Shown here: piece after piece, positions 1-64,000 of the stretch
How positions within the stretch are numbered: position 1 is the stretch's first letter
Layout of the letters: every line of letters begins with the position of its first letter
Assembly: GCA_003194525.1 (NCBI GenBank)
Contig: NBIV01000167.1
Span: 1-64,000, forward strand
Source: Gracilariopsis chorda
Lineage: Eukaryota > Rhodophyta > Florideophyceae > Gracilariales > Gracilariaceae
Length of the DNA stretch: 64,000 nt
Reading direction: 5' to 3'
Program-made: the position numbers and the translations under genes
The notes under the pieces: model-generated
Told to the model about the DNA's origin: nothing
Seen by the model: only the letters and a program-made list of their open reading frames with translations
Databases searched by the model: none

Positions 1-606
1 GCAGGGAGCGGAACTTGTTTCCGAGAGGACCGCTTTAGCGGGCGGCGAACAATCGGAACCGATGATCCGTCGTCAAGTTCTACACGCTGAGCGGGGCCTG
101 ATTTGCGTCGACAAATCTGTCGCAGTAATCACATCCCAGTATCACTGGTGCTGCCAATGAACGGCAAACGATGAAGTCCCAACTTCACCACAGAGGTACC
201 AAGTCTCACGACGAGGTCCACTGTGCCCACCGTTTTGTAACGGATTGTTGTTAGCATCCGAAATGTCGGGGACCGCGTCAGAGCGGATACGAGACCGCAC
301 AAGCGGGCGGGTAACAATGATTCCACAACAAAGTGGGGCCTGCACCTGTATCCAGGACGGTGAGAAACCTCACCATAAACTGGGGATCAAGGCCAAGGTC
401 GGCATAGACCTTATAATTGCGCTTGGCCAAGACCAAGACTCTACAGGGAATCCGGGGATTTTTACTCCGTATCCACGGGCGACGCAACACACCGAGGTGC
501 GCAGAGTCCGCGTCAGCGGTGTGTTTCCTCGAGAGGACTTTCACCGGGAGCGAGGCAAGGACGCCTCGGGCGCCAACAGCCTCGTTCTTGAGGACGCCTC
601 TCCCAA
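1..606 (-). pseudogene. Gypsy C pol, N-terminal protease region, frameshifted
   Basis: Aligned by eye with the start of Gypsy A pol, the same N-terminal region is recognisable, including the stretch before the DTGA aspartic protease motif. Extra bases near 185 (tcccaac for tccaac), 233 (gttttg for gtttg) and 305 (gcgggcggg for gcggggg) shift the frame repeatedly, so the protein survives only as short fragments. In the intact family this region cleaves Gag and Pol in the particle. Confidence 0.85.
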
Positions 607-623
607 AGAGAAGACTCCCTCAG

Positions 624-2798
624 TTAGTTTTCCGCCTTCGGCGGTGGGTTGATTTCCTCGACAACGAGTGCTTCATCCCGTTGACGGGGGTTTCTATCCG
701 CATAAGCGGGGGTTGCAACGGATGGTTGCGTGATCTCCCGAATCGGGGTGTATGACGCTTGCCGCGCACACGGGGTCTGTGGTAGGGCATGGGAAAAGTC
801 CGTTTTAGCACGGAGGTAGGAAGCCGTCGGGACGGAACGTTTCTCCTCTGGAGTGAGGGCCTCATAATTTGCCACTACCTTGGCCATATCCTTCAGTGAA
901 CAAATACACTGAGGTGAGGTATGGCCATGGGCATAGCACAGGTGGCAAATGAGAGCCAATACCGCGACACGCGGATTATTATTCCGAGTATCGGAGAAGC
1001 GAACCGCAGGGCGGGTGTCAGTCCATCCAGGCCGTTGATAACGGGATTGACCGTTTGAAAACGGGAGTCGTTGGGTTTGAACCCGACTCTTACCAGCGTA
1101 CAAAACGGGGTCTTCCGTTCCCGTATCACGGGTCATCTCCGTCGTTGACGGCAAATCACTGGCGGGTATCGACACACCATCCCCCTGCACCAAATGCACG
1201 GTATCAAATCCCTGTCCAGGGTTCCCATCCGCAGTGAGGGGGAGTGAGGAAGCTTCGCTTTCTAGCAACAACGCCTTGGCGGATTTAGACCGATTGTTCG
1301 GAGTTCTTGCACGAAGTCCATCCCCTTCCGCTCGAGCATGTTGGACCAGCTCGAGGTGAGTGATCCTCCGCTTGTCCTCCCGATAACGGGTAACTAAACT
1401 CCGGATTGCCGGGTCAAGACCATCGATGAACATGGTACTGCGCTCCCCAGCGGGGTATACGTTACCACATCTGTGGAAAGCCTTGTTAAGGCGCACCGAG
1501 TAATCGGTCTCGGTCTCTCCAGCACGCTGGCGTGTATCTCGCAAAGCGAGGATAGCCTGCTGAATAGCGGTGTTTGTGGCGTAGGAGCGCAGAAGATACT
1601 GCACAGCCTCCGGCCAGCAAGTAACCCCTCCCTCGGAGGCACGAGAAGATCCTCTGACAGAGTTGTATTGGTCCTCCGCCACTCCCCGTAGGAAATACGG
1701 TAAAGCCAAATAGGCTTGTCCCTCATTCATACCGAGGATATCGGCCTCCGCTACAAAGCGGGATAGGAAATCCAGTACTAGGACTGGGTCCTCTCCAGTA
1801 AAATACTGGTTACGGAGCGAGAGCTGCATTCGCTTAATGCATTCTCGCACCTTTCCCGTACCACGGGGCGTACGTCCAAGTGACGTGTCTTCGAGCCGGT
1901 AGTACCGGTATGATAAAAGCTTCCGGTAATCCGGGTTTGTCGGTTTCAATTCCCGGAGACCGGGGTGTCATCTCCCCTTCTGGCGGGTTCGGACCACACC
2001 TTCAGTGGCCGATGACCGCTTCGAGCGGGAGGAGTAGCCTCGCTTCTCGTCCTCCGAGTCGGAGTCCGAGGAGCTCGAGCTAACCGAATGGTTTCGGGAT
2101 GAGTCCGACGATGTCGAAGAATCGGAGTCCGAATATTTTCGGTGGTGTTTCCGTCGATGACGGCGTTTCTTCTTCCCAGCAAGCTGGTCGTTGTGCGATG
2201 CCTCGTTTACCGGATCATCCGGGGATGGTTTGTATATGAGAACGAACTGCTCCAGCGTCTCCAGGCGGGCACCAATCCGATCAAATCGGGCTTCAACTCC
2301 TTCGATGAAGGTGGCGGGTTGTCCCAACCTCTCCAACACGGAGTTGACGTCAGACCGTAAAATACGGAGTTCCTCGGCGACCTCCTTTACGGGGGTTGCC
2401 GAGACCACCTCTTGGAGGGATTTTAGTTCCCCTACAAGGGTGTCATGGGCGGTCCACAGAGCGCGGACCTGGGATTCCAGGGAAGTTCCCTGGGGGGTGT
2501 TATCACCCGTTCCACGGGGGCTTGAAGCCGCGACAGCGGGAGCAGGCCGGGGTGCCTGGGGCACTGCGGCAACAGCCGGAGTCGATGCTGCATTCCCCTG
2601 CGGGGGTGATAACGAGGGCAAAAGGAGGTTCCGGGGTTCCCGGTCGGGGGTATCATTCCGCGATGAAGCGGCGCCAGCACGGCTGGAACTTGTCCGTATA
2701 GGGATACGGGGTACGAACCGAACTTCGGAAGTGTCCGCGTTGTCGCGGGAGCGACTACGCGTAACCACTGGCTCCGCGTCGGAGGGATTTCTCGACAT
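624..2798 (-). pseudogene. Gypsy C gag with an in-frame stop
   Basis: Nearly identical to the 724-residue Gag of Gypsy A, but split into 1968-2798 (N-terminal 276 residues) and 624-1949 (C-terminal half) in the same frame. The break is one base: an arginine codon AGA is TGA at about 1967-1969, where A has TTCTCC on the plus strand and C has TCATCC. The serine/aspartate-rich tract, coiled N-terminal part and C-terminal CCHC zinc knuckle (CHLCYAHGHTSPQC) are otherwise preserved. Gag would form the virus-like particle and bind element RNA. Confidence 0.9.
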
Positions 2799-2903
2799 GA
2801 GAAAATACCGTTACGACGGGAAACGATCACGGAACTTCCGGTGAATGAAAACAAACCTCGTAAGAGGGAAAGCAAAAACCGATTCTAAGTCAGGAGACCA
2901 CTT

Positions 2904-3710
2904 TGTGGTGCAATGCCCCAAAGGGGAAAAACACCGAAAGACGTCCGGGATCTTCCTCTCACGAGGTGAACCCAGTTGGGTAGAGCCCTCCCAGAGGTGT
3001 CACGGCGAAGCCGGTTTGTAAGACCAGGGACACCTGTCGCGACTCGCGCAGGGAGGTGAAGGCGAAGAATCGGTATCCGCGTGAGCGGGGCGTGATCCTC
3101 AGTAGAGGTATGTTTCCACGTAAGTGGGGGTGTGTGAGCGGATGCGCACACGAGGGCCGCGGATAGCGGGAGGTGCTACCCTAAAAAGGGGAAAGAGGAA
3201 GGACGAGTGGGTCGCGAGAGCGACGAGTAGATACGGCGATGCCGGTGGACGGGACTCCCTATACAGGGCGAAACACCAATATGATTGGAACAATTAGTAC
3301 TCCCAATGATGGGTATCCTTTAGATGTGCAAGGGGGGTGAACTTCCGTACACTACGGTGCTTCCCTCCAAGGAGGAGTTGAGAACACGCGGAGGCGGTCA
3401 AGCTCAGAGCCAATTCCCCAGGTTGGGGTCCCTTGTTGGGGAAGGTTTACTGGTGCGACGGCAGTGTGCCGTCGCACTAAGTACTAGCTTCCCAGAAATG
3501 GGTGTGAAAATAATAAATAATATTAACTAAAATACTCCACATTCCGTGGCAACATCCACTACTGTGGCCAACCGCCAATTGACCCATAACCGTGTCCCAC
3601 GTGTCCATATCCACCATAGTGGGGCGTACTTCATATACACACTACACAACCGATAATATCGGGAAAGCGTTCAAGTACCAAGAATCCCTCCCTGAGGGCG
3701 TTCCACTACA
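2904..3710 (-). repeat. 5' LTR of Gypsy C (807 bp)
   Basis: Starts TGTGGTGC and ends CACTACA, with the same 807-bp length as the LTRs of Gypsy A. It differs from A mainly in the last 120 bases. To its left lies the putative primer-binding site, as in A. The LTR carries the dense small inverted repeats described in the findings. Confidence 0.9.
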
Positions 3711-5900
3711 CAGCAAACATGTTTGAAGCACCAGCCACTCAGGAGCAAGGAGGCAATCAACACAGAGCTGCATCCAGTGCCCGGCACGCTTGACTGCTAC
3801 TGCTGCAGATTGTTTGCAGTGAGGTGTTGCGCCAAATGGGCGTTTTTATATGCGTACGGGGCGTCCAAAGCGCTTTTGTGGCGCAACCACTCCTATCAGT
3901 CAACTATATGCCCTTCGTTGGCAAAACAATGCTTAAAAATTGAGCGACAAGTCTAAGCGGCCTTTAGCCGCGGGCGGCGCTGCGTGCCGCTGATTTAGGG
4001 TGACTTTGGGGCTGCGGCGTGCCTCTTATGCTTAGTGTTGCTCGCAAACGGCTTGAAAACGAATACGAGCCGTGGCGTCAAAAGTGGCTATGGAATAGAC
4101 TTGGAAGTGAGCGTCGGCGCGTTGGTGAGTTGGTCGAATTGCATTAGGCTGTGTAGATTACAGTCAACTGTAACTGGATTGTGCTTCGATGAAAACTGTA
4201 GTGCCAGCGAATGTGCAGTGCGGTAGCTGGTACTCCTGTAGTTCCAGCTACTGAGCAGCAGCAGCAGTAAAAATACAGCAGTAGCCAGTGAGCTTTGCTG
4301 ATGCTCCCGCTGATGCTCCCGCTGCTGCTGTTGGTGATTCTTTTGGCGGGGATCCTTTGCGCTAGAATAGAAATTTCATGCTTTGAGGGGGAATGGTAGG
4401 AGATGTATTCGCGCAAAGCCTCCTGTGAATCAATGATACCCCCACATCTCAATACCGCGTCGTACTTGAATAATTATCTGAACGACAAAATTGTGCCTAC
4501 GGACCCATCTTTAGCTTCATGCAGCAGAGAGGTTTCTGCATACTGTGCCAAAGCGGAAGATTGGTTGACCGATGTGAAGAGGTTGTAAAGTTACACCATT
4601 AATTTGGACAAATTATGCCTGAGACTTGGAGATGTAATTGCACTTCATTGCAATTGGCTGGCACTACGGTCATTTACTGTAGTGTCAGCCACTCAGCAGT
4701 AGATATAGTCAACATGCAGCAGCAGCCAATTAGCTCTGAGCTTTGCTCCTGCTCTCACTGCTGCTGCTGCTGCCTGATTTTATATTTGACGGGAAGAGAT
4801 TGCGCACAATTAGACATTGCATGCATGGAAGGAAGCCTTTAAGATTAAATTGCGGCGCAACACCTCCCTTCAATCAAAAGCACCTTCTTTATCCTTTTAA
4901 AAACGATTATAGTGCAGGGCGATGTTGAAAAAAGTGAATGCGGCCTTCGAAGGCAAGCGACGCTGCAACCCGCGTTGGTAGAGAAGCATTGTTCACGGAA
5001 TGGCTTTAGGAGGCTCTACGGGCATTTTTGCGAGTGCTAGCTAGCAGTAGCGCTCATAGAGCTCTGGTGGACCACGGTGCTTAGAGTATCAAGAGCAGTA
5101 GAGTTTTGTGTGTAGGTGCGTAAATTGACTGTAGTTTGGGTTGATAAATGTGAAGGATAACACGTTCTGTTTTGTAAGTGGCTGGCACTGTAGTCATTGC
5201 GGGCGTTCCAATCACTAAAAAGCAGAATTTGCAGCTGTTGCTGCTGCTATTGGTGAAGTTTGTAATTGGTAGAGAGAAGTTGGTTCAAATGGGAGTGCCA
5301 ATGTACCCAGAGAAGTATGTAAGGCAGTTTGTTCGCTCAACACCTCCAATCAATTAAAAACCTCTCTTTTCTACACGAACAAATGCTTAAGAGTATAGCG
5401 GCGAGTAGAATCAGGTTTCAGCTGCGGGAGGCGCTGCGTTTCGTTGAGCTCGGGTGAACTTAAGGGATATGCAGGCTACTTATGCTTGCTAACGCTCACA
5501 AACGGTCGGCAGACTAATAAGGGCTGTGGCACCGAGAGGGATTTTGAGACTGAAAGGCTATAGATGGCCCTTTGTGACCCTATTCAATGCAATGTGGAGT
5601 TGCACTAAAGGGCAGCTGTCCGCTTGGGCCACGTCGCAAAACCTGCCTTATGCTGAGTGGCTGGCACGGCAGTCATTTTTGGAGTGCAAGCCACTGAGCA
5701 GCAAGAAGACAATCAACATGAAGCACCAGCCAATGCACTGTACGTTTTTCTGCTGCTTCTACTGGCTGCTTCTGCAACTGATTTTTTGGAGTGGCAGGGT
5801 TGCGCAAAAAGGTTTTGCATGCGCGTACAGGAGCGTGCAAAGCGATGGTATGGCACAACGCCTCCCATCTGTCATCAACACCCCCTCGTACGCATGAACC
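3711..5900. repeat. Degenerate tandem array, about five units of ~0.5 kb
   Basis: No gene is recognisable here. A block resembling 'GGCTGGCAC..AGTCATT' followed by 'CAGCCACT.AGCAGCAA' recurs near 3733, 4240, 4690, 5205 and 5692, spaced roughly 455-515 bases. Each unit carries a CTG/CAG-rich tract. Several carry a block ending in an 'AACAC/AACCACCTCC..' motif, then 'CAAATGCTTAA' and 'GGCGCTGCG'. Units are strongly diverged. Short ORFs across it look like chance frames in CTG-rich sequence. It could be an old satellite or a tandemly amplified element fragment. Confidence 0.6.
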
Positions 5901-6299
5901 CTTCCCCACAAGAGTAATTTGGAACAAAGGGTAATTTCGAACAGCATCCAAGATCCTATTGCAAACTGGATCCCTTCTAACAGTATTAGATTTACAAACG
6001 GTTATTCCTTCCGAGATGAGCTCTGATGAGTAGCCCTTTAGGTTAGACCTCTTGCACTTCACGTCCTACACTCAATCTTCCTACACTTCCTCGCTCAAGA
6101 TCCTCACACATCACACGATATCTCCCAAGTATTTCTACTCTCGGATACCATAGCAACAGTTTAAACCCAATTTGGCGCCATACGCGACAGTTTAAAACCA
6201 ACATGGCGCCAAAATGACGGCCGACGGACCCGCTTCAATCTGAAATCCGTATCCTACCTCACTTCAGTGTAGTTTCAATACCTACTACCCAGCTGCATA
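5901..6299. other. No gene seen
   Basis: Unremarkable sequence between the tandem array and the pogo remnant. A short imperfect repeat (CAGTTTAAA.CCAA.TTGGCGCCA type) occurs twice near 6150-6215 and may be the subterminal part of the pogo-like element. Confidence 0.4.
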
Positions 6300-7115
6300 A
6301 TGACCTCTCCACCAATACAACCCAGAACACTAATGGTCACTAACGCTATGCGTAGGCAATCTGCGGCGATTACGAAGCGCAGAAAACTGGAAACATGACT
6401 AGCACAGCAACGCAAACAATCTATAAGAGCACTGCAAGACGGCAAAACCATTCGCCATGTGTCTTTGTGCACAAATCTATCAATTTTTACGGTAAACCGT
6501 CTACGCCAAGTAATCGAAAGCGCAAACAAAACCGGTAGTCAGCATTGCGACAGCGTCTAAAACTTGCGTGTTGGTCGACCGATACTACTTTCCGAACATG
6601 AAGAGCAGTTCATAGTCGATAGGTTCACTTTCGTAGCATCCAGAGGCTTTGCAGCAACAAGAGTCGTTCTCAAAACTATCGCCAGTAAAAATTGCGAATG
6701 ATGGACGGAAAGGATTTCCTAATGGATACCCCTCAGATGATGGGGTGCGCGCATGTGGTGAATGACATCGTGAAATAACTCTGCAAAAAGCAGAAAACAA
6801 AGACCTCTCGAAGATTTCAGCAGAAAATTCGCAACATGTGGAGAGCTTCGTTCGTGCCCTGCAAGAGTGTGAAAAACAGAACGAGGGAATGTTGTCCAAT
6901 CCAGATCGAATCTGGAACATGGACGAAACACCAGTTTGCGGAGAGTATGAAAAAAACCGTACAGCATTCGTTTCGTCCTCTACACATTGCGGAGGGTAAA
7001 ATATGTCACTTTCAAAACCAAGCAAGCCCTTGACTGCAAGCATCATGGCATCAGCAGCCTAGGCAGTGCTTCCACCGTTTCTCATTTTCGCGGGAAAGAA
7101 AAATTTGATGCGATG
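6300..7115 (+). pseudogene. pogo/Tigger-like DDE transposase, decayed
   Basis: From an ATG at 6300 one frame runs through several stops (about 6396, 6558, 6702) and still shows the domain order of pogo-type transposases. A psq-like helix-turn-helix (ALQDGKTIRHVS, 6429-6520) comes first. A CENP-B-like helix-turn-helix (VGRPILLSEHEEQFIVD then ASRGFAATR, 6570-6660) follows, then ITLQKAENKDLSKISAEN (6775-6830). Next is the first catalytic aspartate in RIWNMDETPV (about 6910-6940). A frame-shifted PPFLIFAGKK segment lies near 7075-7105. The later catalytic residues are missing because the sequence then passes into the zinc-finger copy. This is a dead, truncated DNA transposon. Confidence 0.8.
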
Positions 7116-7305
7116 ATACGACCCTCTTCCGTCGGAGATATTCAAAGATCTCAATACTGCGAGCAAGTTTTAATGGAAGGGATTTATCGTTTACAGAGTC
7201 TGTCATGTAATGTCTATGCAGTTGAGGGACTTGGCAATTGCTCTATGCAGCGATTCATATCCTTCGTTTTCCAAAAGTATTGCTTCACAATCACAATGGG
7301 TATAG

Positions 7306-8061
7306 TTATTGGCCCTCTTTATGAGAATCCCTATGTCTCTTCAGATTAAGACTTCTGTCGAATTCATGTCCACAAATGTCACATTGAAGTTTCGGCCTCT
7401 CTTCTTTCCCATGTGATTTGGAAGAGTGGGTCCTCAAGGCTCTTTCTGAAGTGAAGGTACGAGAACTATGTGGACATGAAAATGGCAGCGGAATCGTGCC
7501 TGGGTGCATTTGCTGAGTATGATTTTTCAAGCTGTCTTGTCTTGAGTAAGTCCTTCCACATAGTTCGCAGGTATAACTTTGCGGTTGTGACGGAACCCTA
7601 TGATGTGATGCAATGTGACTGTTTCGAGCCTCCTTTGAGAAAAAAGTCTGGTCACATTCGGGACATTTCTTTTCCTCATGCCTTGCGGAGTGCCGTAAGA
7701 ACACTTTCACATATGGGGTTGTATAGCCACACGCGCATTTGTGAACTTGTAGACAGCTGCGTTTGTGCTCATGGGCTTCCTGCACGGTGTTGAATGTGCG
7801 CTTGCACTTATTGAACTCGTAGTTCCGACTTTTCTTGGATTGCCGTTGTCCAGCGGCCCTAGGCTCTGGGACAGGCCTTGGACCAGGCCATGGGGCAGGC
7901 GCTCGTACAGGCGCACGCGCAAGAGCAGGCGCAGGCGCCGTTCGCGTGCGACAGAATGGAGGCAGTGCTGCGCCGACAGTCCATACCTGTGAGGAAGAGG
8001 GGGAGCTTGTGTTGCCATTCGCTTTGTTGGAGAGAGAACAGGCGCGATCACAAACCGGCAC
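7306..8061 (-). pseudogene. C2H2 zinc-finger protein, N-terminally truncated copy
   Basis: The 251-residue frame matches the C-terminal half of the zinc-finger protein at 61894-63117, including GQRQSKKSRNY and four or five fingers ending HEFDRSLNLKRH. The first finger has lost its first cysteine (NYEFNKC for NYDCSKC) and the fifth has lost its second (CPHSSRTF for CPDCSRTF). The first 35 or so residues are read out of an unrelated repeat (8015-8061) and do not belong. About 145 bases after the stop (7140-7305) also match the region after the intact gene. It is most likely a decayed duplicate. Confidence 0.75.
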
Positions 8062-9140
8062 GGCTTCTCCTGTTCAACAGAAACAGAACATAAACGATCA
8101 CACGAAGGCACTGTTTCTCTTTCTCCTGTTGACTATTGAAGTTTTAGCGCATCCCGACACCGAACCGACAGTACGAAAAGACAATTGCAGTATAACAACG
8201 CCCGAGAACAGACACGTTCCATCACCCTTCCATGCCAGTGAGGAGGAGATGAAATTTGGTGTTGGTATCCGCTTTGTTCGGAGAGAGACCATACACGATC
8301 ACACGCCGGCACGGTTTCTCCTGTTGACTATCGAATTTTGTTGGGCAGGACAAAGCTTGATACTGGATATCAGGCCATCAGGGCGACACAATACGAAGAC
8401 ACACGTTTTTTTATTCACAACGCAGGTTCTTGTTGTTGCCTTTCACAACAACAGAGACAGCGAAGACACTACCCGCTCCGCTCGCTTCTCCGGTACTCAA
8501 GTTTCTGGGCCACATCATCAATGTGCTGACTTGTTGATTGTGTTTGAGAAGGCGAGTTATATGTAGTCGCTATTTTCAATCCCCGGTATCGATATCAGGC
8601 GTGGTCGGAATATGATCGGTGCTTATGGACAAACATGTTATCAACCGCTGTCCCTGCTCCATACCCCTGTTCCTTGGTGCAATAATCGGGCCTCGGCTTC
8701 GCCTCGGCTCGATATTGCACCTCGGAGCGGTGTCTTGGAGCTTGGACTGGTTGATAACTTATACGTAGCGCATCCCGACACCGAACCGACAGTACTAAAA
8801 GCCAATTACAGTTCAACAACGCACAAAGAGAGACACAGCGCACCTATCTTCTGTATTACTGAGTAGGAGGAGACCTTTGGTGTTGGTATTCACTTTGTTC
8901 GGAGAAAGAAAAGACACGATCACACGCCGGCACGACTTCTCCTGTTGAATATAAAATTCTTAGCGTCTCCCGACACCGAACCGACAGTCTAAACAGGCAA
9001 TTGCAGTACAACAACGCACAAAAAGAGAGACACAGTCCACCTATCTTCCATACCACTGAGTAGGAGGAGACCTTCGCTTTGTCCGGAGAGAGAACAGACA
9101 CGATCCCACGCTGGCACAGCTTTTCCAAAACATCCATAAA
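8015..9140 (+). repeat. Dispersed/tandem ~190-250 bp repeat family, several units
   Basis: Two blocks alternate. One is 'CCCGACACCGAACCGACAG' followed by 'AAAAGGCAATTGCAGT'. The other is 'CACGATCACACGCCGGCACG' followed by 'CTTCTCCTG'. Copies of the second block start near 8043, 8296, 8917 and 9099. The same family occurs at 25640-25990 and 63250-63560. It always sits beside zinc-finger or small-ORF copies, or alone, and has no coding potential that I trust. Confidence 0.75.
8637..8758. repeat. 122-bp imperfect hairpin
   Basis: The arms start GTTATCAACC (8637) and end GGTTGATAAC (8758). They pair along nearly their whole length, including GGTGCAAT with ATTGCACC, around a short GC-rich centre near 8697-8702. 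By eye about 80 percent of the ~58 positions pair. It could be a foldback MITE or a small-RNA precursor. Confidence 0.7.
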
Positions 9141-9488
9141 TTCTAACGCTCGTCTCGTGTTCGTCACGCATCGATATTTCGACTGTCTCGAATGTGTTCA
9201 AATGACTCTTTCAAAAGAAAGAAAAGAACGGCATGCACTTTGTTGTGTGACACAAGTGGTGTCCTCTTTTTCAGTCCACGCAGGCACGCTCACGAGCCGG
9301 TACCGACGGTAGCTGCAACATAAGAGTCACCGTGACAGTGGTGACGCAGCTCCACTTGATATATTATATCGATTAGCGAGCCCAGCGCCGCAGTCCGTAC
9401 TAGAAGAGCTCCCAATGCGTCTTACACGTAGACACTGCCAACCGTATCAAATGGTACGCGCGCTGGCTATAAGAAGTTGAAAGAAGCG

Positions 9489-9784
9489 ATGAGGGAACCC
9501 ATGAAGTTCAACTCGTGTGCTATTCAGCACCAACTTCACCATTGTCGACCTCCGAACCCCCGCCACTCTCGCACAGTGAGCTCCGTCGCTCCGCGCATAA
9601 GCTCATGCGCAGCTACGAGCGAGCCATCAAACAAACTGGCGATTTGTGCGCGATGCTCACCCTCGCCGAGCTTCTCCGAGACAGTACCTACGACATCAAC
9701 ACATTTACCCCCATATTTCCCTTACATCAGCCCGAAGAAGATCTTTTTTTCCAGACTTTTGAGTACGACGATAATCAGATCTAG
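9489..9784 (+). pseudogene. Small repeated ORF, copy 1, one-base frameshift
   Basis: ATG at 9489 lies 21 bases after a TATAAG box (9468-9473), exactly as in the copy at 63882. After MREPMK a one-base deletion (GCTATTC for GCTAATTC, near 9524) moves the reading into the frame 9515-9784. That frame encodes SHSELRRSAHKLMRSYERAI, then LCAMLTLAELLRDSTYDINT and ends EYDDNQI. Allowing for the deletion the product would be a little over 100 residues, mostly helical and without a domain I recognise. A further partial copy on the minus strand is at 10989-11204. Confidence 0.5.
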
Positions 9785-9920
9785 ATGCTTGGAATTTTAA
9801 GGATCAGCAACCAAAGCGAACAACCAGCGATCAATAGCGCAATATTAGAACCGGAGGGGAACTAGTTTCATGAGAGGCTACTAAGCGTTCTGATAACGGA
9901 CACTTTGGAGATGTGCAGCT
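9633..9920 (+). repeat. Repeat X-Y, first copy (X then Y)
   Basis: Block X (9633-9851, coding end of the small ORF and its 3' side) is followed by block Y (9852-9920, starting CCGGAGGGGAACTAG). Both blocks recur inverted at 10989-11265 but in the opposite order relative to each other, so the two copies are permuted. Confidence 0.65.
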
Positions 9921-10988
9921 AACCGCTTTACTGTTTTGGCTGTGTTACCAGAATGACAACGTTCCCACTTGTCATCATCTGATTGGTTTTATATGCCCGA
10001 TGAAGCAAAACTGTGAATCGATTTCCAAGTTGACCTGAACTCACCGCCGCCAAGCTGATCGGGTACGGCGTCCAACAGCTACAAACGGTACCTCACAGAT
10101 TCTTTTTTCCCATTCATCCCGTTCGTTCTTCTTAATCTCTGCTTTTTGAAAATGGTCACATCTCTGAAGCTATGCCTTCGCAACGAAAAATGAAAGATAC
10201 ACAACAGCCGATGCCATCGTCGGTGCGCAGCCAACTACACCCTTGAATGTCTGCACTTGTACATGCTTGATATGGAAGTGGTCCGGTTCTCTTGCTACCG
10301 ACCTTCTACTCCGGGTGTACCTTTCTAAACCTGATCTCCCATTATGCGTACAGTTGCCATCCGTGTTTGGGTTGGGGTTTGATCTGACCCAACCTCGCCG
10401 CCTTCGGGCTATTAACGGCCGCTCTTGGTTTCCTGATTCAGGTTTTCTGTTTCGATGCTTCCTGGAAACTCAACAGACACAGAAATGGCACAATTTATTT
10501 CGTAAGACTCAGCATATTGATGCACAAACACTTAATCCCTCTAATAACTGGACTGGAAATGACGTATGCTGTGAGATCAGGAGAAGACTGACTTTTTCAG
10601 TCGCTTACTGAACGCATTCTCACTCTTCCAAGCGCATGTCATACAATCCGCCAGCACTAAAGAACGATAAATAAAGTTGAGATATAAGAACGTAGTACGA
10701 AGGACACCGAGTCCCGCATAAACTTCAAAGAATAAAATCGCAGAGCAGCGTTTGTGAACCACACTTTCTTGGTGCTTTGTAAATTGCAAGAGTTTCAGCG
10801 TGTTGTAGCACAACATAGAGCATCAGAAAGCCGCAATTGATTGTTGTGGTCCAAGCATTCCCTAAGCTGATTTTGAGGGATGTCCTTCCATACCGATGCC
10901 AGATTAATCCGCCGTCTGCTGCACAATAGAAAGTGGACCTCAATTCCTTGGGACCAATGTCATGCTGCTCCTCTGGTTCCCTCCTCTT
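9921..10988. other. No recognisable gene
   Basis: Between the two inverted X/Y copies. A 122-residue open frame on the plus strand (10243-10611) has no recognisable domain, and I do not call it a gene. Confidence 0.4.
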
Positions 10989-11265
10989 CTAATATTGCGC
11001 TATTGATCGCTGGTTGTTCGCTTGGGTTGCTGATCCCTGAACTTCCAAGAATCTAGATCTGATTATCGTCGTTCTCAAAAGTCGGAAAAAAAATCTTCCT
11101 TCCGACTGATGTAAGGGAAATATGGGGTTAAATGTGTTGATGTCGTAGGTATTGTCTCGGAGAAGCTCGGCGAGGGTGAGCATTGCGCACAAATCGACCT
11201 TCAAAGTATCCGTTATCAGATCGTTTAGTAGCCTATCATGAAACTGCTGGACCGGTCACCTCGTT
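10989..11265 (-). repeat. Repeat X-Y, second copy, inverted and permuted
   Basis: 10989-11195 is the reverse complement of block X and still reads LCAMLTLAELLRDNTYDINT on the minus strand. 11200-11265 is the reverse complement of block Y. Read on the minus strand the order is Y then X. Confidence 0.65.
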
Positions 11266-13309
11266 TGAATACCTGTGGGTTATCTCCCAAGTCGAAGAGC
11301 GATATGGCGTCGTTGATTTAAACGAATCAGCGATAGACATCAAGTGGTACAGTTACAATTCTACTAGATATTTGAAGCTCAGCCTAACCTGTTCTGGACA
11401 TGATAGCGCAATCCAACCCGCTTTTTTTATCAATCTGCACAGTCCATTTACTGATAGACACCCCTTTAGACGTAGCCCAATGCAGAACCTCAGTATGCCG
11501 CCAAGCATCATAACCATGGCGTTTGCTGCTCAGATAAGGTCGAAAAGCACACGAATATGCGCCGTCTGTTAGAAATTATTTCTATTCCACATATCAGAAC
11601 AAATGGCAGCTGATCTTAGTTCACGTCGGTCCTACATGGCAGCGATTGTTGAGATTGACTTCGATGTGACACTTTCTTAAAGATTTTTCTAAAAAAAGGG
11701 TTGCACCTTCGCAGCAGGTTGTCCTCGCCAACTATCTCTTCATCCACTGATCTTGCCTTTTCCATGCTACATCGTCGGTTCCGTCCGATCTGCATTTCAT
11801 ACACTTACATACTATAGATTATTTTTGTCGGATCTGTGTCTATCATACTCCTCTCAGCTCTTCTACTAGTTCGTTTGGTGCCGGCCACAGAACAACTCTC
11901 TAATATCGTGAGGCAGTTCCGAGATTTTCTGTTCATAACTTCATCAGCGACTATCGCACAACAATTGACACCGAAATTGGTAAGTACAAAAAGACATCTC
12001 CTGTCGTTGCGACTGGCATTCATTCATTATCTTTATACAAGAGACAGCTAGAATCTTCGAAGACCCAAACTAAACATTTCTAAGCAAACGTGTCGCTTCC
12101 TTGTATGAATTGAGGTAATTAAACAAAAAAAGAACAGCTTTGTCTTATTATTGCAGCCTTCCTTGAGACCAAAATTTGACCAGTTAACGGTTTACTTTGG
12201 GCCCCTGAGTCAAAGATGGACTCGTCCCCAAGACATATATCCAGAAAAGCCGGCAGATAGTAGTGCTTGCACATTTCCAACGGTGGCATTCTGCTCAGAG
12301 GTTTGAGAATATCCAGCATATTGAACGAGATAGCATAAGCGGTCATAGTATGACAGGACCTGCAAAGAATTTCTACACCAGTTGACAACTCTTGCACGAA
12401 TCTTCGCATACTGAGCTGGGAATTCCAGAGTCTGGAAAGGCTTCATTCTCACCCTCTTTTAAGATATTGCCAGAAACGTGATGCGATTTCAATTTGGTGG
12501 ATCAGCTGAGTATATTTCTGGGATAAAGACCGCACTGACTGCCTACACTTTAAAGATGAGATAGGCATGTAATTAGATATGTGGGTACGAGCACCGCTAC
12601 AAAACCGTTTTCGGTCATACACTAGAAAGGGTACTGCTAAACAGAGTGGTAGCGCGTAGGCCACCTACACCGCTACATAAGCGTAGTTGCGGGAGGCATT
12701 GCAGCACCCGATTTTTCGTCGAAGATTCAACCATTCTCATTGAAACTTGTTATTTGACAACCTCGCGTTTCCGAGCAAGAACAAAACCTCATTGATATTT
12801 GTGTTGTTTCATTTCACACGGTGGTGGGCCACCGCCAGAACATTCAAAGTTTGAAGCTTTCGGGTGAGCACTGCTGACAACCACTAATCAAAAAGCATAC
12901 CCATGGGTAGTACCCACATATGTCGAAGGGCAGCCTCGAGGGGGTCGCGAAAGAATTTTTGTGGTCAAGGAGCACGACCCTTGCGACGATGGCGTATTTA
13001 GAGCGCCCATCTTCCAAAACTACAGGTAGATAACGTCATCGTCCCGATCTCGTAATTGAATTTAACTGGTTTTAACACAATTCGTTTGTATACAATGGTA
13101 GGCATAAGAGGAAGCCAGTGGGCGAAGAACACTTGTGCGTGAGCGCTTCAAGTAGTTGTAAAGATGCGCACATTACAATGCTCTTTGAAGGAAGTAATAG
13201 ATCAGCGCATGTGTGAGCGATAGCACTAGTAATGACGACAGCTGGCTGATGCGTACCATAGTAGACATGAGCGAAGCAAAACCTGGAAGGCTGTAAACCA
13301 ACGGCTTTC
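11266..13309. other. No recognisable gene
   Basis: Two kilobases without a supported feature. Short minus-strand frames at 12119-12664 sit in a row, with one stop between 12449 and 12452, and could be one old coding region. I recognise no motif in them. A plus-strand frame at 11836-12051 begins with a hydrophobic stretch (MSIILLSALLLVRLV) but is only 71 residues. Confidence 0.4.
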
Positions 13310-13600
13310 GATGGGCGAGGTCTTTTAGCAAATTATATGATGTGTAATGTGAACGGTAGAGACGATGAGTGCAACAGTGTTTAATTGGAGTGGCGCAACT
13401 GCTCGCGCTTGGACTTCTAATTGGGCTTAGAACTGTGTTGGGATTTCTAATCGGTCTCAAAATAGGAGTAATGTCGGCGGGGAGAACGATAGAGAGAAGG
13501 GCACAGTGAGGAAAGACCATCGACCAGTCAGAGAATAAACCTTCTTCATCTTGTCAGGTGACTCACATTCTTTGTTGGGCTGGTAAGCATCGCTGCAATA
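13310..13600 (+). repeat. LTR-like dispersed repeat, copy 1
   Basis: Shares 'GGCGCAACTG.T.GCGCTTGGACTT' with 20988-21015. It shares 'CAACCAGTCAG.GAATAAAC' and 'TCCTGTC..GTGACTCACATTC' type sequence with 25500-25575. The AATAAA and the arrangement suggest solo LTRs of a decayed retrotransposon, but I could not define both ends. Confidence 0.5.
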
Positions 13601-13669
13601 AAAGCTCCAAACCCCTCTGTGTGGATCAATCTCAAGCCGAATAAACCCGAATATTTCAGTGGAGACTGC

Positions 13670-14345
13670 GACTTTGTTCTTGTCAATACTTGTTTATACA
13701 AAGTGAAACTGTCGCTCAACAAAGAGCTGTGTGTGTTGTGTCACGCAACGAAACACAACCACGTAGGACTGTTGTCAACTACGAGGCAAGTATGGAATAT
13801 GTTACCTGGGTACCTTTTACTAACATGAAGGGGAAGGAAAGGTAAGGCTTCCTTAAGTAGCTACCGAAAGTCTGACGACCATTCGGTAGGGGCCTACTGA
13901 CAGATACAATTGGAGTGGTCACTCGCCGTGACCGTTACATCACCAGAAACAGTACTTTGTTTTGATTTTAGTGGCAAATGCAAATATTGTGCTTCCGGAT
14001 GCTATTCGCATACCCTTTCTTAAAACACTTGTAACTGGTGTAGGCGCAATTTGGTGATATACGGTTTTGAAGATTAAGGAAGTCACAAATTGATGAAGTA
14101 ACGGTCAGGGCGAGTGACCACTCCAATTGTATCTGTCAGTAGGACCCTACCGATTGGTTGTCAGACTTTCGGTAGCTACTGAACGAAGCCTTACCTTTCC
14201 TTCCTCTTCATGTTAGTCAAAGATAACGACGCAACATAAACCATACTTGCCTCGTAGTTGACAACAGTCCTACGCGGTTGTGGCTCGTTGCGGGACACAA
14301 CACATAGCTCTTTGCGGAGCGACACAAAGTCATGTAATAGTTCTG
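13670..14345. repeat. Long imperfect palindrome (~265-bp arms, ~160-bp centre)
   Basis: The left arm runs from about 13670 to 13936 and the right arm from about 14098 to 14345. Both arms contain GGAGTGGTCACTCGCC near the centre side. Further out both hold a 'TAGCTACCGAAAGTCTGAC' block and a 'GGACTGTTGTCAACTACGAG' block in inverted order. The innermost ends (TGACCGTTAC against GTAACGGTCA) look like terminal repeats of a small insertion forming the centre. It is probably a foldback element or an inverted duplication around a MITE. Confidence 0.7.
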
Positions 14346-14593
14346 TTGCGGCTTGCAGACGTGAGTTGGTACCAGAAGAGCATGAATAACGAATCCGAGA
14401 CCTGGTTCGGGCATGAAACTAGACAAGAACGGTTGTAAGATATCTTTTGAGTTTCCGGAACATTGTTCTCAAAATTTCGGATAAGAGCGCTAGTGAGAAG
14501 TGAGATAAGTTCTTAAGTGGCCTCAAGTGTAAATCAAAATTTTACGTTCGTAACTCTAGTAGCGTGGGGTTCGACGAAGCTACATAAACTGCC

Positions 14594-15960
14594 ATGTGTG
14601 TCGATTCAGCTTTTGAAGGGGTCGCAATGGAACAAAAGTCTTCTGGATCAAACTCGGATCCTTTTTCGGCAGTTAGTGTCCCGTTAGGGCCCATGAAAGT
14701 TGACAATACGGAATCCCACCGCACGGAGCGCTTCGAACAGCGCTTGGTTGACATTCGGAGCAACGTTTGTGTCAAATGCCACAAGGCTGTTTATCGTCCG
14801 TGGATGCATCTTACGGAGTCCTAACGCAATACAACAGTTGCAAATGTCGAGTCTGCGTTGGCTGAAGAAGAAGATGCTCGAAGTTGTAGTTCTGATAGTT
14901 CGGAAAACCAAGGCGTCTTTTCGAAAATAAAAGGAGCACGTCGACACAACTTCTGTCTAATACGTGTCGTCCAACCTTGAAGAGCAGAGTTCGCAAATTG
15001 TTCGTTGTTTGCCTTTGATGGTGCTGTCCGGGACTTTCAATGACATTCCCATCCGAAGTCTCAGGGATGATGGGATCTAGTTCTAATGTGATTTCGAGGA
15101 AACTTGCCGAAGGTTATATAGATGAGTTTGAGTTCCTTATGATCCTTATGGACGTCATTCACTTCCAAGCAGACTGGCAGGATACTGCTACAGAAATGGT
15201 CGTCAATAGTACGCTTCGTAATGGGAACCACTTCTACACGGGTGAGCGGATTGTGGCTGATGAACGCTACGATATACTGATGGGTATCCCGTGGCATACC
15301 GGCTGTAACCCACATACTGATTACCTGCCACACAAGGTCGTCGTTGAACGCACGGCACTGGCTGATCAGTCTGTGACTCGTCTGGAAGCTCGCCCAGTGC
15401 ACTTCATTGGTCTGAAGCAGTTTCCTCGCGCCCTGAGGCGCCCAAAGTCTGGTATGCAGTTCTTACGGGTGGCTGAGGTGAGCAGATGTCATACCACCTC
15501 ACAGACTGGATCCCAAGGCCCAACCTATGTATTCTGATGATGCAGAGCTACGTCCCATACTCCGTGAGTATGGGGATTTTTTTCAGGCTGAGTTCCCTCC
15601 AGGCCTTCTTCCTTCGCGCGAAGTTGATCATGCTATCAAATTGGTGCCCGCCCCATACCGTGCCGCTTATCAACTGTCTTTTGCTGAACTGGCGGCTGCT
15701 CGCGACTATGTTGACTAGCGTTTCCAGTCCGGTATGATTCGCCCCAATCGTTTTTCGTATGAGGCACCTCCTTTGTTGTTGAGGGACCCAGGTCGAGAAT
15801 TGCGTGGTCTTGTGGATTGCCGCACCCTCAAACGTATCGCTAAGCTTACGAACGCTTCGCCGCCACATTGTGATGAAATGTTCGGCCACCTTGGCCAAGC
15901 TCACTTTTTCTCTCAGCTTGTTGGTCGGATACGATACGCGGTTGTAGTCTGTCTGAATAG
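14594..15960 (+). pseudogene. Second-lineage Gypsy: gag end, protease and start of reverse transcriptase
   Basis: A CVKCHKAVYRPWMH zinc-knuckle-like end of Gag lies at 14773-14815. A protease segment follows: LRDDGSSSNVISRKLAE near 15058-15110 and RYDILMGIPWHTGCN at 15268-15312. The start of RT comes next, frame-shifted: ELRPILREYGDFFQ at 15545-15586, PSREVDHAIKLVPAP at 15614-15658 and LRGLVDCRTLKRIAKLTNAS at 15802-15861. The last part, HFFSQL then VGYDTR near 15903-15946, is where homology stops. Several frame changes make it dead. The continuation is at 18966. Confidence 0.8.
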
Positions 15961-16255
15961 CGCGGTATGCAAAAGAAAACAGGCACAAAAGGCTCAGAGG
16001 TCTCTCTGAGTTCTGCCCCCTTCCTTCGCAGTCCTGCCTCCGAAGGCAGGCTTATTTATTCTCTAGTTATATTGCGCGCAGCCTTCTTCTAGAAGGCACC
16101 TACGACTGCATAGATTGCGTGTGCACTGCGTGGGCTACCACTCGATTCAAACTGCTTCAGTTTGAATTTTGGTGCTTCTTCCGGAAACAACTGTTCCCGC
16201 CTTGGCAAATCGCTGCAATAGTTAACAGTTCCCCATAATCAAACGACTTGTTTGA

Positions 16256-16827
16256 TTAGTGTAGTATAATGTTTCGAGCAATTTTTTGCTGACGTTGGGT
16301 TCCCACCATTTGGAGGTCTTCTAGATATTCTTTCAGTAATACAGGTACATCTTGCTTGAGTGATTCGATAGGTACCCAGTCTGTTTCATCGTCAGTAAAA
16401 CCTTCCCACTTTACAAGCAGTTGTGGAACGCCAGCGTCACAGACAATGTCCTTGAATTCCTCGATAGTCAGTAACTCGTTTGCTTGATACGCAAGACATT
16501 CGTTGACTTCTTGAGTAACCAAAAAATTATTGTTGCTGTAAAACTTCAAAGAGCGTCCATCAACCCACTCTTTCTTCCCTGACAACAATTCTACGACTTA
16601 GAGACGTTGTTGTCTCTGCAGAGTGTAACTCTAAAATAACCATGCCATTTCAGATTGAGTTTTGAAACAGCATGCTCCTCCAAGACACCTTGAATTACTA
16701 AATCTCTCTTTGAGAAATTGATGCTTTTGACTCCTGTTTTGTGATTGTGGGAGTTTACTGCAGCCTTTTTGCCCTTATCTGCGCGGCTAGTGTGGTGCAA
16801 TGCCCCGAGGCGGGAGCTGTCACACAA
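16256..16827 (-). pseudogene. Third-lineage Gypsy pol C-terminus with chromodomain
   Basis: The frames at 16591-16827 (NSHNHKTGVKSINFSKRDLV) and 16256-16588 (LLTIEEFKDIVCDAG then LLVKWEGFTDDETDWVPIES) align with 33293-33844 without large gaps. The chromodomain pattern LLVKW-GF--DETDWV is clear. In the family it tethers integrase to chromatin. A stop and frame change near 16589 break the frame. Confidence 0.8.
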
Positions 16828-17200
16828 GAGTATTCGTCGTCCTTCTCTATAGTGTAGCGCAGCGATAAAACCCCTGTGATGAGCGCAAACAGACGGGTGT
16901 AAAGCCCAGAATCACCGTCACGACGGACGTACAGGTTTAAGAACAAAGAAGCCCAAGAAGTCGGAAGCGGGGAAATGTCGCGACAAAAGACTGTTGGGCG
17001 ACACGCAAGGGTGGCACGGTATGCACACGAGTGTGCCGGTGGTGTAAGAGGCAACCCTAATCACCAGTACTCACCTTATAGTTACACCTGTATACGGGGG
17101 AAGGCAGCAATAGCCGCGGTAAAACGGCGCACAGAAAACAACATAATAGTGGTAAGAATGTGCTGAAAACTCTACAAGGTGGGTAACTAGGGCTGCACTA
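16791..17200 (-). repeat. LTR fragment of the A/B/C Gypsy superfamily
   Basis: Begins TGTGGTGCAATGCC exactly as the A, B and C LTRs, immediately followed by the same small inverted repeat in a third sequence version (CCCG-agg-CGGG, 16804-16814). A GGGCTGCACTA end at about 17190-17200 resembles the B end GGGCGTGCACTACA. The sequence after it (CATCTCTCCGGACGGAGG) resembles the PPT region next to A and B. About 410 bp long, so diverged or internally deleted. Confidence 0.6.
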
Positions 17201-17241
17201 GGTGTCATCTCTCCGGACGGAGGTAAACACTCACCAGGCGT

Positions 17242-17245
17242 CTAG
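17242..17245. repeat. CTAG target site copy, left of MITE
   Basis: CTAG immediately precedes the MITE terminus TGTCTATC. It is matched by CTAG at 17611-17614. Confidence 0.65.
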
Positions 17246-17610
17246 TGTCTATCCGCCCGGATGTAATGTTGCTAAATGGTTATTTTTTGAAGGCTTTGAA
17301 CCTTTCATAAACGCGTCAGAAACGTTTTAGAATCAAAAGTACGTTTTTGATATCAAAAAAGGCTGTTTTCTGAAGCTCTGTAGTAAATTAGTCATATTTT
17401 ACGAACACATCTCTATCAAACCATCTGCTTGTCTTATGCTTCTGCTCCTCACCGAGCATAAACAACAGAGGCTTAAAATGTTTGCTATACAAAAACAGGT
17501 TGCATAACTTCTACGGACTACAAAAGACAAAAAAATCCGATCAAAATAACTAAAATTGAACGTAAAGTTGATTGGTTTGACCTCATATGAGGTCAGCGGT
17601 CCGATAGACA
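17246..17610. mobile_element. 365-bp MITE related to the piggyBac-like element
   Basis: Termini TGTCTATC (17246) and GATAGACA (17610) are the same as those of the element at 22477-25322. The palindrome GACCTCATATGAGGTC (17579-17594) sits just inside the right end, as in that element. Both sides carry CTAG. It has no coding capacity and would depend on a transposase such as that at 22701. It is inserted into Gypsy-derived sequence. Confidence 0.75.
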
Positions 17611-17614
17611 CTAG
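17611..17614. repeat. CTAG target site copy, right of MITE
   Basis: Directly follows GATAGACA and matches 17242-17245. Confidence 0.65.
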
Positions 17615-18199
17615 ATTCAGAGCCCGGCACTCGCTTTTTGCGTTTAATTCCACCCGGGCAATCGAAGCTCAGACGCATTAGCGGTGGTGGTCGGCAACCT
17701 GACAATACGGTGAAATTAACTAATAATATCCTTAAGAGGGCGTGTCATACCACAAATGTGTAGCACATGCCAAAAAGGCTGTGCACTACACCTGCAACCC
17801 AAATTGGTGCCCTTTCAACGGAAACTGAATACCGATACATTACTCATACTTCACAGTCGAGAGGTAAGCATCTCCAAAGCGGAACATGAAACCAAGTAGT
17901 GCTGATACCCCTGAAAGCGTTGCACTTCAGCTAGCACATTCTCTGTGGAGCTACTAAAGCGATTCGTACAACTTCTCGGTATCAATTAGAGCTGTTTCTT
18001 TCGCTTTTAGACTTGTTTTCAAACAGTCGGTCCAAAAGTTCCAGCCGTTTTTTGTTCGAGGTGAATCGACACTTGCTCATGAGGTGGATGCCATCGCATT
18101 TCCCGGTGTTGAGGCACGGCTTATTCCATTTTTTTGGGCTTCCTTCTATTTCGTGTCGACGGAGTTTACCTTTTTTCCGAAACGTTAGTTGCCGGAGCG

Positions 18200-18890
18200 G
18201 TTAGTCTTCTAGACCTTTCCTTAGGGTTCTTGCCCAGTCCCATTCTGGGTGTTCCTCTGATGGCTCGGTCTGTGATTTTATTTCAGCATTGAAATAGCTA
18301 ACGGAAGGGCATGGATGTGGTTCAGGAATGTTGAAAGTGTGTTTACAAAGAACTTTAAGTTTCCTTTCTGCTCTGTAGTTCACATGCCCATCTGGTCTCT
18401 AACCAGTTCCTTCCGTTCGGGCGGTTCTACTTTGCTCACAAGCTTTGTGACTAGCTCCTTGCATCTGTCGCTCTCTATGATTACCTCAGCTGCCCTAAGC
18501 TCATCTAGTGCGGTTGTAATGTCGAGCACAAACGGTTCGGCGGTTCTGGCGGGTCTTTTGGGAAGATCTTACACCTTAATCTTCGAGTTGCCTCTTCCAC
18601 GCAATCATTGATATCTCGAGATTTGTGTGCAAGGCAAGAATCAAACCGGTTCTTCACAAAGTTCTCCGTTGCGTTTTCGGCCTTCGAAGCGCCCTGGATC
18701 CTGCGTAACATGCGAAGGCTGGGCAACAGCTTGACTTTGATGCATTTATGAATTGATGCGGCTTTGATTCTCGGGTTTGCCGGTCTGCTTGCATTGATGT
18801 CATTCACGCGCTCCACATTGGCTGAGTAGTTTGTCTAAAAACGAATCAGTTCCGGTTTTGTTGCTTTAGCCACGTTTGGGGCTTGGATAG
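18200..18890 (-). pseudogene. Third-lineage Gypsy gag fragment
   Basis: The minus-strand frame 18505-18816 (ERVNDINASRPANPRIKAAS, IHKCIKVKLLPSLRMLRRI) continues in another frame (LDITTALDELRAAEVIIESD), as expected for a decayed Gag. The style, with a conserved NDIN-SRPANPR opening, fits the Gag that accompanies integrases like that at 32564. Homology was judged by pattern only, so the family call is moderate. Confidence 0.5.
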
Positions 18891-18965
18891 GGTTAACCAA
18901 TCCATAAGTCTACATCTTCTTCTCGTAGCGTTCCGGTACGATTTGACGTCTAAAAGCGCTTTTTT

Positions 18966-20890
18966 GGTGGGATACGATACGCGGTTTAAGTACATTTCGC
19001 ATCCACATCGATGATTCGATTTTGGCAGTTAATGCCACCCTCACTTATTTCGATGCTGACCGTTTTGATCGCGTAATCGCATACACATCTGGCAAGCTTA
19101 CCTCTGCGGAGCAGAATTACACGGCCAATAAGCGTGAGCATTTAGCGCTCGTCTTTTCGTTGAAAAGATTTCGTTACTACCTTCAAGCATCCACTCTCGA
19201 CGCTTTCACGAATAATCAAGTTGTGGAAAGCTTTATGACGAAGGAATCATTAGATCGCCGTGACGTTCGCTGGCTGGATGTCTTGGATACTTTCAATATC
19301 CGAAAATTCAAGCTGATTTGCGGGACGCTGCATGTTCTTCGCTCATGATCCCGTATTCCCGATCGACCCGTACTACACCCAATTTAGTGTGTTACACCGT
19401 CATTTTTAGAGCTGGAAGAGATCTTATCTAGGTATAAGACGGACCAATTCTTTAGTCGGTTGTCGCAACGCTCGACGGTAAGTGGACACTGGATGCCAAG
19501 CATCGCAAGCGGCTTTAGCGTGTGTTGCATTCTCTCTAGAAGAATTATTAGCGCCTTCTGTATAAAGGGAAGCTCTGTGTCCCGTTGCATTTTCGTCGTG
19601 AAGTATTGGAAATGGTTCATGACTCCAACGTTAGTTTTCATTTCACATTCTCAAAGACCCTGGCGTGCTTGGCGGAATTTCATTGGAATCATAGGTCCAA
19701 AGAAGTCAAGCGCTACTGCGATGGGTCTTGTGTTAGTCAACAACAGGAAGACTTTGATGGACCGACTTTGACTTACCCTACTCCTATCCCGGTCCCGACG
19801 GGTCGGTAGGGTACGCCTACTACTGACCTCATTATCAAACGTCCGAGGAAAGACTGGGGACTTGATGTTACCTCTACTTGGGTTGACCGTTTGTCGAGAA
19901 GAGTACGTTTTATTGCCTGTGCAAGGAGACTAATAGAGCGCCGAAGGTTGCAAGGGCATTCTTTACTCGCATAGTTCAGCACCATGGCCTCTCTGACTCT
20001 GTCACCTCTGATAGTGACCGTCGTTTTATTTCTTCCTTTTGGCAGTCGTTAATGGACTTATGTGCAGTGAAGGCTCGCATGTCTTCTGCCCTCCGCCCTC
20101 AGACAAACAGAGCGTCCTAAGTCATGAACTGTATGGTATAAAACTATATACGCTGCCTTTGCGCATTCAAACAGACGGAATGGGATATACTGCTTCCTAG
20201 CGCATATTTGTCTCATAATTCATCTGTTTCAGACGATATTGGTTTATCTCCGGTTCAGTTGGACTTAGAGTAGAATCCAAAGGCGCCTTGGACACTCTGT
20301 TTCAATCCAAATTCCCACTCGAAGCTCTCTCCGAGTTTTGAGATCGTCTTCAGCCTGTGACAGATGACGCAATGTACGCGCATTAGCTCGCAAAGACTCG
20401 TCAGACCGCAGATGCCAGCGTCCATTTCAAGAATCCTACGTAAGAAGTTGGAGATCAAGCTTGGATGTCTCAAAAAGTTCTTTGGGAATCGTCTTCTGAC
20501 GCACAAGAGTACTGGAATCTGTTAGCCCGCAGGTTGAGACTGTTTTGAATTTTGCAGTTGGTTGGCAAGAACGAAGTAAAGTTAGAATTCCCGGCTAACA
20601 TAAGCACCCATGCGGTGGTTCATATCTTTCATACGAAACCACACGGTATGCAGTCTACGTATATTGCACAATTTACTCGTTATACGCCCTCTCCAGTTTC
20701 TGCGTCAACAGCAAGCAATCTGTACGACGAAGATCGCGTTCTTGCTCATCGTTAGAGAAGAAGAGGATATCAATCGCTCACGCTTTTGGAAAAATCCAAC
20801 ACGCACGACGCGCAATGGCAGCCCACGCGAGATTTAGTTGGTAAGGATGGTACGCTTACAAGAGGGTTTCCTAATTCGTACACAATTATC
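18966..20890 (+). pseudogene. Second-lineage Gypsy: RNase H, integrase, chromodomain
   Basis: It starts with GGATACGATACGCGG (VGYDTR), which is also the last recognisable RT piece at 15929. It then jumps to RNase H (YFDADRFDRVIAYTSGKLTS, 19050-19109; KREHLALVFSLKRFRYYLQA, 19131-19190). Integrase pieces follow: HDSNVSFHFTFSKTLACLAE at 19618-19677, TSDSDRRFISSFWQSLMDL near 20008-20064 and a 'SSALRPQT' end near 20087-20107. A decayed C-terminal chromodomain-like block (THDAQWQPTRDLVGKDGTLT) lies near 20798-20860. The RT core is missing and frames change often. Confidence 0.75.
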
Positions 20891-21329
20891 TTCTTTCATA
20901 TTTGCTTTGACGTTCTTAATAATGAGAGAGCACAATATATTGTATATATATTGGACACTGTACAGTGCAACGTTGTTAAATTAGAATGGCGCAACTGTAT
21001 GCGCTTGGACTTGTACACTCCGCGAAAGCTGAATAAAGCCACTGGCTTTTTCCTTCCTGTGACAATACGTGAAAGAAAGGGAGGCAGGGTAGCACACTGC
21101 GCTTATTTAAATCAGCGACGAGCGTAGTTGGGCAGCCTTGTAGAGCGGAAGACCTTGCAGGTCAACGTAAAAGGGTTAATAGCTTGAACAAGATCACAAA
21201 ACATAATTAAAATCCAAAACAACAAACATCTTTATTTGACTCAATACTTCGTCATTTCTCCCTTCTTTTCCCCCACTTTCATGCAACGCTCCTGGAAAAG
21301 CTTGTACAGAGTTTCCAAGTACTCATTGG
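20891..21329. other. Intergenic, part LTR-like
   Basis: 20985-21020 matches the LTR-like repeat at 13385-13425, so this may be the 3' LTR of the second-lineage Gypsy. The rest up to 21329 is probably the 3' flank of the Tc1/mariner remnant. Confidence 0.4.
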
Positions 21330-22238
21330 TCAACTCGTTCCCACAGCCACAACAACTTCCGAAAGCGTTCCAACATCCGCACACTGGCGCTCATTAGCGT
21401 ACACTCGACGTGCCAACAGTCTCCAGAAGATTTTTATAATATTCAGGTCGGAAGACTTAGCTGGCCAGAGAAGAACATCAACATTGTGGTCCTTTAACCA
21501 CTGCGTAGTATAATCAGACCGATATAAAGAAGCCCCATCTTTTTGAAAAGTAAAATATTCTCCAGATGTTTCGGCTGCAAACAGTAGCATTTCTTTCTCT
21601 AGTAATTTGAAGTACTTCTTAGAATTCATATTACCCTTGCAAAATACTAAATTACTCAAACCATAAAAGAAACATGCACTCCATAACATGACCAAATCTC
21701 TACCATTTGGCCTATTTGAAAAGACCACTTCTTTTTTACGAACATCATGCCAGTAGTATGGGAACCCATCCGGACCATCAAGGTTAAGCTTTTTCTCATG
21801 CGAGAAAATAGTTCTTTTCCACTGTTCCAGAGAAAAAGCCATTTTATATTGAGTAAAAACTGCTCGTTTTTTAGGACGCCCTGTCATCATTGGTACTTTG
21901 TTCATCTTTTTATAAATTCAATAGGAATTATCCTTCAAAATATGTTGAACTTTTCTGACAGATATTGATAGTGACAAAGCGTTACGGAGCTCTTTTGCAG
22001 ATAAAATTGTGTTTGAGGCAGCGCAACGTAATGCTATTTTGGAAGTAAGGGTCAATTTTTTGTTGTTAGATCCTTGAAACTGAGTATTTTACTTTTTAGG
22101 ATTCCTTAGAAATTTCTGCACAACATTACGAGAGTGATTGAAAGTCTGAGCTATTTCTATATACGAGAACAGCGAGTGGAAGCTGCAAGAATCATTCCTT
22201 TTTGTTTGTCAGACATGGGCTTACCGCGTCCCATCCTA
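21330..22238 (-). pseudogene. Tc1/mariner-type transposase, decayed
   Basis: The N-terminus (MGRGKPMSDKQKGMILAAS, 22238-22180) is the helix-turn-helix start of a Tc1-like transposase and soon breaks with stops. The 191-residue frame 21330-21905 holds the catalytic half. The first aspartate is replaced (IFSHEKKLNLDGPDG, where the family has SDE). The second is intact (FQKDGASLYRS). The third motif is ruined (SSDLNIIKIFW where the family has PDLNPIENLW). Catalytic loss and frame breaks mean it cannot transpose. Confidence 0.85.
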
Positions 22239-22472
22239 ACCGTTGTTGGGCTTGGGGAAATAAGGGAGATGCAGGCGAAACTGTTATGGGTTTTGAACTA
22301 CTGTGAAGTGTGCGCGCTTTTAAATGAGGTGGACTTAAGTTAAGTGGGGCTTAATTGAATTCCGCAGGTATGGATTGTTATTGGTTAACTGGAGGCATCC
22401 AACATGGTTGGAACGTAATCTGACTTGACAGATAGATTACGTTTGTCAGGTTTATCCGTCTGAATGGCCGTG

Positions 22473-22476
22473 CTAG
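22473..22476. repeat. CTAG target site copy, left of piggyBac-like element
   Basis: CTAG directly before TGTCTATC. It is matched by CTAG at 25323-25326. Confidence 0.65.
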
Positions 22477-22528
22477 TGTCTATCTGACCAGCGACCTCAT
22501 ATGAGGTCAAATGACCTCATATGAGGTC
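22477..22528. repeat. Left terminal inverted repeat with two copies of the 16-bp palindrome
   Basis: TGTCTATCTGACC followed by two tandem copies of GACCTCATATGAGGTC separated by AAAT. The tandem copies are probable transposase-binding subterminal repeats (inference). Confidence 0.75.
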
Positions 22529-22700
22529 AATCTTAATTACTCTAGAACTTTATCAAAACCTTAAAACTTTTCCAAAAACTTTTTCGCTTTGATCTTCTCA
22601 TCATGTCTTCTACGCCGGCAGCGCTTAACCATGTCCACAACACATCACCAACAGTCGTAGCTGTCACATCAAGCACTATCGTCAACAACATTCGTACACA

Positions 22701-24803
22701 ATGGCCCCGTCCACAGATCTTCGCAGAACTGTTGGAACAACTGTCAACAGTCGTGCTCGTCTGGTTACAAATGACGCTGAATGCAAACGTTACTACGGAT
22801 CTCTATGGAAGTCAACAACGGTACACGGTTCTGTCCTCAATGTTGACATACGTAAGATCAACAATCGAAATCTCACTTTTCTGACTGTGAAGTTTCGTCT
22901 ACCGAACCGAGAAAAAGAAGTAACTCTACCTCTATCTAGTGTCAAGCTAGGTACCGGTGTTGACGAAGCCGTGAATGCTGCAGAAGAGCCTATTACCGAG
23001 GTTGAACCCATTAATACGCAAAATATCGAGGAAGATGCTCTTGTCACACCATCTCAGATGCAAGTTTTGCAGCCGCAAACAAGTTCATTAAGCGAAAATG
23101 CACCTGTCCAATCAACTGTGATTCACGGTCGTGTGTGGGAAACCTGTACGACGTTGAGTCCTCTGAATGGTTGTATGCAAATGCATCAGTGGAAAGTGGT
23201 TGGCCCAGCTGGAGATTTTATCTCACCGCGTCACGTTCCTCCAAACATGAGTGCATTAGATTTCTTTCTTTGGATGTTCCCTATGCAGCATTTGCAGTTC
23301 ATAGTGAACAGAACAAATGTTCGGTTAGAAAGCAAAGACGTTCGGAGGACTTCAGGGGGAGAATTGCTCAAATTCTTTGGAATTCTTATCCTCATGACTC
23401 GCATTGAGTTCTCTAACAGACGGGATCTTTGGAGCCTCGAGCCTTTTTCTAAGTTTATTCCTCAGCCAAATATTGGTCTTGCGATGTCACGGAACAGATT
23501 TGAAATGCTTAGAAGTTCAATATGCTTCAGCGGAAATGGTGTGACTGAAGAGCAGGGAATCGCGCGTTGGTCCTTCGTAACAGATTTTGTGAAGGCAATC
23601 AATGACCATCGTCGGTCTTTTGTCACGCCATCACATGCCTTATGTGTTGACGAAGGAATGTCACGATGGTACGGATTAGGCGGTAATTGGATTGATGTCG
23701 GGCTTCCGCACTATACGGCATTAGACAGAAAGCCGGAAAATGGTCTTGAAATGAAGGCCGTATGTTGTGCACGAAGTGGCATAATGCTGAACATTGAGCT
23801 CAATATGGGTGCAAATATTCCGGAACAAGTTTTTGATTCTGATAACGCCCATGGAACGGCAGTCTTACTTCGCTTAGTGCAACCATGGTTTGGATCAGGA
23901 CGGTTGGTATGTGCGGATTCCTTTTTTGCGTCTGTCAGTACAGCGAAAGCATTACTGGAAAAAGGTTTAAGGTTTACTGGAGTTGTCAAAAATGCTACTC
24001 GTGAATATCCGATGACACATCTCTCCGAAACTACTTTATCAGACAGGGGAGATTTTGTATCTATGCTATCGAAAGGAAGCATTATCAATAATGATATAAT
24101 GGCTGTAATGTGGATGGACAGAGAAAGAAGGTATTTCGTATCAACCTCTGGCACGGTTAGTCCTGGCTGTCCTATTATTCGAGAAAGGTGGAGACGGGAG
24201 GGAAATATTTCTAAGAAAGTGGAAATGGAGGTCGCAATTCCCGAAGTGTGTGAAGAGTATTACAAAAACTGTTCAATGGTCGATCGCCATAACAGATGCA
24301 GACAAGATGATCTGAATCTGGAGAAGAAAATTGAAGTGAAAGAGTGGTCATTTCGAGTGAACTGCTCTCTTTTATCGATTTGTATTGTGGACGCCTGGAA
24401 GTTGTACAAAGCCGCAAATGGAACCCGAAACGTGAAAAGTCCGCACCACTTCTATTGCCAGTTGGCTGATGAACTAATTGAGAATACATGGGATACCACA
24501 GGTCTAATGAGCAGAGATGAGCAAGAATGTGAAAATGATCATGAGAAGCCAATGTTTGCAGGCACTGGCTTGCATTTAATGCAGACGAATAGAAGGAGAA
24601 AAAACAAGGATGGCAAGATTACAAAAGCTTTATATCAAGGACGATGCAGTTTCTGCAAAGGTAATACAAAGTCCAAGTTTTTATGTTCTGGGTGCTATAT
24701 CAGAAAGGAAAAAGAAGTGTTTTTATGTCACACTGGTACTAATAGAGATTGTTTTATGAAACACATTGAAGAGTGTCACGGTATAATGAAGTTCAGAAGC
24801 TGA
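22701..24803 (+). CDS. piggyBac-like transposase (DDE_Tnp_1_7 type), 700 aa
   Basis: Uninterrupted single-exon frame from ATG 22701. The core carries the four acidic positions of piggyBac transposases: D317 in LCVDEGMSRWYG, D406 in LVCADSFFAS followed by LRFTGVVKN, D473 in VMWMDRERRYFVST and D528 in YYKNCSMVDRHNRC. The C-terminus is a cysteine-rich zinc-binding domain (CSFCKGNTKSKFLCSGC then CHTGTNRDCFMKHIEECH), which in the family binds the transposon ends. The N-terminal ~150 residues are acidic and less conserved. An overlapping plus-strand frame from 22603 looks like a shadow. In its element the protein would excise and reinsert DNA at a short fixed target. Confidence 0.9.
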   Translation: MAPSTDLRRTVGTTVNSRARLVTNDAECKRYYGSLWKSTTVHGSVLNVDIRKINNRNLTFLTVKFRLPNREKEVTLPLSSVKLGTGVDEAVNAAEEPITEVEPINTQNIEEDALVTPSQMQVLQPQTSSLSENAPVQSTVIHGRVWETCTTLSPLNGCMQMHQWKVVGPAGDFISPRHVPPNMSALDFFLWMFPMQHLQFIVNRTNVRLESKDVRRTSGGELLKFFGILILMTRIEFSNRRDLWSLEPFSKFIPQPNIGLAMSRNRFEMLRSSICFSGNGVTEEQGIARWSFVTDFVKAINDHRRSFVTPSHALCVDEGMSRWYGLGGNWIDVGLPHYTALDRKPENGLEMKAVCCARSGIMLNIELNMGANIPEQVFDSDNAHGTAVLLRLVQPWFGSGRLVCADSFFASVSTAKALLEKGLRFTGVVKNATREYPMTHLSETTLSDRGDFVSMLSKGSIINNDIMAVMWMDRERRYFVSTSGTVSPGCPIIRERWRREGNISKKVEMEVAIPEVCEEYYKNCSMVDRHNRCRQDDLNLEKKIEVKEWSFRVNCSLLSICIVDAWKLYKAANGTRNVKSPHHFYCQLADELIENTWDTTGLMSRDEQECENDHEKPMFAGTGLHLMQTNRRRKNKDGKITKALYQGRCSFCKGNTKSKFLCSGCYIRKEKEVFLCHTGTNRDCFMKHIEECHGIMKFRS

Positions 24804-25084
24804 CGAAGATATCCACAACCTTGTCAACCTTCGTTTTTTATATTAAAAATCTATGTTTAAATGCAAAAGTTTACAATAAGTTCATTTTACCTTTAGCCCC
24901 TACTAATTCAATCCGCGTTATTTAGACTTGCTAGATTATTTAAACTCTATTACGAAACTGCCCCTTTAACAGATGTCACCGTATTCTTTCTGCTGTTCAA
25001 GTGGGTGTTATAAACGTTCTGAGAGTTTAAAGATATTTAGAATTAGTCGAGCTCCCGAAGGAGTTTTGGAGTTTTATGAAACTC

Positions 25085-25150
25085 AGCGAGGTTCGAACTC
25101 ATGTTTTGCTGCTCGCATGTGACCTGACGACCACTGAGCTGCTGTTATGG
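25085..25150 (-). other. tRNA-like segment with A and B box (possible SINE or tRNA relic)
   Basis: On the minus strand CAGCTCAGTGG resembles a pol III A box and AGTTCGAACC a B box, about 42 bases apart, as in a tRNA. I could not form a proper acceptor stem, so it is not called a working tRNA. It lies inside the 3' part of the piggyBac-like element. Confidence 0.3.
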
Positions 25151-25280
25151 CTCAATGGTCGTCTTCTACAAGTACTTATAGTTGAAAGACCACCCGGTAG
25201 GCCATGTTTCAAGTTCAAAATTTGAAATGTGGGGCCATGCGGATCAGATTTCAATTTTTTTTTTAATTTTGCGTGCCGTT

Positions 25281-25322
25281 GCGCTGACCTCATATGAGGT
25301 CAGCGCACCGGTCCGATAGACA
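25281..25322. repeat. Right terminal inverted repeat with 26-bp palindrome
   Basis: 25281-25306 reads the same on both strands: GCGCT, then the core GACCTCATATGAGGTC, then AGCGC. It is followed by the terminus ending GATAGACA. Confidence 0.8.
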
Positions 25323-25326
25323 CTAG
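25323..25326. repeat. CTAG target site copy, right of piggyBac-like element
   Basis: Follows the right terminus GATAGACA and matches 22473-22476. Confidence 0.65.
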
Positions 25327-25580
25327 AGAAAGGGAAGAGTGGTTCAAGAACAATGGTGGAAGTGGGGGTGGCTTCATTCTGGTTTCGCTGACTGTAATTG
25401 GGCATAGAACTATGCTGGAATATCTAATAGTTCTCCAAATGGGAGTAAGATAAGTGGTGAGAGCAGGATATTAATGCAGATGGATGAACAGAAGGGCAGG
25501 GCAGGGAACAACATCAACCAGTCAGGGAATAAACGTTCTCCATCCTGTCCGGTAACTCACATTCCTTGTTGTAATGAGGT
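25327..25580 (+). repeat. LTR-like dispersed repeat, copy 2
   Basis: Similar along most of its length to 13420-13580, including CAACCAGTCAGGGAATAAAC and the TAACTCACATTC end. The piggyBac-like element appears to have landed beside or inside it. Confidence 0.5.
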
Positions 25581-25639
25581 TACAAAGGGTGACCCTTAAT
25601 TGTTTATTTGGTGTCAATAGGAACGCCACATAAGTACTC

Positions 25640-25990
25640 GAGCTTAAACCTGTTGATAGTTAATTGACTGTCGTTGGATTCTCAACACCGAACAGACAGT
25701 ACAAAAAGGCAATTGCATTAAAACAATGCACAAGACGAGACACTGTCCATCTACTCTCCATACCCGTGAAGAGGAGGTGAACTTAGATGTTTCCAATCGC
25801 TTTGTTTGGAGAGAGAGCAGACGCGATCACTTGCAGGCACGCCTTCTCCGCTTGGCTATTAACTTTTTAGCGCCTCTCGACACGTGCACCGACGTGACAG
25901 TACAAAACGGCAATTGCAGTAAAACGGTGCACAAAAGGAGACCCAGTCCACATACTTTAGTTTTATCTTCCATGAAAACAGAGGGTAGAA
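25640..25990 (+). repeat. Copy of the ~200-bp repeat family
   Basis: Contains diverged versions of both blocks seen at 8015-9140: GACAGTACAAAAAGGCAATTGCA near 25695 and GATCACTTGCAGGCACGCCTTCTCC near 25825. It repeats once more at about 25893. No gene. Confidence 0.65.
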
Positions 25991-27028
25991 CATCTCGACC
26001 TTGACGTCGCCTTCGTCGTCGAGGCCCTGCACGGCTAAAATTTCATAGTAGTGACAAAAATATGCCTTACAGCCAGCACCATAGTGCAAACACCCGGTGC
26101 TGAGGGTCTTTCCAAACACCTGTTCTACAAGGATGCGCGTAAGTGCTGATAATAGAATTGAACTTGCGAACGCGCTGACACCCTTTGTCCGATATCCTTG
26201 CGAGATCAGGTGCGGTTGCAATCAGAACAGAAATAGCCATAATAATAAGAGCTGTAACTCTATTGGTGCAAACGTAGCATCATCAGAAATTCCCTCTGAG
26301 CAAGTCTAGCAGAGAGCTCTATCCCCAAAATATCTTAAAGTATCGCGTCTAGGCGATTTTTGCATCCTTGGAAGTGTCTTACTGCCATTTCTCGTTGCCA
26401 TATCTGCCTGGTGATTCCTTTTTTCATTTCAGTACGAGAAAATATTGAAATGAAAGTAGAAACAGTGATTTGAAATTTTAATGAATTTTAAGGACTTTAT
26501 TGACCTAGCAGGGCACTGGTTCTATATCAAAGAGAATTTTTGAGGGTAAAATGAGCGGGAAACAAATCTTCGCACCAACGAAAAGCATTTCGAGCAGAGG
26601 CGAGGCTATCAAACGGCGTTGTTCGAACATGTTGGCTGTGATTCTTTGTATCTCATACAGGGCGCTTTGTTGAGTGCTGACCCCCCCGCTAGCGTTTCTT
26701 GTATTGCAAATGGCTCGTACTCGTAGTCAAGCATATCGCACTCGACTGGTAGACTTGCACATTATTTGGAATGCTAAATTGAATGTTATTTTCAAAACAA
26801 GTGTCTATAACATAGAGCACTGGTAGATTGGCTCTAAGAGAACACTTGCGGTTTTTTTATATTGCGCGGTGCCGGGGTCCAATTCGAATCTAAACAGTGT
26901 CGCCGAAAAGTAACAGACGCGTCATCCAATCACCGTGCGCGCTGTACTTTCGGCAACTGGGTCGTCGGCCCGAATTGTATTCGAGCCCTGACATCATCTG
27001 CTCGCAACGCTCTTAACACTTCTGTATA
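25991..27028. other. No recognisable gene
   Basis: Short open frames only, none with a motif. A GCGCGGTGCCGGGGTCC stretch near 26866 precedes the tandem repeat region. Confidence 0.4.
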
Positions 27029-27480
27029 CCTTGCTCCACATTTTAATATTCTCACACCCTTGTAAATTATACATTGCCCCATATTTTATTGTTCCTCTGC
27101 CTCTCATAACCCTGTATGCCTTATTCCACTGAATGCTGCGACGTAGGACCCAAGACACATATGAATGCTTCCTGGTCACCCATTGCTACTCGTCTCCGCC
27201 AAAAACCTAAAACACCTCGGCCAAGGATCGCCACATTCGTATGAATGAGTACAATAAATACTATTTATTGAAGTTCCACCTCGTTCCTCTTACTCTCACG
27301 CCTCTGTATACCATGTTCCATCAATTTCTTTAATGTCAGAACGAAGACAGAGCTGAACGCTTCCTGGCCACCCATTGCTAGTAGTGTCTGTCAAAACCTC
27401 AGCCAAACATCGCCAGATTCGTATGAATGAGTAGGATAGGTACGATTTATAGAAGTTCCACTTTGTTCCTCGGTTGTCCG
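27029..27480 (+). repeat. Tandem repeat, two full ~194-bp units plus a partial one
   Basis: 'CTGTATGCC.T.TTCCA' at 27111 and 'CTGTATACCATGTTCCA' at 27305, 'GCTTCCTGG.CACCCATTGCTA' at 27165 and 27359, and 'CGTATGAATGAGTA' at 27238 and 27420 recur about 183-194 bases apart. A shorter diverged start is at 27024. No coding potential. Confidence 0.6.
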
Positions 27481-28237
27481 TGCTCGGCTGCGAACAGAGA
27501 CTCTTGTTAGCTGAGTTTTTTCAGGCCATGAAGATGTAGCGCTTTTACCATGCACACATCTTACCCGCTTGGAAAGCCGTAGTAGAGCGAACTTCCCAAA
27601 GTGCCTCCACAATCACGCTCGTCATGAGGAGGGGTCGCCAACTGCAACAGGTGCGCTCCAGTCCACCACAGCATGTTCAAAATGATCGGTGTGGGCGCTA
27701 CTCTACAAAGAGAGATACATGTTCCCCCAAACCCCCCGTATGTGGCGGGGCCCTGCTTTGAAGTTATCTATAAACCTTCACAATATTCCGAGTCGTCGAA
27801 CGAGTTCCGCTATTTACAAACACCTCCATCTGTAGTAGCAGCGGTGCAGGGATAAATGACGGATGGAGCTTAGAATGTGTATACAGCTTCGTTCTGCTTG
27901 TGTCAATCGTGGACTCGAACGCGACGTCAGTGTATTCTCTCTCTTCCCGGAAATCACCACCGCCACACCTATCGGATGTCCGCATTGTTCGACCCTGAAA
28001 CCTCCGTACGGAATGATCACAACATCTGTGGTACGAAAACAAGCATGGATGCGGAAACAGAGTCAAAAGCACCAACCCTTCCCCGCTATAAGAGTGCCCT
28101 CCCCCCCCGCCCACCATCTGCAGCAAAACCTTGTGGCGCTTATTCTTCATCGCATCCTCGAATCCCATCTGCAACGGCTGCATCTCAGAGTAACGCTCTA
28201 TCTCTACTTCTAAGTCTCTATCATATATATATCCGCC
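27481..28237. other. Upstream region of the subtilisin gene
   Basis: No separate gene is supported. Overlapping frames on both strands at 27764-28377 look like chance. It probably holds the promoter and 5' UTR of the gene at 28238. Confidence 0.4.
28087..28092 (+). promoter_or_regulatory. Candidate TATA box
   Basis: TATAAG, 151 bases before the ATG at 28238, in a GC-rich setting. A second AT run (CATATATATATCC, 28219-28231) is too close to the ATG to be a TATA box for it. Confidence 0.35.
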
Positions 28238-29425
28238 ATGTTCATGAAAACGGCCCCTTTGGTCATTCTCTCGCTCCTTGTCGGTACCGCAAGCACAGCT
28301 TTTGGACAGGCCATTCCAGGTGCATTCATCGTCGAGGTCGAAGGGAGATGCACGGGGCGCTGTCGCCAGGCTCTTAGAAGCGCCCTCGCCGCCAATCCGG
28401 ACACCGCTGGATGCGTCCCCAAGAGAGCTTCACTCATCGGAGATCTCTCATTCGTAGACGTCATCTGCCCTCCTGCCGCCTCGCCCGCCTCGGAAAGTGC
28501 CGTAAATCGCGCTCTTCGTTCCAGAGTGAGCACGGCTGACGCTTCCATCAAAATTGTTCAACAGGACATGGTCGTCTCTACAACAACGACGGATCTGTGG
28601 GGCATCGATGAGGCGGATGGCGGTGTCACAAAGGTGAACGGAAGCCCCGTCCGAGACGGCCTGCGTACATGTAGTATGACGAGCCAGAATGGTGAAGGAG
28701 TGAATGTTTGGGTTCTGGACACCGGATGTACTCCAACTGCAGGTGGCTTCTGTCAAGGATACTATGGAGGGTCCGATGTGTGCAGGGACAATAACGGACA
28801 TGGTACGCATGTGGGAGGCACAGTCAATCATCCAGTGTACGGCGTGGCTCCAGCTGCCGTTCGCAGCTGTGTCAAGGTTCTGAGCGACAGTGGATCTGGG
28901 AGCTATTCCAACGTGATCAGTGGAATTGAGTATGCCGCGAACAACAGGAACGCGTTCTCTAACGGGGACGTGATCAACTTGTCGCTCGGCGGTGGTAGGT
29001 TTGAACCTGTCAATGACGCGGTGGTGGCAGCAAGGGGTTTGGGTGTTTTCTTCGCCATTGCAGCCGGAAACAGCGCTGATAATGCTTGCAACTACTCGCC
29101 GGCATCAGCGCCTGGCGGTGGTATCTTCACAGTTCAGGCCCATAACGTGAACTTGAATCCAGCAAGCTTCACAAACTTCGCCACCTCGGATCTCAAGTGC
29201 ACGGACCTGTCCGCACCAGGAGTTGCAATTGTATCTGAGGGGCTTGATGGTTCCCCAGTATCGTATTCCGGCACGTCCATGGCCTCTCCTCACGTTGCGG
29301 GAGCCTGCGCAGTTCTGCTGTCAGATGGTTTGAGTCCCACTCGCGGACGCCTCGCCGCAGAATTCGTGCGCATCAAGATTCCAGGCGCTCTCAACCGTCG
29401 TTCCCTTGGTCTTGCATGTGCGTAG
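28238..29425 (+). CDS. Secreted subtilisin-like serine protease (S8, proteinase K type), 395 aa
   Basis: Single exon with an ATG start; a second Met at residue 3 is equally possible. Residues 1-24 form a signal peptide (hydrophobic APLVILSLLVG, then AFGQ). Residues 25-112 fit an I9-type inhibitory propeptide, here with several cysteines. The catalytic triad is complete: D161 in VWVLDTGC, H188 in NNGHGTHVGG and S347 in SYSGTSMASPHVAG. The oxyanion asparagine is N278 in AIAAGNSADN. The mature enzyme of about 280 residues has many cysteines, as in proteinase K relatives, and ends shortly after the catalytic serine helix. It would be exported and cleave proteins outside the cell or in the vacuole. 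It is the only undamaged host-type gene here besides the zinc-finger gene. Confidence 0.93.
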   Translation: MFMKTAPLVILSLLVGTASTAFGQAIPGAFIVEVEGRCTGRCRQALRSALAANPDTAGCVPKRASLIGDLSFVDVICPPAASPASESAVNRALRSRVSTADASIKIVQQDMVVSTTTTDLWGIDEADGGVTKVNGSPVRDGLRTCSMTSQNGEGVNVWVLDTGCTPTAGGFCQGYYGGSDVCRDNNGHGTHVGGTVNHPVYGVAPAAVRSCVKVLSDSGSGSYSNVISGIEYAANNRNAFSNGDVINLSLGGGRFEPVNDAVVAARGLGVFFAIAAGNSADNACNYSPASAPGGGIFTVQAHNVNLNPASFTNFATSDLKCTDLSAPGVAIVSEGLDGSPVSYSGTSMASPHVAGACAVLLSDGLSPTRGRLAAEFVRIKIPGALNRRSLGLACA

Positions 29426-31163
29426 GGATGGGTCTGGGATTGCATGTATATATTGCATACAAGGGTACACAAGGAATTGCACTTTCAGGGCTTTTGGCCA
29501 TTTATTGGGGAAACGTTGAGCGTACAAGGTTAGGATAGTAGTAATTACACGTTCGAAGTAGCATTGGGTGTTGAAAAGGCTGAATTTCATTTTGTTCACT
29601 GTCAACTTCAGCAGCATCTGTAGTAATGAAATACTGACCCTAGGTGAAAGTTAGCTAGCAAGTTATCAATCTGGCAAGTTAGAACAATGTCACGATGCCG
29701 TATCCATCATAAATCTCGCAGCGATACAGGCATGTCCTTCAAACAATAGTTCATGCACATATTTGCGCAGGCAAACTGCTCAGGTTCTCAATAAGGGCTA
29801 TCACTGTGCCTCATCACGCACTCTTGCCATGAAGCAAGGTGGTGAAGGCCGAACAACATTGGTATCGGACAAATGACGCATCCGACAAAAGCCGATGGCG
29901 CGAATGCCGGCGACGAAGAAGAGCACTGAGCATTCGAACTGCTATGGCACTTGCTGAGCTACTCAGACAATGAACTTCGTGATTGAGGACACCGCATACG
30001 TCAATGCTGCAAAATAACTTCCACTGCACTTCTTGAACTTCAAAACGAGGTGCAAGTCCGGTGTTGGAGTTTTAGTTCTTTAGACGTGTATAGATCAGCG
30101 CGCTGAAGAAGAGGTTCTTGACAATCTCACCCCATCATCGTACCCTTTGTATATAACTGATATTAGGAGTGAATTGTTGACGAGTGCGTTTACATTCTAT
30201 AAACTCTGTTTACAGGTAACCAGTCACTTTGAATGGTTTCGTGAAGTGATAATATCTGGAAGATATTTTGTTTAGATATTACGTCCCTCGAAGCCTATAT
30301 AAGAGCAACTCTGGATGTCTCCTGAGTAAGAGGTTGGTGAAGGTCACGGTTCGACTCGCAAAAATAACCTTTGCCGATCTCTCTCAAAGCGACACGCAAC
30401 ATCAGTCAACACTCTTTCACCGTTAAGTTGCTCACCAACCAATGGATGCATACCCAAAAATGTCTTTTCTCCCCCTAAACAATGTTTCTCTCACGCTCTA
30501 CATCACCCAGGCAAACATTACAAACATCAGCACAAAATTTGCCCACCACATTCAACACCTCGATCGCATCACCATCTGCAAGGATTTGGTGTGATCCCTC
30601 ATCACTGCAACAAGGGGAATGCATGTTCACGTCCAAAGTTTTCAAAGATCGGCCTGTTGTATACCTACGGCTGTGACGTTGGCTCCAAGTTGACGAGCTG
30701 ACGAGGCTGCATTTGCCATAAAAATCCGTCGCAAATGCGGCCAAGTCAGAAATACAGTTTACATCATCTTGGACATCGTCTCTCGGATATGCTATCTTTT
30801 TGGAGTCGGATATTATATCAAAAGTCCTGCTCTCGCTAGTGTATGCCTTGCATGTAGATATTATCGCAACTATCAGTATCTTATTATCTGTCACACCAGC
30901 AGTCAACTGGTGTGATAGAGGACTCCCATAAAGGCCGCTCCTTTGAGCGGTCGCTCGCCGCCACAGAGGCATCCAAGGCGAGTGTGCCCGATTGCTTGCC
31001 TTCCTCTGCACGTTCGCGACACCGCGCGTGTTGTAGAACTCGGAATCCATTTTGCTGTAGTGCCGTGTGGTTTGCACTCAAGACCGAACAACACGGCCCT
31101 TCTTCTTTAAATACTTGAGCAGCAGGTCGGTACATACCCATGTGTTACGGACGCTCAAATGTT
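29426..31163. other. No recognisable gene
   Basis: A TATATAAG box at 30297-30304 lies upstream of short plus-strand frames that have no motif. A 200-residue minus-strand frame (30475-31077) is open but unrecognised and is overlapped by other frames. A perfect 9-bp stem with a 7-base loop (TCACACCAG..CTGGTGTGA) is at 30891-30915. Confidence 0.4.
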
Positions 31164-32599
31164 TTAGAGTACTGTACTACCACTCGATATCAAACTTCGG
31201 AAAAACTGTTGGAAGTGACTCGCACTTCCATCGCACAACTTTGACTCCGAAACCTGTACTGTGAATACCTTCAACACGGGCAGCCAGCCCATAACATATC
31301 CGAGTAGCTCGCATATATAACTGTCCACCTTCGTATCGAGGCGAAGCTCAACTACCTCCAGTGATGGCAAGCCACCGATAAGAAGTGGCAGTCCTTCAAC
31401 CTGGGAGGTGCTGGGCCTACCTGATGAATCACTCGTGATCTTTCGTACGCCGCTCATCTTTCTTCGCGACATGATTTGCAACGCCGAGTCAGTCAGCTGA
31501 AAGAAGCATCCCGCAAAGTTGATCGCGCTTAGATGGGGAAGAGCTTCATCGCACGTCAACGTACTGAACGTGGCAACGTCGAACAAGATACCATCAAGGT
31601 AACGGAGTATTACACGTCACAACTGTGCAAACCTTTGACCAGGCCGAAGGTATTTCGTGTATCAACATGACGCACAGAGATAGGAAGCCAATCGATCTTC
31701 ATTTGCAGCAATCGTCCTCCTGCCTCATTTTGTAACACACTGCGGTTCAGTTTTGGACTGGTAGAGCTAAGCCTTTCGAAAAGAAGATGTATGGCATGCT
31801 CAGTGTGCGAGCTGGAAGATTATCACTCATGCTCGACGCACTATTTGATGCGAAACGCCTCCAATGCGCATAGAGAAAAGCTGTTGCTTGATGACACCTT
31901 CTCGATCAGGTAGTCCCAGGGCAAACAAAATTTGAAATGGCGAAGAGATCGGGACGTAGAGCTCAGCATCTGGATCAAAGGATCCACTATTACTGGGAAA
32001 GAAATTCCTGATACGGGTGTGATGCTGAACGACTGCAGTCGCGGTTTGATATAGTTGAGGGTTTCCACGATGCAAGGAATGGAAGGAGAAACCACGTTAT
32101 ACAGTTTGTCGACATCTAGCTCAATGAAGAACAGGTCATGAATAGCGTTCATGAACAACAAGTATGTACACGCAAACTGACATACGGGATCCTGATCGCC
32201 GAAGAGAGCTGAATGAACGTTGTCCGAAAGTGGTCTGCGAATTACCTCCACGGCGTTACGAGCTGCAAAAAGGGTTACCTCAGGTGACAAGTGATTTTTC
32301 AGAAGCTTCCTAACAGCGGAGGTTGTTGCAAGTTGGATCAGAATGCTATCAAGGCGGATATTGCTCCTTGTGAAAGTCATCTCTGAATCACACAGCACTG
32401 GCCTCGCAGATGCTACTGTGAATAAGCGAAGCAGTTTGGTCAAGATACACAAAGATGAAGATGAAGCAGGATCGGTGGCTACAAGAGATGTTATTTTATG
32501 CAGAAGCGCACGAGGAAGGTATTGCAAGGAAAGAACAGACGCTGAGGACACCCTCTTCCTCGTTTGGTTTATTTGGAAAGGGGCATGATTGATGCTCAC
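31164..32599 (-). pseudogene. F-box/LRR-like host gene, broken
   Basis: The first 253 residues (31841-32599) resemble an F-box-type protein: YLPRALLHKITSLVA, then SSLCILTKLLRLFTVA, then leucine-rich helices. After FRIK near 31844 come in-frame stops. Coding then resumes in the same frame (EHAIHLLFERLSSTSPKLNR) and, after a one-base shift near 31618, in 31164-31586 (VVELRLDTKVDSYICELLGY). The 5' end has no ATG and runs into the oppositely oriented Gypsy integrase at 32564, which probably removed the true start. Introns could explain part of this, but I saw no good splice sites. The F-box call rests on pattern alone. Confidence 0.5.
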
Positions 32600-33844
32600 A
32601 AAAGACGTCCATCAGTTTGTCGGATCCTGTTTCACTGCATAGCAACGGAGTCGGGCTCCGCGGTACTGAGACCCCTTGGTCATGCTCTACATGCCAGCAT
32701 GCCAAACGAGATGATCTATTTTGACTACTGCTTCATGAAGAAGGGAGATGGAGATTTACTCTATGTTTTGATCATTAAGGACGACCTTTCCGGATATGGG
32801 TTAAAGGCTACCACCGAAGCCGACGCGGACACTACAGCTGCGACACTTTTGGACTGATTCGCCTCCTTCGGCGTATCACAGTGCTGGATATCAGACCAGG
32901 GTAGTCATTTAAAAAATAAGCTTATGGAACGAGTCTCAGAAGCCCTGAAGGCCCAACATCATTTTACATTACCCTATTGCCCGTGGAGCAACGGATCCGT
33001 ATAAGTCGTATGCCGCGAGCTATTGAGAACAACACGCGCTTTACTTTCCGAATTCCAACTCCCACATACCGCTTGGGCGTCCTTGCTGCCCATCATTCAG
33101 TCCACTCTCAACAATTCCCCAACTCGAAGACTGAACGGAAACTGTCTGCTAACGGTTTTCACCAGCCTCCCTAGAGATTATCCACTGAATGCCATTGTCA
33201 GAAAAAAGAATGTAAAAGCCGTGGATATTCTCGACGGGGAAATACGAAAAGCAGTTTTGGACTAAGAAAGGTTACAACATTCTCTCTCTAAATTGCATAA
33301 GGAATGTGCCGAGCGATCAAAGAAGCAGAGGAATTCTTCAGTCAACCCCCACAACCGTAAGACAGGCGTCCGTCCCATCAACTTTTTCGAAGGAGATTTC
33401 GTCCTCCGCGGTGTCCTGCAAAGGCATGCCGGACACAACCTACACCTGAAGTGCTTTGGGCCTTTTCGCATCACCCTTTGTCGGGACAATTACGTTTGTG
33501 AGGTTGAGGACCTACTCACGAGCAAGAAGGAATGGGTCCATGGGCGCAGTCTGAAATTCTTCCGCAACAAAGATTTCGAAGTCACTCAGGAGATCAGAGC
33601 CCATCTCGCCTACCAGGCAAACGAATTGCTGACGATCGAGGAGTTTCAGTATATTCGAAGAAAGGACGGCGTACTACAACTACTCGTGAAATGGAAGGGT
33701 TTCAGCGATCACGAGACAGAATGGGTCTCCCTAGACCCCCTACAGCAAGACGTACCTGTCTTGTCGAAAGAGTACATTGAAGAACTACGCACATCAGGGA
33801 CGCAACGACAACGCCGAATCGCCCGAAACATCGACATTGAATAA
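32564..33844 (+). pseudogene. Third-lineage Gypsy: integrase and chromodomain
   Basis: Remnants in order: a zinc-finger/linker piece (DVHQFVGSCFHCIATESGSA, 32606-32665), the integrase core with first aspartate (NEMIYFDYCFMKKGDGDLLY, 32704-32763, then IIKDDLSGYG), the second aspartate in CWISDQGSHLKNK near 32882-32920, and HFTLPYCPWSNGSV near 32960-33000. A region LLSEFQLPHTAWASLLPIIQ follows. The 183-residue frame 33293-33844 ends in a chromodomain (LLVKWKGFSDHETEWVSLD, about 33680-33740). Frameshifts near 32857, 32977 and 33265 make it dead. The integrase style is that of Gypsy elements common in oomycetes (from general knowledge). Confidence 0.8.
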
Positions 33845-33872
33845 ACAAATTAGACATTCGATTATGGGGGAC

Positions 33873-34123
33873 TGTTGGTCTATCGAGCGAATCAGAACGT
33901 TGCCGGAAGTCAAGAGACCCTTATTAGGAAGCTAGTGTTTCCATTTCGGGGTGTCGAACTCAGATAGTTTAAATTCAATCTAGCGCTAACTGTGCAACCT
34001 ACGCAGTAGTAGGTGGAACCTAATAGGTTCCGCGGGACGCAGCCCACGCAACAAGTGACGAAGAGTTCTGCGCGACTTACAGCACAGAATAAAAGCCCGA
34101 CTTTCAGGTGCAGGTTCCTGGAG
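33873..34123 (+). repeat. 3' LTR of the third-lineage Gypsy, left part, split by Copia
   Basis: Starts TGTTGGTC straight after a purine run (ATTATGGGGGAC), matching the boundary near 16232. An AATAAA lies at 34088-34093. It is interrupted by the Copia element and probably resumes at 59877. Confidence 0.6.
34119..34123. repeat. Target site duplication TGGAG, left of Copia
   Basis: TGGAG is repeated at 59872-59876, directly outside the two Copia LTRs. Confidence 0.9.
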
Positions 34124-34353
34124 TGTTGACTGGATGCTAACGTTAGTCTGTTGACAGTTTGCATGCGTTCTGATATTATAGAATGAATTGTGACTTACGC
34201 GATAATATCTTTCTTTACGATAGATAGATATTTGACAATAGATTGAATTGTATGCACGATTTGGGCAAGAACTAAGCTCCAGAATGACTACTTAAGAAGA
34301 TAAGAGCGCCTTAACGAAGTAAAGAGAGGTATCCAAGTCGTGATCAAGCTAAA
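34124..34353 (+). repeat. Copia 5' LTR (230 bp)
   Basis: Starts TGTTGACTGG and ends CAAGCTAAA. It differs from the 3' LTR (59642-59871) at about five internal positions plus G34125, which is A in the right copy. The end is not the usual CA. The GGTTATAGGCCC that follows may be a decayed primer-binding site. Confidence 0.88.
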
Positions 34354-34475
34354 GGTTATAGGCCCAAACCCTTCCTCCTGCCTCTTGTTGATCCCAACCA
34401 CCTGTCGTTTGTGAGCCCATACAATAATTTTTCCTGGTTCTACCGATTGTCCTCCATACTTGACGTAATTCAAAG

Positions 34476-36032
34476 ATGAACGAAGATTGGGATGAACGTA
34501 CTTTTGTTGTTGACGTGAATAAAATTCGTCTACCGCTGCTTACGTCAACAAATTACTTTCTCTGGTCCCGGAAGGTTGAACTGGTTTTGCGTAGCAAGGG
34601 ACTGTGGAGCATCGTCGATCGCTCCGACTTTTTTCCGCCAGGAGGAGATGACGAAAATGTTCGGAAATTCGATCTCTGTAAGGAAGTAGCATTGTCTACC
34701 ATCTTGCTTTTAGTGCATGACTCCTGTGTTGCCCCTGTCATGGATATGCGAGATCCATCCCTTGTATGGAACACTCTCAAGGAACAGCACCAGGCTGTAT
34801 CGCAAGCTAGTAGGGATGGTCTTTTTGATGGTTATCAAACAACGAAGATGAAACCAAGTGAAACTGTACTTGAATTTCGCGCTCGTCTCTCTGAACTGAA
34901 GTCCCAACTTGGAGGGATTGGCTATAACACTTTCGAGGCAGAACAGCTACGCGCTTTGCTACGTGGCCTGCGTGAGGAATTTGGGGTCACTGCAGAAGGT
35001 ATTCTGGGAATGGACAATTCACTATCGGAATCTCTTGCGCTGCTCATTTCTAAAGAAGCAACCTACCTTTCCAGTCTAGAACTTTCCGTCGAAGTTACAA
35101 GGGCATTAGGTACTCGTCAGAAGCCTAAGATGAAGTCAAAGATCAAATGCTATTACTGTGGTAAGTCTGGACACAAGAAGGTCAACTGTTATGCGAACCC
35201 TGAGAGCAAGAAGTACCGTCCACCGCAGCAGAAGACGGAAGGTCTGGTGTTGGACACAGATACTGCTTCAAATGCTGCCAGAGCGCTCATCTTGGGATCT
35301 GACAGCCATGAATCCCGCCCGAAATGGTTCATCGATTCTGGGGCAACAACCCACATGTGTAATGATCGTTCCCTGTTTGAGACGTTGGAAAGATCAACGC
35401 GTGAGAGTGTTGAAGTCGGATATGGAACTCATATTCGTGTGCACGGGAAAGGCAACATACATGCGAGTACTGTAGCTTATGGTACTACCAACCTTGTTAC
35501 ACTCACTGATGTGCAGTATGTTCCCGATTTGAAGTTCAATCTTCTCTCTGTTGGGTGTATGCGCAAGAAAGGTCTAGTCATAACGTTCCGGAGTGATGAA
35601 AAAGAGGGATATGGTACTTGTACTGTAACTGACCCAAAGACGAACACAATTTGTCTCCTGGGATTTGAGTCAGAACGGACTGGATTGTACACGGCATTAC
35701 TGAAACCGCCCGTTGCCAGTGCGGGTAGTGCGGCCTTAGTTTCCAAGACGAAGGTGAAAGAATCATTTCTATGGCACCCTCCACTGAAGCACACGTGCAG
35801 AGACCATCTTCGTAAGACTGTCCTGCTTGTGAATGGTGTTCCATTGCAGAATGTTTCTGAGTGGGGTATATGCGATGACTGCAAGGTATCGAAGTCTGTA
35901 CGAGATACTAGGCCCGCACTCCATGTGAATCATCATTCGAAAGAACCAAGTTACCTAGTACACACTGATGTTGTTGGACCAATACGCATCGCATCGATTG
36001 GTGGTGCCAAGATTTTATGTGACATTATATGA
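34476..36032 (+). pseudogene. Copia Gag-protease-integrase N-terminal part (518 aa)
   Basis: ATG at 34476, 122 bases after the LTR. Residues 1-200 are the Copia Gag domain (LTSTNYFLWSRKVELVLRSK). A CCHC zinc knuckle starts at C225 (CYYCGKSGHKKVNC). The protease aspartate is D287 (WFIDSGATTHMCND). A GAG-pre-integrase segment with an incomplete HHCC pattern follows (LWHPPLKHTCRDH ... CDDCKVSK), then the first integrase aspartate D498 (YLVHTDVVGPI). The frame stops at 36032, and the protein continues in another frame at 36052, so one indel separates them. Otherwise well preserved. Confidence 0.88.
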
Positions 36033-36051
36033 TGACAAGAGTGCTTAGTCG

Positions 36052-36718
36052 ATGGTCAGGTTCCTGCAGAAACGTTCTGAAGTTCCGGCTGCTATCAGAG
36101 AAATGATTGTTGAGCTAGAAACCGCTTTGGATAAGCATGTGAAGAGTATCAGGTTCGACAATGCCAAAGAGTACCTCTCCAAAACTTTGCAGAACTGGCT
36201 CTCTGAACGAGGCGTCAAAAAGCAGCCGACAGCACCATACAGCCCTGAATCGAATGGAAAAGCGGAAAGACTGAATCGGACCTTGAATGATGCTGCGAGG
36301 ATGATGTTATTATCTTTATCCTCATTTCCTGGACGGAGTAGGCTTTGGGCTGAGGCTCTCAATACTGCACACCATATTAGGAATGCTATATACACCTCCG
36401 CTTCTGATGGAAGCAGTACGCCCTTTCAGAAAGTGTTCGGAACACGTCCCAACTTATCCTACATCAGAGTTTTTGGGTCCTTAGCCTACGTGCACATTCC
36501 GAAGGAAAAGAGAGATGGCAAGTTTGGTCGAAGGGCTCGAAAGGGCATACTCGTTGGATTTGAAAGAGGAAATTCTTACAGAATTTACTATCCAGATAGT
36601 GCTACTTTCTCTGTCTCAAGAGATGTCCAGTTCGATGAGTCGATTCTTGGCTGGCCAACAGAGAATCGCGGAGAAGATGGTACCAGTCTATCCGATTTAT
36701 TTGGCAGTGATGATGAAG
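36052..36718 (+). pseudogene. Copia integrase, C-terminal part, cut by Gypsy B
   Basis: Continues the integrase core: second aspartate in SIRFDNAKEYLSK, glutamate in SPESNGKAERLNR. The Copia-specific FGTRPNLSYIRVFGSLAYV and KGILVGFERGNSYRIYYPDS follow. The frame runs into the LTR of Gypsy B at 36719. Beyond the insertion the same polyprotein resumes at 57813. Confidence 0.88.
36714..36718. repeat. Target site duplication TGAAG, left of Gypsy B
   Basis: Matched by TGAAG at 57808-57812, at the right end of the B LTR remnant. Confidence 0.92.
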
Positions 36719-37578
36719 TGTGGTGCAATGCCCGGCGACGGGAGAACACCACGAAGACGTTCGGGATCTTCCTCTCACGAGGTGAACGCAGTAGCAGAGC
36801 CCTTCCAGGGATGACACGACTAGGTCGGTTGTAAGCCGAGGTCAGCCTTCACGACTTGCGTAGGAAGGGGTAGCTGGCAAACCAGAGAAGCTCCGTCCAC
36901 ACGGTGTATTGCTCCAAGTAGGAGGCACGAGTCCAAACGGTGTCGCACACGACAATGAGTCGGTGTGAGCCGCGGATAGCGGGGGCTACCCAAAAAGGGG
37001 GAAAAGGAAAAGGAAAAGGAATAGGGAAGTGAGGGGAAAGGGGGCGAGCCACAAGAGGGACTCGATGGATGTCAGCAGGGCCGGATGAAACAGTATACAC
37101 GGCGAAGCCACAACTGTGAGTAGACTGGTATCCCAGAAATGGGTTCTGTTAAGCGAGCAAGGGGGTTGAACAAACCGTATGCAACGGGATACCTCTCCGT
37201 GGTGGAGTCGAGTACCGCCGAAGGCGTGAATGTTCAGAGCCAAGTCCTTGGTTAGACAGCCTTGTTGGGGAAGTTTACTGAGGTGCAGCGGCGGTTGCCG
37301 CTACACTAAGTACAGTAGACTACCCAGTGTAATAACTAAACAAATAAATAAATAAATAGAATATTTCTAACCATGTATCCACTACAGTACCACCACCCGT
37401 GTGACACGTGAGCGAGCCGTTGCCACGGCGCATTCCGGCTATGCCGTGCACCACGTGTATGCCCACTGTCGCCGCATTGCTCCTGTTCATAACAGTGTAG
37501 TAAGTGCCATCCCCGATGTATCGGAAATTATGAACCAGTGCCTGGAATCCCCCCCTCTTGAGAAGGGCGTGCACTACA
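36719..37578 (-). repeat. Gypsy B 3' LTR (860 bp)
   Basis: TGTGGTGCAATGCCCG to GCACTACA. The other LTR (46473-47325 plus 57801-57807) is also 860 bp. By eye they differ at about five positions (for example near 36916, 37048, 37074, 37089 and 37258). Confidence 0.92.
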
Positions 37579-37598
37579 CATCCCCCTCCTTAGACGGA
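37579..37598 (-). promoter_or_regulatory. Gypsy B 3' polypurine tract
   Basis: On the minus strand TCTAAGGAGGGGGATG ends exactly at the LTR boundary. This is the expected plus-strand primer. The 18 bases GCTCCGTCTAAGGAGGGG recur inside pol at about 40035-40052. Confidence 0.85.
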
Positions 37599-38862
37599 GC
37601 GACAACCTCAACGAGGGGCGGCGCGACGGCGAACGAACAACGTAAAAACACGGCCTCCTCCGGTGTTCCGGTCAACCAACCGTCAGCCTCAGCGCGAGGA
37701 AGGCCCCTGGGTAAGTTTCGATCACGTCTTCCCACGCGTCCGCGGGTTGTAGCCACTGTAGTCCACCATCCCGGTCATCCGGTTCGTTCGCGACTCTGCT
37801 CGTGCGGCTCTTGCCCTCTCAGGGCGTTCCCTGGGCATCAGGCTTTCTCCGCACGAGTGCAAGCGAGCCCAGGCGTCCTGGTGCACTCCCCATTGGGGCG
37901 TATTGACGCTTCGATCACCATCCGCCCGTTACCTGGGAGCGCCCGTTCTCAGCGTAGTTCAACTGATAGGGGCCCTCAGTGCTTGCTAAAACCTCCCTAA
38001 GGGAGCATTATCTCAGAACGTGGGAGCTTTCCGCGGGAAATGAGCGGCTTCCAGCGGTCCACACCGGGAATTACCGGGGTCAGACCGGTCCAAGGCGCGA
38101 AACGCGAATAACTTCCGATTCAAGACAGCTGCAGCTTATCAGAGTCGTCGGCGTACTCTCGGGATGAAGACCTGTCGAATGAGACCCTGCAAGCAGGAAT
38201 TGAGCTCCCAGAAGTGGGTTAGACAAGACCTGTTCAGTAGGGCTTCTTCGAAACCAGTCGAACTGGAAAAGTGCCATAACTTTGGAACCAGCCGATAAAA
38301 TCGGAATCTGTCTTCACCGAGGTACTGGGATAGGTCTAAAAAAACCTATTACCAAACAATTTTGGAAACGGAGGTCAACCGACCAAGTTAGCCGATTTTT
38401 CAGTGGAAGCCGTTCATACGGTACTGTAGAGCCAGAAGTCCTGGTGACGGGGAAGTCTGACCGTAGCCATACGGAGTTGCGCAGCGTGGCTGCGAGTACA
38501 CCAGATGTTCTGGGAGCACAGCAGCCGTCGTGAGACAGCAACATCGCCCAGAGATGGGGTACAGTACCGGAGGTCCGGAAACTGACATCCATCTTAGATG
38601 GTTAGTAGTGTAGATAAAAACTTCAATCCTTGAAAAAGGTGGTGCGTACGAAAACAACACACCGTCATCGATGGGAAAAACCGTGCAAGCGGGAGCCTTG
38701 GGGGGGGGCGTACCAGCTTGCTGGATGAAAAACCATCGGTAGTTTGATCCGAAAAACGATTGCTTCGGCGGCGGCCGACTACGTCGGTATAGCCGCAGTG
38801 TGCGGGACGTCCCCGAGTGGGAGCGGTCCCAATTCCTTACTTCTCTCATCCGTCGTGACGGG
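37599..38862 (-). other. Gypsy B region between pol and PPT, no gene
   Basis: About 1.26 kb with no credible ORF on either strand. It is densely filled with the small inverted repeats. The equivalent region of Gypsy A carries an antisense ORF that is absent here. Confidence 0.6.
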
Positions 38863-39885
38863 TTATCCCACTTGGGCGTTACACAGCGTAGCTGGCGTAG
38901 CGGTTCCCGCACGGCGGTGATATTGGACCACTTTGGATCGTGGGAGATGCTCGATAGGCTCCCACGTGTCCCAGTTCGGGTCGTAGCCGTACCAACGGGA
39001 GCGGTATTCCCACACGCCATATCCGTTATAACGGTGTCCCACGACTGGGTCGAGAATATATTCTTGGATGAAGACTTCCCGGCCTTGCCGTGTTGTGGTT
39101 ACACCGCTTGCGGTGCGCGTGCCCTCATGAGGGAAAATGTCCCGTAACAGGGTATCCGGGGGCCAAGTCCGGTCGACGGCGTCTTCCCCGCGAGGGGCCG
39201 CAGGTCCATCATCGTGGTAATCGGCTTGCACCTTGAGGCGACGAGGTTCATTCCGTGCTGACGGTAGCGCCTGCGCGTGTCCCAGAGGGGTGCTTCCGTG
39301 CTGCACGGTGAATGGCACAGGCGGCGCCTCCCTAATCTTGGGTTCACGTGACGTCAGTGACGGTTGGCGGCCATGGGGCGTGGTATGATCCGCCTCCCTG
39401 TCTAGGGTATCTCCCCACGGCGACGCCGTGCGTTGCGTGTGCGACGCTCCGTGGTCCACGGTGACTTCCTTCTGTAAACTCCCCAGTGGGGCGTGTGCAG
39501 ATGGTAGAGAGCCCGGCGACTTGGGTGAAATTTCCTGAATCGGGTTTTCCATGCCGTCCTCGACGGTAGCGCCATCCGGAACGACCGGTTGGTTACTGGT
39601 GATGGTACCAGGGTCTACCGAGACGCTCGGATTGCGCGCGTGTGATCGCGATGGTGCGGAGACTTCCTTCCCCTTCCCAGGGCGTGCGGTCCCGTTATCA
39701 ACGGTTTGTGCCTTTGCCGAAGCGTCCTCTTCGGTAGAGGGCACTCTTGACGAGTCATGGCGTGTGTTCCCCTGCTGGGGCTTGCCACTGGCATCCAGCG
39801 CAGCTTGTTTAACACCTTCGCGTCCATTTGCGTCCTTCGACGGTGTCGATCGCGACGTGGCCGCTACCGCGGAGGGTTCCGTCAC
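38863..39885 (-). pseudogene. Gypsy B pol, C-terminal linker and chromodomain
   Basis: A 340-residue frame of low-complexity linker followed by a C-terminal chromodomain (VVGHRYNGYGVWEYRSRWYG then DTWEPIEHLPRSKVVQYHRR). It is in a different frame from the preceding integrase piece because of the one-base deletion near 40035. It aligns at its end with the last 70 residues of Gypsy A pol. Confidence 0.85.
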
Positions 39886-39986
39886 TGACGGGGACTGCGC
39901 GCCGATGTTGCGAACGGAAGGGGCACTGTTGGCGGTGTCCTGCGACTGCGCTGGAGCGCTAGCGTTGCCAATCCGTGTCTCACGGC

Positions 39987-41696
39987 CTAAGTCCCGTTGC
40001 GACGGCGAATTACCCGCGATAGCGCGGCTTTCCTCCCCTCCTTAGACGGAGCTACGGGGCGACGAAGACTTCGTGAAGTTACCGTGTGATGGTGGAAGAT
40101 CCCGTTTGACGGTAGATGAGAGCGGCCAGGAAGGCCGTTGGGGTCCGGCGTAGCCGGGTCTTCCGAAGTGAACGGAAGGTCTGAGAGGCCCCGGGAGGGG
40201 TGTTGTAGCACGGTAGGCCGTGTCACCACCGGTGTATCGGATGCAGAGCCATATTCCAGCGTAGGATCCAGCGTAGCTGGTGCAGCCTCAGTCGAGGGTG
40301 GCGGTGCTAGCACGATGCGATCGCGAGATAACCGCTCATTGGCGTCACCCATTTCCACAACCACTGTACCCGTCGTGACGGAGATAACCTTGAAAGGACC
40401 ATCTGCCACAGGCGAGAGCTTATGGCGCTTCTCCCTTTCAGGGTTGTAATACTCCTTGCGGACGAATACGAAGTCCCCGGAGTTGATCTGTTCCGGTTTG
40501 CTACCTCGCAAGCGAGCATCGAAATTCCGTTTGTAGACGGCTTGAGCGCGGTCCATCGCCTTCCGCGCTGCGGGTACCAGCTTGGTCAGCCATGTTTTCC
40601 ACTTCTGGCGGTAATCCTTCACAGAAGGGAACGCGTCTAACGTAGGTTGGGATTCCAACGCCATTGGCGGGGGTGTCCGTGAAAGGACCAACTCGAAAGG
40701 GGATATTCCAGTAGTCCGGTGTACCTGCGTATTGTACGCAAAGGTCACGGCATCCGTGTAGAGATCCCAGGTCTTGGGGTGGTCAGCCGTGTAAGCACGG
40801 AGAGCTGCGAGCATTGTCCGGGTAAACAGCTCGACCTGCCCATTAGACTGATGATACGTGGTCGTGAAGAGATTCTTCACGTCCAGTATCCGACAGACGT
40901 CCTGGAAAAATCGCGATGCGCACTGTTTCCCGTTGTCGGAGAGTAGCTCCAAAGGAGGTCCGTAGGCAAACACCCAATGCCGCACAAAAGCGTGAGCGAC
41001 CGTGTAGGCGGTAATCCTCTTTAGAGGCACTGTCCGAACTAGTTTCGAGAACCTGTCCGTAATAACGAGTAGGAACTTGTTACCTCTCCTGGTAGAGAGC
41101 AATGGTCCGAAAATGTCAATTGCGACAAACTCGAGCGGCGCTCTGGCGGGGAATAGCTTCATCCGTTTGGAGTTCTTCCGGAGTTTGACCCGGTTCTTCG
41201 CGCATTGCGTGCAAAACCGCACCGTAGCGTAGCAATCGACCGCCATGGCGGGCCAGTAGAAATCCCTGCGAAGGGTTAGATAAAGCTTCCTCCCACCGGA
41301 GTGTCCACCGAGTTTCGGGTAATGCGAAAGATGCAATATCCGGTTCTGTAGCGTGTGCGGTACCACAACTTGTGGGATAGCCTCGACGGTCCTCACGAGG
41401 TAACCAATGTCGTTCACCCCGAAGGGGAGATTCTCTCCGCCGTTGAGGCGTGCACGTATCCTTGTACAGAAGGGGTCCCCGAATTGTTCTCGGATCATTT
41501 CCTTGGTCTCAACCGGTACATAATTTCCCGGTATGGGCTTCTCAGAATCCTCGCTCGAGGCCAGTAAGTCGTCGTATTCAGAGTCCAATTCCCAGTCTTC
41601 TGGCCATTCCGGATCTTCTGGCGTATCTCCGTTCACCATGTAGCACGGTATCTCATCGTCATCCTCATTGGCGAGGGCTTCCCCCTCCGTGGGCAA
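39987..41696 (-). pseudogene. Gypsy B pol, integrase part
   Basis: Continues the pol frame directly after the TAG stop at 41700-41702. It holds the zinc-binding region (HLSHYPKLGGHSGGRKLYLT ... FCTQCAKN) and the integrase core (FVAIDIFGPL, LLSDNGKQCASRFF and the glutamate in SNGQVELFTR). The GPF-type end (VADGPFKVISV) follows. The usual HPQ of the H-P-x-C-N-G-Q-V-E motif reads HQ here. The frame ends after SKEG because one C is missing in the internal PPT-like run. Confidence 0.87.
40029..40052 (-). other. Internal PPT-like copy 1 of Gypsy B, site of a frameshift
   Basis: Plus strand CCCCTCCTTAGACGGAGC, identical over 18 bases to the 3' PPT flank at 37583-37600. The run has four C where Gypsy A (50493-50522) has five, and this deletion breaks pol. 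Confidence 0.75.
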
Positions 41697-41699
41697 ACG

Positions 41700-44201
41700 C
41701 TACAGAGCGTCGGCTTGGGTGTTCTTCGCCCCCTTCTTGTAGATGACCTCGAAGTCAAATTCCGCTAAGCGGAGTCTCCACCGCATGAGGAGGCCAGATG
41801 GATCCGAGATGTTCATCAACCACCTCAATGAGGAGTGATCCGTGTAAACGGTAAAGTGAACTCCCATGAGATAGGGGCGGAGTGTCGACAAAGCCCAGAC
41901 AACGGCCAGACACTCCTTCTTTGAAACAGAGTAATTCCGTTCGTGAACGTTTAGCGAACGTGACCAGTACCCAATCGGGTGTCGCTCCCCGTCCGGGGTG
42001 GTCTGGAACAGAGCACATCCGACCTGATGGTCGCTCGCATCCGTGTCCACGGAGTATGGTAGTCCCGGTTTGGGCAACGCCAGGATTGGTGCTGACATGA
42101 CAGCCTCCTTCAAGGAGTTGAAAGCAACACTTTGAGGGGAGGTAAGAGGGTCCAGTTTAGGTGGTTGTCCCTTCCGCAAGAGCGCGTTGAGAGGAGCTGC
42201 AACGTCCGAAAAGTTCGGGATAAACCGTCTGTAGACGTTGACCAGCCCTAAAAAGGAGCGCAGTTCCGTTTGAGTACGGGGTTCCTTCGCCTCCGCGAGG
42301 GACTTGACTCGAACGTCTTCGATTGACAACCGTCCTGGACGGATTATGTGCCCAAGATACTTGATGGTGTCAGTGAAAAACTCGCACTTCCTCAGCTTGA
42401 GGGTAATTCCTGCGTCACGCAGCACGGTCAACACGTCTCGGACGTCGTCTAGATGGTCATCCATGTTGTTCGAGAAGATGATAATGTCATCCAGGTAGAC
42501 CAAACAGGTCCGCCACTTAAAGCGGCTCATCAAAATGTCGATGGCCCGCTGAAAGGTGGCGCGTGCGTTGGTTAAACCGAACGGCATCCGCTTAAAGCGG
42601 TACGATCCTGCATGGCAGACGAAAGCCGTTTTGTCGCGGTCCTCCTCCCGAACAGGGACTTGCCAATTTCCCCAATTGGCGTCCAATGCTGTGAACACAG
42701 TGGCGCTCCCCAGGGAGTCAATACACTCGTCTATACGAGGGATAGGATACGTGTCCCGTACCGTCACGGCATTGAGCCGGCGATAGTCGATACAGAACCG
42801 CCAGGTTTTATCGCTCTTTAAGGCCATTACAACTGGAGATGCCCACGGCGACTGAGCCGGTTCGATAACTCCAGCTCGGAGCATCTTCTCCACTTGGAAC
42901 TGTTCTTCTTCCCGAGCCTTCGGTCCTGCCCTGTATGGGGGTTGCGCGACGGGTCGCATATTCGCCAACACGTCAATCCGATGTTCGGTTGCAATAATCT
43001 CCCCAAGGGAGCCATCCCACATAGTGGTGAACTCCCGTAACATGTCTCGCAGACGTTGACGGTGTGACTCCGGTACATGACCGAAGTCAAGGTCCTCCAG
43101 AGCCTTGATAGGATCGATTCTATCGTAGCTCGTAGGCACGTGCGTTCCTGTTTCAGGCGTTGATTCCGAGGTGCTCGGCGAATTGTCCGCTGGCGCGGTA
43201 GCCTCCTCCCCCTCCTTAGACACGACGACGTCGGACTTCGAATCCTCTGCGGAGGCAACAATTCCGAGGACATCGGCAGCGGTAGTCTTCGTAGGAAGCA
43301 TGGCCAGCGGGTGCGGCGTAACTGATCCAATCACTTGGTTCTTCACCGGATACTGGGGTTTTGTGCCAAGATTGGCGACAAGAAACCGGAACGGGACATC
43401 CGGAGTCACATTGACAATTCCGTTTGCAACGGCAAGTTGATACTTATCGTACAACGAGGCAAGGGGTTGCACAATCCGAACACCGTGTTGACTGGAATTG
43501 ACCTGCACCATTACCTGAGTCTCAGGGGGAATAGAAACCGATGCCGCAACGCGGAGCTTCGTAGACTCCCGTGCAGCGGGGGGTGGTTCCTGCGCGGCAG
43601 GTAGCGGAACTTGCTTCTGCGATGCCCGCTTCAGCGGTCGGCGAACTGTAGGAACCGTGGTTCCATCCTCGAGTTCTACTGTTCTCCGCCGTGGCCGGAT
43701 TGCCTCGATGAATCGGTCACAATAATCACATCCCAGTATAACTGGCGCAGCCAACGACCAACAAACAATAAAGTCGAGTTTCACCACGAAAGTGCCCAAG
43801 CGTACGACCAATTCGATGACACCCACCGTTTTCAACGGATTTTTATTCGCGTCCGCGACGTCCGGAACCGTTGTAGAACGGATGCGACACCGCAAGAGCG
43901 GGGGTAAAATCGACTCGTCGATGAAGTTCGGGCCAGCACCTGTGTCCAGGACTGAAAGATATCTCACCATAAACTGAGGGCTCAGGCCAAGGTCAGCGTA
44001 AACCTTGTAGTTGCGCTTGGCCATGACCATGATTCTATCCGGGATCCGGTTGTTTCTTACCCGTATCCACGGTCGACGCAAAACCCCAAGGTGCTTCGAA
44101 TCCGCGTCAGCGGTGTCTTCCTTTGTCAGGATTTTCACCGGGGAGCGAGGCGGCGGCGCCTCGGGCGTCGTCAACCTCAACTCTGAGGACGCCTCTCCCA
44201 A
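41700..44201 (-). pseudogene. Gypsy B pol: protease, reverse transcriptase, RNase H (833 aa, then TAG)
   Basis: Aspartic protease with D86 in VLDTGAGPN. RT runs from WRFCIDYRRLNAVT through DANWGNWQVPV and MPFGLTNARATFQRAID to the active site CLVYLDDIIIFS. RNase H follows with YSVDTDASDHQVGCALF and YTDHSSLRWLM. Compared with Gypsy A, a serine codon after ADAL is TAG at 41700-41702, cutting off integrase. The first codon used here is TTG. Pol is probably made by -1 frameshifting from gag and not from its own start. Confidence 0.92.
43204..43226 (-). other. Internal PPT-like copy 2 of Gypsy B
   Basis: Minus strand GTCTAAGGAGGGGGAGGAGG, encoding SKEGEE upstream of RT. It shares its core with the 3' PPT. 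Confidence 0.65.
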
Positions 44202-44218
44202 AGGGGAGACTCCCTCGA

Positions 44219-46369
44219 TTAGTTTCCCTGTGAAGGGGTAGATACGGGGTGCTGCTCCGGTTCCTCGACAACGAGAGCTGACGCCCGTTGAACGGGAGCT
44301 TCCATTCTCACGGTGTTGGCCGCATCGCCGAGGGATCGAGCGTTACCCCGATAAGCCGGAACAGTCCGCGCAAGCGGTGTTTGAGCCAAAGCATTCGGAA
44401 AATCCGTCTTCGCACGGAGATACGACGTCATCGGGACGGAATTCTTCTCCAATGGAGTGAGCGCCTCGTAGTTGGAGACTACTTTTGCCATCTCCCTCAA
44501 TGAGAGGAGGCACTGTGGTGAGGTGTGCCCGTGCGTATAGCACAAATGGCAAATGACGGGCACTACTCCGCTTCGCAGCTCTGCATTCCGAGTATCAGCA
44601 AACCTTCCCGCATTGCGGTTGTCAATCCAACCAGGCCGTTGATTACGGGTGAAGCCGTTTGCAAACGGAACTCGAGGTGCCTGCATGCGGTTGTTACCTA
44701 CGTATAAAACCGTGTCACCCTGAGACGTTTCACGAGTGGACCCCGTCGTCGACGGCAATTCCGTGGTCGGAACCGACAGACCGTCGGCTTGCATAACCTG
44801 AACGTTATCGTATCCCTGTTTAGGGGCGTCGTCCGCTATAAGCGAGAGAGGAGGGGAGTTATTCTCCAACATCAACGCTTTCGCGGCTTTAGACCTTGCA
44901 GCAGGAGCACGGGCGCGGAGTGCATCACCCTCAGCTCGAGCAAACTGTACGAGCTCGAGATAGGTGAGCTTCCGTTTCTCCTCCCGGTGACGGGCGACGA
45001 GGCTCTTGATAGCCGGATCAAGTCCATCGATGAACATCGTGCAACGCTCCCCAGCGGGGTAGATATTACCACAACGGCGGAAAGCCTTATTCAGGCGTAC
45101 CGAGTATTCGGTTTCGAGCTCACCTGAGCGTTGACGAGTATCTCGCAATGCGAGGATTGCCGACTGAATGGCGGTATTTGTGGCGTATGAGCGCAACAAA
45201 TATTGAACTGCTTCAGGCCAGCAGGTGACTCCTCCTTCGGAGGCTCGCGAGGACCCTCGCACAGAGTTGTACTGGTCCTCGGCGATTGCCCGTAAGAAAT
45301 ACGTCAGCGCAATGTAGGCCTGGCCTTCGTTCATTCCGAGAATATCGGCTTCCGCCACATAGCGTGCGAGGAAATCCAGAACCAAAATGGGGTCTTCTCC
45401 AGTAAAGTACTGGTTGCGGAGTGAAAGTTGCATCCGTTTGATACAGTCTTTCACTCTACCCGTTCCACGGGGGGTACGCTCCAGTGAGGAGTCTTCCAGC
45501 CGATAGTATCGGTACGATAGAAGCTTCCGGTACAAGTTGTTTGTTGGCTTCAACTCCTTGAGACCGGAATGTCTTCTACCCTTCGAACGGGAGCGAATCC
45601 CACCAGCGGTGGTATCAGACCGCTTGGAGCGGGAAAAACGCCCTCGGCGATCACCTTCAGGTTCAGAATCCGAGGAATCGGAGGGATCCGAGTGGCTCGG
45701 TGTCGAATCCGAAGATGTCGACGTGTCCGAATCAGTTCCATACTTCAGTTTCGACTTCCGCTTTTTGCGGCGCTTTCGATCTCCCTTGCGCTCATCGCGC
45801 TGAGAAGCAATGACCGGCTCCGCCGGACGGGGCTGTACCACGTGAATGGTTCGCTCCAACGTCTTCAGACGGTTCCGTACCCGATTGAATCGGTCTTCAA
45901 CTCCTTCCACGAAGGCTGCAGGGCTACCAAAGCACTCCAACAATTTGTTGGCGTCTAACCGGAGAATGCGGAGGTCCTCGGCTATATCCTTCACAGGATG
46001 AGCCTCAACCACGCCTCGGAGAGCGGTAAACTCCCCCACAAGGGTGTCGTGAGCAGCGCGCAAGGCGCGAAGCTGCTCTTCCAGGTGGGATACCTGGGAG
46101 TTGTCAGCCTGCCCGGGTGTCGGGGATTGAACCGCTACAGCGGGAACAGCCGTAGACGGTCCAGCACCTAGAGACAGGTTGTCCAACAGGGTTGGCGGAA
46201 TATTCCGGTCTTCCGGTTGACGACTCGGAGGAAGAGGTGGGGCCTTGGTTGCAAGAGTAGAGCCAGCCCGAATTGGGATTCTCGAAGCAACCCGGTCACA
46301 GGGAACAGGGCTGTCGCGGGAGCGACTGCAAGTGGTTACAGGTTCGGCATCCGAGGGCTTCCTTGACAT
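44219..46369 (-). CDS. Gypsy B Gag (716 aa), intact
   Basis: Starts MSRKPSDAEPV like Gypsy A. An N-terminal segment with predicted helices (LEEQLRALRAAHDTLVGEF) is followed by a basic and Ser/Asp-rich tract (DTSTSSDSTPSHSDPSDSSD). The core resembles retrotransposon Gag (RNQYFTGEDPILVLDFLARY). A CCHC knuckle lies near the C-terminus (CHLCYTHGHTSPQC). The gene ends TAA at 44219-44221, right after a frameshift heptamer. It would assemble particles and could be supplied to defective relatives, because only pol is broken in this copy. Confidence 0.92.
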   Translation of the reverse strand: MSRKPSDAEPVTTCSRSRDSPVPCDRVASRIPIRAGSTLATKAPPLPPSRQPEDRNIPPTLLDNLSLGAGPSTAVPAVAVQSPTPGQADNSQVSHLEEQLRALRAAHDTLVGEFTALRGVVEAHPVKDIAEDLRILRLDANKLLECFGSPAAFVEGVEDRFNRVRNRLKTLERTIHVVQPRPAEPVIASQRDERKGDRKRRKKRKSKLKYGTDSDTSTSSDSTPSHSDPSDSSDSEPEGDRRGRFSRSKRSDTTAGGIRSRSKGRRHSGLKELKPTNNLYRKLLSYRYYRLEDSSLERTPRGTGRVKDCIKRMQLSLRNQYFTGEDPILVLDFLARYVAEADILGMNEGQAYIALTYFLRAIAEDQYNSVRGSSRASEGGVTCWPEAVQYLLRSYATNTAIQSAILALRDTRQRSGELETEYSVRLNKAFRRCGNIYPAGERCTMFIDGLDPAIKSLVARHREEKRKLTYLELVQFARAEGDALRARAPAARSKAAKALMLENNSPPLSLIADDAPKQGYDNVQVMQADGLSVPTTELPSTTGSTRETSQGDTVLYVGNNRMQAPRVPFANGFTRNQRPGWIDNRNAGRFADTRNAELRSGVVPVICHLCYTHGHTSPQCLLSLREMAKVVSNYEALTPLEKNSVPMTSYLRAKTDFPNALAQTPLARTVPAYRGNARSLGDAANTVRMEAPVQRASALVVEEPEQHPVSTPSQGN
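44222..44228 (-). promoter_or_regulatory. Programmed -1 frameshift site in Gypsy B gag
   Basis: On the minus strand the last Gag codons are CAG GGA AAC TAA, giving the canonical heptamer G_GGA_AAC in the zero frame, with the pol frame at -1. A stem (TCTCCC-cttt-GGGAGA) lies about 15 bases downstream. In Gypsy A and C the heptamer is G_GAA_AAC. Confidence 0.75.
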
Positions 46370-46454
46370 AATGACCCGTCCAGACGGAAAGAACCGAAAC
46401 TTCCGGGAAAAGGCCTCGAAAGAGGAAACAACACACGATAGTGGTTAAAACTTC

Positions 46455-46469
46455 TAGGTCGGGAGACCA
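46455..46469 (-). promoter_or_regulatory. Gypsy B putative primer-binding site
   Basis: On the minus strand, three bases after the LTR, TGGTCTCCCGACC. TGG matches a tRNA CCA end, but I could not name the tRNA. Gypsy A and C have TGGTCTCCTGACT. Confidence 0.55.
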
Positions 46470-46472
46470 CTT

Positions 46473-47325
46473 TGTGGTGCAATGCCCGGCGACGGGAGAA
46501 CACCACGAAGACGTTCGGGATCTTCCTCTCACGAGGTGAACGCAGTAGCAGAGCCCTTCCAGGGATGACACGACTAGGTCGGTTGTAAGCCGAGGTCAGC
46601 CTTCACGACTTGCGTAGGAAGGGGTAGCTGGCAAACCAGAGAAGCTCCGTCCACACGGTGTATTGCTCCAAGTAGGAGGCACGAGTCCAAACGGTGGCGC
46701 ACACGACAATGAGTCGGTGTGAGCCGCGGATAGCGGGGGCTACCCAAAAAGGGGGAAAAGGAAAAGGAAAAGGAATAGGGAAGTGAGGGGAAAGGGGGCG
46801 AGTCACAAGAGGGACTCGATGGATGTCGGCAGGGCCGGATGAAACCGTATACACGGCGAAGCCACAACTGTGAGTAGACTGGTATCCCAGAAATGGGTTC
46901 TGTTAAGCGAGCAAGGGGGTTGAACAAACCGTATGCAACGGGATACCTCTCCGTGGTGGAGTCGAGTACCGCCGAAGGCGTGAATGTTCAGAGCCAAGTC
47001 CTTGGTTAGACACCCTTGTTGGGGAAGTTTACTGAGGTGCAGCGGCGGTTGCCGCTACACTAAGTACAGTAGACTACCCAGTGTAATAACTAAACAAATA
47101 AATAAATAAATAGAATATTTCTAACCATGTATCCACTACAGTACCACCACCCGTGTGACACGTGAGCGAGCCGTTGCCACGGCGCATTCCGGCTATGCCG
47201 TGCACCACGTGTATGCCCACTGTCGCCGCATTGCTCCTGTTCATAACAGTGTAGTAAGTGCCATCCCCGATGTATCGGAAATTATGAACCAGTGCCTGGA
47301 ATCCCCCCCTCTTGAGAAGGGCGTG
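46473..47325 (-). repeat. Gypsy B 5' LTR, first 853 bases
   Basis: Same sequence as 36719-37571 apart from a few substitutions. Interrupted by Gypsy A after GGGCGTG; the last seven bases CACTACA are at 57801-57807. Confidence 0.93.
47321..47325. repeat. Target site duplication GCGTG, left of Gypsy A
   Basis: Part of the B LTR, repeated at 57796-57800. Confidence 0.93.
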
Positions 47326-48132
47326 TGTGGTGCAATGCCCCAAAGGGGAAAAACACCGAAAGACGTCCGGGATCTTCCTCTCACGAGGTGAACCCAGTTG
47401 GGTAGAGCCCTCCCAGAGGTGTCACGGCGAAGCCGGTTTGTAAGACCAGGGACACCTGTCGCGACTCGCGCAGGGAGGTGAAGGCGAAGAATCGGTATCC
47501 GCGTGAGCGGGGCGTGATCCTCAGTAGAGGTATGTTTCCACGTAAGTGGGGGTGTGTGAGCGGATGCGCACACGAGGGCCGCGGATAGCGGGAGGTGCTA
47601 CCCTAAAAAGGGGAAAGAGGAAGGACGAGTGGGTCGCGAGAGCGACGAGTAGATACGGCGATGCCGGTGGACGGGACTCCCTATACAGGGCGAAACACCA
47701 ATATGATTGGAACAATTAGTACTCCCAATGATGGGTATCCTTTAGATGTGCAAGGGGGGTGAACTTCCGTACACTACGGTGCTTCCCTCCAAGGAGGAGT
47801 TGAGAACACGCGGAGGCGGTCAAGCTCAGAGCCAATTCCCCAGGTTGGGGTCCCTTGTTGGGGAAGGTTTACTGGTGCGACGGCAGTGTGCCGTCGCACT
47901 AAGTACTAGCTTCCCAGAAATGGGTGTGAAAATAATAAATAATATTAACTAAAATACTCCACATTCCGTGGCAACATCCACTACTGTGGCCAACCGCCAA
48001 TTGACCCAAAACCGTGTCCCACGTGTCCATACCCACCATTGTGGGGCGTAGTTCATATACACACTACACAACCGATAATATCGGGAAAGCGTTCAAGTAC
48101 CCAGAATCCCTCCCTGAGGGCGTTGCACTTCA
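47326..48132 (-). repeat. Gypsy A 3' LTR (807 bp)
   Basis: TGTGGTGC to GCACTTCA. Compared by eye with 56989-57795 it differs at three positions (GGGTATCC for GGGTCTCC, GGGTGTG for GGGCGTG, AATAATAAAT for AATACTAAAT). A perfect 10-bp stem with a 5-base loop (GTGCGACGGC..GCCGTCGCAC) is near 47875-47899. Confidence 0.95.
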
Positions 48133-48152
48133 TATCCCCCCCCTAAGACGGG
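48133..48152 (-). promoter_or_regulatory. Gypsy A 3' polypurine tract
   Basis: Minus strand CTTAGGGGGGGGATA ends at the LTR boundary. Confidence 0.85.
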
Positions 48153-48188
48153 AAAACGACCGCGGACGCGGAGGATTCCCAGACGAAA

Positions 48189-48938
48189 ATGGGTGATAAA
48201 AGCGCGTGCGCCGTCTCCGGTTCTCCGGTAAATCCCTCTGCACCAGAGTCAATACCTCCTGCTACTGCAGCTGTCATTTCCTCGCCTCGCCTTCGCGCTT
48301 CCTCGTCACCGAGCGTACTCCGACAAACAACATCAACGACCCTCGAAGAGGGAGAAATGAACAACGACAACAACATCAACAACCACAGCCAACCTCCGAG
48401 GTCTCTCGGGCGATATACCACCGGTTTCCGGTCGGTTCCCCTGCCTCAGGGCGATCAACCTCCGGTACAACCGGGAAATACGGCTGCTGAAGCCGACCAT
48501 CCCTTCACATTACCACCTTCGGTGGGATCCTCCGAGGAGGCGCGCGAGCTTCGCGATACGCCCCGGCATGTGCCGGAAGACCACCCGGTGGGGTACGTCG
48601 ATTCCGACGACTACTACCGCGCATACGGCGGGGATGACCCAATGGTCGATAACGAACCGGAAGAACCCGGGGAGATGGACGTAGAGGAAACCGGCGCTAG
48701 CGCGGAAGCTTTCCCAGAGGGGGCATCTCCGGCCGAGCCGGCTGCTGACCCTTCGGCGGCAAGTGCCGGACCTTCTATCCCCAGCGAGGTGACGGCGAAT
48801 GAAAACGAAATCATCGCACGTTTCCTCCGGGGTGCCGGTCTTAGCGCTGCCGAGGTATCGGGGGATGTCACCACCACGGCGGACGCGTTGGCCTACCGCC
48901 TCGCTGGTGGTTACGCCCCGGACGATGGGGGTGAGTGA
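48189..48938 (+). CDS. Antisense ORF of Gypsy A (249 aa), unknown function
   Basis: An ATG-started frame on the strand opposite gag-pol, beginning 57 bases inside the 3' LTR and ending 191 bases before the end of pol. The protein is acidic, rich in Pro, Ser, Ala and Glu, with an Asn-rich patch (NNDNNINNHSQ) and a C-terminal stretch (NEIIARFLRGAGLSAAEVSG) that could fold as helices. I recognise no domain. The equivalent region of Gypsy B has no such frame. It might be transcribed from an antisense promoter in the LTR, or be a chance open frame in GC-rich sequence. Confidence 0.45.
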   Translation: MGDKSACAVSGSPVNPSAPESIPPATAAVISSPRLRASSSPSVLRQTTSTTLEEGEMNNDNNINNHSQPPRSLGRYTTGFRSVPLPQGDQPPVQPGNTAAEADHPFTLPPSVGSSEEARELRDTPRHVPEDHPVGYVDSDDYYRAYGGDDPMVDNEPEEPGEMDVEETGASAEAFPEGASPAEPAADPSAASAGPSIPSEVTANENEIIARFLRGAGLSAAEVSGDVTTTADALAYRLAGGYAPDDGGE

Positions 48939-49129
48939 AACCTCTGGTCCAGTTTCCTGGTTCCTCTTTCCCTGGCTATGCCAGTTAGTGTAGTGTAGTA
49001 TTGTGGGGAGCTAGCTGCTCCCCTGAATAAACTTTCCCGTTTAGAACGGTGCTTCTCGGTTGAGTTCCCCGTCTTCGACGGACTTTGCCTTGTTATCCTT
49101 TCCTTTCGCTCTCCGCTCGCGCGGCAACG

Positions 49130-52100
49130 TTACCCAACTTGGGCATTGACCAGCGTGGCTGGGGCTGCAGTTCCCGTCTGACGGTGGTATCGCAGAACCT
49201 GCGACCGTGGGAGGTGTTCAATTGGCTCCCACGTATCCCCACTGGGGTCGTACCCGTACCAGCGGACGCGGTATTGTAGAATACCATCCTGGTCCCAGGT
49301 GTGTCCGACAAGTCGGTCTACTACGAACTCTCGTTCGTAGACCTGCCGGCCGTGCCGGGTGGTGGTTGTAATCCCTGGCGAGGGTTGCCCGCGGTGCGGT
49401 ATAATGTCCCTTAGCAGGGTGTTCGGCGATAACTCCGACGTTGCCGTGCGCTGTCCTAGTGGCCGCTGCTCATGCGGGAAAATATCCCTCAAGAGGGTGT
49501 GTGGTGCCACGGTTTTCACCGGCAAGTCGTTCCCCAGAGGGGTGTCGTTGTTTCCGTCTTCACGGTAGGCCGGGCGAACCGCCAGTCGGCGGGGGACTTG
49601 GGTTCCGCCTTCGCGGTTGAGCGCACGAACCGCGAGTTTGCGGGAAGATGACCGCTCCTGCGGGATCGGCATTTCCACAATCCCCTGGGGGGTCCCGTGC
49701 GACACGGTGATTGGGTGGCAAACCGCCTCCCTGTCAGGCGCACGAGCGCTCTGCACCATACGTTCCGGCGATGCCGTGGTGTCCCCGGCTACTGACGGGT
49801 TGCCTGGGGCTAACTCCAGTACACCGGTATTTTGGTCAAAATTCCCCTCTGGGGGGTTCCGGGCAGGTGCCGATGACACCCTTTTCAGGGGAATTGCCGC
49901 TGAGCGCAGTGCACCATCTCCGTGAGGAGGAGCAGCGTCCGGTACGACCGGTTCCGAGCGTGCGATGGCGCGCGTTATTCCCGAGTTTCTCGGTTCTTCG
50001 CCGCAGCGATGCGGGGGATGGCGCAAATTATTCCCCGTAGCGGGGGCTTTGATTCCGTCAACGACGGGAGGCGTTTCCGGTGCTTGCAAGCCAGGGCTTA
50101 AAGCTTCGACTGCAGCTTGGCCGCCTTTTTCCCCAAGAGGGGTGTGGGTATTCCCCTGTGAGGCCGGCGTATCTGGGCGCCCCTTCTCCGCAGGGCGCGG
50201 GTCTGATCGACCTGATTGAACCGCTTCCGCGGGGACTTCCGCCAACGGCGGCTTCGAGGCATCGGGCGATTGCCTTTCCGCTGCTGCGGTATTGGAGTGA
50301 GGCTTCTCGTTTTCCCGGGACAAACGGTGTATTTGCCGCTTTTGCAGGGCCTGTGCGTCTGGTTCCTGTTGCACAGCACTTCCCGGGAACGGGGGATTAG
50401 TGTCGCGTGACATACTCCGTGCTCCACGGTCAGTGTTCCGTATGTTACGGTGTGTTTCCCGTTGCGACGGTGATATCGTTCCTCGAAAACGAGTCTTCTC
50501 CTCCCCCTCCTTAGACGGAGCGGCGGGATAAGGGATAACATTCCCCGCCTGGCGGGTATAGATGCGCGCCAGTGGGGCAGACGTGGTAGGGGCGGGCGCT
50601 GAGGGGCCCGAATTACCCGGCTGAGCCGGTGAGTCCGACAGAGTCGGTAGGTCTGAGAGTCCCCGGCTGGGGTGTGGTAGTACCGTAGGTCTAGTACTCC
50701 CGGATTGTTCCGGTGTAGCGGAGTCCGTAGAAACGGGGTTGCCTGGATCCAGGACTACCTCTGACGAGGGAGGAGGGGCGAGGACAACACGATCACGGGA
50801 AATCCGTTCGTGCGTGTCCCCCATCTCTACCACGACAGTGTCGGTGTTAACAGAGATCACCTTGAAGGGTCCATCCGCCACAGGCGAGAGTTTGTGACGC
50901 TTCTCCCGTTCCGGGTTGTAGTATTCCTTCCTGATGAAGACGTAGTTATTTGCCCGAATCGGGGATGGTTTTCCTCGCACGCGAGCGTCAAAATCCCGCT
51001 TGTAAGCGGCTTGGGCCCGTGCCATAGACTTCCGCGCAGCGGGGACCAGCTTGGAAAGCCATCGCTTCCATTGCTGCCGGTAGATACCCACAGATGGGAA
51101 ATTGTCCAAGGTAGCTTGGGGTTCCAGCGCCACAGGCGGGGGTGTTCTAGATAGAACTAACTCGAATGGCGAAACTCCGGTAGTCCGGTGTACCTGCGTA
51201 TTGTACGCGTAGGTTACCGCATCAGCGTAGAGATCCCAATTCGTTGGGTGGTCAGCGACGTAGGAACGTAACGCCGCGAGTAACGTCCGGTTAAACCGTT
51301 CAACTTGCCCATTACACTGGGGGTGGTAGGTAGTCGTGAACAAGTTCTTGACATCGAGGATGCGACAAACATCCTGGAAGAACTTGCTCACGAACTGCTT
51401 CCCGTTGTCAGAGAGCACCTCTACAGGGGGACCGTAGACAAAAATCCAGTGCGTCACCAGAGCCTGGGCCACCGTGAGAGCGGTTATCCTCCGAAGAGGG
51501 ACAGTCCGTACCAGCTTAGAAAAGCGGTCGGTAATGACAAGTAGAAACTTGTTTCCACGTTTCGTGGTGAGTAATGGTCCGAGAATATCGATCGCGATAA
51601 ACTCGAGCGGCGCCCTTGCGGGGAATAGTTTCATCTTCTTCGCATTTTTGCGGAGTTTGACGCGATTCTTCGCGCATTCGATACAAAACCGCACAGTTGC
51701 GTAGCAATCCACCGCCATTGCGGGCCAATAGAAATCCCTTCGCAGGGTTAGGTAGAGTTTCCTCCCACCTGGGTGACCTCCAATGGGGGCGTAGTGTGAT
51801 AGATGTAACACCCGCGATTGCAGGGAATGTGGTACCACAATCTGTGGGCGGGCTTCGACCTTTCTTACGAGGTAGCCTTTGTCGTTTACCCCGAAAGGGA
51901 GATCTTCACCACCGTTGATACGGGCACGAATTCTCGTACAGAATGGGTCTCCGAATTGTTCTCGGATCATTTCTTCCGGTGATACCGGTACAAAGTTTCC
52001 CGGTAACGGGTTCTCAGATTTATCTCGCGATGCGAGTAGTTCGTCAAAGTCAGCATCCTCGTCCCAGGTTTCTGGCTTAGCCTCGACGGCATTTTCCGGA

Positions 52101-54691
52101 TCATCCGGGTCTATAGCCATGAAGCATGGGACTTCATCATCCTCCGTTGGGAGTGCTTCCCCACTTGTGGGTAACCGCGATAAAGCGTCGGCCTGAGTGT
52201 TCTGCGCACCCTTTTTATAAATGACTTGAAAGTCATATTCCGCGAGGCGGAGTCTCCAGCGCATGAGGCGTCCCGACGGGTCGGAGATATTCATCAACCA
52301 CCTCAATGAGGAATGATCCGTGTACACGGTGAAGTGAATTCCCATAAGGTAGGGGCGCAGAGTGGTCATCGCCCATACGACGGCGAGGCACTCTTTCTCC
52401 GATACGGAGTAGTTCCGCTCATGAACATTGAGCGAACGTGACCAATAACCAATTGGATGTCGTTCCCCCTCGGGGGTGGTTTGAAAAAGAGCACACCCGA
52501 CTTGGTAGTCGCTCGAGTCCGTATCTACGGAGTATGGCAACCCAAGTTTTGGGAGATGTAGGATTGGTGCTGATGTGACAGCCTCCTTTAAGGAGTTAAA
52601 AGCTTCCGATTGCTCGGGCGTAAATGTTCCCAGTTTTGGGGGGTTCCCCTTTCGCAACAACGCGTTCAGGGGCGCTGCAGTATCCGAAAAGTTCGGGATA
52701 AACCGTCGATAGACGTTGACCAGCCCCAGAAAGGAGCGCAGTTCCGTTTGAGTACGGGGTTCTTTCGCCTCAACGAGGGATTTGACTCGAGCTTTCTCGA
52801 TCGCTAACCGTCCAGGACGGATAATGTGACCCAGATACTTCACAGTATCTGTGAAAAACTCGCATTTCCTCAACTTGAGGGTAATTCCCGCATCGCGGAG
52901 TACGGTCAGCACGTCTCGGACGTGAGTGAGATGGTCGTCCAACGAGTTGGAGAAGATGATAATATCATCAAGGTAGACCAGACAACTCCGCCACTTAAAG
53001 CGGTTGAGTAGAATATCTACTGCACGCTGAAAGGTGGCGGGGGCGTTGGTTAACCCAAATGGCATCCACTTGAAGCGGTACGTTCCTGCGTGGCAGGTGA
53101 ATGCGGTTTTCTCGCGATCCTCCTGTCTGACAGGTACTTGCCAGTATCCCCAATTGGCATCGAGAGCCGTGAAAACGGTGGCGTCTCCAAGGGAGTCAAT
53201 GCACTCGTCCATACGAGGGATGGGGTACGTGTCCCTAACAGTCACGGCATTGAGCCGGCGGTAGTCGACACAGAACCTCCAGGTTCCGTCAGCCTTTAAA
53301 GCCAGTACAACTGGGGATGCCCAGGGCGATTGAGCGGGCTCAATCACACCTGCGCGGAGCATCTTGTCCACCTGGGACTGCTCCTCTTCCCGAGCTTTCG
53401 GACCTGCCCTGTAAGGGGGTTGTGCAACCGGTCGCGCACCGGGGATTAAATCGATCCGGTGTTCCGTTGCATCAATCTCGCCAAGCGAGCCATCCCACAT
53501 TGTGGTGAATTCCCGTAACATAGTACGGAGTTTGTTGCGGTGCGACTCTGGCACGTGGCTGAAGTCCAGCGCTTCAAGTGCTTTTTCCGGATCAATCCGG
53601 TCATTGCTCGATGGAGCATTGTCCTGTGGAACAGGTGTGGTTCGCAATTCCGAGTTACTCGGTATGTTCGACGCTGAAGTAGCGGTTTCCTCCCCCTCCT
53701 TAGACTTGACGTCTTCGGACGGGGGGGTGAACTCCTCAGAAGAGGTGGTAACTCCGAGTACATCGGCGGCTGTCATCTTCGTTGGCAGCATTCCCATAGG
53801 ATGGGGGGTTACACTCCCAATTACTTGGTGTTTGACCAGATACTGGGGGTGTTTGCCAAGGTTGGCAACCAATATCCGGAAAGGAACATCCGGGGAAATG
53901 GAGACAATTCCATTAGCCAGCGCCAGCTGGGATTTCTCGTACAACGAGGCGAGGGGTTGTATAACCCGAAGACCGTGTTGACGGGAATTTACCTGTACCC
54001 AGACTTGGGACTCAGCCGGTATAGAAACCGAGGCAGCGACGCGGAGCTTGGTGGACTCGCGGGACGCGGGCGGTGGTTCCTGCGCAGCAGGGAGCGGAAC
54101 TTGTTTCCGAGAGGACCGCTTTAGCGGGCGGCGAACAATCGGAACCGACGATCCGTCGTCAAGTTCTACACGCCTGAGGCGGGGCCTGATTGCGTCGACA
54201 AATCTGTCGCAGTAATCACATCCCAGTATGACTGGTGCTGCCAGTGAACGGCAAACGATGAAGTCCAACTTCACCACAGATGTACCAAGTCTCACGACGA
54301 GGTCCACTGTGCCCACCGTTTGTAACGGATTGTTGTTCGCATCCGAAATGTCGGGGACCGCGTCAGAGCGGATACGCGACCGCACAAGCGGGGGTAACAA
54401 TGATTCCACGACAAAGTTGGGACCTGCGCCTGTATCCAGGACGGTGAGAAACCTCACCATAAACTGGGGGTCAAGGCCAAGGTCGGCATAGACCTTATAA
54501 TTGCGCTTGGCCAAGACCAAGACTCTACCGGGAATCCGGGGATTTTTACTCCGTATCCACGGGCGACGCAACACACCAAGGTGCGCAGAGTCCGCGTCAG
54601 CGGTGTCTTTCCTCGAGAGGACTTTCACCGGGGAGCGAGGCGAGGACGCCTCGGGCGCCAACAGCCTCGTTTTTGAGGACGCCTCTCCCAA
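49130..54691 (-). CDS. Gypsy A Pol polyprotein (1853 aa): protease, RT, RNase H, integrase, chromodomain
   Basis: One uninterrupted frame. Protease D86 in VLDTGAGPN. RT about 430-610, with WRFCVDYRRLNAVT near 470 and active site YLDD at 573-576. RNase H with YSVDTDSSDYQVGC near 719 and YTDHSSLRWLM near 790. Integrase zinc region about 962-1007 (HLSHY ... FCIECAKN). DDE core near 1034 (FIAIDILGPL), 1097 (VLSDNGKQF) and 1129 (NGQVERFNRT). GPF-type end near 1276 (VADGPFKVIS). Then comes a ~500-residue Pro/Ser/Arg-rich linker and a chromodomain at 1782-1838 (DGILQYRVRWYGYDPSGDTW). The listed first codon is TTG. The frame is open upstream and overlaps the gag end at -1, so frameshifting is likely. 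It would copy and insert the element; the chromodomain should direct it to marked chromatin. Confidence 0.95.
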   Translation of the reverse strand: MGEASSKTRLLAPEASSPRSPVKVLSRKDTADADSAHLGVLRRPWIRSKNPRIPGRVLVLAKRNYKVYADLGLDPQFMVRFLTVLDTGAGPNFVVESLLPPLVRSRIRSDAVPDISDANNNPLQTVGTVDLVVRLGTSVVKLDFIVCRSLAAPVILGCDYCDRFVDAIRPRLRRVELDDGSSVPIVRRPLKRSSRKQVPLPAAQEPPPASRESTKLRVAASVSIPAESQVWVQVNSRQHGLRVIQPLASLYEKSQLALANGIVSISPDVPFRILVANLGKHPQYLVKHQVIGSVTPHPMGMLPTKMTAADVLGVTTSSEEFTPPSEDVKSKEGEETATSASNIPSNSELRTTPVPQDNAPSSNDRIDPEKALEALDFSHVPESHRNKLRTMLREFTTMWDGSLGEIDATEHRIDLIPGARPVAQPPYRAGPKAREEEQSQVDKMLRAGVIEPAQSPWASPVVLALKADGTWRFCVDYRRLNAVTVRDTYPIPRMDECIDSLGDATVFTALDANWGYWQVPVRQEDREKTAFTCHAGTYRFKWMPFGLTNAPATFQRAVDILLNRFKWRSCLVYLDDIIIFSNSLDDHLTHVRDVLTVLRDAGITLKLRKCEFFTDTVKYLGHIIRPGRLAIEKARVKSLVEAKEPRTQTELRSFLGLVNVYRRFIPNFSDTAAPLNALLRKGNPPKLGTFTPEQSEAFNSLKEAVTSAPILHLPKLGLPYSVDTDSSDYQVGCALFQTTPEGERHPIGYWSRSLNVHERNYSVSEKECLAVVWAMTTLRPYLMGIHFTVYTDHSSLRWLMNISDPSGRLMRWRLRLAEYDFQVIYKKGAQNTQADALSRLPTSGEALPTEDDEVPCFMAIDPDDPENAVEAKPETWDEDADFDELLASRDKSENPLPGNFVPVSPEEMIREQFGDPFCTRIRARINGGEDLPFGVNDKGYLVRKVEARPQIVVPHSLQSRVLHLSHYAPIGGHPGGRKLYLTLRRDFYWPAMAVDCYATVRFCIECAKNRVKLRKNAKKMKLFPARAPLEFIAIDILGPLLTTKRGNKFLLVITDRFSKLVRTVPLRRITALTVAQALVTHWIFVYGPPVEVLSDNGKQFVSKFFQDVCRILDVKNLFTTTYHPQCNGQVERFNRTLLAALRSYVADHPTNWDLYADAVTYAYNTQVHRTTGVSPFELVLSRTPPPVALEPQATLDNFPSVGIYRQQWKRWLSKLVPAARKSMARAQAAYKRDFDARVRGKPSPIRANNYVFIRKEYYNPEREKRHKLSPVADGPFKVISVNTDTVVVEMGDTHERISRDRVVLAPPPSSEVVLDPGNPVSTDSATPEQSGSTRPTVLPHPSRGLSDLPTLSDSPAQPGNSGPSAPAPTTSAPLARIYTRQAGNVIPYPAAPSKEGEEKTRFRGTISPSQRETHRNIRNTDRGARSMSRDTNPPFPGSAVQQEPDAQALQKRQIHRLSRENEKPHSNTAAAERQSPDASKPPLAEVPAEAVQSGRSDPRPAEKGRPDTPASQGNTHTPLGEKGGQAAVEALSPGLQAPETPPVVDGIKAPATGNNLRHPPHRCGEEPRNSGITRAIARSEPVVPDAAPPHGDGALRSAAIPLKRVSSAPARNPPEGNFDQNTGVLELAPGNPSVAGDTTASPERMVQSARAPDREAVCHPITVSHGTPQGIVEMPIPQERSSSRKLAVRALNREGGTQVPRRLAVRPAYREDGNNDTPLGNDLPVKTVAPHTLLRDIFPHEQRPLGQRTATSELSPNTLLRDIIPHRGQPSPGITTTTRHGRQVYEREFVVDRLVGHTWDQDGILQYRVRWYGYDPSGDTWEPIEHLPRSQVLRYHRQTGTAAPATLVNAQVG
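50493..50522 (-). other. Internal PPT-like copy 1 of Gypsy A
   Basis: Plus strand CCTCCCCCTCCTTAGACGGA. The minus strand reads TCTAAGGAGGGGGAGGAG in the linker of Pol (SKEGEEK). It is closer to the 3' PPT of Gypsy B than to its own. Confidence 0.7.
53688..53710 (-). other. Internal PPT-like copy 2 of Gypsy A
   Basis: Minus strand TCTAAGGAGGGGGAGGA, encoding SKEGEE between protease and RT, at the same relative place as 43204-43226 in B. Confidence 0.65.
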
Positions 54692-54708
54692 AGGGGAGAC
54701 TCCCTCAG

Positions 54709-56883
54709 TTAGTTTTCCGCCTTCGGCGGTGGGTTGGTTTCCTCGACAACGAGTGCTTCATCCCGTTGACGGGGGTTTCTATCCGCATAAGCGGGGGTTG
54801 CAACGGATGGTTGCGTGATCTCCCGAATCGGGGTGTATGAAGCTTGCCGCGCACGCGGGGTCTGTGGTAGGGCGTGAGAAAAGTCCGTTTTAGCACGGAG
54901 GTAGGAAGCCGTCGGGACGGAACGTTTCTCCTCTGGAGTGAGGGCCTCATAATTTGCCACCACCTTGGCCATATCCTTCAGTGAACAAATACACTGAGGA
55001 GAGGTATGGCCATGGGCATAGCACAGGTGGCAAATGAGAGCCAGCACCGCGACACGCGGATTATTATTCCGAGTATCGGAGAAGCGAACCGCAGGGCGGG
55101 TGTCAGTCCATCCAGGCCGTTGATAACGGGATTGACCGTTTGAAAACGGGAGTCGTTGGGGTTGAACCCGACTGTTACCACCGTATAGAACGGGATCTTC
55201 TGTTCCCGTATCATGGGTCATCTCCGTCGTTGACGGTAACTCACTGGTGGGTATCGACACACCATCCCCCTGCGCTAAATGCACGGTATCAAATCCCTGT
55301 CCAGGGTTCCCATCCGCGGTGAGCGGGAGAGAGGAAGCTTCGCTTTCCAGCAACAACGCCTTGGCGGATTTAGACCGATTGTTCGGAGTTCTTGCACGAA
55401 GTGCATCCCCTTCCGCTCGAGCGTGTTGGACCAGCTCGAGGTAGGTGATCCTTCGCTTGTCCTCCCGATAACGGGTAACTAAACTCCGGATTGCCGGGTC
55501 AAGACCATCAATGAACATGGTACTGCGCTCCCCAGCGGGGTATACGTTACCACATCTGTGGAAAGCCTTGTTAAGGCGCACCGAGTAATCGGTCTCGGTC
55601 TCTCCAGCACGCTGGCGTGTATCTCGCAAAGCGAGGATAGCCTGCTGAATAGCGGTGTTGGTGGCGTAGGAGCGCAGAAAATACTGCACAGCCTCCGGCC
55701 AGCAAGTAACTCCTCCCTCGGAGGCGCGAGAAGATCCTCGGACAGAGGTGTATTGGTCCTCGGCCACTCCCCGTAAGAAATACGGTAAAGCCAAATAGGC
55801 TTGTCCCTCATTCATACCGAGGATATCGGCCTCCGCTACAAAGCGGGATAGGAAATCCAGTACTAGGACTGGGTCCTCTCCAGTAAAATACTGGTTGCGG
55901 AGCGAGAGCTGCATTCGCTTAATGCATTCTCGCACCTTTCCCGTACCACGGGGCGTACGTCCAAGTGACGAATCTTCAAGCCGGTAGTACCGGTATGATA
56001 AAAGCTTCCGATAATCCGGGTTTGTCGGTTTCAATTCCCGGAGACCGGGGTGTCTTCTCCCCTTCTGGCGGGTTCGGACCACACCTTCAGTGGCCGATGA
56101 CCGCTTCGAGCGGGAGGAGTAGCCTCGCTTCTCGTCCTCCGAGTCGGAGTCCGAGGAGCTCGAGCTAACCGAATGGTTTCGGGGTGAGTCCGACGATGTC
56201 GAAGAATCGGAGTCCGAATATTTTCGGTGATGTTTCCGTCGGTGACGGCGTTTCTTCTTCCCAGCAAGCTGGTCGTTGTGCGATGCCTCGTTTACCGGAT
56301 CACCCGGGGATGGTTTGTCCATGAGGACGAACTGCTCCAGCGTCTCCAGGCGGGCACCAATCCGATCAAATCGGGCTTCAACTCCTTCGATGAAGGCGGC
56401 GGGTTGTCCCAAACTCTCCAACACGGAGTTGACGTCAGACCGTAAAATACGGAGCTCCTCGGCGACCTCCTTTACGGGGGTTGCCGAGACCACCTCTTGG
56501 AGGGATTTTAGTTCCCCTACAAGGGTGTCATGGGCGGTCCACAGAGCGCGGACCTGGGATTCCAGGGAAGTTCCCTGGGGGGTGTTATCACCCGTTCCAC
56601 GGGGGCTTGAAGCCGCGACAGCGGGAGCAGGCCGGGGTGCCTGGGGCACTGCGGCAACAGCCGGAGTCGATGCTGCATTCCCCTGCGGGGGTGATAACGA
56701 GGGCAAAAGGAGGTTCCGGGGTTCCCGGTCGGGGGTATCATTCCGCGATGAAGCGGCGCCAGCACGGCTGGAACTTGTCCGTATAGGGATACGGGGTACG
56801 AACCGAACTTCGGAAGTGTCCGCGTTGTCGCGGGAGCGACTACGCGTAACCACTGGCTCCGCGTCGGAGGGATTTCTCGACAT
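54709..56883 (-). CDS. Gypsy A Gag (724 aa)
   Basis: ATG at 56883, 106 bases from the LTR. An alanine/proline-rich head is followed by a helical segment (LESQVRALWTAHDTLVGELK), then a Lys/Arg stretch (KKKRRHRRKHHRK) and a Ser/Asp tract. The conserved Gag core comes next (RNQYFTGEDPVLVLDFLSRF), and a CCHC zinc knuckle at about 617-630 (CHLCYAHGHTSPQC). It ends TAA at 54709-54711. Pol lies at -1. It is nearly identical to the decayed copy at 624-2798. Confidence 0.94.
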   Translation of the reverse strand: MSRNPSDAEPVVTRSRSRDNADTSEVRFVPRIPIRTSSSRAGAASSRNDTPDREPRNLLLPSLSPPQGNAASTPAVAAVPQAPRPAPAVAASSPRGTGDNTPQGTSLESQVRALWTAHDTLVGELKSLQEVVSATPVKEVAEELRILRSDVNSVLESLGQPAAFIEGVEARFDRIGARLETLEQFVLMDKPSPGDPVNEASHNDQLAGKKKRRHRRKHHRKYSDSDSSTSSDSPRNHSVSSSSSDSDSEDEKRGYSSRSKRSSATEGVVRTRQKGRRHPGLRELKPTNPDYRKLLSYRYYRLEDSSLGRTPRGTGKVRECIKRMQLSLRNQYFTGEDPVLVLDFLSRFVAEADILGMNEGQAYLALPYFLRGVAEDQYTSVRGSSRASEGGVTCWPEAVQYFLRSYATNTAIQQAILALRDTRQRAGETETDYSVRLNKAFHRCGNVYPAGERSTMFIDGLDPAIRSLVTRYREDKRRITYLELVQHARAEGDALRARTPNNRSKSAKALLLESEASSLPLTADGNPGQGFDTVHLAQGDGVSIPTSELPSTTEMTHDTGTEDPVLYGGNSRVQPQRLPFSNGQSRYQRPGWTDTRPAVRFSDTRNNNPRVAVLALICHLCYAHGHTSPQCICSLKDMAKVVANYEALTPEEKRSVPTASYLRAKTDFSHALPQTPRARQASYTPIREITQPSVATPAYADRNPRQRDEALVVEETNPPPKAEN
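54712..54718 (-). promoter_or_regulatory. Probable -1 frameshift site in Gypsy A gag
   Basis: Codons GCG GAA AAC TAA give G_GAA_AAC, one base away from the canonical heptamer of Gypsy B, followed by the TCTCCC-cttt-GGGAGA stem. Pairing in the P site would be weaker than in B. Confidence 0.5.
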
Positions 56884-56969
56884 GAGAAAATACCGTTACG
56901 ACGGGAAACGATCACGGAACTTCCGGTGAATGAAAACAAACCTCGTAAGAGGGAAAGCAAAAACCGATT

Positions 56970-56985
56970 CTAAGTCAGGAGACCA
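56970..56985 (-). promoter_or_regulatory. Gypsy A putative primer-binding site
   Basis: Minus strand TGGTCTCCTGACTTAG, three bases after the LTR. Same position as in B. tRNA not identified. Confidence 0.55.
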
Positions 56986-56988
56986 CTT

Positions 56989-57795
56989 TGTGGTGCAATG
57001 CCCCAAAGGGGAAAAACACCGAAAGACGTCCGGGATCTTCCTCTCACGAGGTGAACCCAGTTGGGTAGAGCCCTCCCAGAGGTGTCACGGCGAAGCCGGT
57101 TTGTAAGACCAGGGACACCTGTCGCGACTCGCGCAGGGAGGTGAAGGCGAAGAATCGGTATCCGCGTGAGCGGGGCGTGATCCTCAGTAGAGGTATGTTT
57201 CCACGTAAGTGGGGGTGTGTGAGCGGATGCGCACACGAGGGCCGCGGATAGCGGGAGGTGCTACCCTAAAAAGGGGAAAGAGGAAGGACGAGTGGGTCGC
57301 GAGAGCGACGAGTAGATACGGCGATGCCGGTGGACGGGACTCCCTATACAGGGCGAAACACCAATATGATTGGAACAATTAGTACTCCCAATGATGGGTC
57401 TCCTTTAGATGTGCAAGGGGGGTGAACTTCCGTACACTACGGTGCTTCCCTCCAAGGAGGAGTTGAGAACACGCGGAGGCGGTCAAGCTCAGAGCCAATT
57501 CCCCAGGTTGGGGTCCCTTGTTGGGGAAGGTTTACTGGTGCGACGGCAGTGTGCCGTCGCACTAAGTACTAGCTTCCCAGAAATGGGCGTGAAAATACTA
57601 AATAATATTAACTAAAATACTCCACATTCCGTGGCAACATCCACTACTGTGGCCAACCGCCAATTGACCCAAAACCGTGTCCCACGTGTCCATACCCACC
57701 ATTGTGGGGCGTAGTTCATATACACACTACACAACCGATAATATCGGGAAAGCGTTCAAGTACCCAGAATCCCTCCCTGAGGGCGTTGCACTTCA
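56989..57795 (-). repeat. Gypsy A 5' LTR (807 bp)
   Basis: Partner of 47326-48132 with three mismatches by eye. Confidence 0.95.
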
Positions 57796-57800
57796 GCGTG
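57796..57800. repeat. Target site duplication GCGTG, right of Gypsy A
   Basis: Matches 47321-47325. The B LTR resumes directly after it with CACTACA (57801-57807). Confidence 0.93.
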
Positions 57801-57807
57801 CACTACA

Positions 57808-57812
57808 TGAAG
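57808..57812. repeat. Target site duplication TGAAG, right of Gypsy B
   Basis: Matches 36714-36718. The Copia polyprotein resumes here. Confidence 0.92.
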
Positions 57813-58793
57813 GAAGCGAAGATATGGAGATAAGTGGAAATGAAGTGGATAATGAAGATTTTGCGACTGCTACGGAAGGGAATAATGCCAAGGACAATGA
57901 AGACTTGACGTAGTTGGAGTTTCTGGATGAGTTTGGAAATGTGGCCCGGAACGTGTCACCATTATCCACAAGAGCCACGACGGTCAAGCAGAATACGTAA
58001 AGCCCCGAGTAGGTACACACCAGACACTATGTTGGCCTTGCAACTACGTTGTGTGATGGGAGCCTGCAGTCCGGATTTGCCTTGTACGTACGATGAGGCC
58101 ATGGGAAGTAGTGAACGTGAACAGTGGCATAGTGCAATGCGTGCTGAAATGAAGAACCTGCGTCAAAGAAGAGTGATTGAACTTACAGACCTGCCGAATC
58201 GGTCGCGACCTATGCCATGCAGATGGGTCTTTGACCGCAAGCGTAACAACTCTGGTCAGGTGACACGACACAGGGCTCGAATAGTTGCAAAAGGCTTTAT
58301 GCAGCAGTATGGTGTAAATTACTCTCAAGTCTTTGCACCTGTAGCCAAGTATACCACTGTTCGGATGTTATTGGCTATGATAGTCGATCAGTCTATGTGC
58401 TACATGAGATTGAGCATCAAGGCGGCTTTTCTGTATTGCACACTGGAGAAAGAAGTGTACATGGAGCAACCCCGTGGTTTTGAAGTGCCCGGCAAGGAAA
58501 ATCTGGTGTATCGGCTGAAGAAAGCTATTTATGGCTTGAAGCAGGCATCTAGAGCGTTCCGAAAATTCTTGCACTCTATCCTGCTTAGTCTTGGTGCCGT
58601 TGCCTCTTCTGCTGATCCTTCTCTGTATCTACTTCATGATGAGAGCAAGACGGTGATTTTGCTTATACTGTACGTCGATGATGTTCTAATCGCTGGAAAA
58701 AAAACAAGAAGGACGTCCAACACTTTGTCAAAGAGTTATCAAAGCATGTCAAGCTTCGAATCGAAACGGATGATAGCAAATTCTTGGAACTAG
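57813..58793 (+). pseudogene. Copia polyprotein: linker and reverse transcriptase
   Basis: The acidic linker (EDMEISGNEVDNEDFATATE) ends at a TAG near 57911, and RT continues in another frame from about 57927. Recognisable Copia RT motifs are RRSSRIRKAPSRY, ALQ...EREQWHSAMRAEMKNL, RWVFDRKRNNSGQVTRHRAR, KARIVAKGF-type RIVAKGFMQQYGVNYSQVFA, VYMEQPRGFEVPG, KAIYGLKQASRAF and the active site LYVDDVLIAG. A frameshift near 58700-58790 separates it from RNase H. Confidence 0.88.
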
Positions 58794-59629
58794 TCATTGA
58801 AAAGTCTACTATCGGATCAATTAGGATTCATAATACTCCATTGATCGAGGATGCTCTTGAACGTTTTGGAATAGCGAATTGGTCATCTGTTGCTACTCCC
58901 ATGGTTCCCGGCACAAAGCTTCTGACTACAGACGTTGATGAGCTACGCACTGATGTCCCTTATCGTGAACTTATTGGATTGTTTTTGCATTTGAGTAACA
59001 CCTGTAGACCGGACATTACGTTTGCTGTTGGTTATTTATCTCGTTTTTTGGACAAGTACGGAAGTGACCACTGGAAGGCCGCAAAGAGAGTACTTCGTTA
59101 TCTCAAGGGCACGAAGTATATGGGACTCGTGTACAAGAAGACAGATGGCCGTTTGGTAGGCTATAGTGACGCGGATTTTGCTGGTGATGTATGTGATCGC
59201 AAATCGACAAGTGGATTTGGATTTATCTTTTCTGGAGCAACACTTTCATGGAGATCTAAGAAGCAATCGATTGTTGCACAATCAACAGTGGAGTCTGAGT
59301 ATGTGGCGATGGCTTTTGCCATCCGTGAATGTATTTGGCTTCGGCAACTAATGAAAGATCTACGAATTGGCAATCCTGAGGGTACTGTTATTCATGGAGA
59401 CAATCAGGGCATGTTGGCCCTATCGAATGACAAATTATGCAGTGAGAGAACGAAACAAATTGACGTTCGGTATCACCTGGTTCGTGACCATGTTGAGAAG
59501 AAATCTGTTCAACTGAGCTATCTTCCCAGTTCGTTGTTGTTGGCAGACATTATGACCAAAGGACTGCCGACAGAAGTTCATAATCTTCATTGTCAAGCTC
59601 TGGGTCTCCCAATTACTTCTATGGTATAG
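58784..59629 (+). pseudogene. Copia RT end and RNase H
   Basis: Continues after the frameshift: VPYRELIGLFLHLSNTCRPD, YLSRFLDKYGSDHWKAAKRV then LRYLKGTKY. The RNase H motifs follow: GYSDADFAGD, KSTSGFGFIFSGATLSWRSK, QSTVESEYVAMA, IHGDNQGMLALS and ADIMTKGLP. The stop at 59627-59629 is close to the 3' LTR, the normal Copia layout. Confidence 0.88.
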
Positions 59630-59641
59630 AGCGAGAGGGTT

Positions 59642-59871
59642 TATTGACTGGATGCTAACGTTAGTCTGTTGACAGTTTGCATGCGTTCTGATATTATAGA
59701 ATGAATTGTGACTTATGCCATAATATCTTTCTTTACGATAGATAGATATTTGACAATAGATTGAATTGTATGCACGATTTGGGCAAGAACAAAGCTCCAG
59801 AATGACTACTTAAGAAGATAAGAGTGCCTTGACGAAGTAAAGAGAGGTATCCAAGTCGTGATCAAGCTAAA
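59642..59871 (+). repeat. Copia 3' LTR (230 bp)
   Basis: Same as 34124-34353 with about five internal differences. Its first bases are TA where the left copy has TG. A purine-rich AGAGCGAGAGGG lies just before it (PPT). Confidence 0.88.
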
Positions 59872-59876
59872 TGGAG
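59872..59876. repeat. Target site duplication TGGAG, right of Copia
   Basis: Matches 34119-34123. Confidence 0.9.
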
Positions 59877-60596
59877 GACGGAAGCAACCTCGGATAGTCT
59901 TCTGAGGACTTTTGCCTGTTCCCTGTGCCGTTCTAGCGCTAAACAAGTCTACTGTCGGCTATATTTTCTGCGCAGCGTATCGGATCAACACTCTTCTTCT
60001 TTCTATCGTACGTGGATAGTAGTCGCCTATAAATACGTACTCATAGCTCAGTCTGACTGCAGAAAACACTTAATACGGACAACATGAAGCGAGTTCTTCA
60101 ATCCAAGTAAAGACAAATGAAATTCTGAAAAACGTTAAGGCCCACAAGTCCAACACTTATCGCACTCCGCCGGTTGTAAATTAATTGGGCTACGAGGAAC
60201 CTTCTAGCACCCAAAAAAACACATATGTAGAGGAACGGCCTTCCTTACAATCAGTAACGTGATGCTTTGATTACACAAAGAGCTTTTTAGATTCTAGAAC
60301 GACATGCGAAACAACTATAATAACATCTCTGCTACGAAATTAAAACTAAGTTTACTATTAGGAAAAAAGAGCAGTTCCATTCAAACATATATCAGTGTTG
60401 CAACAATCACTGTAAAAAAGAAAATAGAAAGTAAGAAACCCAATCCAAAGAGTTGAAAACAAAGTGGAGGAGCCTGGTTTATTAAGAAAGCTATTTGATC
60501 ATCATGGTATTTATTTAAAGAAGGAGATGCTTTGGACAATGAAACGTTACTCCGGGTTTGCTAACAATTTAATCTGGTGTTATTAGCCTGCGTATG
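59877..60596. other. Probable remainder of third-lineage Gypsy LTR, then nothing recognised
   Basis: The sequence after the Copia duplication should continue the LTR begun at 33873. A TATAAATA-type box (60027-60034) lies in it. The end of the LTR could not be fixed. From about 60100 to 60596 the DNA is AT-rich and shows no gene. Confidence 0.45.
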
Positions 60597-60644
60597 TGGC
60601 TTTTGGTAGTTTATTGTTGGTGGCTTTTGGTAGTTTATTGTTGG
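60597..60644 (+). repeat. Direct 24-bp repeat, two copies
   Basis: 60597-60620 and 60621-60644 are identical (TGGCTTTTGG then TAGTTTATTGTTGG). Confidence 0.9.
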
Positions 60645-61893
60645 TGTCATTTACGACTATTCAAGTCCAATCATGCAAGAAGTGCGCGGTGCGTGTGCTC
60701 TGTATAAGGACCATTACTGTACTTCTTCTTAATTAATTTACAAGTGAAATGCAATGCTTTTTTGATATTAACACGCTTCTAATGGTTGGACAGGCGGCCC
60801 TGAAAGAAGTCGAGGTTTTGGACGGACTCTCCCTGTCATGTTTTGGTCTTTGTGGGCTCTGGTTGTTTTTCTTCTTGTACACGTATATAATATATACTAT
60901 ATTTGCGACATGGCGTACCTTCATCGGACCGCGATGTGCACGCACCCCGTGACACGCTTTACACGGATGGACAGTGCAGAGCCTGCGAACTGGGTAACAG
61001 CTAACGCCTTCCGATTGGGTGCAAGCACCAATGGGCGCCGGATAATGCAAGTGGTAGCCTTCAACTCCACAACCATAAAGCTACTCTTTCGTATTTCGGT
61101 CTCCGTCGATTGGAACATACGGATGCAAGAGCGGCTATGTACGACCGGGTGCTACGGCCAACCATCATCAATTGTAGCACGTGGGCGCCAGAGCGGCTTT
61201 CTTCGTCTCCGTGCCACGCTGAACAAAGTTCGTCACTCCTGCCGAGCTACCTGTGCAGTACTGTTTCCCACTGCCTCAGAAGGTTCTTTTATTCTTTCTA
61301 AGTTCCTTCTTGTTCAAACAGTACTGTCCCGATTTTGTGTATTCTGGAGAGTCCCACTGGCTGCATACTCTACTGTTGCATTCATGTAAAATGGCACTTT
61401 TTGTAGCCATACTCACGTGACATGAGTATTTGCGTTTATTTTGCAGCAGACCGGGAGTGAACCAAATTGAGAATTGAACAAGACTCTTGAACACGTTTCT
61501 ATGTTTCAAAGAAGGCGCAACGTCGACCCAGAGGATGAGATTCTGTCGACATTGGAAACATCACGTATATGACCTATGTGTTTGGAATTCATGTAACCCG
61601 TAGGATTTTGTCAATACCAATTACTCTGTGTATAATCGATGAAAAGAGAATGCATCCATCATACGATAAAGGGGAACCTAGAGTTCATCCACAGTTCTAA
61701 ATATGTAATTTAGGCAGACGCTATCGTCTATAGCGACCCACCATGCTCCATAAATATGATTAGGACAGTATAGTAATGACTTCTATCCATACGCAGTACC
61801 AATCACAATACATACAGACACAACTACCAAACCAACTATCAGCCAAATTTGAAGCGATTTTCATAAAATACCAAACCCAGGGTTTAATCAAAT
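60645..61893. other. No recognisable gene; upstream region of the zinc-finger gene
   Basis: A 183-residue plus-strand frame (60838-61389) is open but has no motif and overlaps frames on the other strand. The sequence nearer 61893 is AT-rich and probably holds the promoter of the gene at 61894. Confidence 0.4.
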
Positions 61894-63117
61894 ATGTCAT
61901 CACCAAAAAATTCGAATAGAGACGGATCCGGTAGCAACCGCTCGACAAGCAGTAGCCGAACAAGTAGTGCCACACGAAATAGTGACAAAATGGAAGTTGC
62001 CGAAGCTCTTTTGGAACTCCGTAATAGAAGGAGTTCCCCCACTACGCCAGCTCCCTCAGGTGCCAGAACACCGGCAGCACCCGAAAGGAATGTTGCTCGC
62101 GGACGGGGATCTTCAAGCGCAGCACGTCAGTCGGAGGCAGGTCTACTTACTGCAGGTCAGCCTACTGCAAGTCGACCTACTCAACGTCGACCTGCTGCAG
62201 TTCGATCACCTGTTGCAGGTCGATCTACAGGAAGTCCATCAGGAGCATCAGCTTCTGGCGCATCTCCGCACGTTGCCGGTCCATATTTCCCAGGCCCTTT
62301 TGTGCCAACAACAAGAACATATTTCGCCGGTTCATCAGGCGCAGGGCCATCCGGTGCGGGTCCATCCGGCGCAGGTCCATCTGGCGCAGCTTCTGGAGCA
62401 GTTCCTGGGCCATCTCGACATGTTGCAGGTCCATATTTCACAGGTCCGAATGTCGCAAGTTCATCAGTCGCGGGGGCAGGCCCATCGCGCGCAAGACCAT
62501 CTACAGGCGGCGCGGCACGACCTCCAGCCTCCCGCAAGCGAGCTGCGCCTGAGCCTGCGCCTGGGGCCGCAGGCCAACGGCAATCCAAGAAAAGCCGGAA
62601 CTATGATTGCAGCAAGTGCAACCGCACATTCAACACCGTGCCGGAAGCCCGGGAGCACCAACGCAGCTGTCCACAAGTTCACAGATGCGCGTGTGGCTAT
62701 AAAACCCCATTTGTGAAGGCGTTCTTCCGGCACTTCGCGAAGCATGAGGAAACGAAATGTCCTGAATGTGACCAAACTTTTTTCTCGAAGGAGGCTCTAT
62801 ACAAACATATTGTATCACATCATAGGCCTCCGTCACAACCGCAAAGTTATACCTGCGGACAATGCGGAAGGACTTATGCAAGACAACACAGCTTGCATCA
62901 TCATACTAAGCAAATGCACCCAGAAACGCTTCAGATGCCATTTGCTTGTCCAGATTGTTCTCGTACCTTTGTTTCAGAAAAAGCCTTGAGGACCCACACT
63001 ACCATGTCACATGGGAAACAAGAGAGGCCGAAATTTCAATGTGACATTTGTGGACGTGAATTCGACAGAAAGTTTAATCTGAAGAGACATAGGGCCTCTC
63101 ATAAAGATGGACAATAA
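61894..63117 (+). CDS. C2H2 zinc-finger protein with disordered N-terminus (407 aa)
   Basis: ATG at 61894 (CAAATATGTC). Residues 1-235 are low complexity, rich in Ser, Ala, Gly and Pro, with repeats such as GAGPSGAGPSG and HVAGPYF. From residue 237 a basic link (GQRQSKKSRN) leads into fingers. The first is YDCSKCNRTF with a C2HC end. The second is an atypical RCACGYKTPF type. Four regular ones follow: KCPECDQTFF, YTCGQCGRTY, FACPDCSRTF and FQCDICGREF...RHRASH. It probably binds nucleic acid in the nucleus. A decayed partial duplicate is at 7306-8061, and both copies border the same ~200-bp repeats. It may be a host family or cargo of a mobile element; I cannot decide. Confidence 0.8.
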   Translation: MSSPKNSNRDGSGSNRSTSSSRTSSATRNSDKMEVAEALLELRNRRSSPTTPAPSGARTPAAPERNVARGRGSSSAARQSEAGLLTAGQPTASRPTQRRPAAVRSPVAGRSTGSPSGASASGASPHVAGPYFPGPFVPTTRTYFAGSSGAGPSGAGPSGAGPSGAASGAVPGPSRHVAGPYFTGPNVASSSVAGAGPSRARPSTGGAARPPASRKRAAPEPAPGAAGQRQSKKSRNYDCSKCNRTFNTVPEAREHQRSCPQVHRCACGYKTPFVKAFFRHFAKHEETKCPECDQTFFSKEALYKHIVSHHRPPSQPQSYTCGQCGRTYARQHSLHHHTKQMHPETLQMPFACPDCSRTFVSEKALRTHTTMSHGKQERPKFQCDICGREFDRKFNLKRHRASHKDGQ

Positions 63118-63255
63118 CTATACCCGTTGTGAATGTGAAACAATACTTCCGAAAAACGAAGGATGTGAATCGCGGCATAGAGCAATTGCCAAGCCTTAAG
63201 TAGCGTTTAACAGCATAGATATTACATGATAGACTCTGTAAACGATAAATCCCTT
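63118..63255 (+). other. Duplicated 3' flank of the zinc-finger gene
   Basis: Matches the inverted 7140-7305 with scattered changes, ending CGATAAATCCCTTC in both. It defines the 3' edge of the duplicated zinc-finger segment. Confidence 0.7.
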
Positions 63256-63560
63256 CAATCGAAAGTTGAAGCGAAAACAGACGCGATCACACACCGGCAC
63301 AGCTTCTCTTTTTCAACAGTAATAGAACAGACACTATCAAACGCCGGCACGGCTGCTCCTGTTGACGATTAAATCCTTAGCGGCTCCCGACACCGAACCG
63401 ACAGTACAAAAAGGCAATTGCAGTACAATAACGCACAAAAAGGGAAACAGTCCATCTAAATTCCATACCAGTGAGGAGGAGGGGAACTTTGGTGTTGGCA
63501 TTCGCTTTGTTCGGAGAGAGAACAGACACGATCCCACGCTGGCACGGCTTCTCCAACACA
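63256..63560 (+). repeat. Copies of the ~200-bp repeat family
   Basis: The 'GATCACACACCGGCACAGC' block near 63284 and again near 63319 and 63528, and the 'CCCGACACCGAACCGACAG' block near 63386, as at 8015-9140. Confidence 0.75.
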
Positions 63561-63860
63561 GCCCATTAATTTTTGAGCTCGTCTCGTGTTCGTCATGCAT
63601 CGGTATTTAGATTGTCTCGAATGAGTTCAAATGCTTTCAAGAGAAAGAAAATAACGGCATGCCCTTTCTTGTGTACCCCTTCTTCAGTTCACGCAGGAAC
63701 TCTCGCGAGCCGGTGAGAGTCACCGTGATAGTGGTGACGCAGCTCCACTTCATGTAATATATCGATTAGAGAGCCCAGCGCCGCAATCCGTAGCAGAAGA
63801 ACTCCCAATGCATCTTACACGTAGACAATACCAACCGTACCAAATGGTACGTGCGCTGTT

Positions 63861-63866
63861 TATAAG
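63861..63866 (+). promoter_or_regulatory. TATA box of the small ORF, copy 3
   Basis: TATAAG 21 bases before ATG 63882. The same spacing and flanks (TATAAGAAGTTGAAAGAAGCG) occur at 9468. Confidence 0.5.
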
Positions 63867-63881
63867 AAGTTGAAAGAAGCG

Positions 63882-64000
63882 ATGAGGGAGCCCATGAAGG
63901 GCAACACATGTGCTAATTCAGCACCGGCTTCACCATTGCCGACCTCCGTAGACCCGCCACTCTCGCACAGTGAGCTCCGTCGCTCCCTGCAGAAGCCCAT
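63882..64000 (+). CDS. Small repeated ORF, copy 3, cut by window end
   Basis: MREPMKGNTCANSAPASPL, then PPLSHSELRRSLQKP, open to the end of the window. It lacks the one-base deletion of copy 1, so this copy may be intact. Function unknown. Confidence 0.5.
   Translation, partial: MREPMKGNTCANSAPASPLPTSVDPPLSHSELRRSLQKP

What the first reader, a model, noticed from the sequence alone, without database searches (positions are those of the whole stretch)
36719..57807. Carpet of tiny CCNN-loop-NNGG inverted repeats across LTRs and genes of one Gypsy family
In Gypsy A, B and C, perfect 4-6 bp stems with 1-6 base loops follow one another every few tens of bases. Examples from the A LTR: CCCC-aaa-GGGG, CCTC-tcac-GAGG, CCGC-gtga-GCGG, CCAC-gtaa-GTGG, CCAAT-atg-ATTGG, CCGTA-cac-TACGG, CCCCA-ggt-TGGGG, CCGAT-aat-ATCGG. 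In the 807-bp A LTR I count by hand roughly 20 stems of the form CCNN-(2-5)-NNGG, where equal base frequencies predict about one. The same pattern continues through gag and pol and is not evident in the Copia genes 34476-36718. I know of no retrotransposon family described with this property. It could reflect RNA folding, a palindromic protein-binding array, or quasi-palindrome correction by template switching during reverse transcription.
Basis: seen in the sequence. Interest (0 to 1): 0.93.

Follow-up and report, generated by a model that had tools for sequence, protein, structure and literature searches.

The report
Mini-hairpin carpet in red-algal retrotransposons
A group of jumping genes in a red seaweed carries hundreds of tiny, evenly spaced hairpin-forming sequences from end to end, kept by natural selection even inside their protein genes, which looks like a previously undescribed structural code whose purpose is still to be tested.

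Summary
CCNN-loop-NNGG stems are about ninefold above dinucleotide shuffles in inner element B (259 vs 27.7±5.1) and sixfold above protein-preserving shuffles in its pol (119 vs 18.5±4.4). Host, Copia and piggyBac genes show no excess. The hairpins span 11-14 nt (4-5 Watson-Crick pairs), lie ~21 nt apart and are as dense in coding as in non-coding parts. Stems are conserved where loops have drifted. Among 25 copies, inherited changes avoid stems but post-insertion changes do not: selection. Related Gypsy families in this Gracilaria-type red alga have hairpins of the same size with other preferred letters. Copia copies and 10 of 11 distant Gypsy loci lack the CC type. I found no described counterpart. 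Best guess, inferred: family-specific hairpins in genomic RNA read by the element's own Gag, about one per Gag; Ty3 packs ~20 bases per Gag (PMC6525542). Against simple RNA-fold models: G·U is tolerated no better than A·C, and predicted naked-RNA pairing is not optimised.

The parts
36719..57807 (-). Outer Ty3/Gypsy chromovirus 'A' (sense strand -), interrupted by B; LTRs 36719-37578 and 46473-47325 + 57801-57807; 5-bp target duplication TGAAG at 36714-36718 and 57808-57812
   Evidence: self-BLAST (LTRs 99.4% identical over 853 bp); boundary strings
47326..57795 (-). Inner Ty3/Gypsy chromovirus 'B', inserted in the last 12 bp of A's LTR; LTRs 47326-48132 and 56989-57795 (99.6% identical); target duplication GCGTG at 47321-47325 and 57796-57800
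   Evidence: 225 CC-type hairpins
1..3707 (-). Third copy 'C' (97.5% identical to B over 3711 bp), cut by the window start, LTR 2904-3707; same hairpin carpet
   Evidence: 97 vs 9.9 stems in 1-4000
49130..54691 (-). B pol ORF, 1853 aa: RT, RNase H, integrase (H2C2, rve), C-terminal chromodomain; 119 CC-type hairpins
   Evidence: Pfam, counts
54709..56883 (-). B gag ORF, 724 aa, CCHC zinc knuckle at residues 618-631; no Pfam hit itself, but 9 of its 34 listed homologues carry PF03732; 56 CC-type hairpins
41700..44201 (-). A pol, RT/RNase H part; 36 CC-type hairpins
39987..41696 (-). A integrase part of pol; 25 CC-type hairpins
44219..46369 (-). A gag; 31 CC-type hairpins
47326..48132 (-).
42588..42600 (-). 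Example hairpin CCGCTTTAAGCGG over the Y-R-F-K-R codons of RT in A; other families have CCGATTCATTCGG or TCGCTTTAAGCGA at the same codons
53066..53078 (-). Same site in B, CCGCTTCAAGTGG (one non-pair)

Best explanation
SHOWN: a clade of Ty3/Gypsy chromoviruses in this red alga carries an array of mini-hairpins (4-5 Watson-Crick pairs, loop mostly 3-4 nt, total 11-14 nt). In A and B, the only members read whole, it covers the full length with ~21-nt centre spacing; in the others it was seen in pol. The stems are held by purifying selection (tested on CC-type hairpins), and the preferred stem letters differ between families. INFERRED: the hairpins act in the element's genomic RNA as a repeated, family-specific recognition unit for its own Gag/nucleocapsid, about one unit per Gag, so that the RNA is coated, condensed and chosen over host RNA and over related families. 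This would be a retrotransposon counterpart of dispersed packaging signals.
For: The array runs through gag, pol, the region after pol and the LTRs, all of which are in the genomic RNA, at similar density (B coding 21.0/kb, non-coding 22.5/kb; A 14.1 and 16.8). Phasing near 21 nt: centre-to-centre peak means 20.8, 41.6, 63.5, 85.0; linkers of 6-11 nt preferred over both shorter and slightly longer ones. PMC6525542 (passages read) gives 540 Gag and, assuming two 5.2-kb genomes, ~20 bases per Gag for Ty3. Purifying selection on stems. Family dialects in one host: CC at pairs 1-2 in 49-63% of stems of A, B, F53 but 6-23% of F52, F56, F50, F49, F51; G at position 4 in 45-57% of F56, F50, F49, F51 but 23-30% of the others. 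This fits an element-encoded reader better than a host factor. Sense-strand mark: A follows the hairpin on the gag-pol strand (p=2e-23), also in non-coding B (32 of 61 vs T before in 9 of 61). Gag has a conserved zinc knuckle. Copia elements of the same genome lack the array.
Against: No binding or packaging data. G·U pairs are no better tolerated than A·C (observed/expected 26/67.9 and 27/66.6 vs 22/72.9 and 39/79.2; no consistent preference in seven stretches), unlike ordinary sense-RNA stems. Predicted pairing in 160-nt contexts (B 0.43, A 0.33) is no better than that of 17 chance hairpins in a shuffled sequence (0.43), and the mean MFE z-score is about -1.1 in B and -0.5 (sense) in A. No fixed loop motif in A, B and C pooled. 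The sense-strand A is absent in A's LTRs (3 of 13 and 3 of 10) and in F52 (8 of 27). The ~21-nt phase is clear in A, B and C but weak in F53, F52 and F56. The ~20-base figure is for yeast Ty3, a distant relative.
Confidence: 0.35

Rival explanations
1. Shield against host small RNAs: hairpins in both sense and antisense strands make small-RNA targets inaccessible and guides self-folding, and hinder annealing of sense to antisense RNA; the ~21-nt phase matches a common small-RNA length.
For: Pairing rule is strand-symmetric and Watson-Crick only; 21-mers fold better than shuffled ones on both strands (-3.21 and -3.34 vs -2.10 kcal/mol in B; control -1.31 and -1.34 vs -1.31).
Against: Only 21% of 21-mers and 39% of 30-mers hold a whole CC hairpin in B; does not explain family-specific letters, the CC/GG clamp, the sense-strand A, or avoidance of linkers under 6 nt; Copia elements of the same host lack it.
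Confidence: 0.2
2. Function in DNA: hairpins or palindromes used in single-stranded cDNA or in integrated double-stranded DNA (two helical turns = 21 bp).
For: G·U and A·C equally disfavoured; period close to 2 x 10.5.
Against: Spacings of three turns (~31) are depleted, the spread of spacings is wide (sd 2.4 nt), flanks are strand-specific, and 4-5 bp palindromes are not known to extrude from duplex DNA (recalled).
Confidence: 0.17
3. Another RNA-level role that acts on local or nascent hairpins: polymerase or reverse-transcriptase pausing, RNA stability, export or translation.
For: Similar density through coding and non-coding parts; the excess is strictly local, almost gone above span 16.
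Against: Family-specific letters and narrow size are not needed for a general effect.
Confidence: 0.2
4. Mutational origin: quasi-palindrome correction by template switching in reverse transcription, without function.
For: Would give perfect pairs and equal loss of G·U and A·C.
Against: Stem letters are conserved; shared:singleton changes 5:104 in stems vs 88:488 elsewhere (p=0.002); no shared doubly changed pair in conserved pol among 25 copies; does not give ~21-nt phasing or dialects.
Confidence: 0.05
5. Side effect of composition, codon usage or an assembly artefact.
For: 2-kb bins inside the elements are more GC-rich (0.54-0.60) than the rest of the window (0.41-0.53).
Against: Dinucleotide and codon shuffles; Gypsy loci L002 and L004 with GC 0.57 show no excess; 25 copies at separate places show it.
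Confidence: 0.01

Closest known systems
Ty3/Gypsy LTR retrotransposons, chromovirus type
   Same: Domain order RT-RNase H-integrase-chromodomain, LTRs with 5-bp target duplications
   Different: A carpet of uniform mini-hairpins under selection; 10 of the 11 distant Gypsy loci fetched here have no CC-stem excess and the eleventh a small unphased one; the passages of the Ty3 RNA structure paper that I read mention no such array (PMC11381356)
Dispersed packaging signals of single-stranded RNA viruses (Twarock/Stockley model)
   Same: Many varied hairpins spread over the genome with shared recognition features (PMC6281560, passages read)
   Different: No fixed loop motif found in A, B and C; ~21-nt phasing, near-constant 11-14 nt size and strict Watson-Crick stems; binding untested
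Genome-scale ordered RNA structure (GORS) of RNA viruses
   Same: Structure spread through coding sequence at synonymous sites (recalled definition)
   Different: Hundreds of near-equal, tiny, local hairpins; weak MFE z-score; no preference for G·U over A·C
Retrozymes, foldback elements, REP/BIME palindromes
   Same: Hairpins carried by mobile DNA (recalled)
   Different: Those are a few defined units or insertions, not a code laid over conserved protein genes (recalled)

Membership tests
Ty3/Gypsy chromovirus | RT-RNase H-INT order with C-terminal chromodomain | tested here: met
   B pol: RVT_1 466-624, RNase H 718-819, H2C2 953-1010, rve 1027-1124, Chromo 1789-1830
Ty3/Gypsy chromovirus | LTRs and target-site duplication | tested here: met
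Dispersed packaging signals | Many genome-wide hairpins sharing sequence features | tested here: met
   that the shared letters are recognised by a protein is not shown
Dispersed packaging signals | Specific binding by the coat/Gag protein and effect on assembly | not testable with these tools
   needs protein and RNA experiments
GORS | Folding energy clearly below composition-matched shuffles across the genome | tested here: inconclusive
   mean MFE z in 120-nt windows (22 each): B -1.15/-1.06 (sense/antisense), A -0.52/-0.94; control 0.05/-0.22 (21 windows), Copia 0.71/0.36 (5 windows)
RNA secondary structure under selection | G·U tolerated more than other mismatches | tested here: not met
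RNA secondary structure under selection | Compensatory double changes above control | tested here: inconclusive
   48 of 74 double changes paired, but control stems 24 of 43; clear single cases

The most novel reading that the evidence does not exclude
Each retrotransposon family writes its own hairpin dialect over its entire genomic RNA, one unit per ~21 nt, and its cognate Gag reads it, so that packaging is a lattice-like, family-private code rather than a single packaging site.
Probability: 0.3. Interest if true: 0.95.

Novelty: categorically new. Interest (0 to 1): 0.88.

Why it matters
If right, about a quarter of a 10-kb mobile element (CC-type hairpins cover 27% of B) is a structural code laid over protein genes, kept while other 4-fold sites drifted to near chance between families (loops 70 of 230, rest 1440 of 4996, CC stems 336 of 768 identical). 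It would make how Gag chooses and condenses its RNA, or how elements evade small RNAs, directly testable, with natural dialects in one genome as built-in controls. It also warns that synonymous sites in such elements are not neutral.

Tried and rejected
Covariation among the 25 B copies first looked strong (10 paired double changes shared by 4 or more copies); listing them showed that nearly all came from misaligned, divergent sequence 3' of conserved pol, mainly in the LTR, so I dropped that claim and repeated the test on conserved pol only. One search used copies in mixed orientation and is superseded. Covariation between families is suggestive but not above control stems. Copia locus L048 seemed to have hairpins; they match those of the B LTR, so I read them as a solo B LTR. 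I first took L049 and L051 for decayed copies (few CC stems); they have the array with other letters. L010, a distant Gypsy contig, has a small CC excess (15 vs 4.7±1.7) from scattered stems (12 by the stricter count). Rfam gave no hit at gathering scores. Ten paper searches were made; eight of them looked for a retrotransposon or red-algal element described with such an array and listed none that I could recognise as one; two searches were for Ty3 particles and red-algal small RNAs. The library holds open-licence papers only. Apart from passages of PMC6281560, PMC6525542 and PMC11381356 I saw listings and abstract starts only.
Full report
1. What is there. The finding covers two nested Ty3/Gypsy elements read on the - strand. 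The outer one (A) runs from 36719 to 57807 with target duplication TGAAG; the inner one (B, 47326-57795, duplication GCGTG) sits in the last 12 bp of A's LTR. Both lie inside a Copia element (matching pieces at 34126-34353 and 59644-59871, 97.8% identical). A third copy, C, fills 1-3707 and is 97.5% identical to B. B pol has RT, RNase H, integrase and a chromodomain. Gag has a zinc knuckle whose four metal ligands are invariant or nearly so in an alignment of 20 sequences (B and 19 of 34 homologues); 9 of the 34 carry PF03732. The window's subtilisin is 75% identical to a protein of Agarophyton chilense and 61% to one of Gracilariopsis chorda, so the host is a Gracilariaceae-type red alga (taxonomy); its assembly has 91.3 Mb in 1081 contigs.

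2. CCNN-(2-6)-NNGG stems against 60 dinucleotide shuffles: B 259 vs 27.7±5.1, A internal 149 vs 18.1±4.7, window 1-4000 97 vs 9.9±3.1; none of the eight other regions is above its shuffles beyond noise. Against 200 codon permutations that keep the protein: B pol 119 vs 18.5±4.4, B gag 56 vs 6.0±2.5, A pol 36 vs 5.5±2.5, A integrase 25 vs 4.6±1.8, A gag 31 vs 4.3±1.9, C gag part 22 vs 2.5±1.6; piggyBac 1, subtilisin 1, Copia 0 and 1, zinc-finger ORF 4 (vs 2.1±1.3), none clearly above. Stems start in all three codon phases.

3. Anatomy. Maximal stems are in excess mainly for total spans of 11-14 nt (B span 12: 132 vs 34 expected), with a small excess at 15-16 in B and C and values near expectation above. 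The outer pairs are C-G, C-G reading 5' to 3': given the second C-G and the inner pairs, an outermost C-G is 5-fold enriched (442 vs 89), the other three Watson-Crick types 0.6-1.1-fold. Inner pairs are of all four Watson-Crick types (2-4-fold), while G·U and A·C are both depleted to a similar degree. Centre spacing averages 20.8, 41.6, 63.5 and 85.0 nt for successive peaks. In double-length gaps a weaker hairpin often lies in the middle (score 5 or more in 50% of 26 gaps in A, 35% of 31 in B, 38% of 13 in C, vs 12-18% in shuffles). On the sense strand A follows the hairpin in 229 of 467 cases and T precedes it in 86 of 467 (p=2e-23). The pooled 467 include C, nearly a copy of B, so they are not all independent; A alone gives p=0.00015 and B alone 2.8e-16, but A's LTRs and F52 do not show it. 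Density is similar in coding and non-coding parts: B 21.0 and 22.5, A 14.1 and 16.8, C 21.8 and 24.2 per kb.

4. Selection. Between A and B, 4-fold degenerate sites are identical in 153 of 198 (0.77) stem sites of B hairpins, 21 of 59 (0.36) loop sites and 273 of 598 (0.46) others (p=3e-16); with A's hairpins 128 of 157, 15 of 43 and 304 of 655. Stems without the CC clamp show no significant effect (69 of 116 vs 349 of 682; 73 of 137 vs 344 of 660). C and G at CC/GG steps outside hairpin stems are identical in 93 of 187 and 111 of 207 cases, against 0.74-0.89 for C and G in stems. B and C differ at 6 of 753 stem sites vs 79 of 2949 others (p=0.001). Among 25 B copies of this genome (the 25 best places scored), changes seen in one copy only, which I take to have arisen mostly after insertion, hit stems of conserved pol as often as other sites (0.153 vs 0.137 per site), but changes shared by two or more copies avoid stems: shared:singleton 5:104 vs 88:488 (p=0.002), at third positions 2:40 vs 64:200 (p=0.002), at 4-fold sites 1:30 vs 36:107 (p=0.006). 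This fits purifying selection while the element multiplies and not a low mutation rate.

5. Beyond one family. I fetched 6 of the 29 places scored with a related pol. All 8 clade stretches looked at (A, B, L049-L053, L056; named F49-F53 and F56 below; L050 and L056 are probably one family, so at least five families) have an excess of stems of span 12-13. The codon-shuffle z-score was 9.5-14.8 in the eight coding stretches tested (B pol, B gag, A pol, F53, F52, F56, F50, F49; L051 not tested), against -0.9 to 1.0 in five control ORFs. The letters differ: CC at pairs 1-2 in A, B, F53 (0.49-0.63) against 0.06-0.23 in the rest; G at position 4 in F56, F50, F49, F51 (0.45-0.57) against 0.23-0.30; F52 has most C at 2-3 (0.26). 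The RT tree groups A with B (100/98), F56 with P0032 (96/99) and, less surely, F53 with F52 (89/94). Hairpins of any letters sit at the same codons more often than by rotation: 34 for B and A RT (0.9 expected), 17 for B and F53 (1.1), 12 for F53 and F52 (0.9), 8 for F53 and F56 (1.0), 7 for B and F56 (1.2), but only 3 for F52 and F56 (1.1; maximum of 300 rotations 5). At the Y-R-F-K-R codons of RT, A has CCGCTTTAAGCGG, F53 CCGATTCATTCGG, F52 and F49 TCGCTTTAAGCGA, F51 TCGCTTCAAGCGA, while B has one non-pair. Summed over family pairs, 4-fold identity is 336 of 768 in CC stems, 70 of 230 in loops, 1440 of 4996 elsewhere and 282 of 884 in stems without CC; some single comparisons with F56 show none of this (B to F56 23 of 76 vs 83 of 277; F56 to F53 5 of 22 vs 93 of 332). 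Ten of 11 further Copia loci and a multi-copy Copia (L054: 0 vs 3 expected) lack CC stems, the eleventh (L048) having what I read as a solo B LTR. Of 11 distant Gypsy loci from other records, 10 show no CC excess. Stems of any letters by span were tested only in Copia L054 and L043 and Gypsy L001 and L002, without excess at spans 12-13.

6. Results against my reading. G·U is not consistently favoured over A·C, so a plain sense-RNA stem model is strained. Predicted pairing of these hairpins in context is no better than that of chance hairpins (0.43 in B and 0.33 in A vs 0.43, the last from 17 hairpins only). Compensatory changes exist, but their rate (48 of 74 double changes) is not significantly above control stems (24 of 43; p=0.43). 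The ~21-nt phase is weak in the other families. There are no expression, probing or binding data.

7. Mechanism. Any explanation must cover element-wide coverage, narrow hairpin size, ~21-nt spacing, strict pairing, variable loops, family-specific letters within one host, and a sense-strand flank. A recognised RNA unit read by each family's own Gag covers most of these, and for Ty3, the Ty3/Gypsy particle of known structure that I looked up, ~20 bases per Gag are reported (PMC6525542). Small-RNA shielding explains the strand symmetry and the length but not the letters. A DNA-level role explains the pairing rule but not the flanks or the missing three-turn spacing. I put 0.35 on Gag recognition. 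That the array exists is near certain; that it is selected I hold at about 0.95.

8. Novelty. The carrier is an ordinary Ty3/Gypsy chromovirus (membership tests met). The array has no described counterpart that I could find in eight searches of open-licence papers; the nearest ideas are dispersed viral packaging signals and GORS, each failing, inconclusive or untested on a defining feature. I therefore rate the feature, not the carrier, as categorically new.

Noticed in passing
48189-48938 (+): Antisense open frame of 249 aa between B pol and the LTR; no Pfam family and no significant relative elsewhere in the window.
   Followed up: partly
54692-54708: The gag and pol open frames of B (ends as listed mechanically) are in different frames with a short gap, so pol expression may involve a frameshift, reinitiation or the like.
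   Followed up: no
47321-47325 and 57796-57800: B inserted in the last 12 bp of A's LTR, giving a near-tandem pair of related elements.
   Followed up: yes
L048/L055 (genome C301): What looks like a solo B-type LTR next to a Copia element, recognised by its hairpins.
   Followed up: partly
3' of conserved pol and LTR in L012-L036: The B copies split into two sequence types with different hairpins in this region, perhaps subfamilies that swapped LTRs.
   Followed up: no
7306-8061 (-) and 61894-63117 (+): Two similar-looking C2H2 zinc-finger open frames toward either end of the window (by eye; Pfam run on the second only).
   Followed up: no
4001-22700: Some excess of 5-bp stems of any letters (178 vs 120.4±14.0), without the 11-14 span signature (5001-22000).
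   Followed up: no
L010: Distant Gypsy-bearing contig with a small excess of CC stems, scattered rather than phased.
   Followed up: partly
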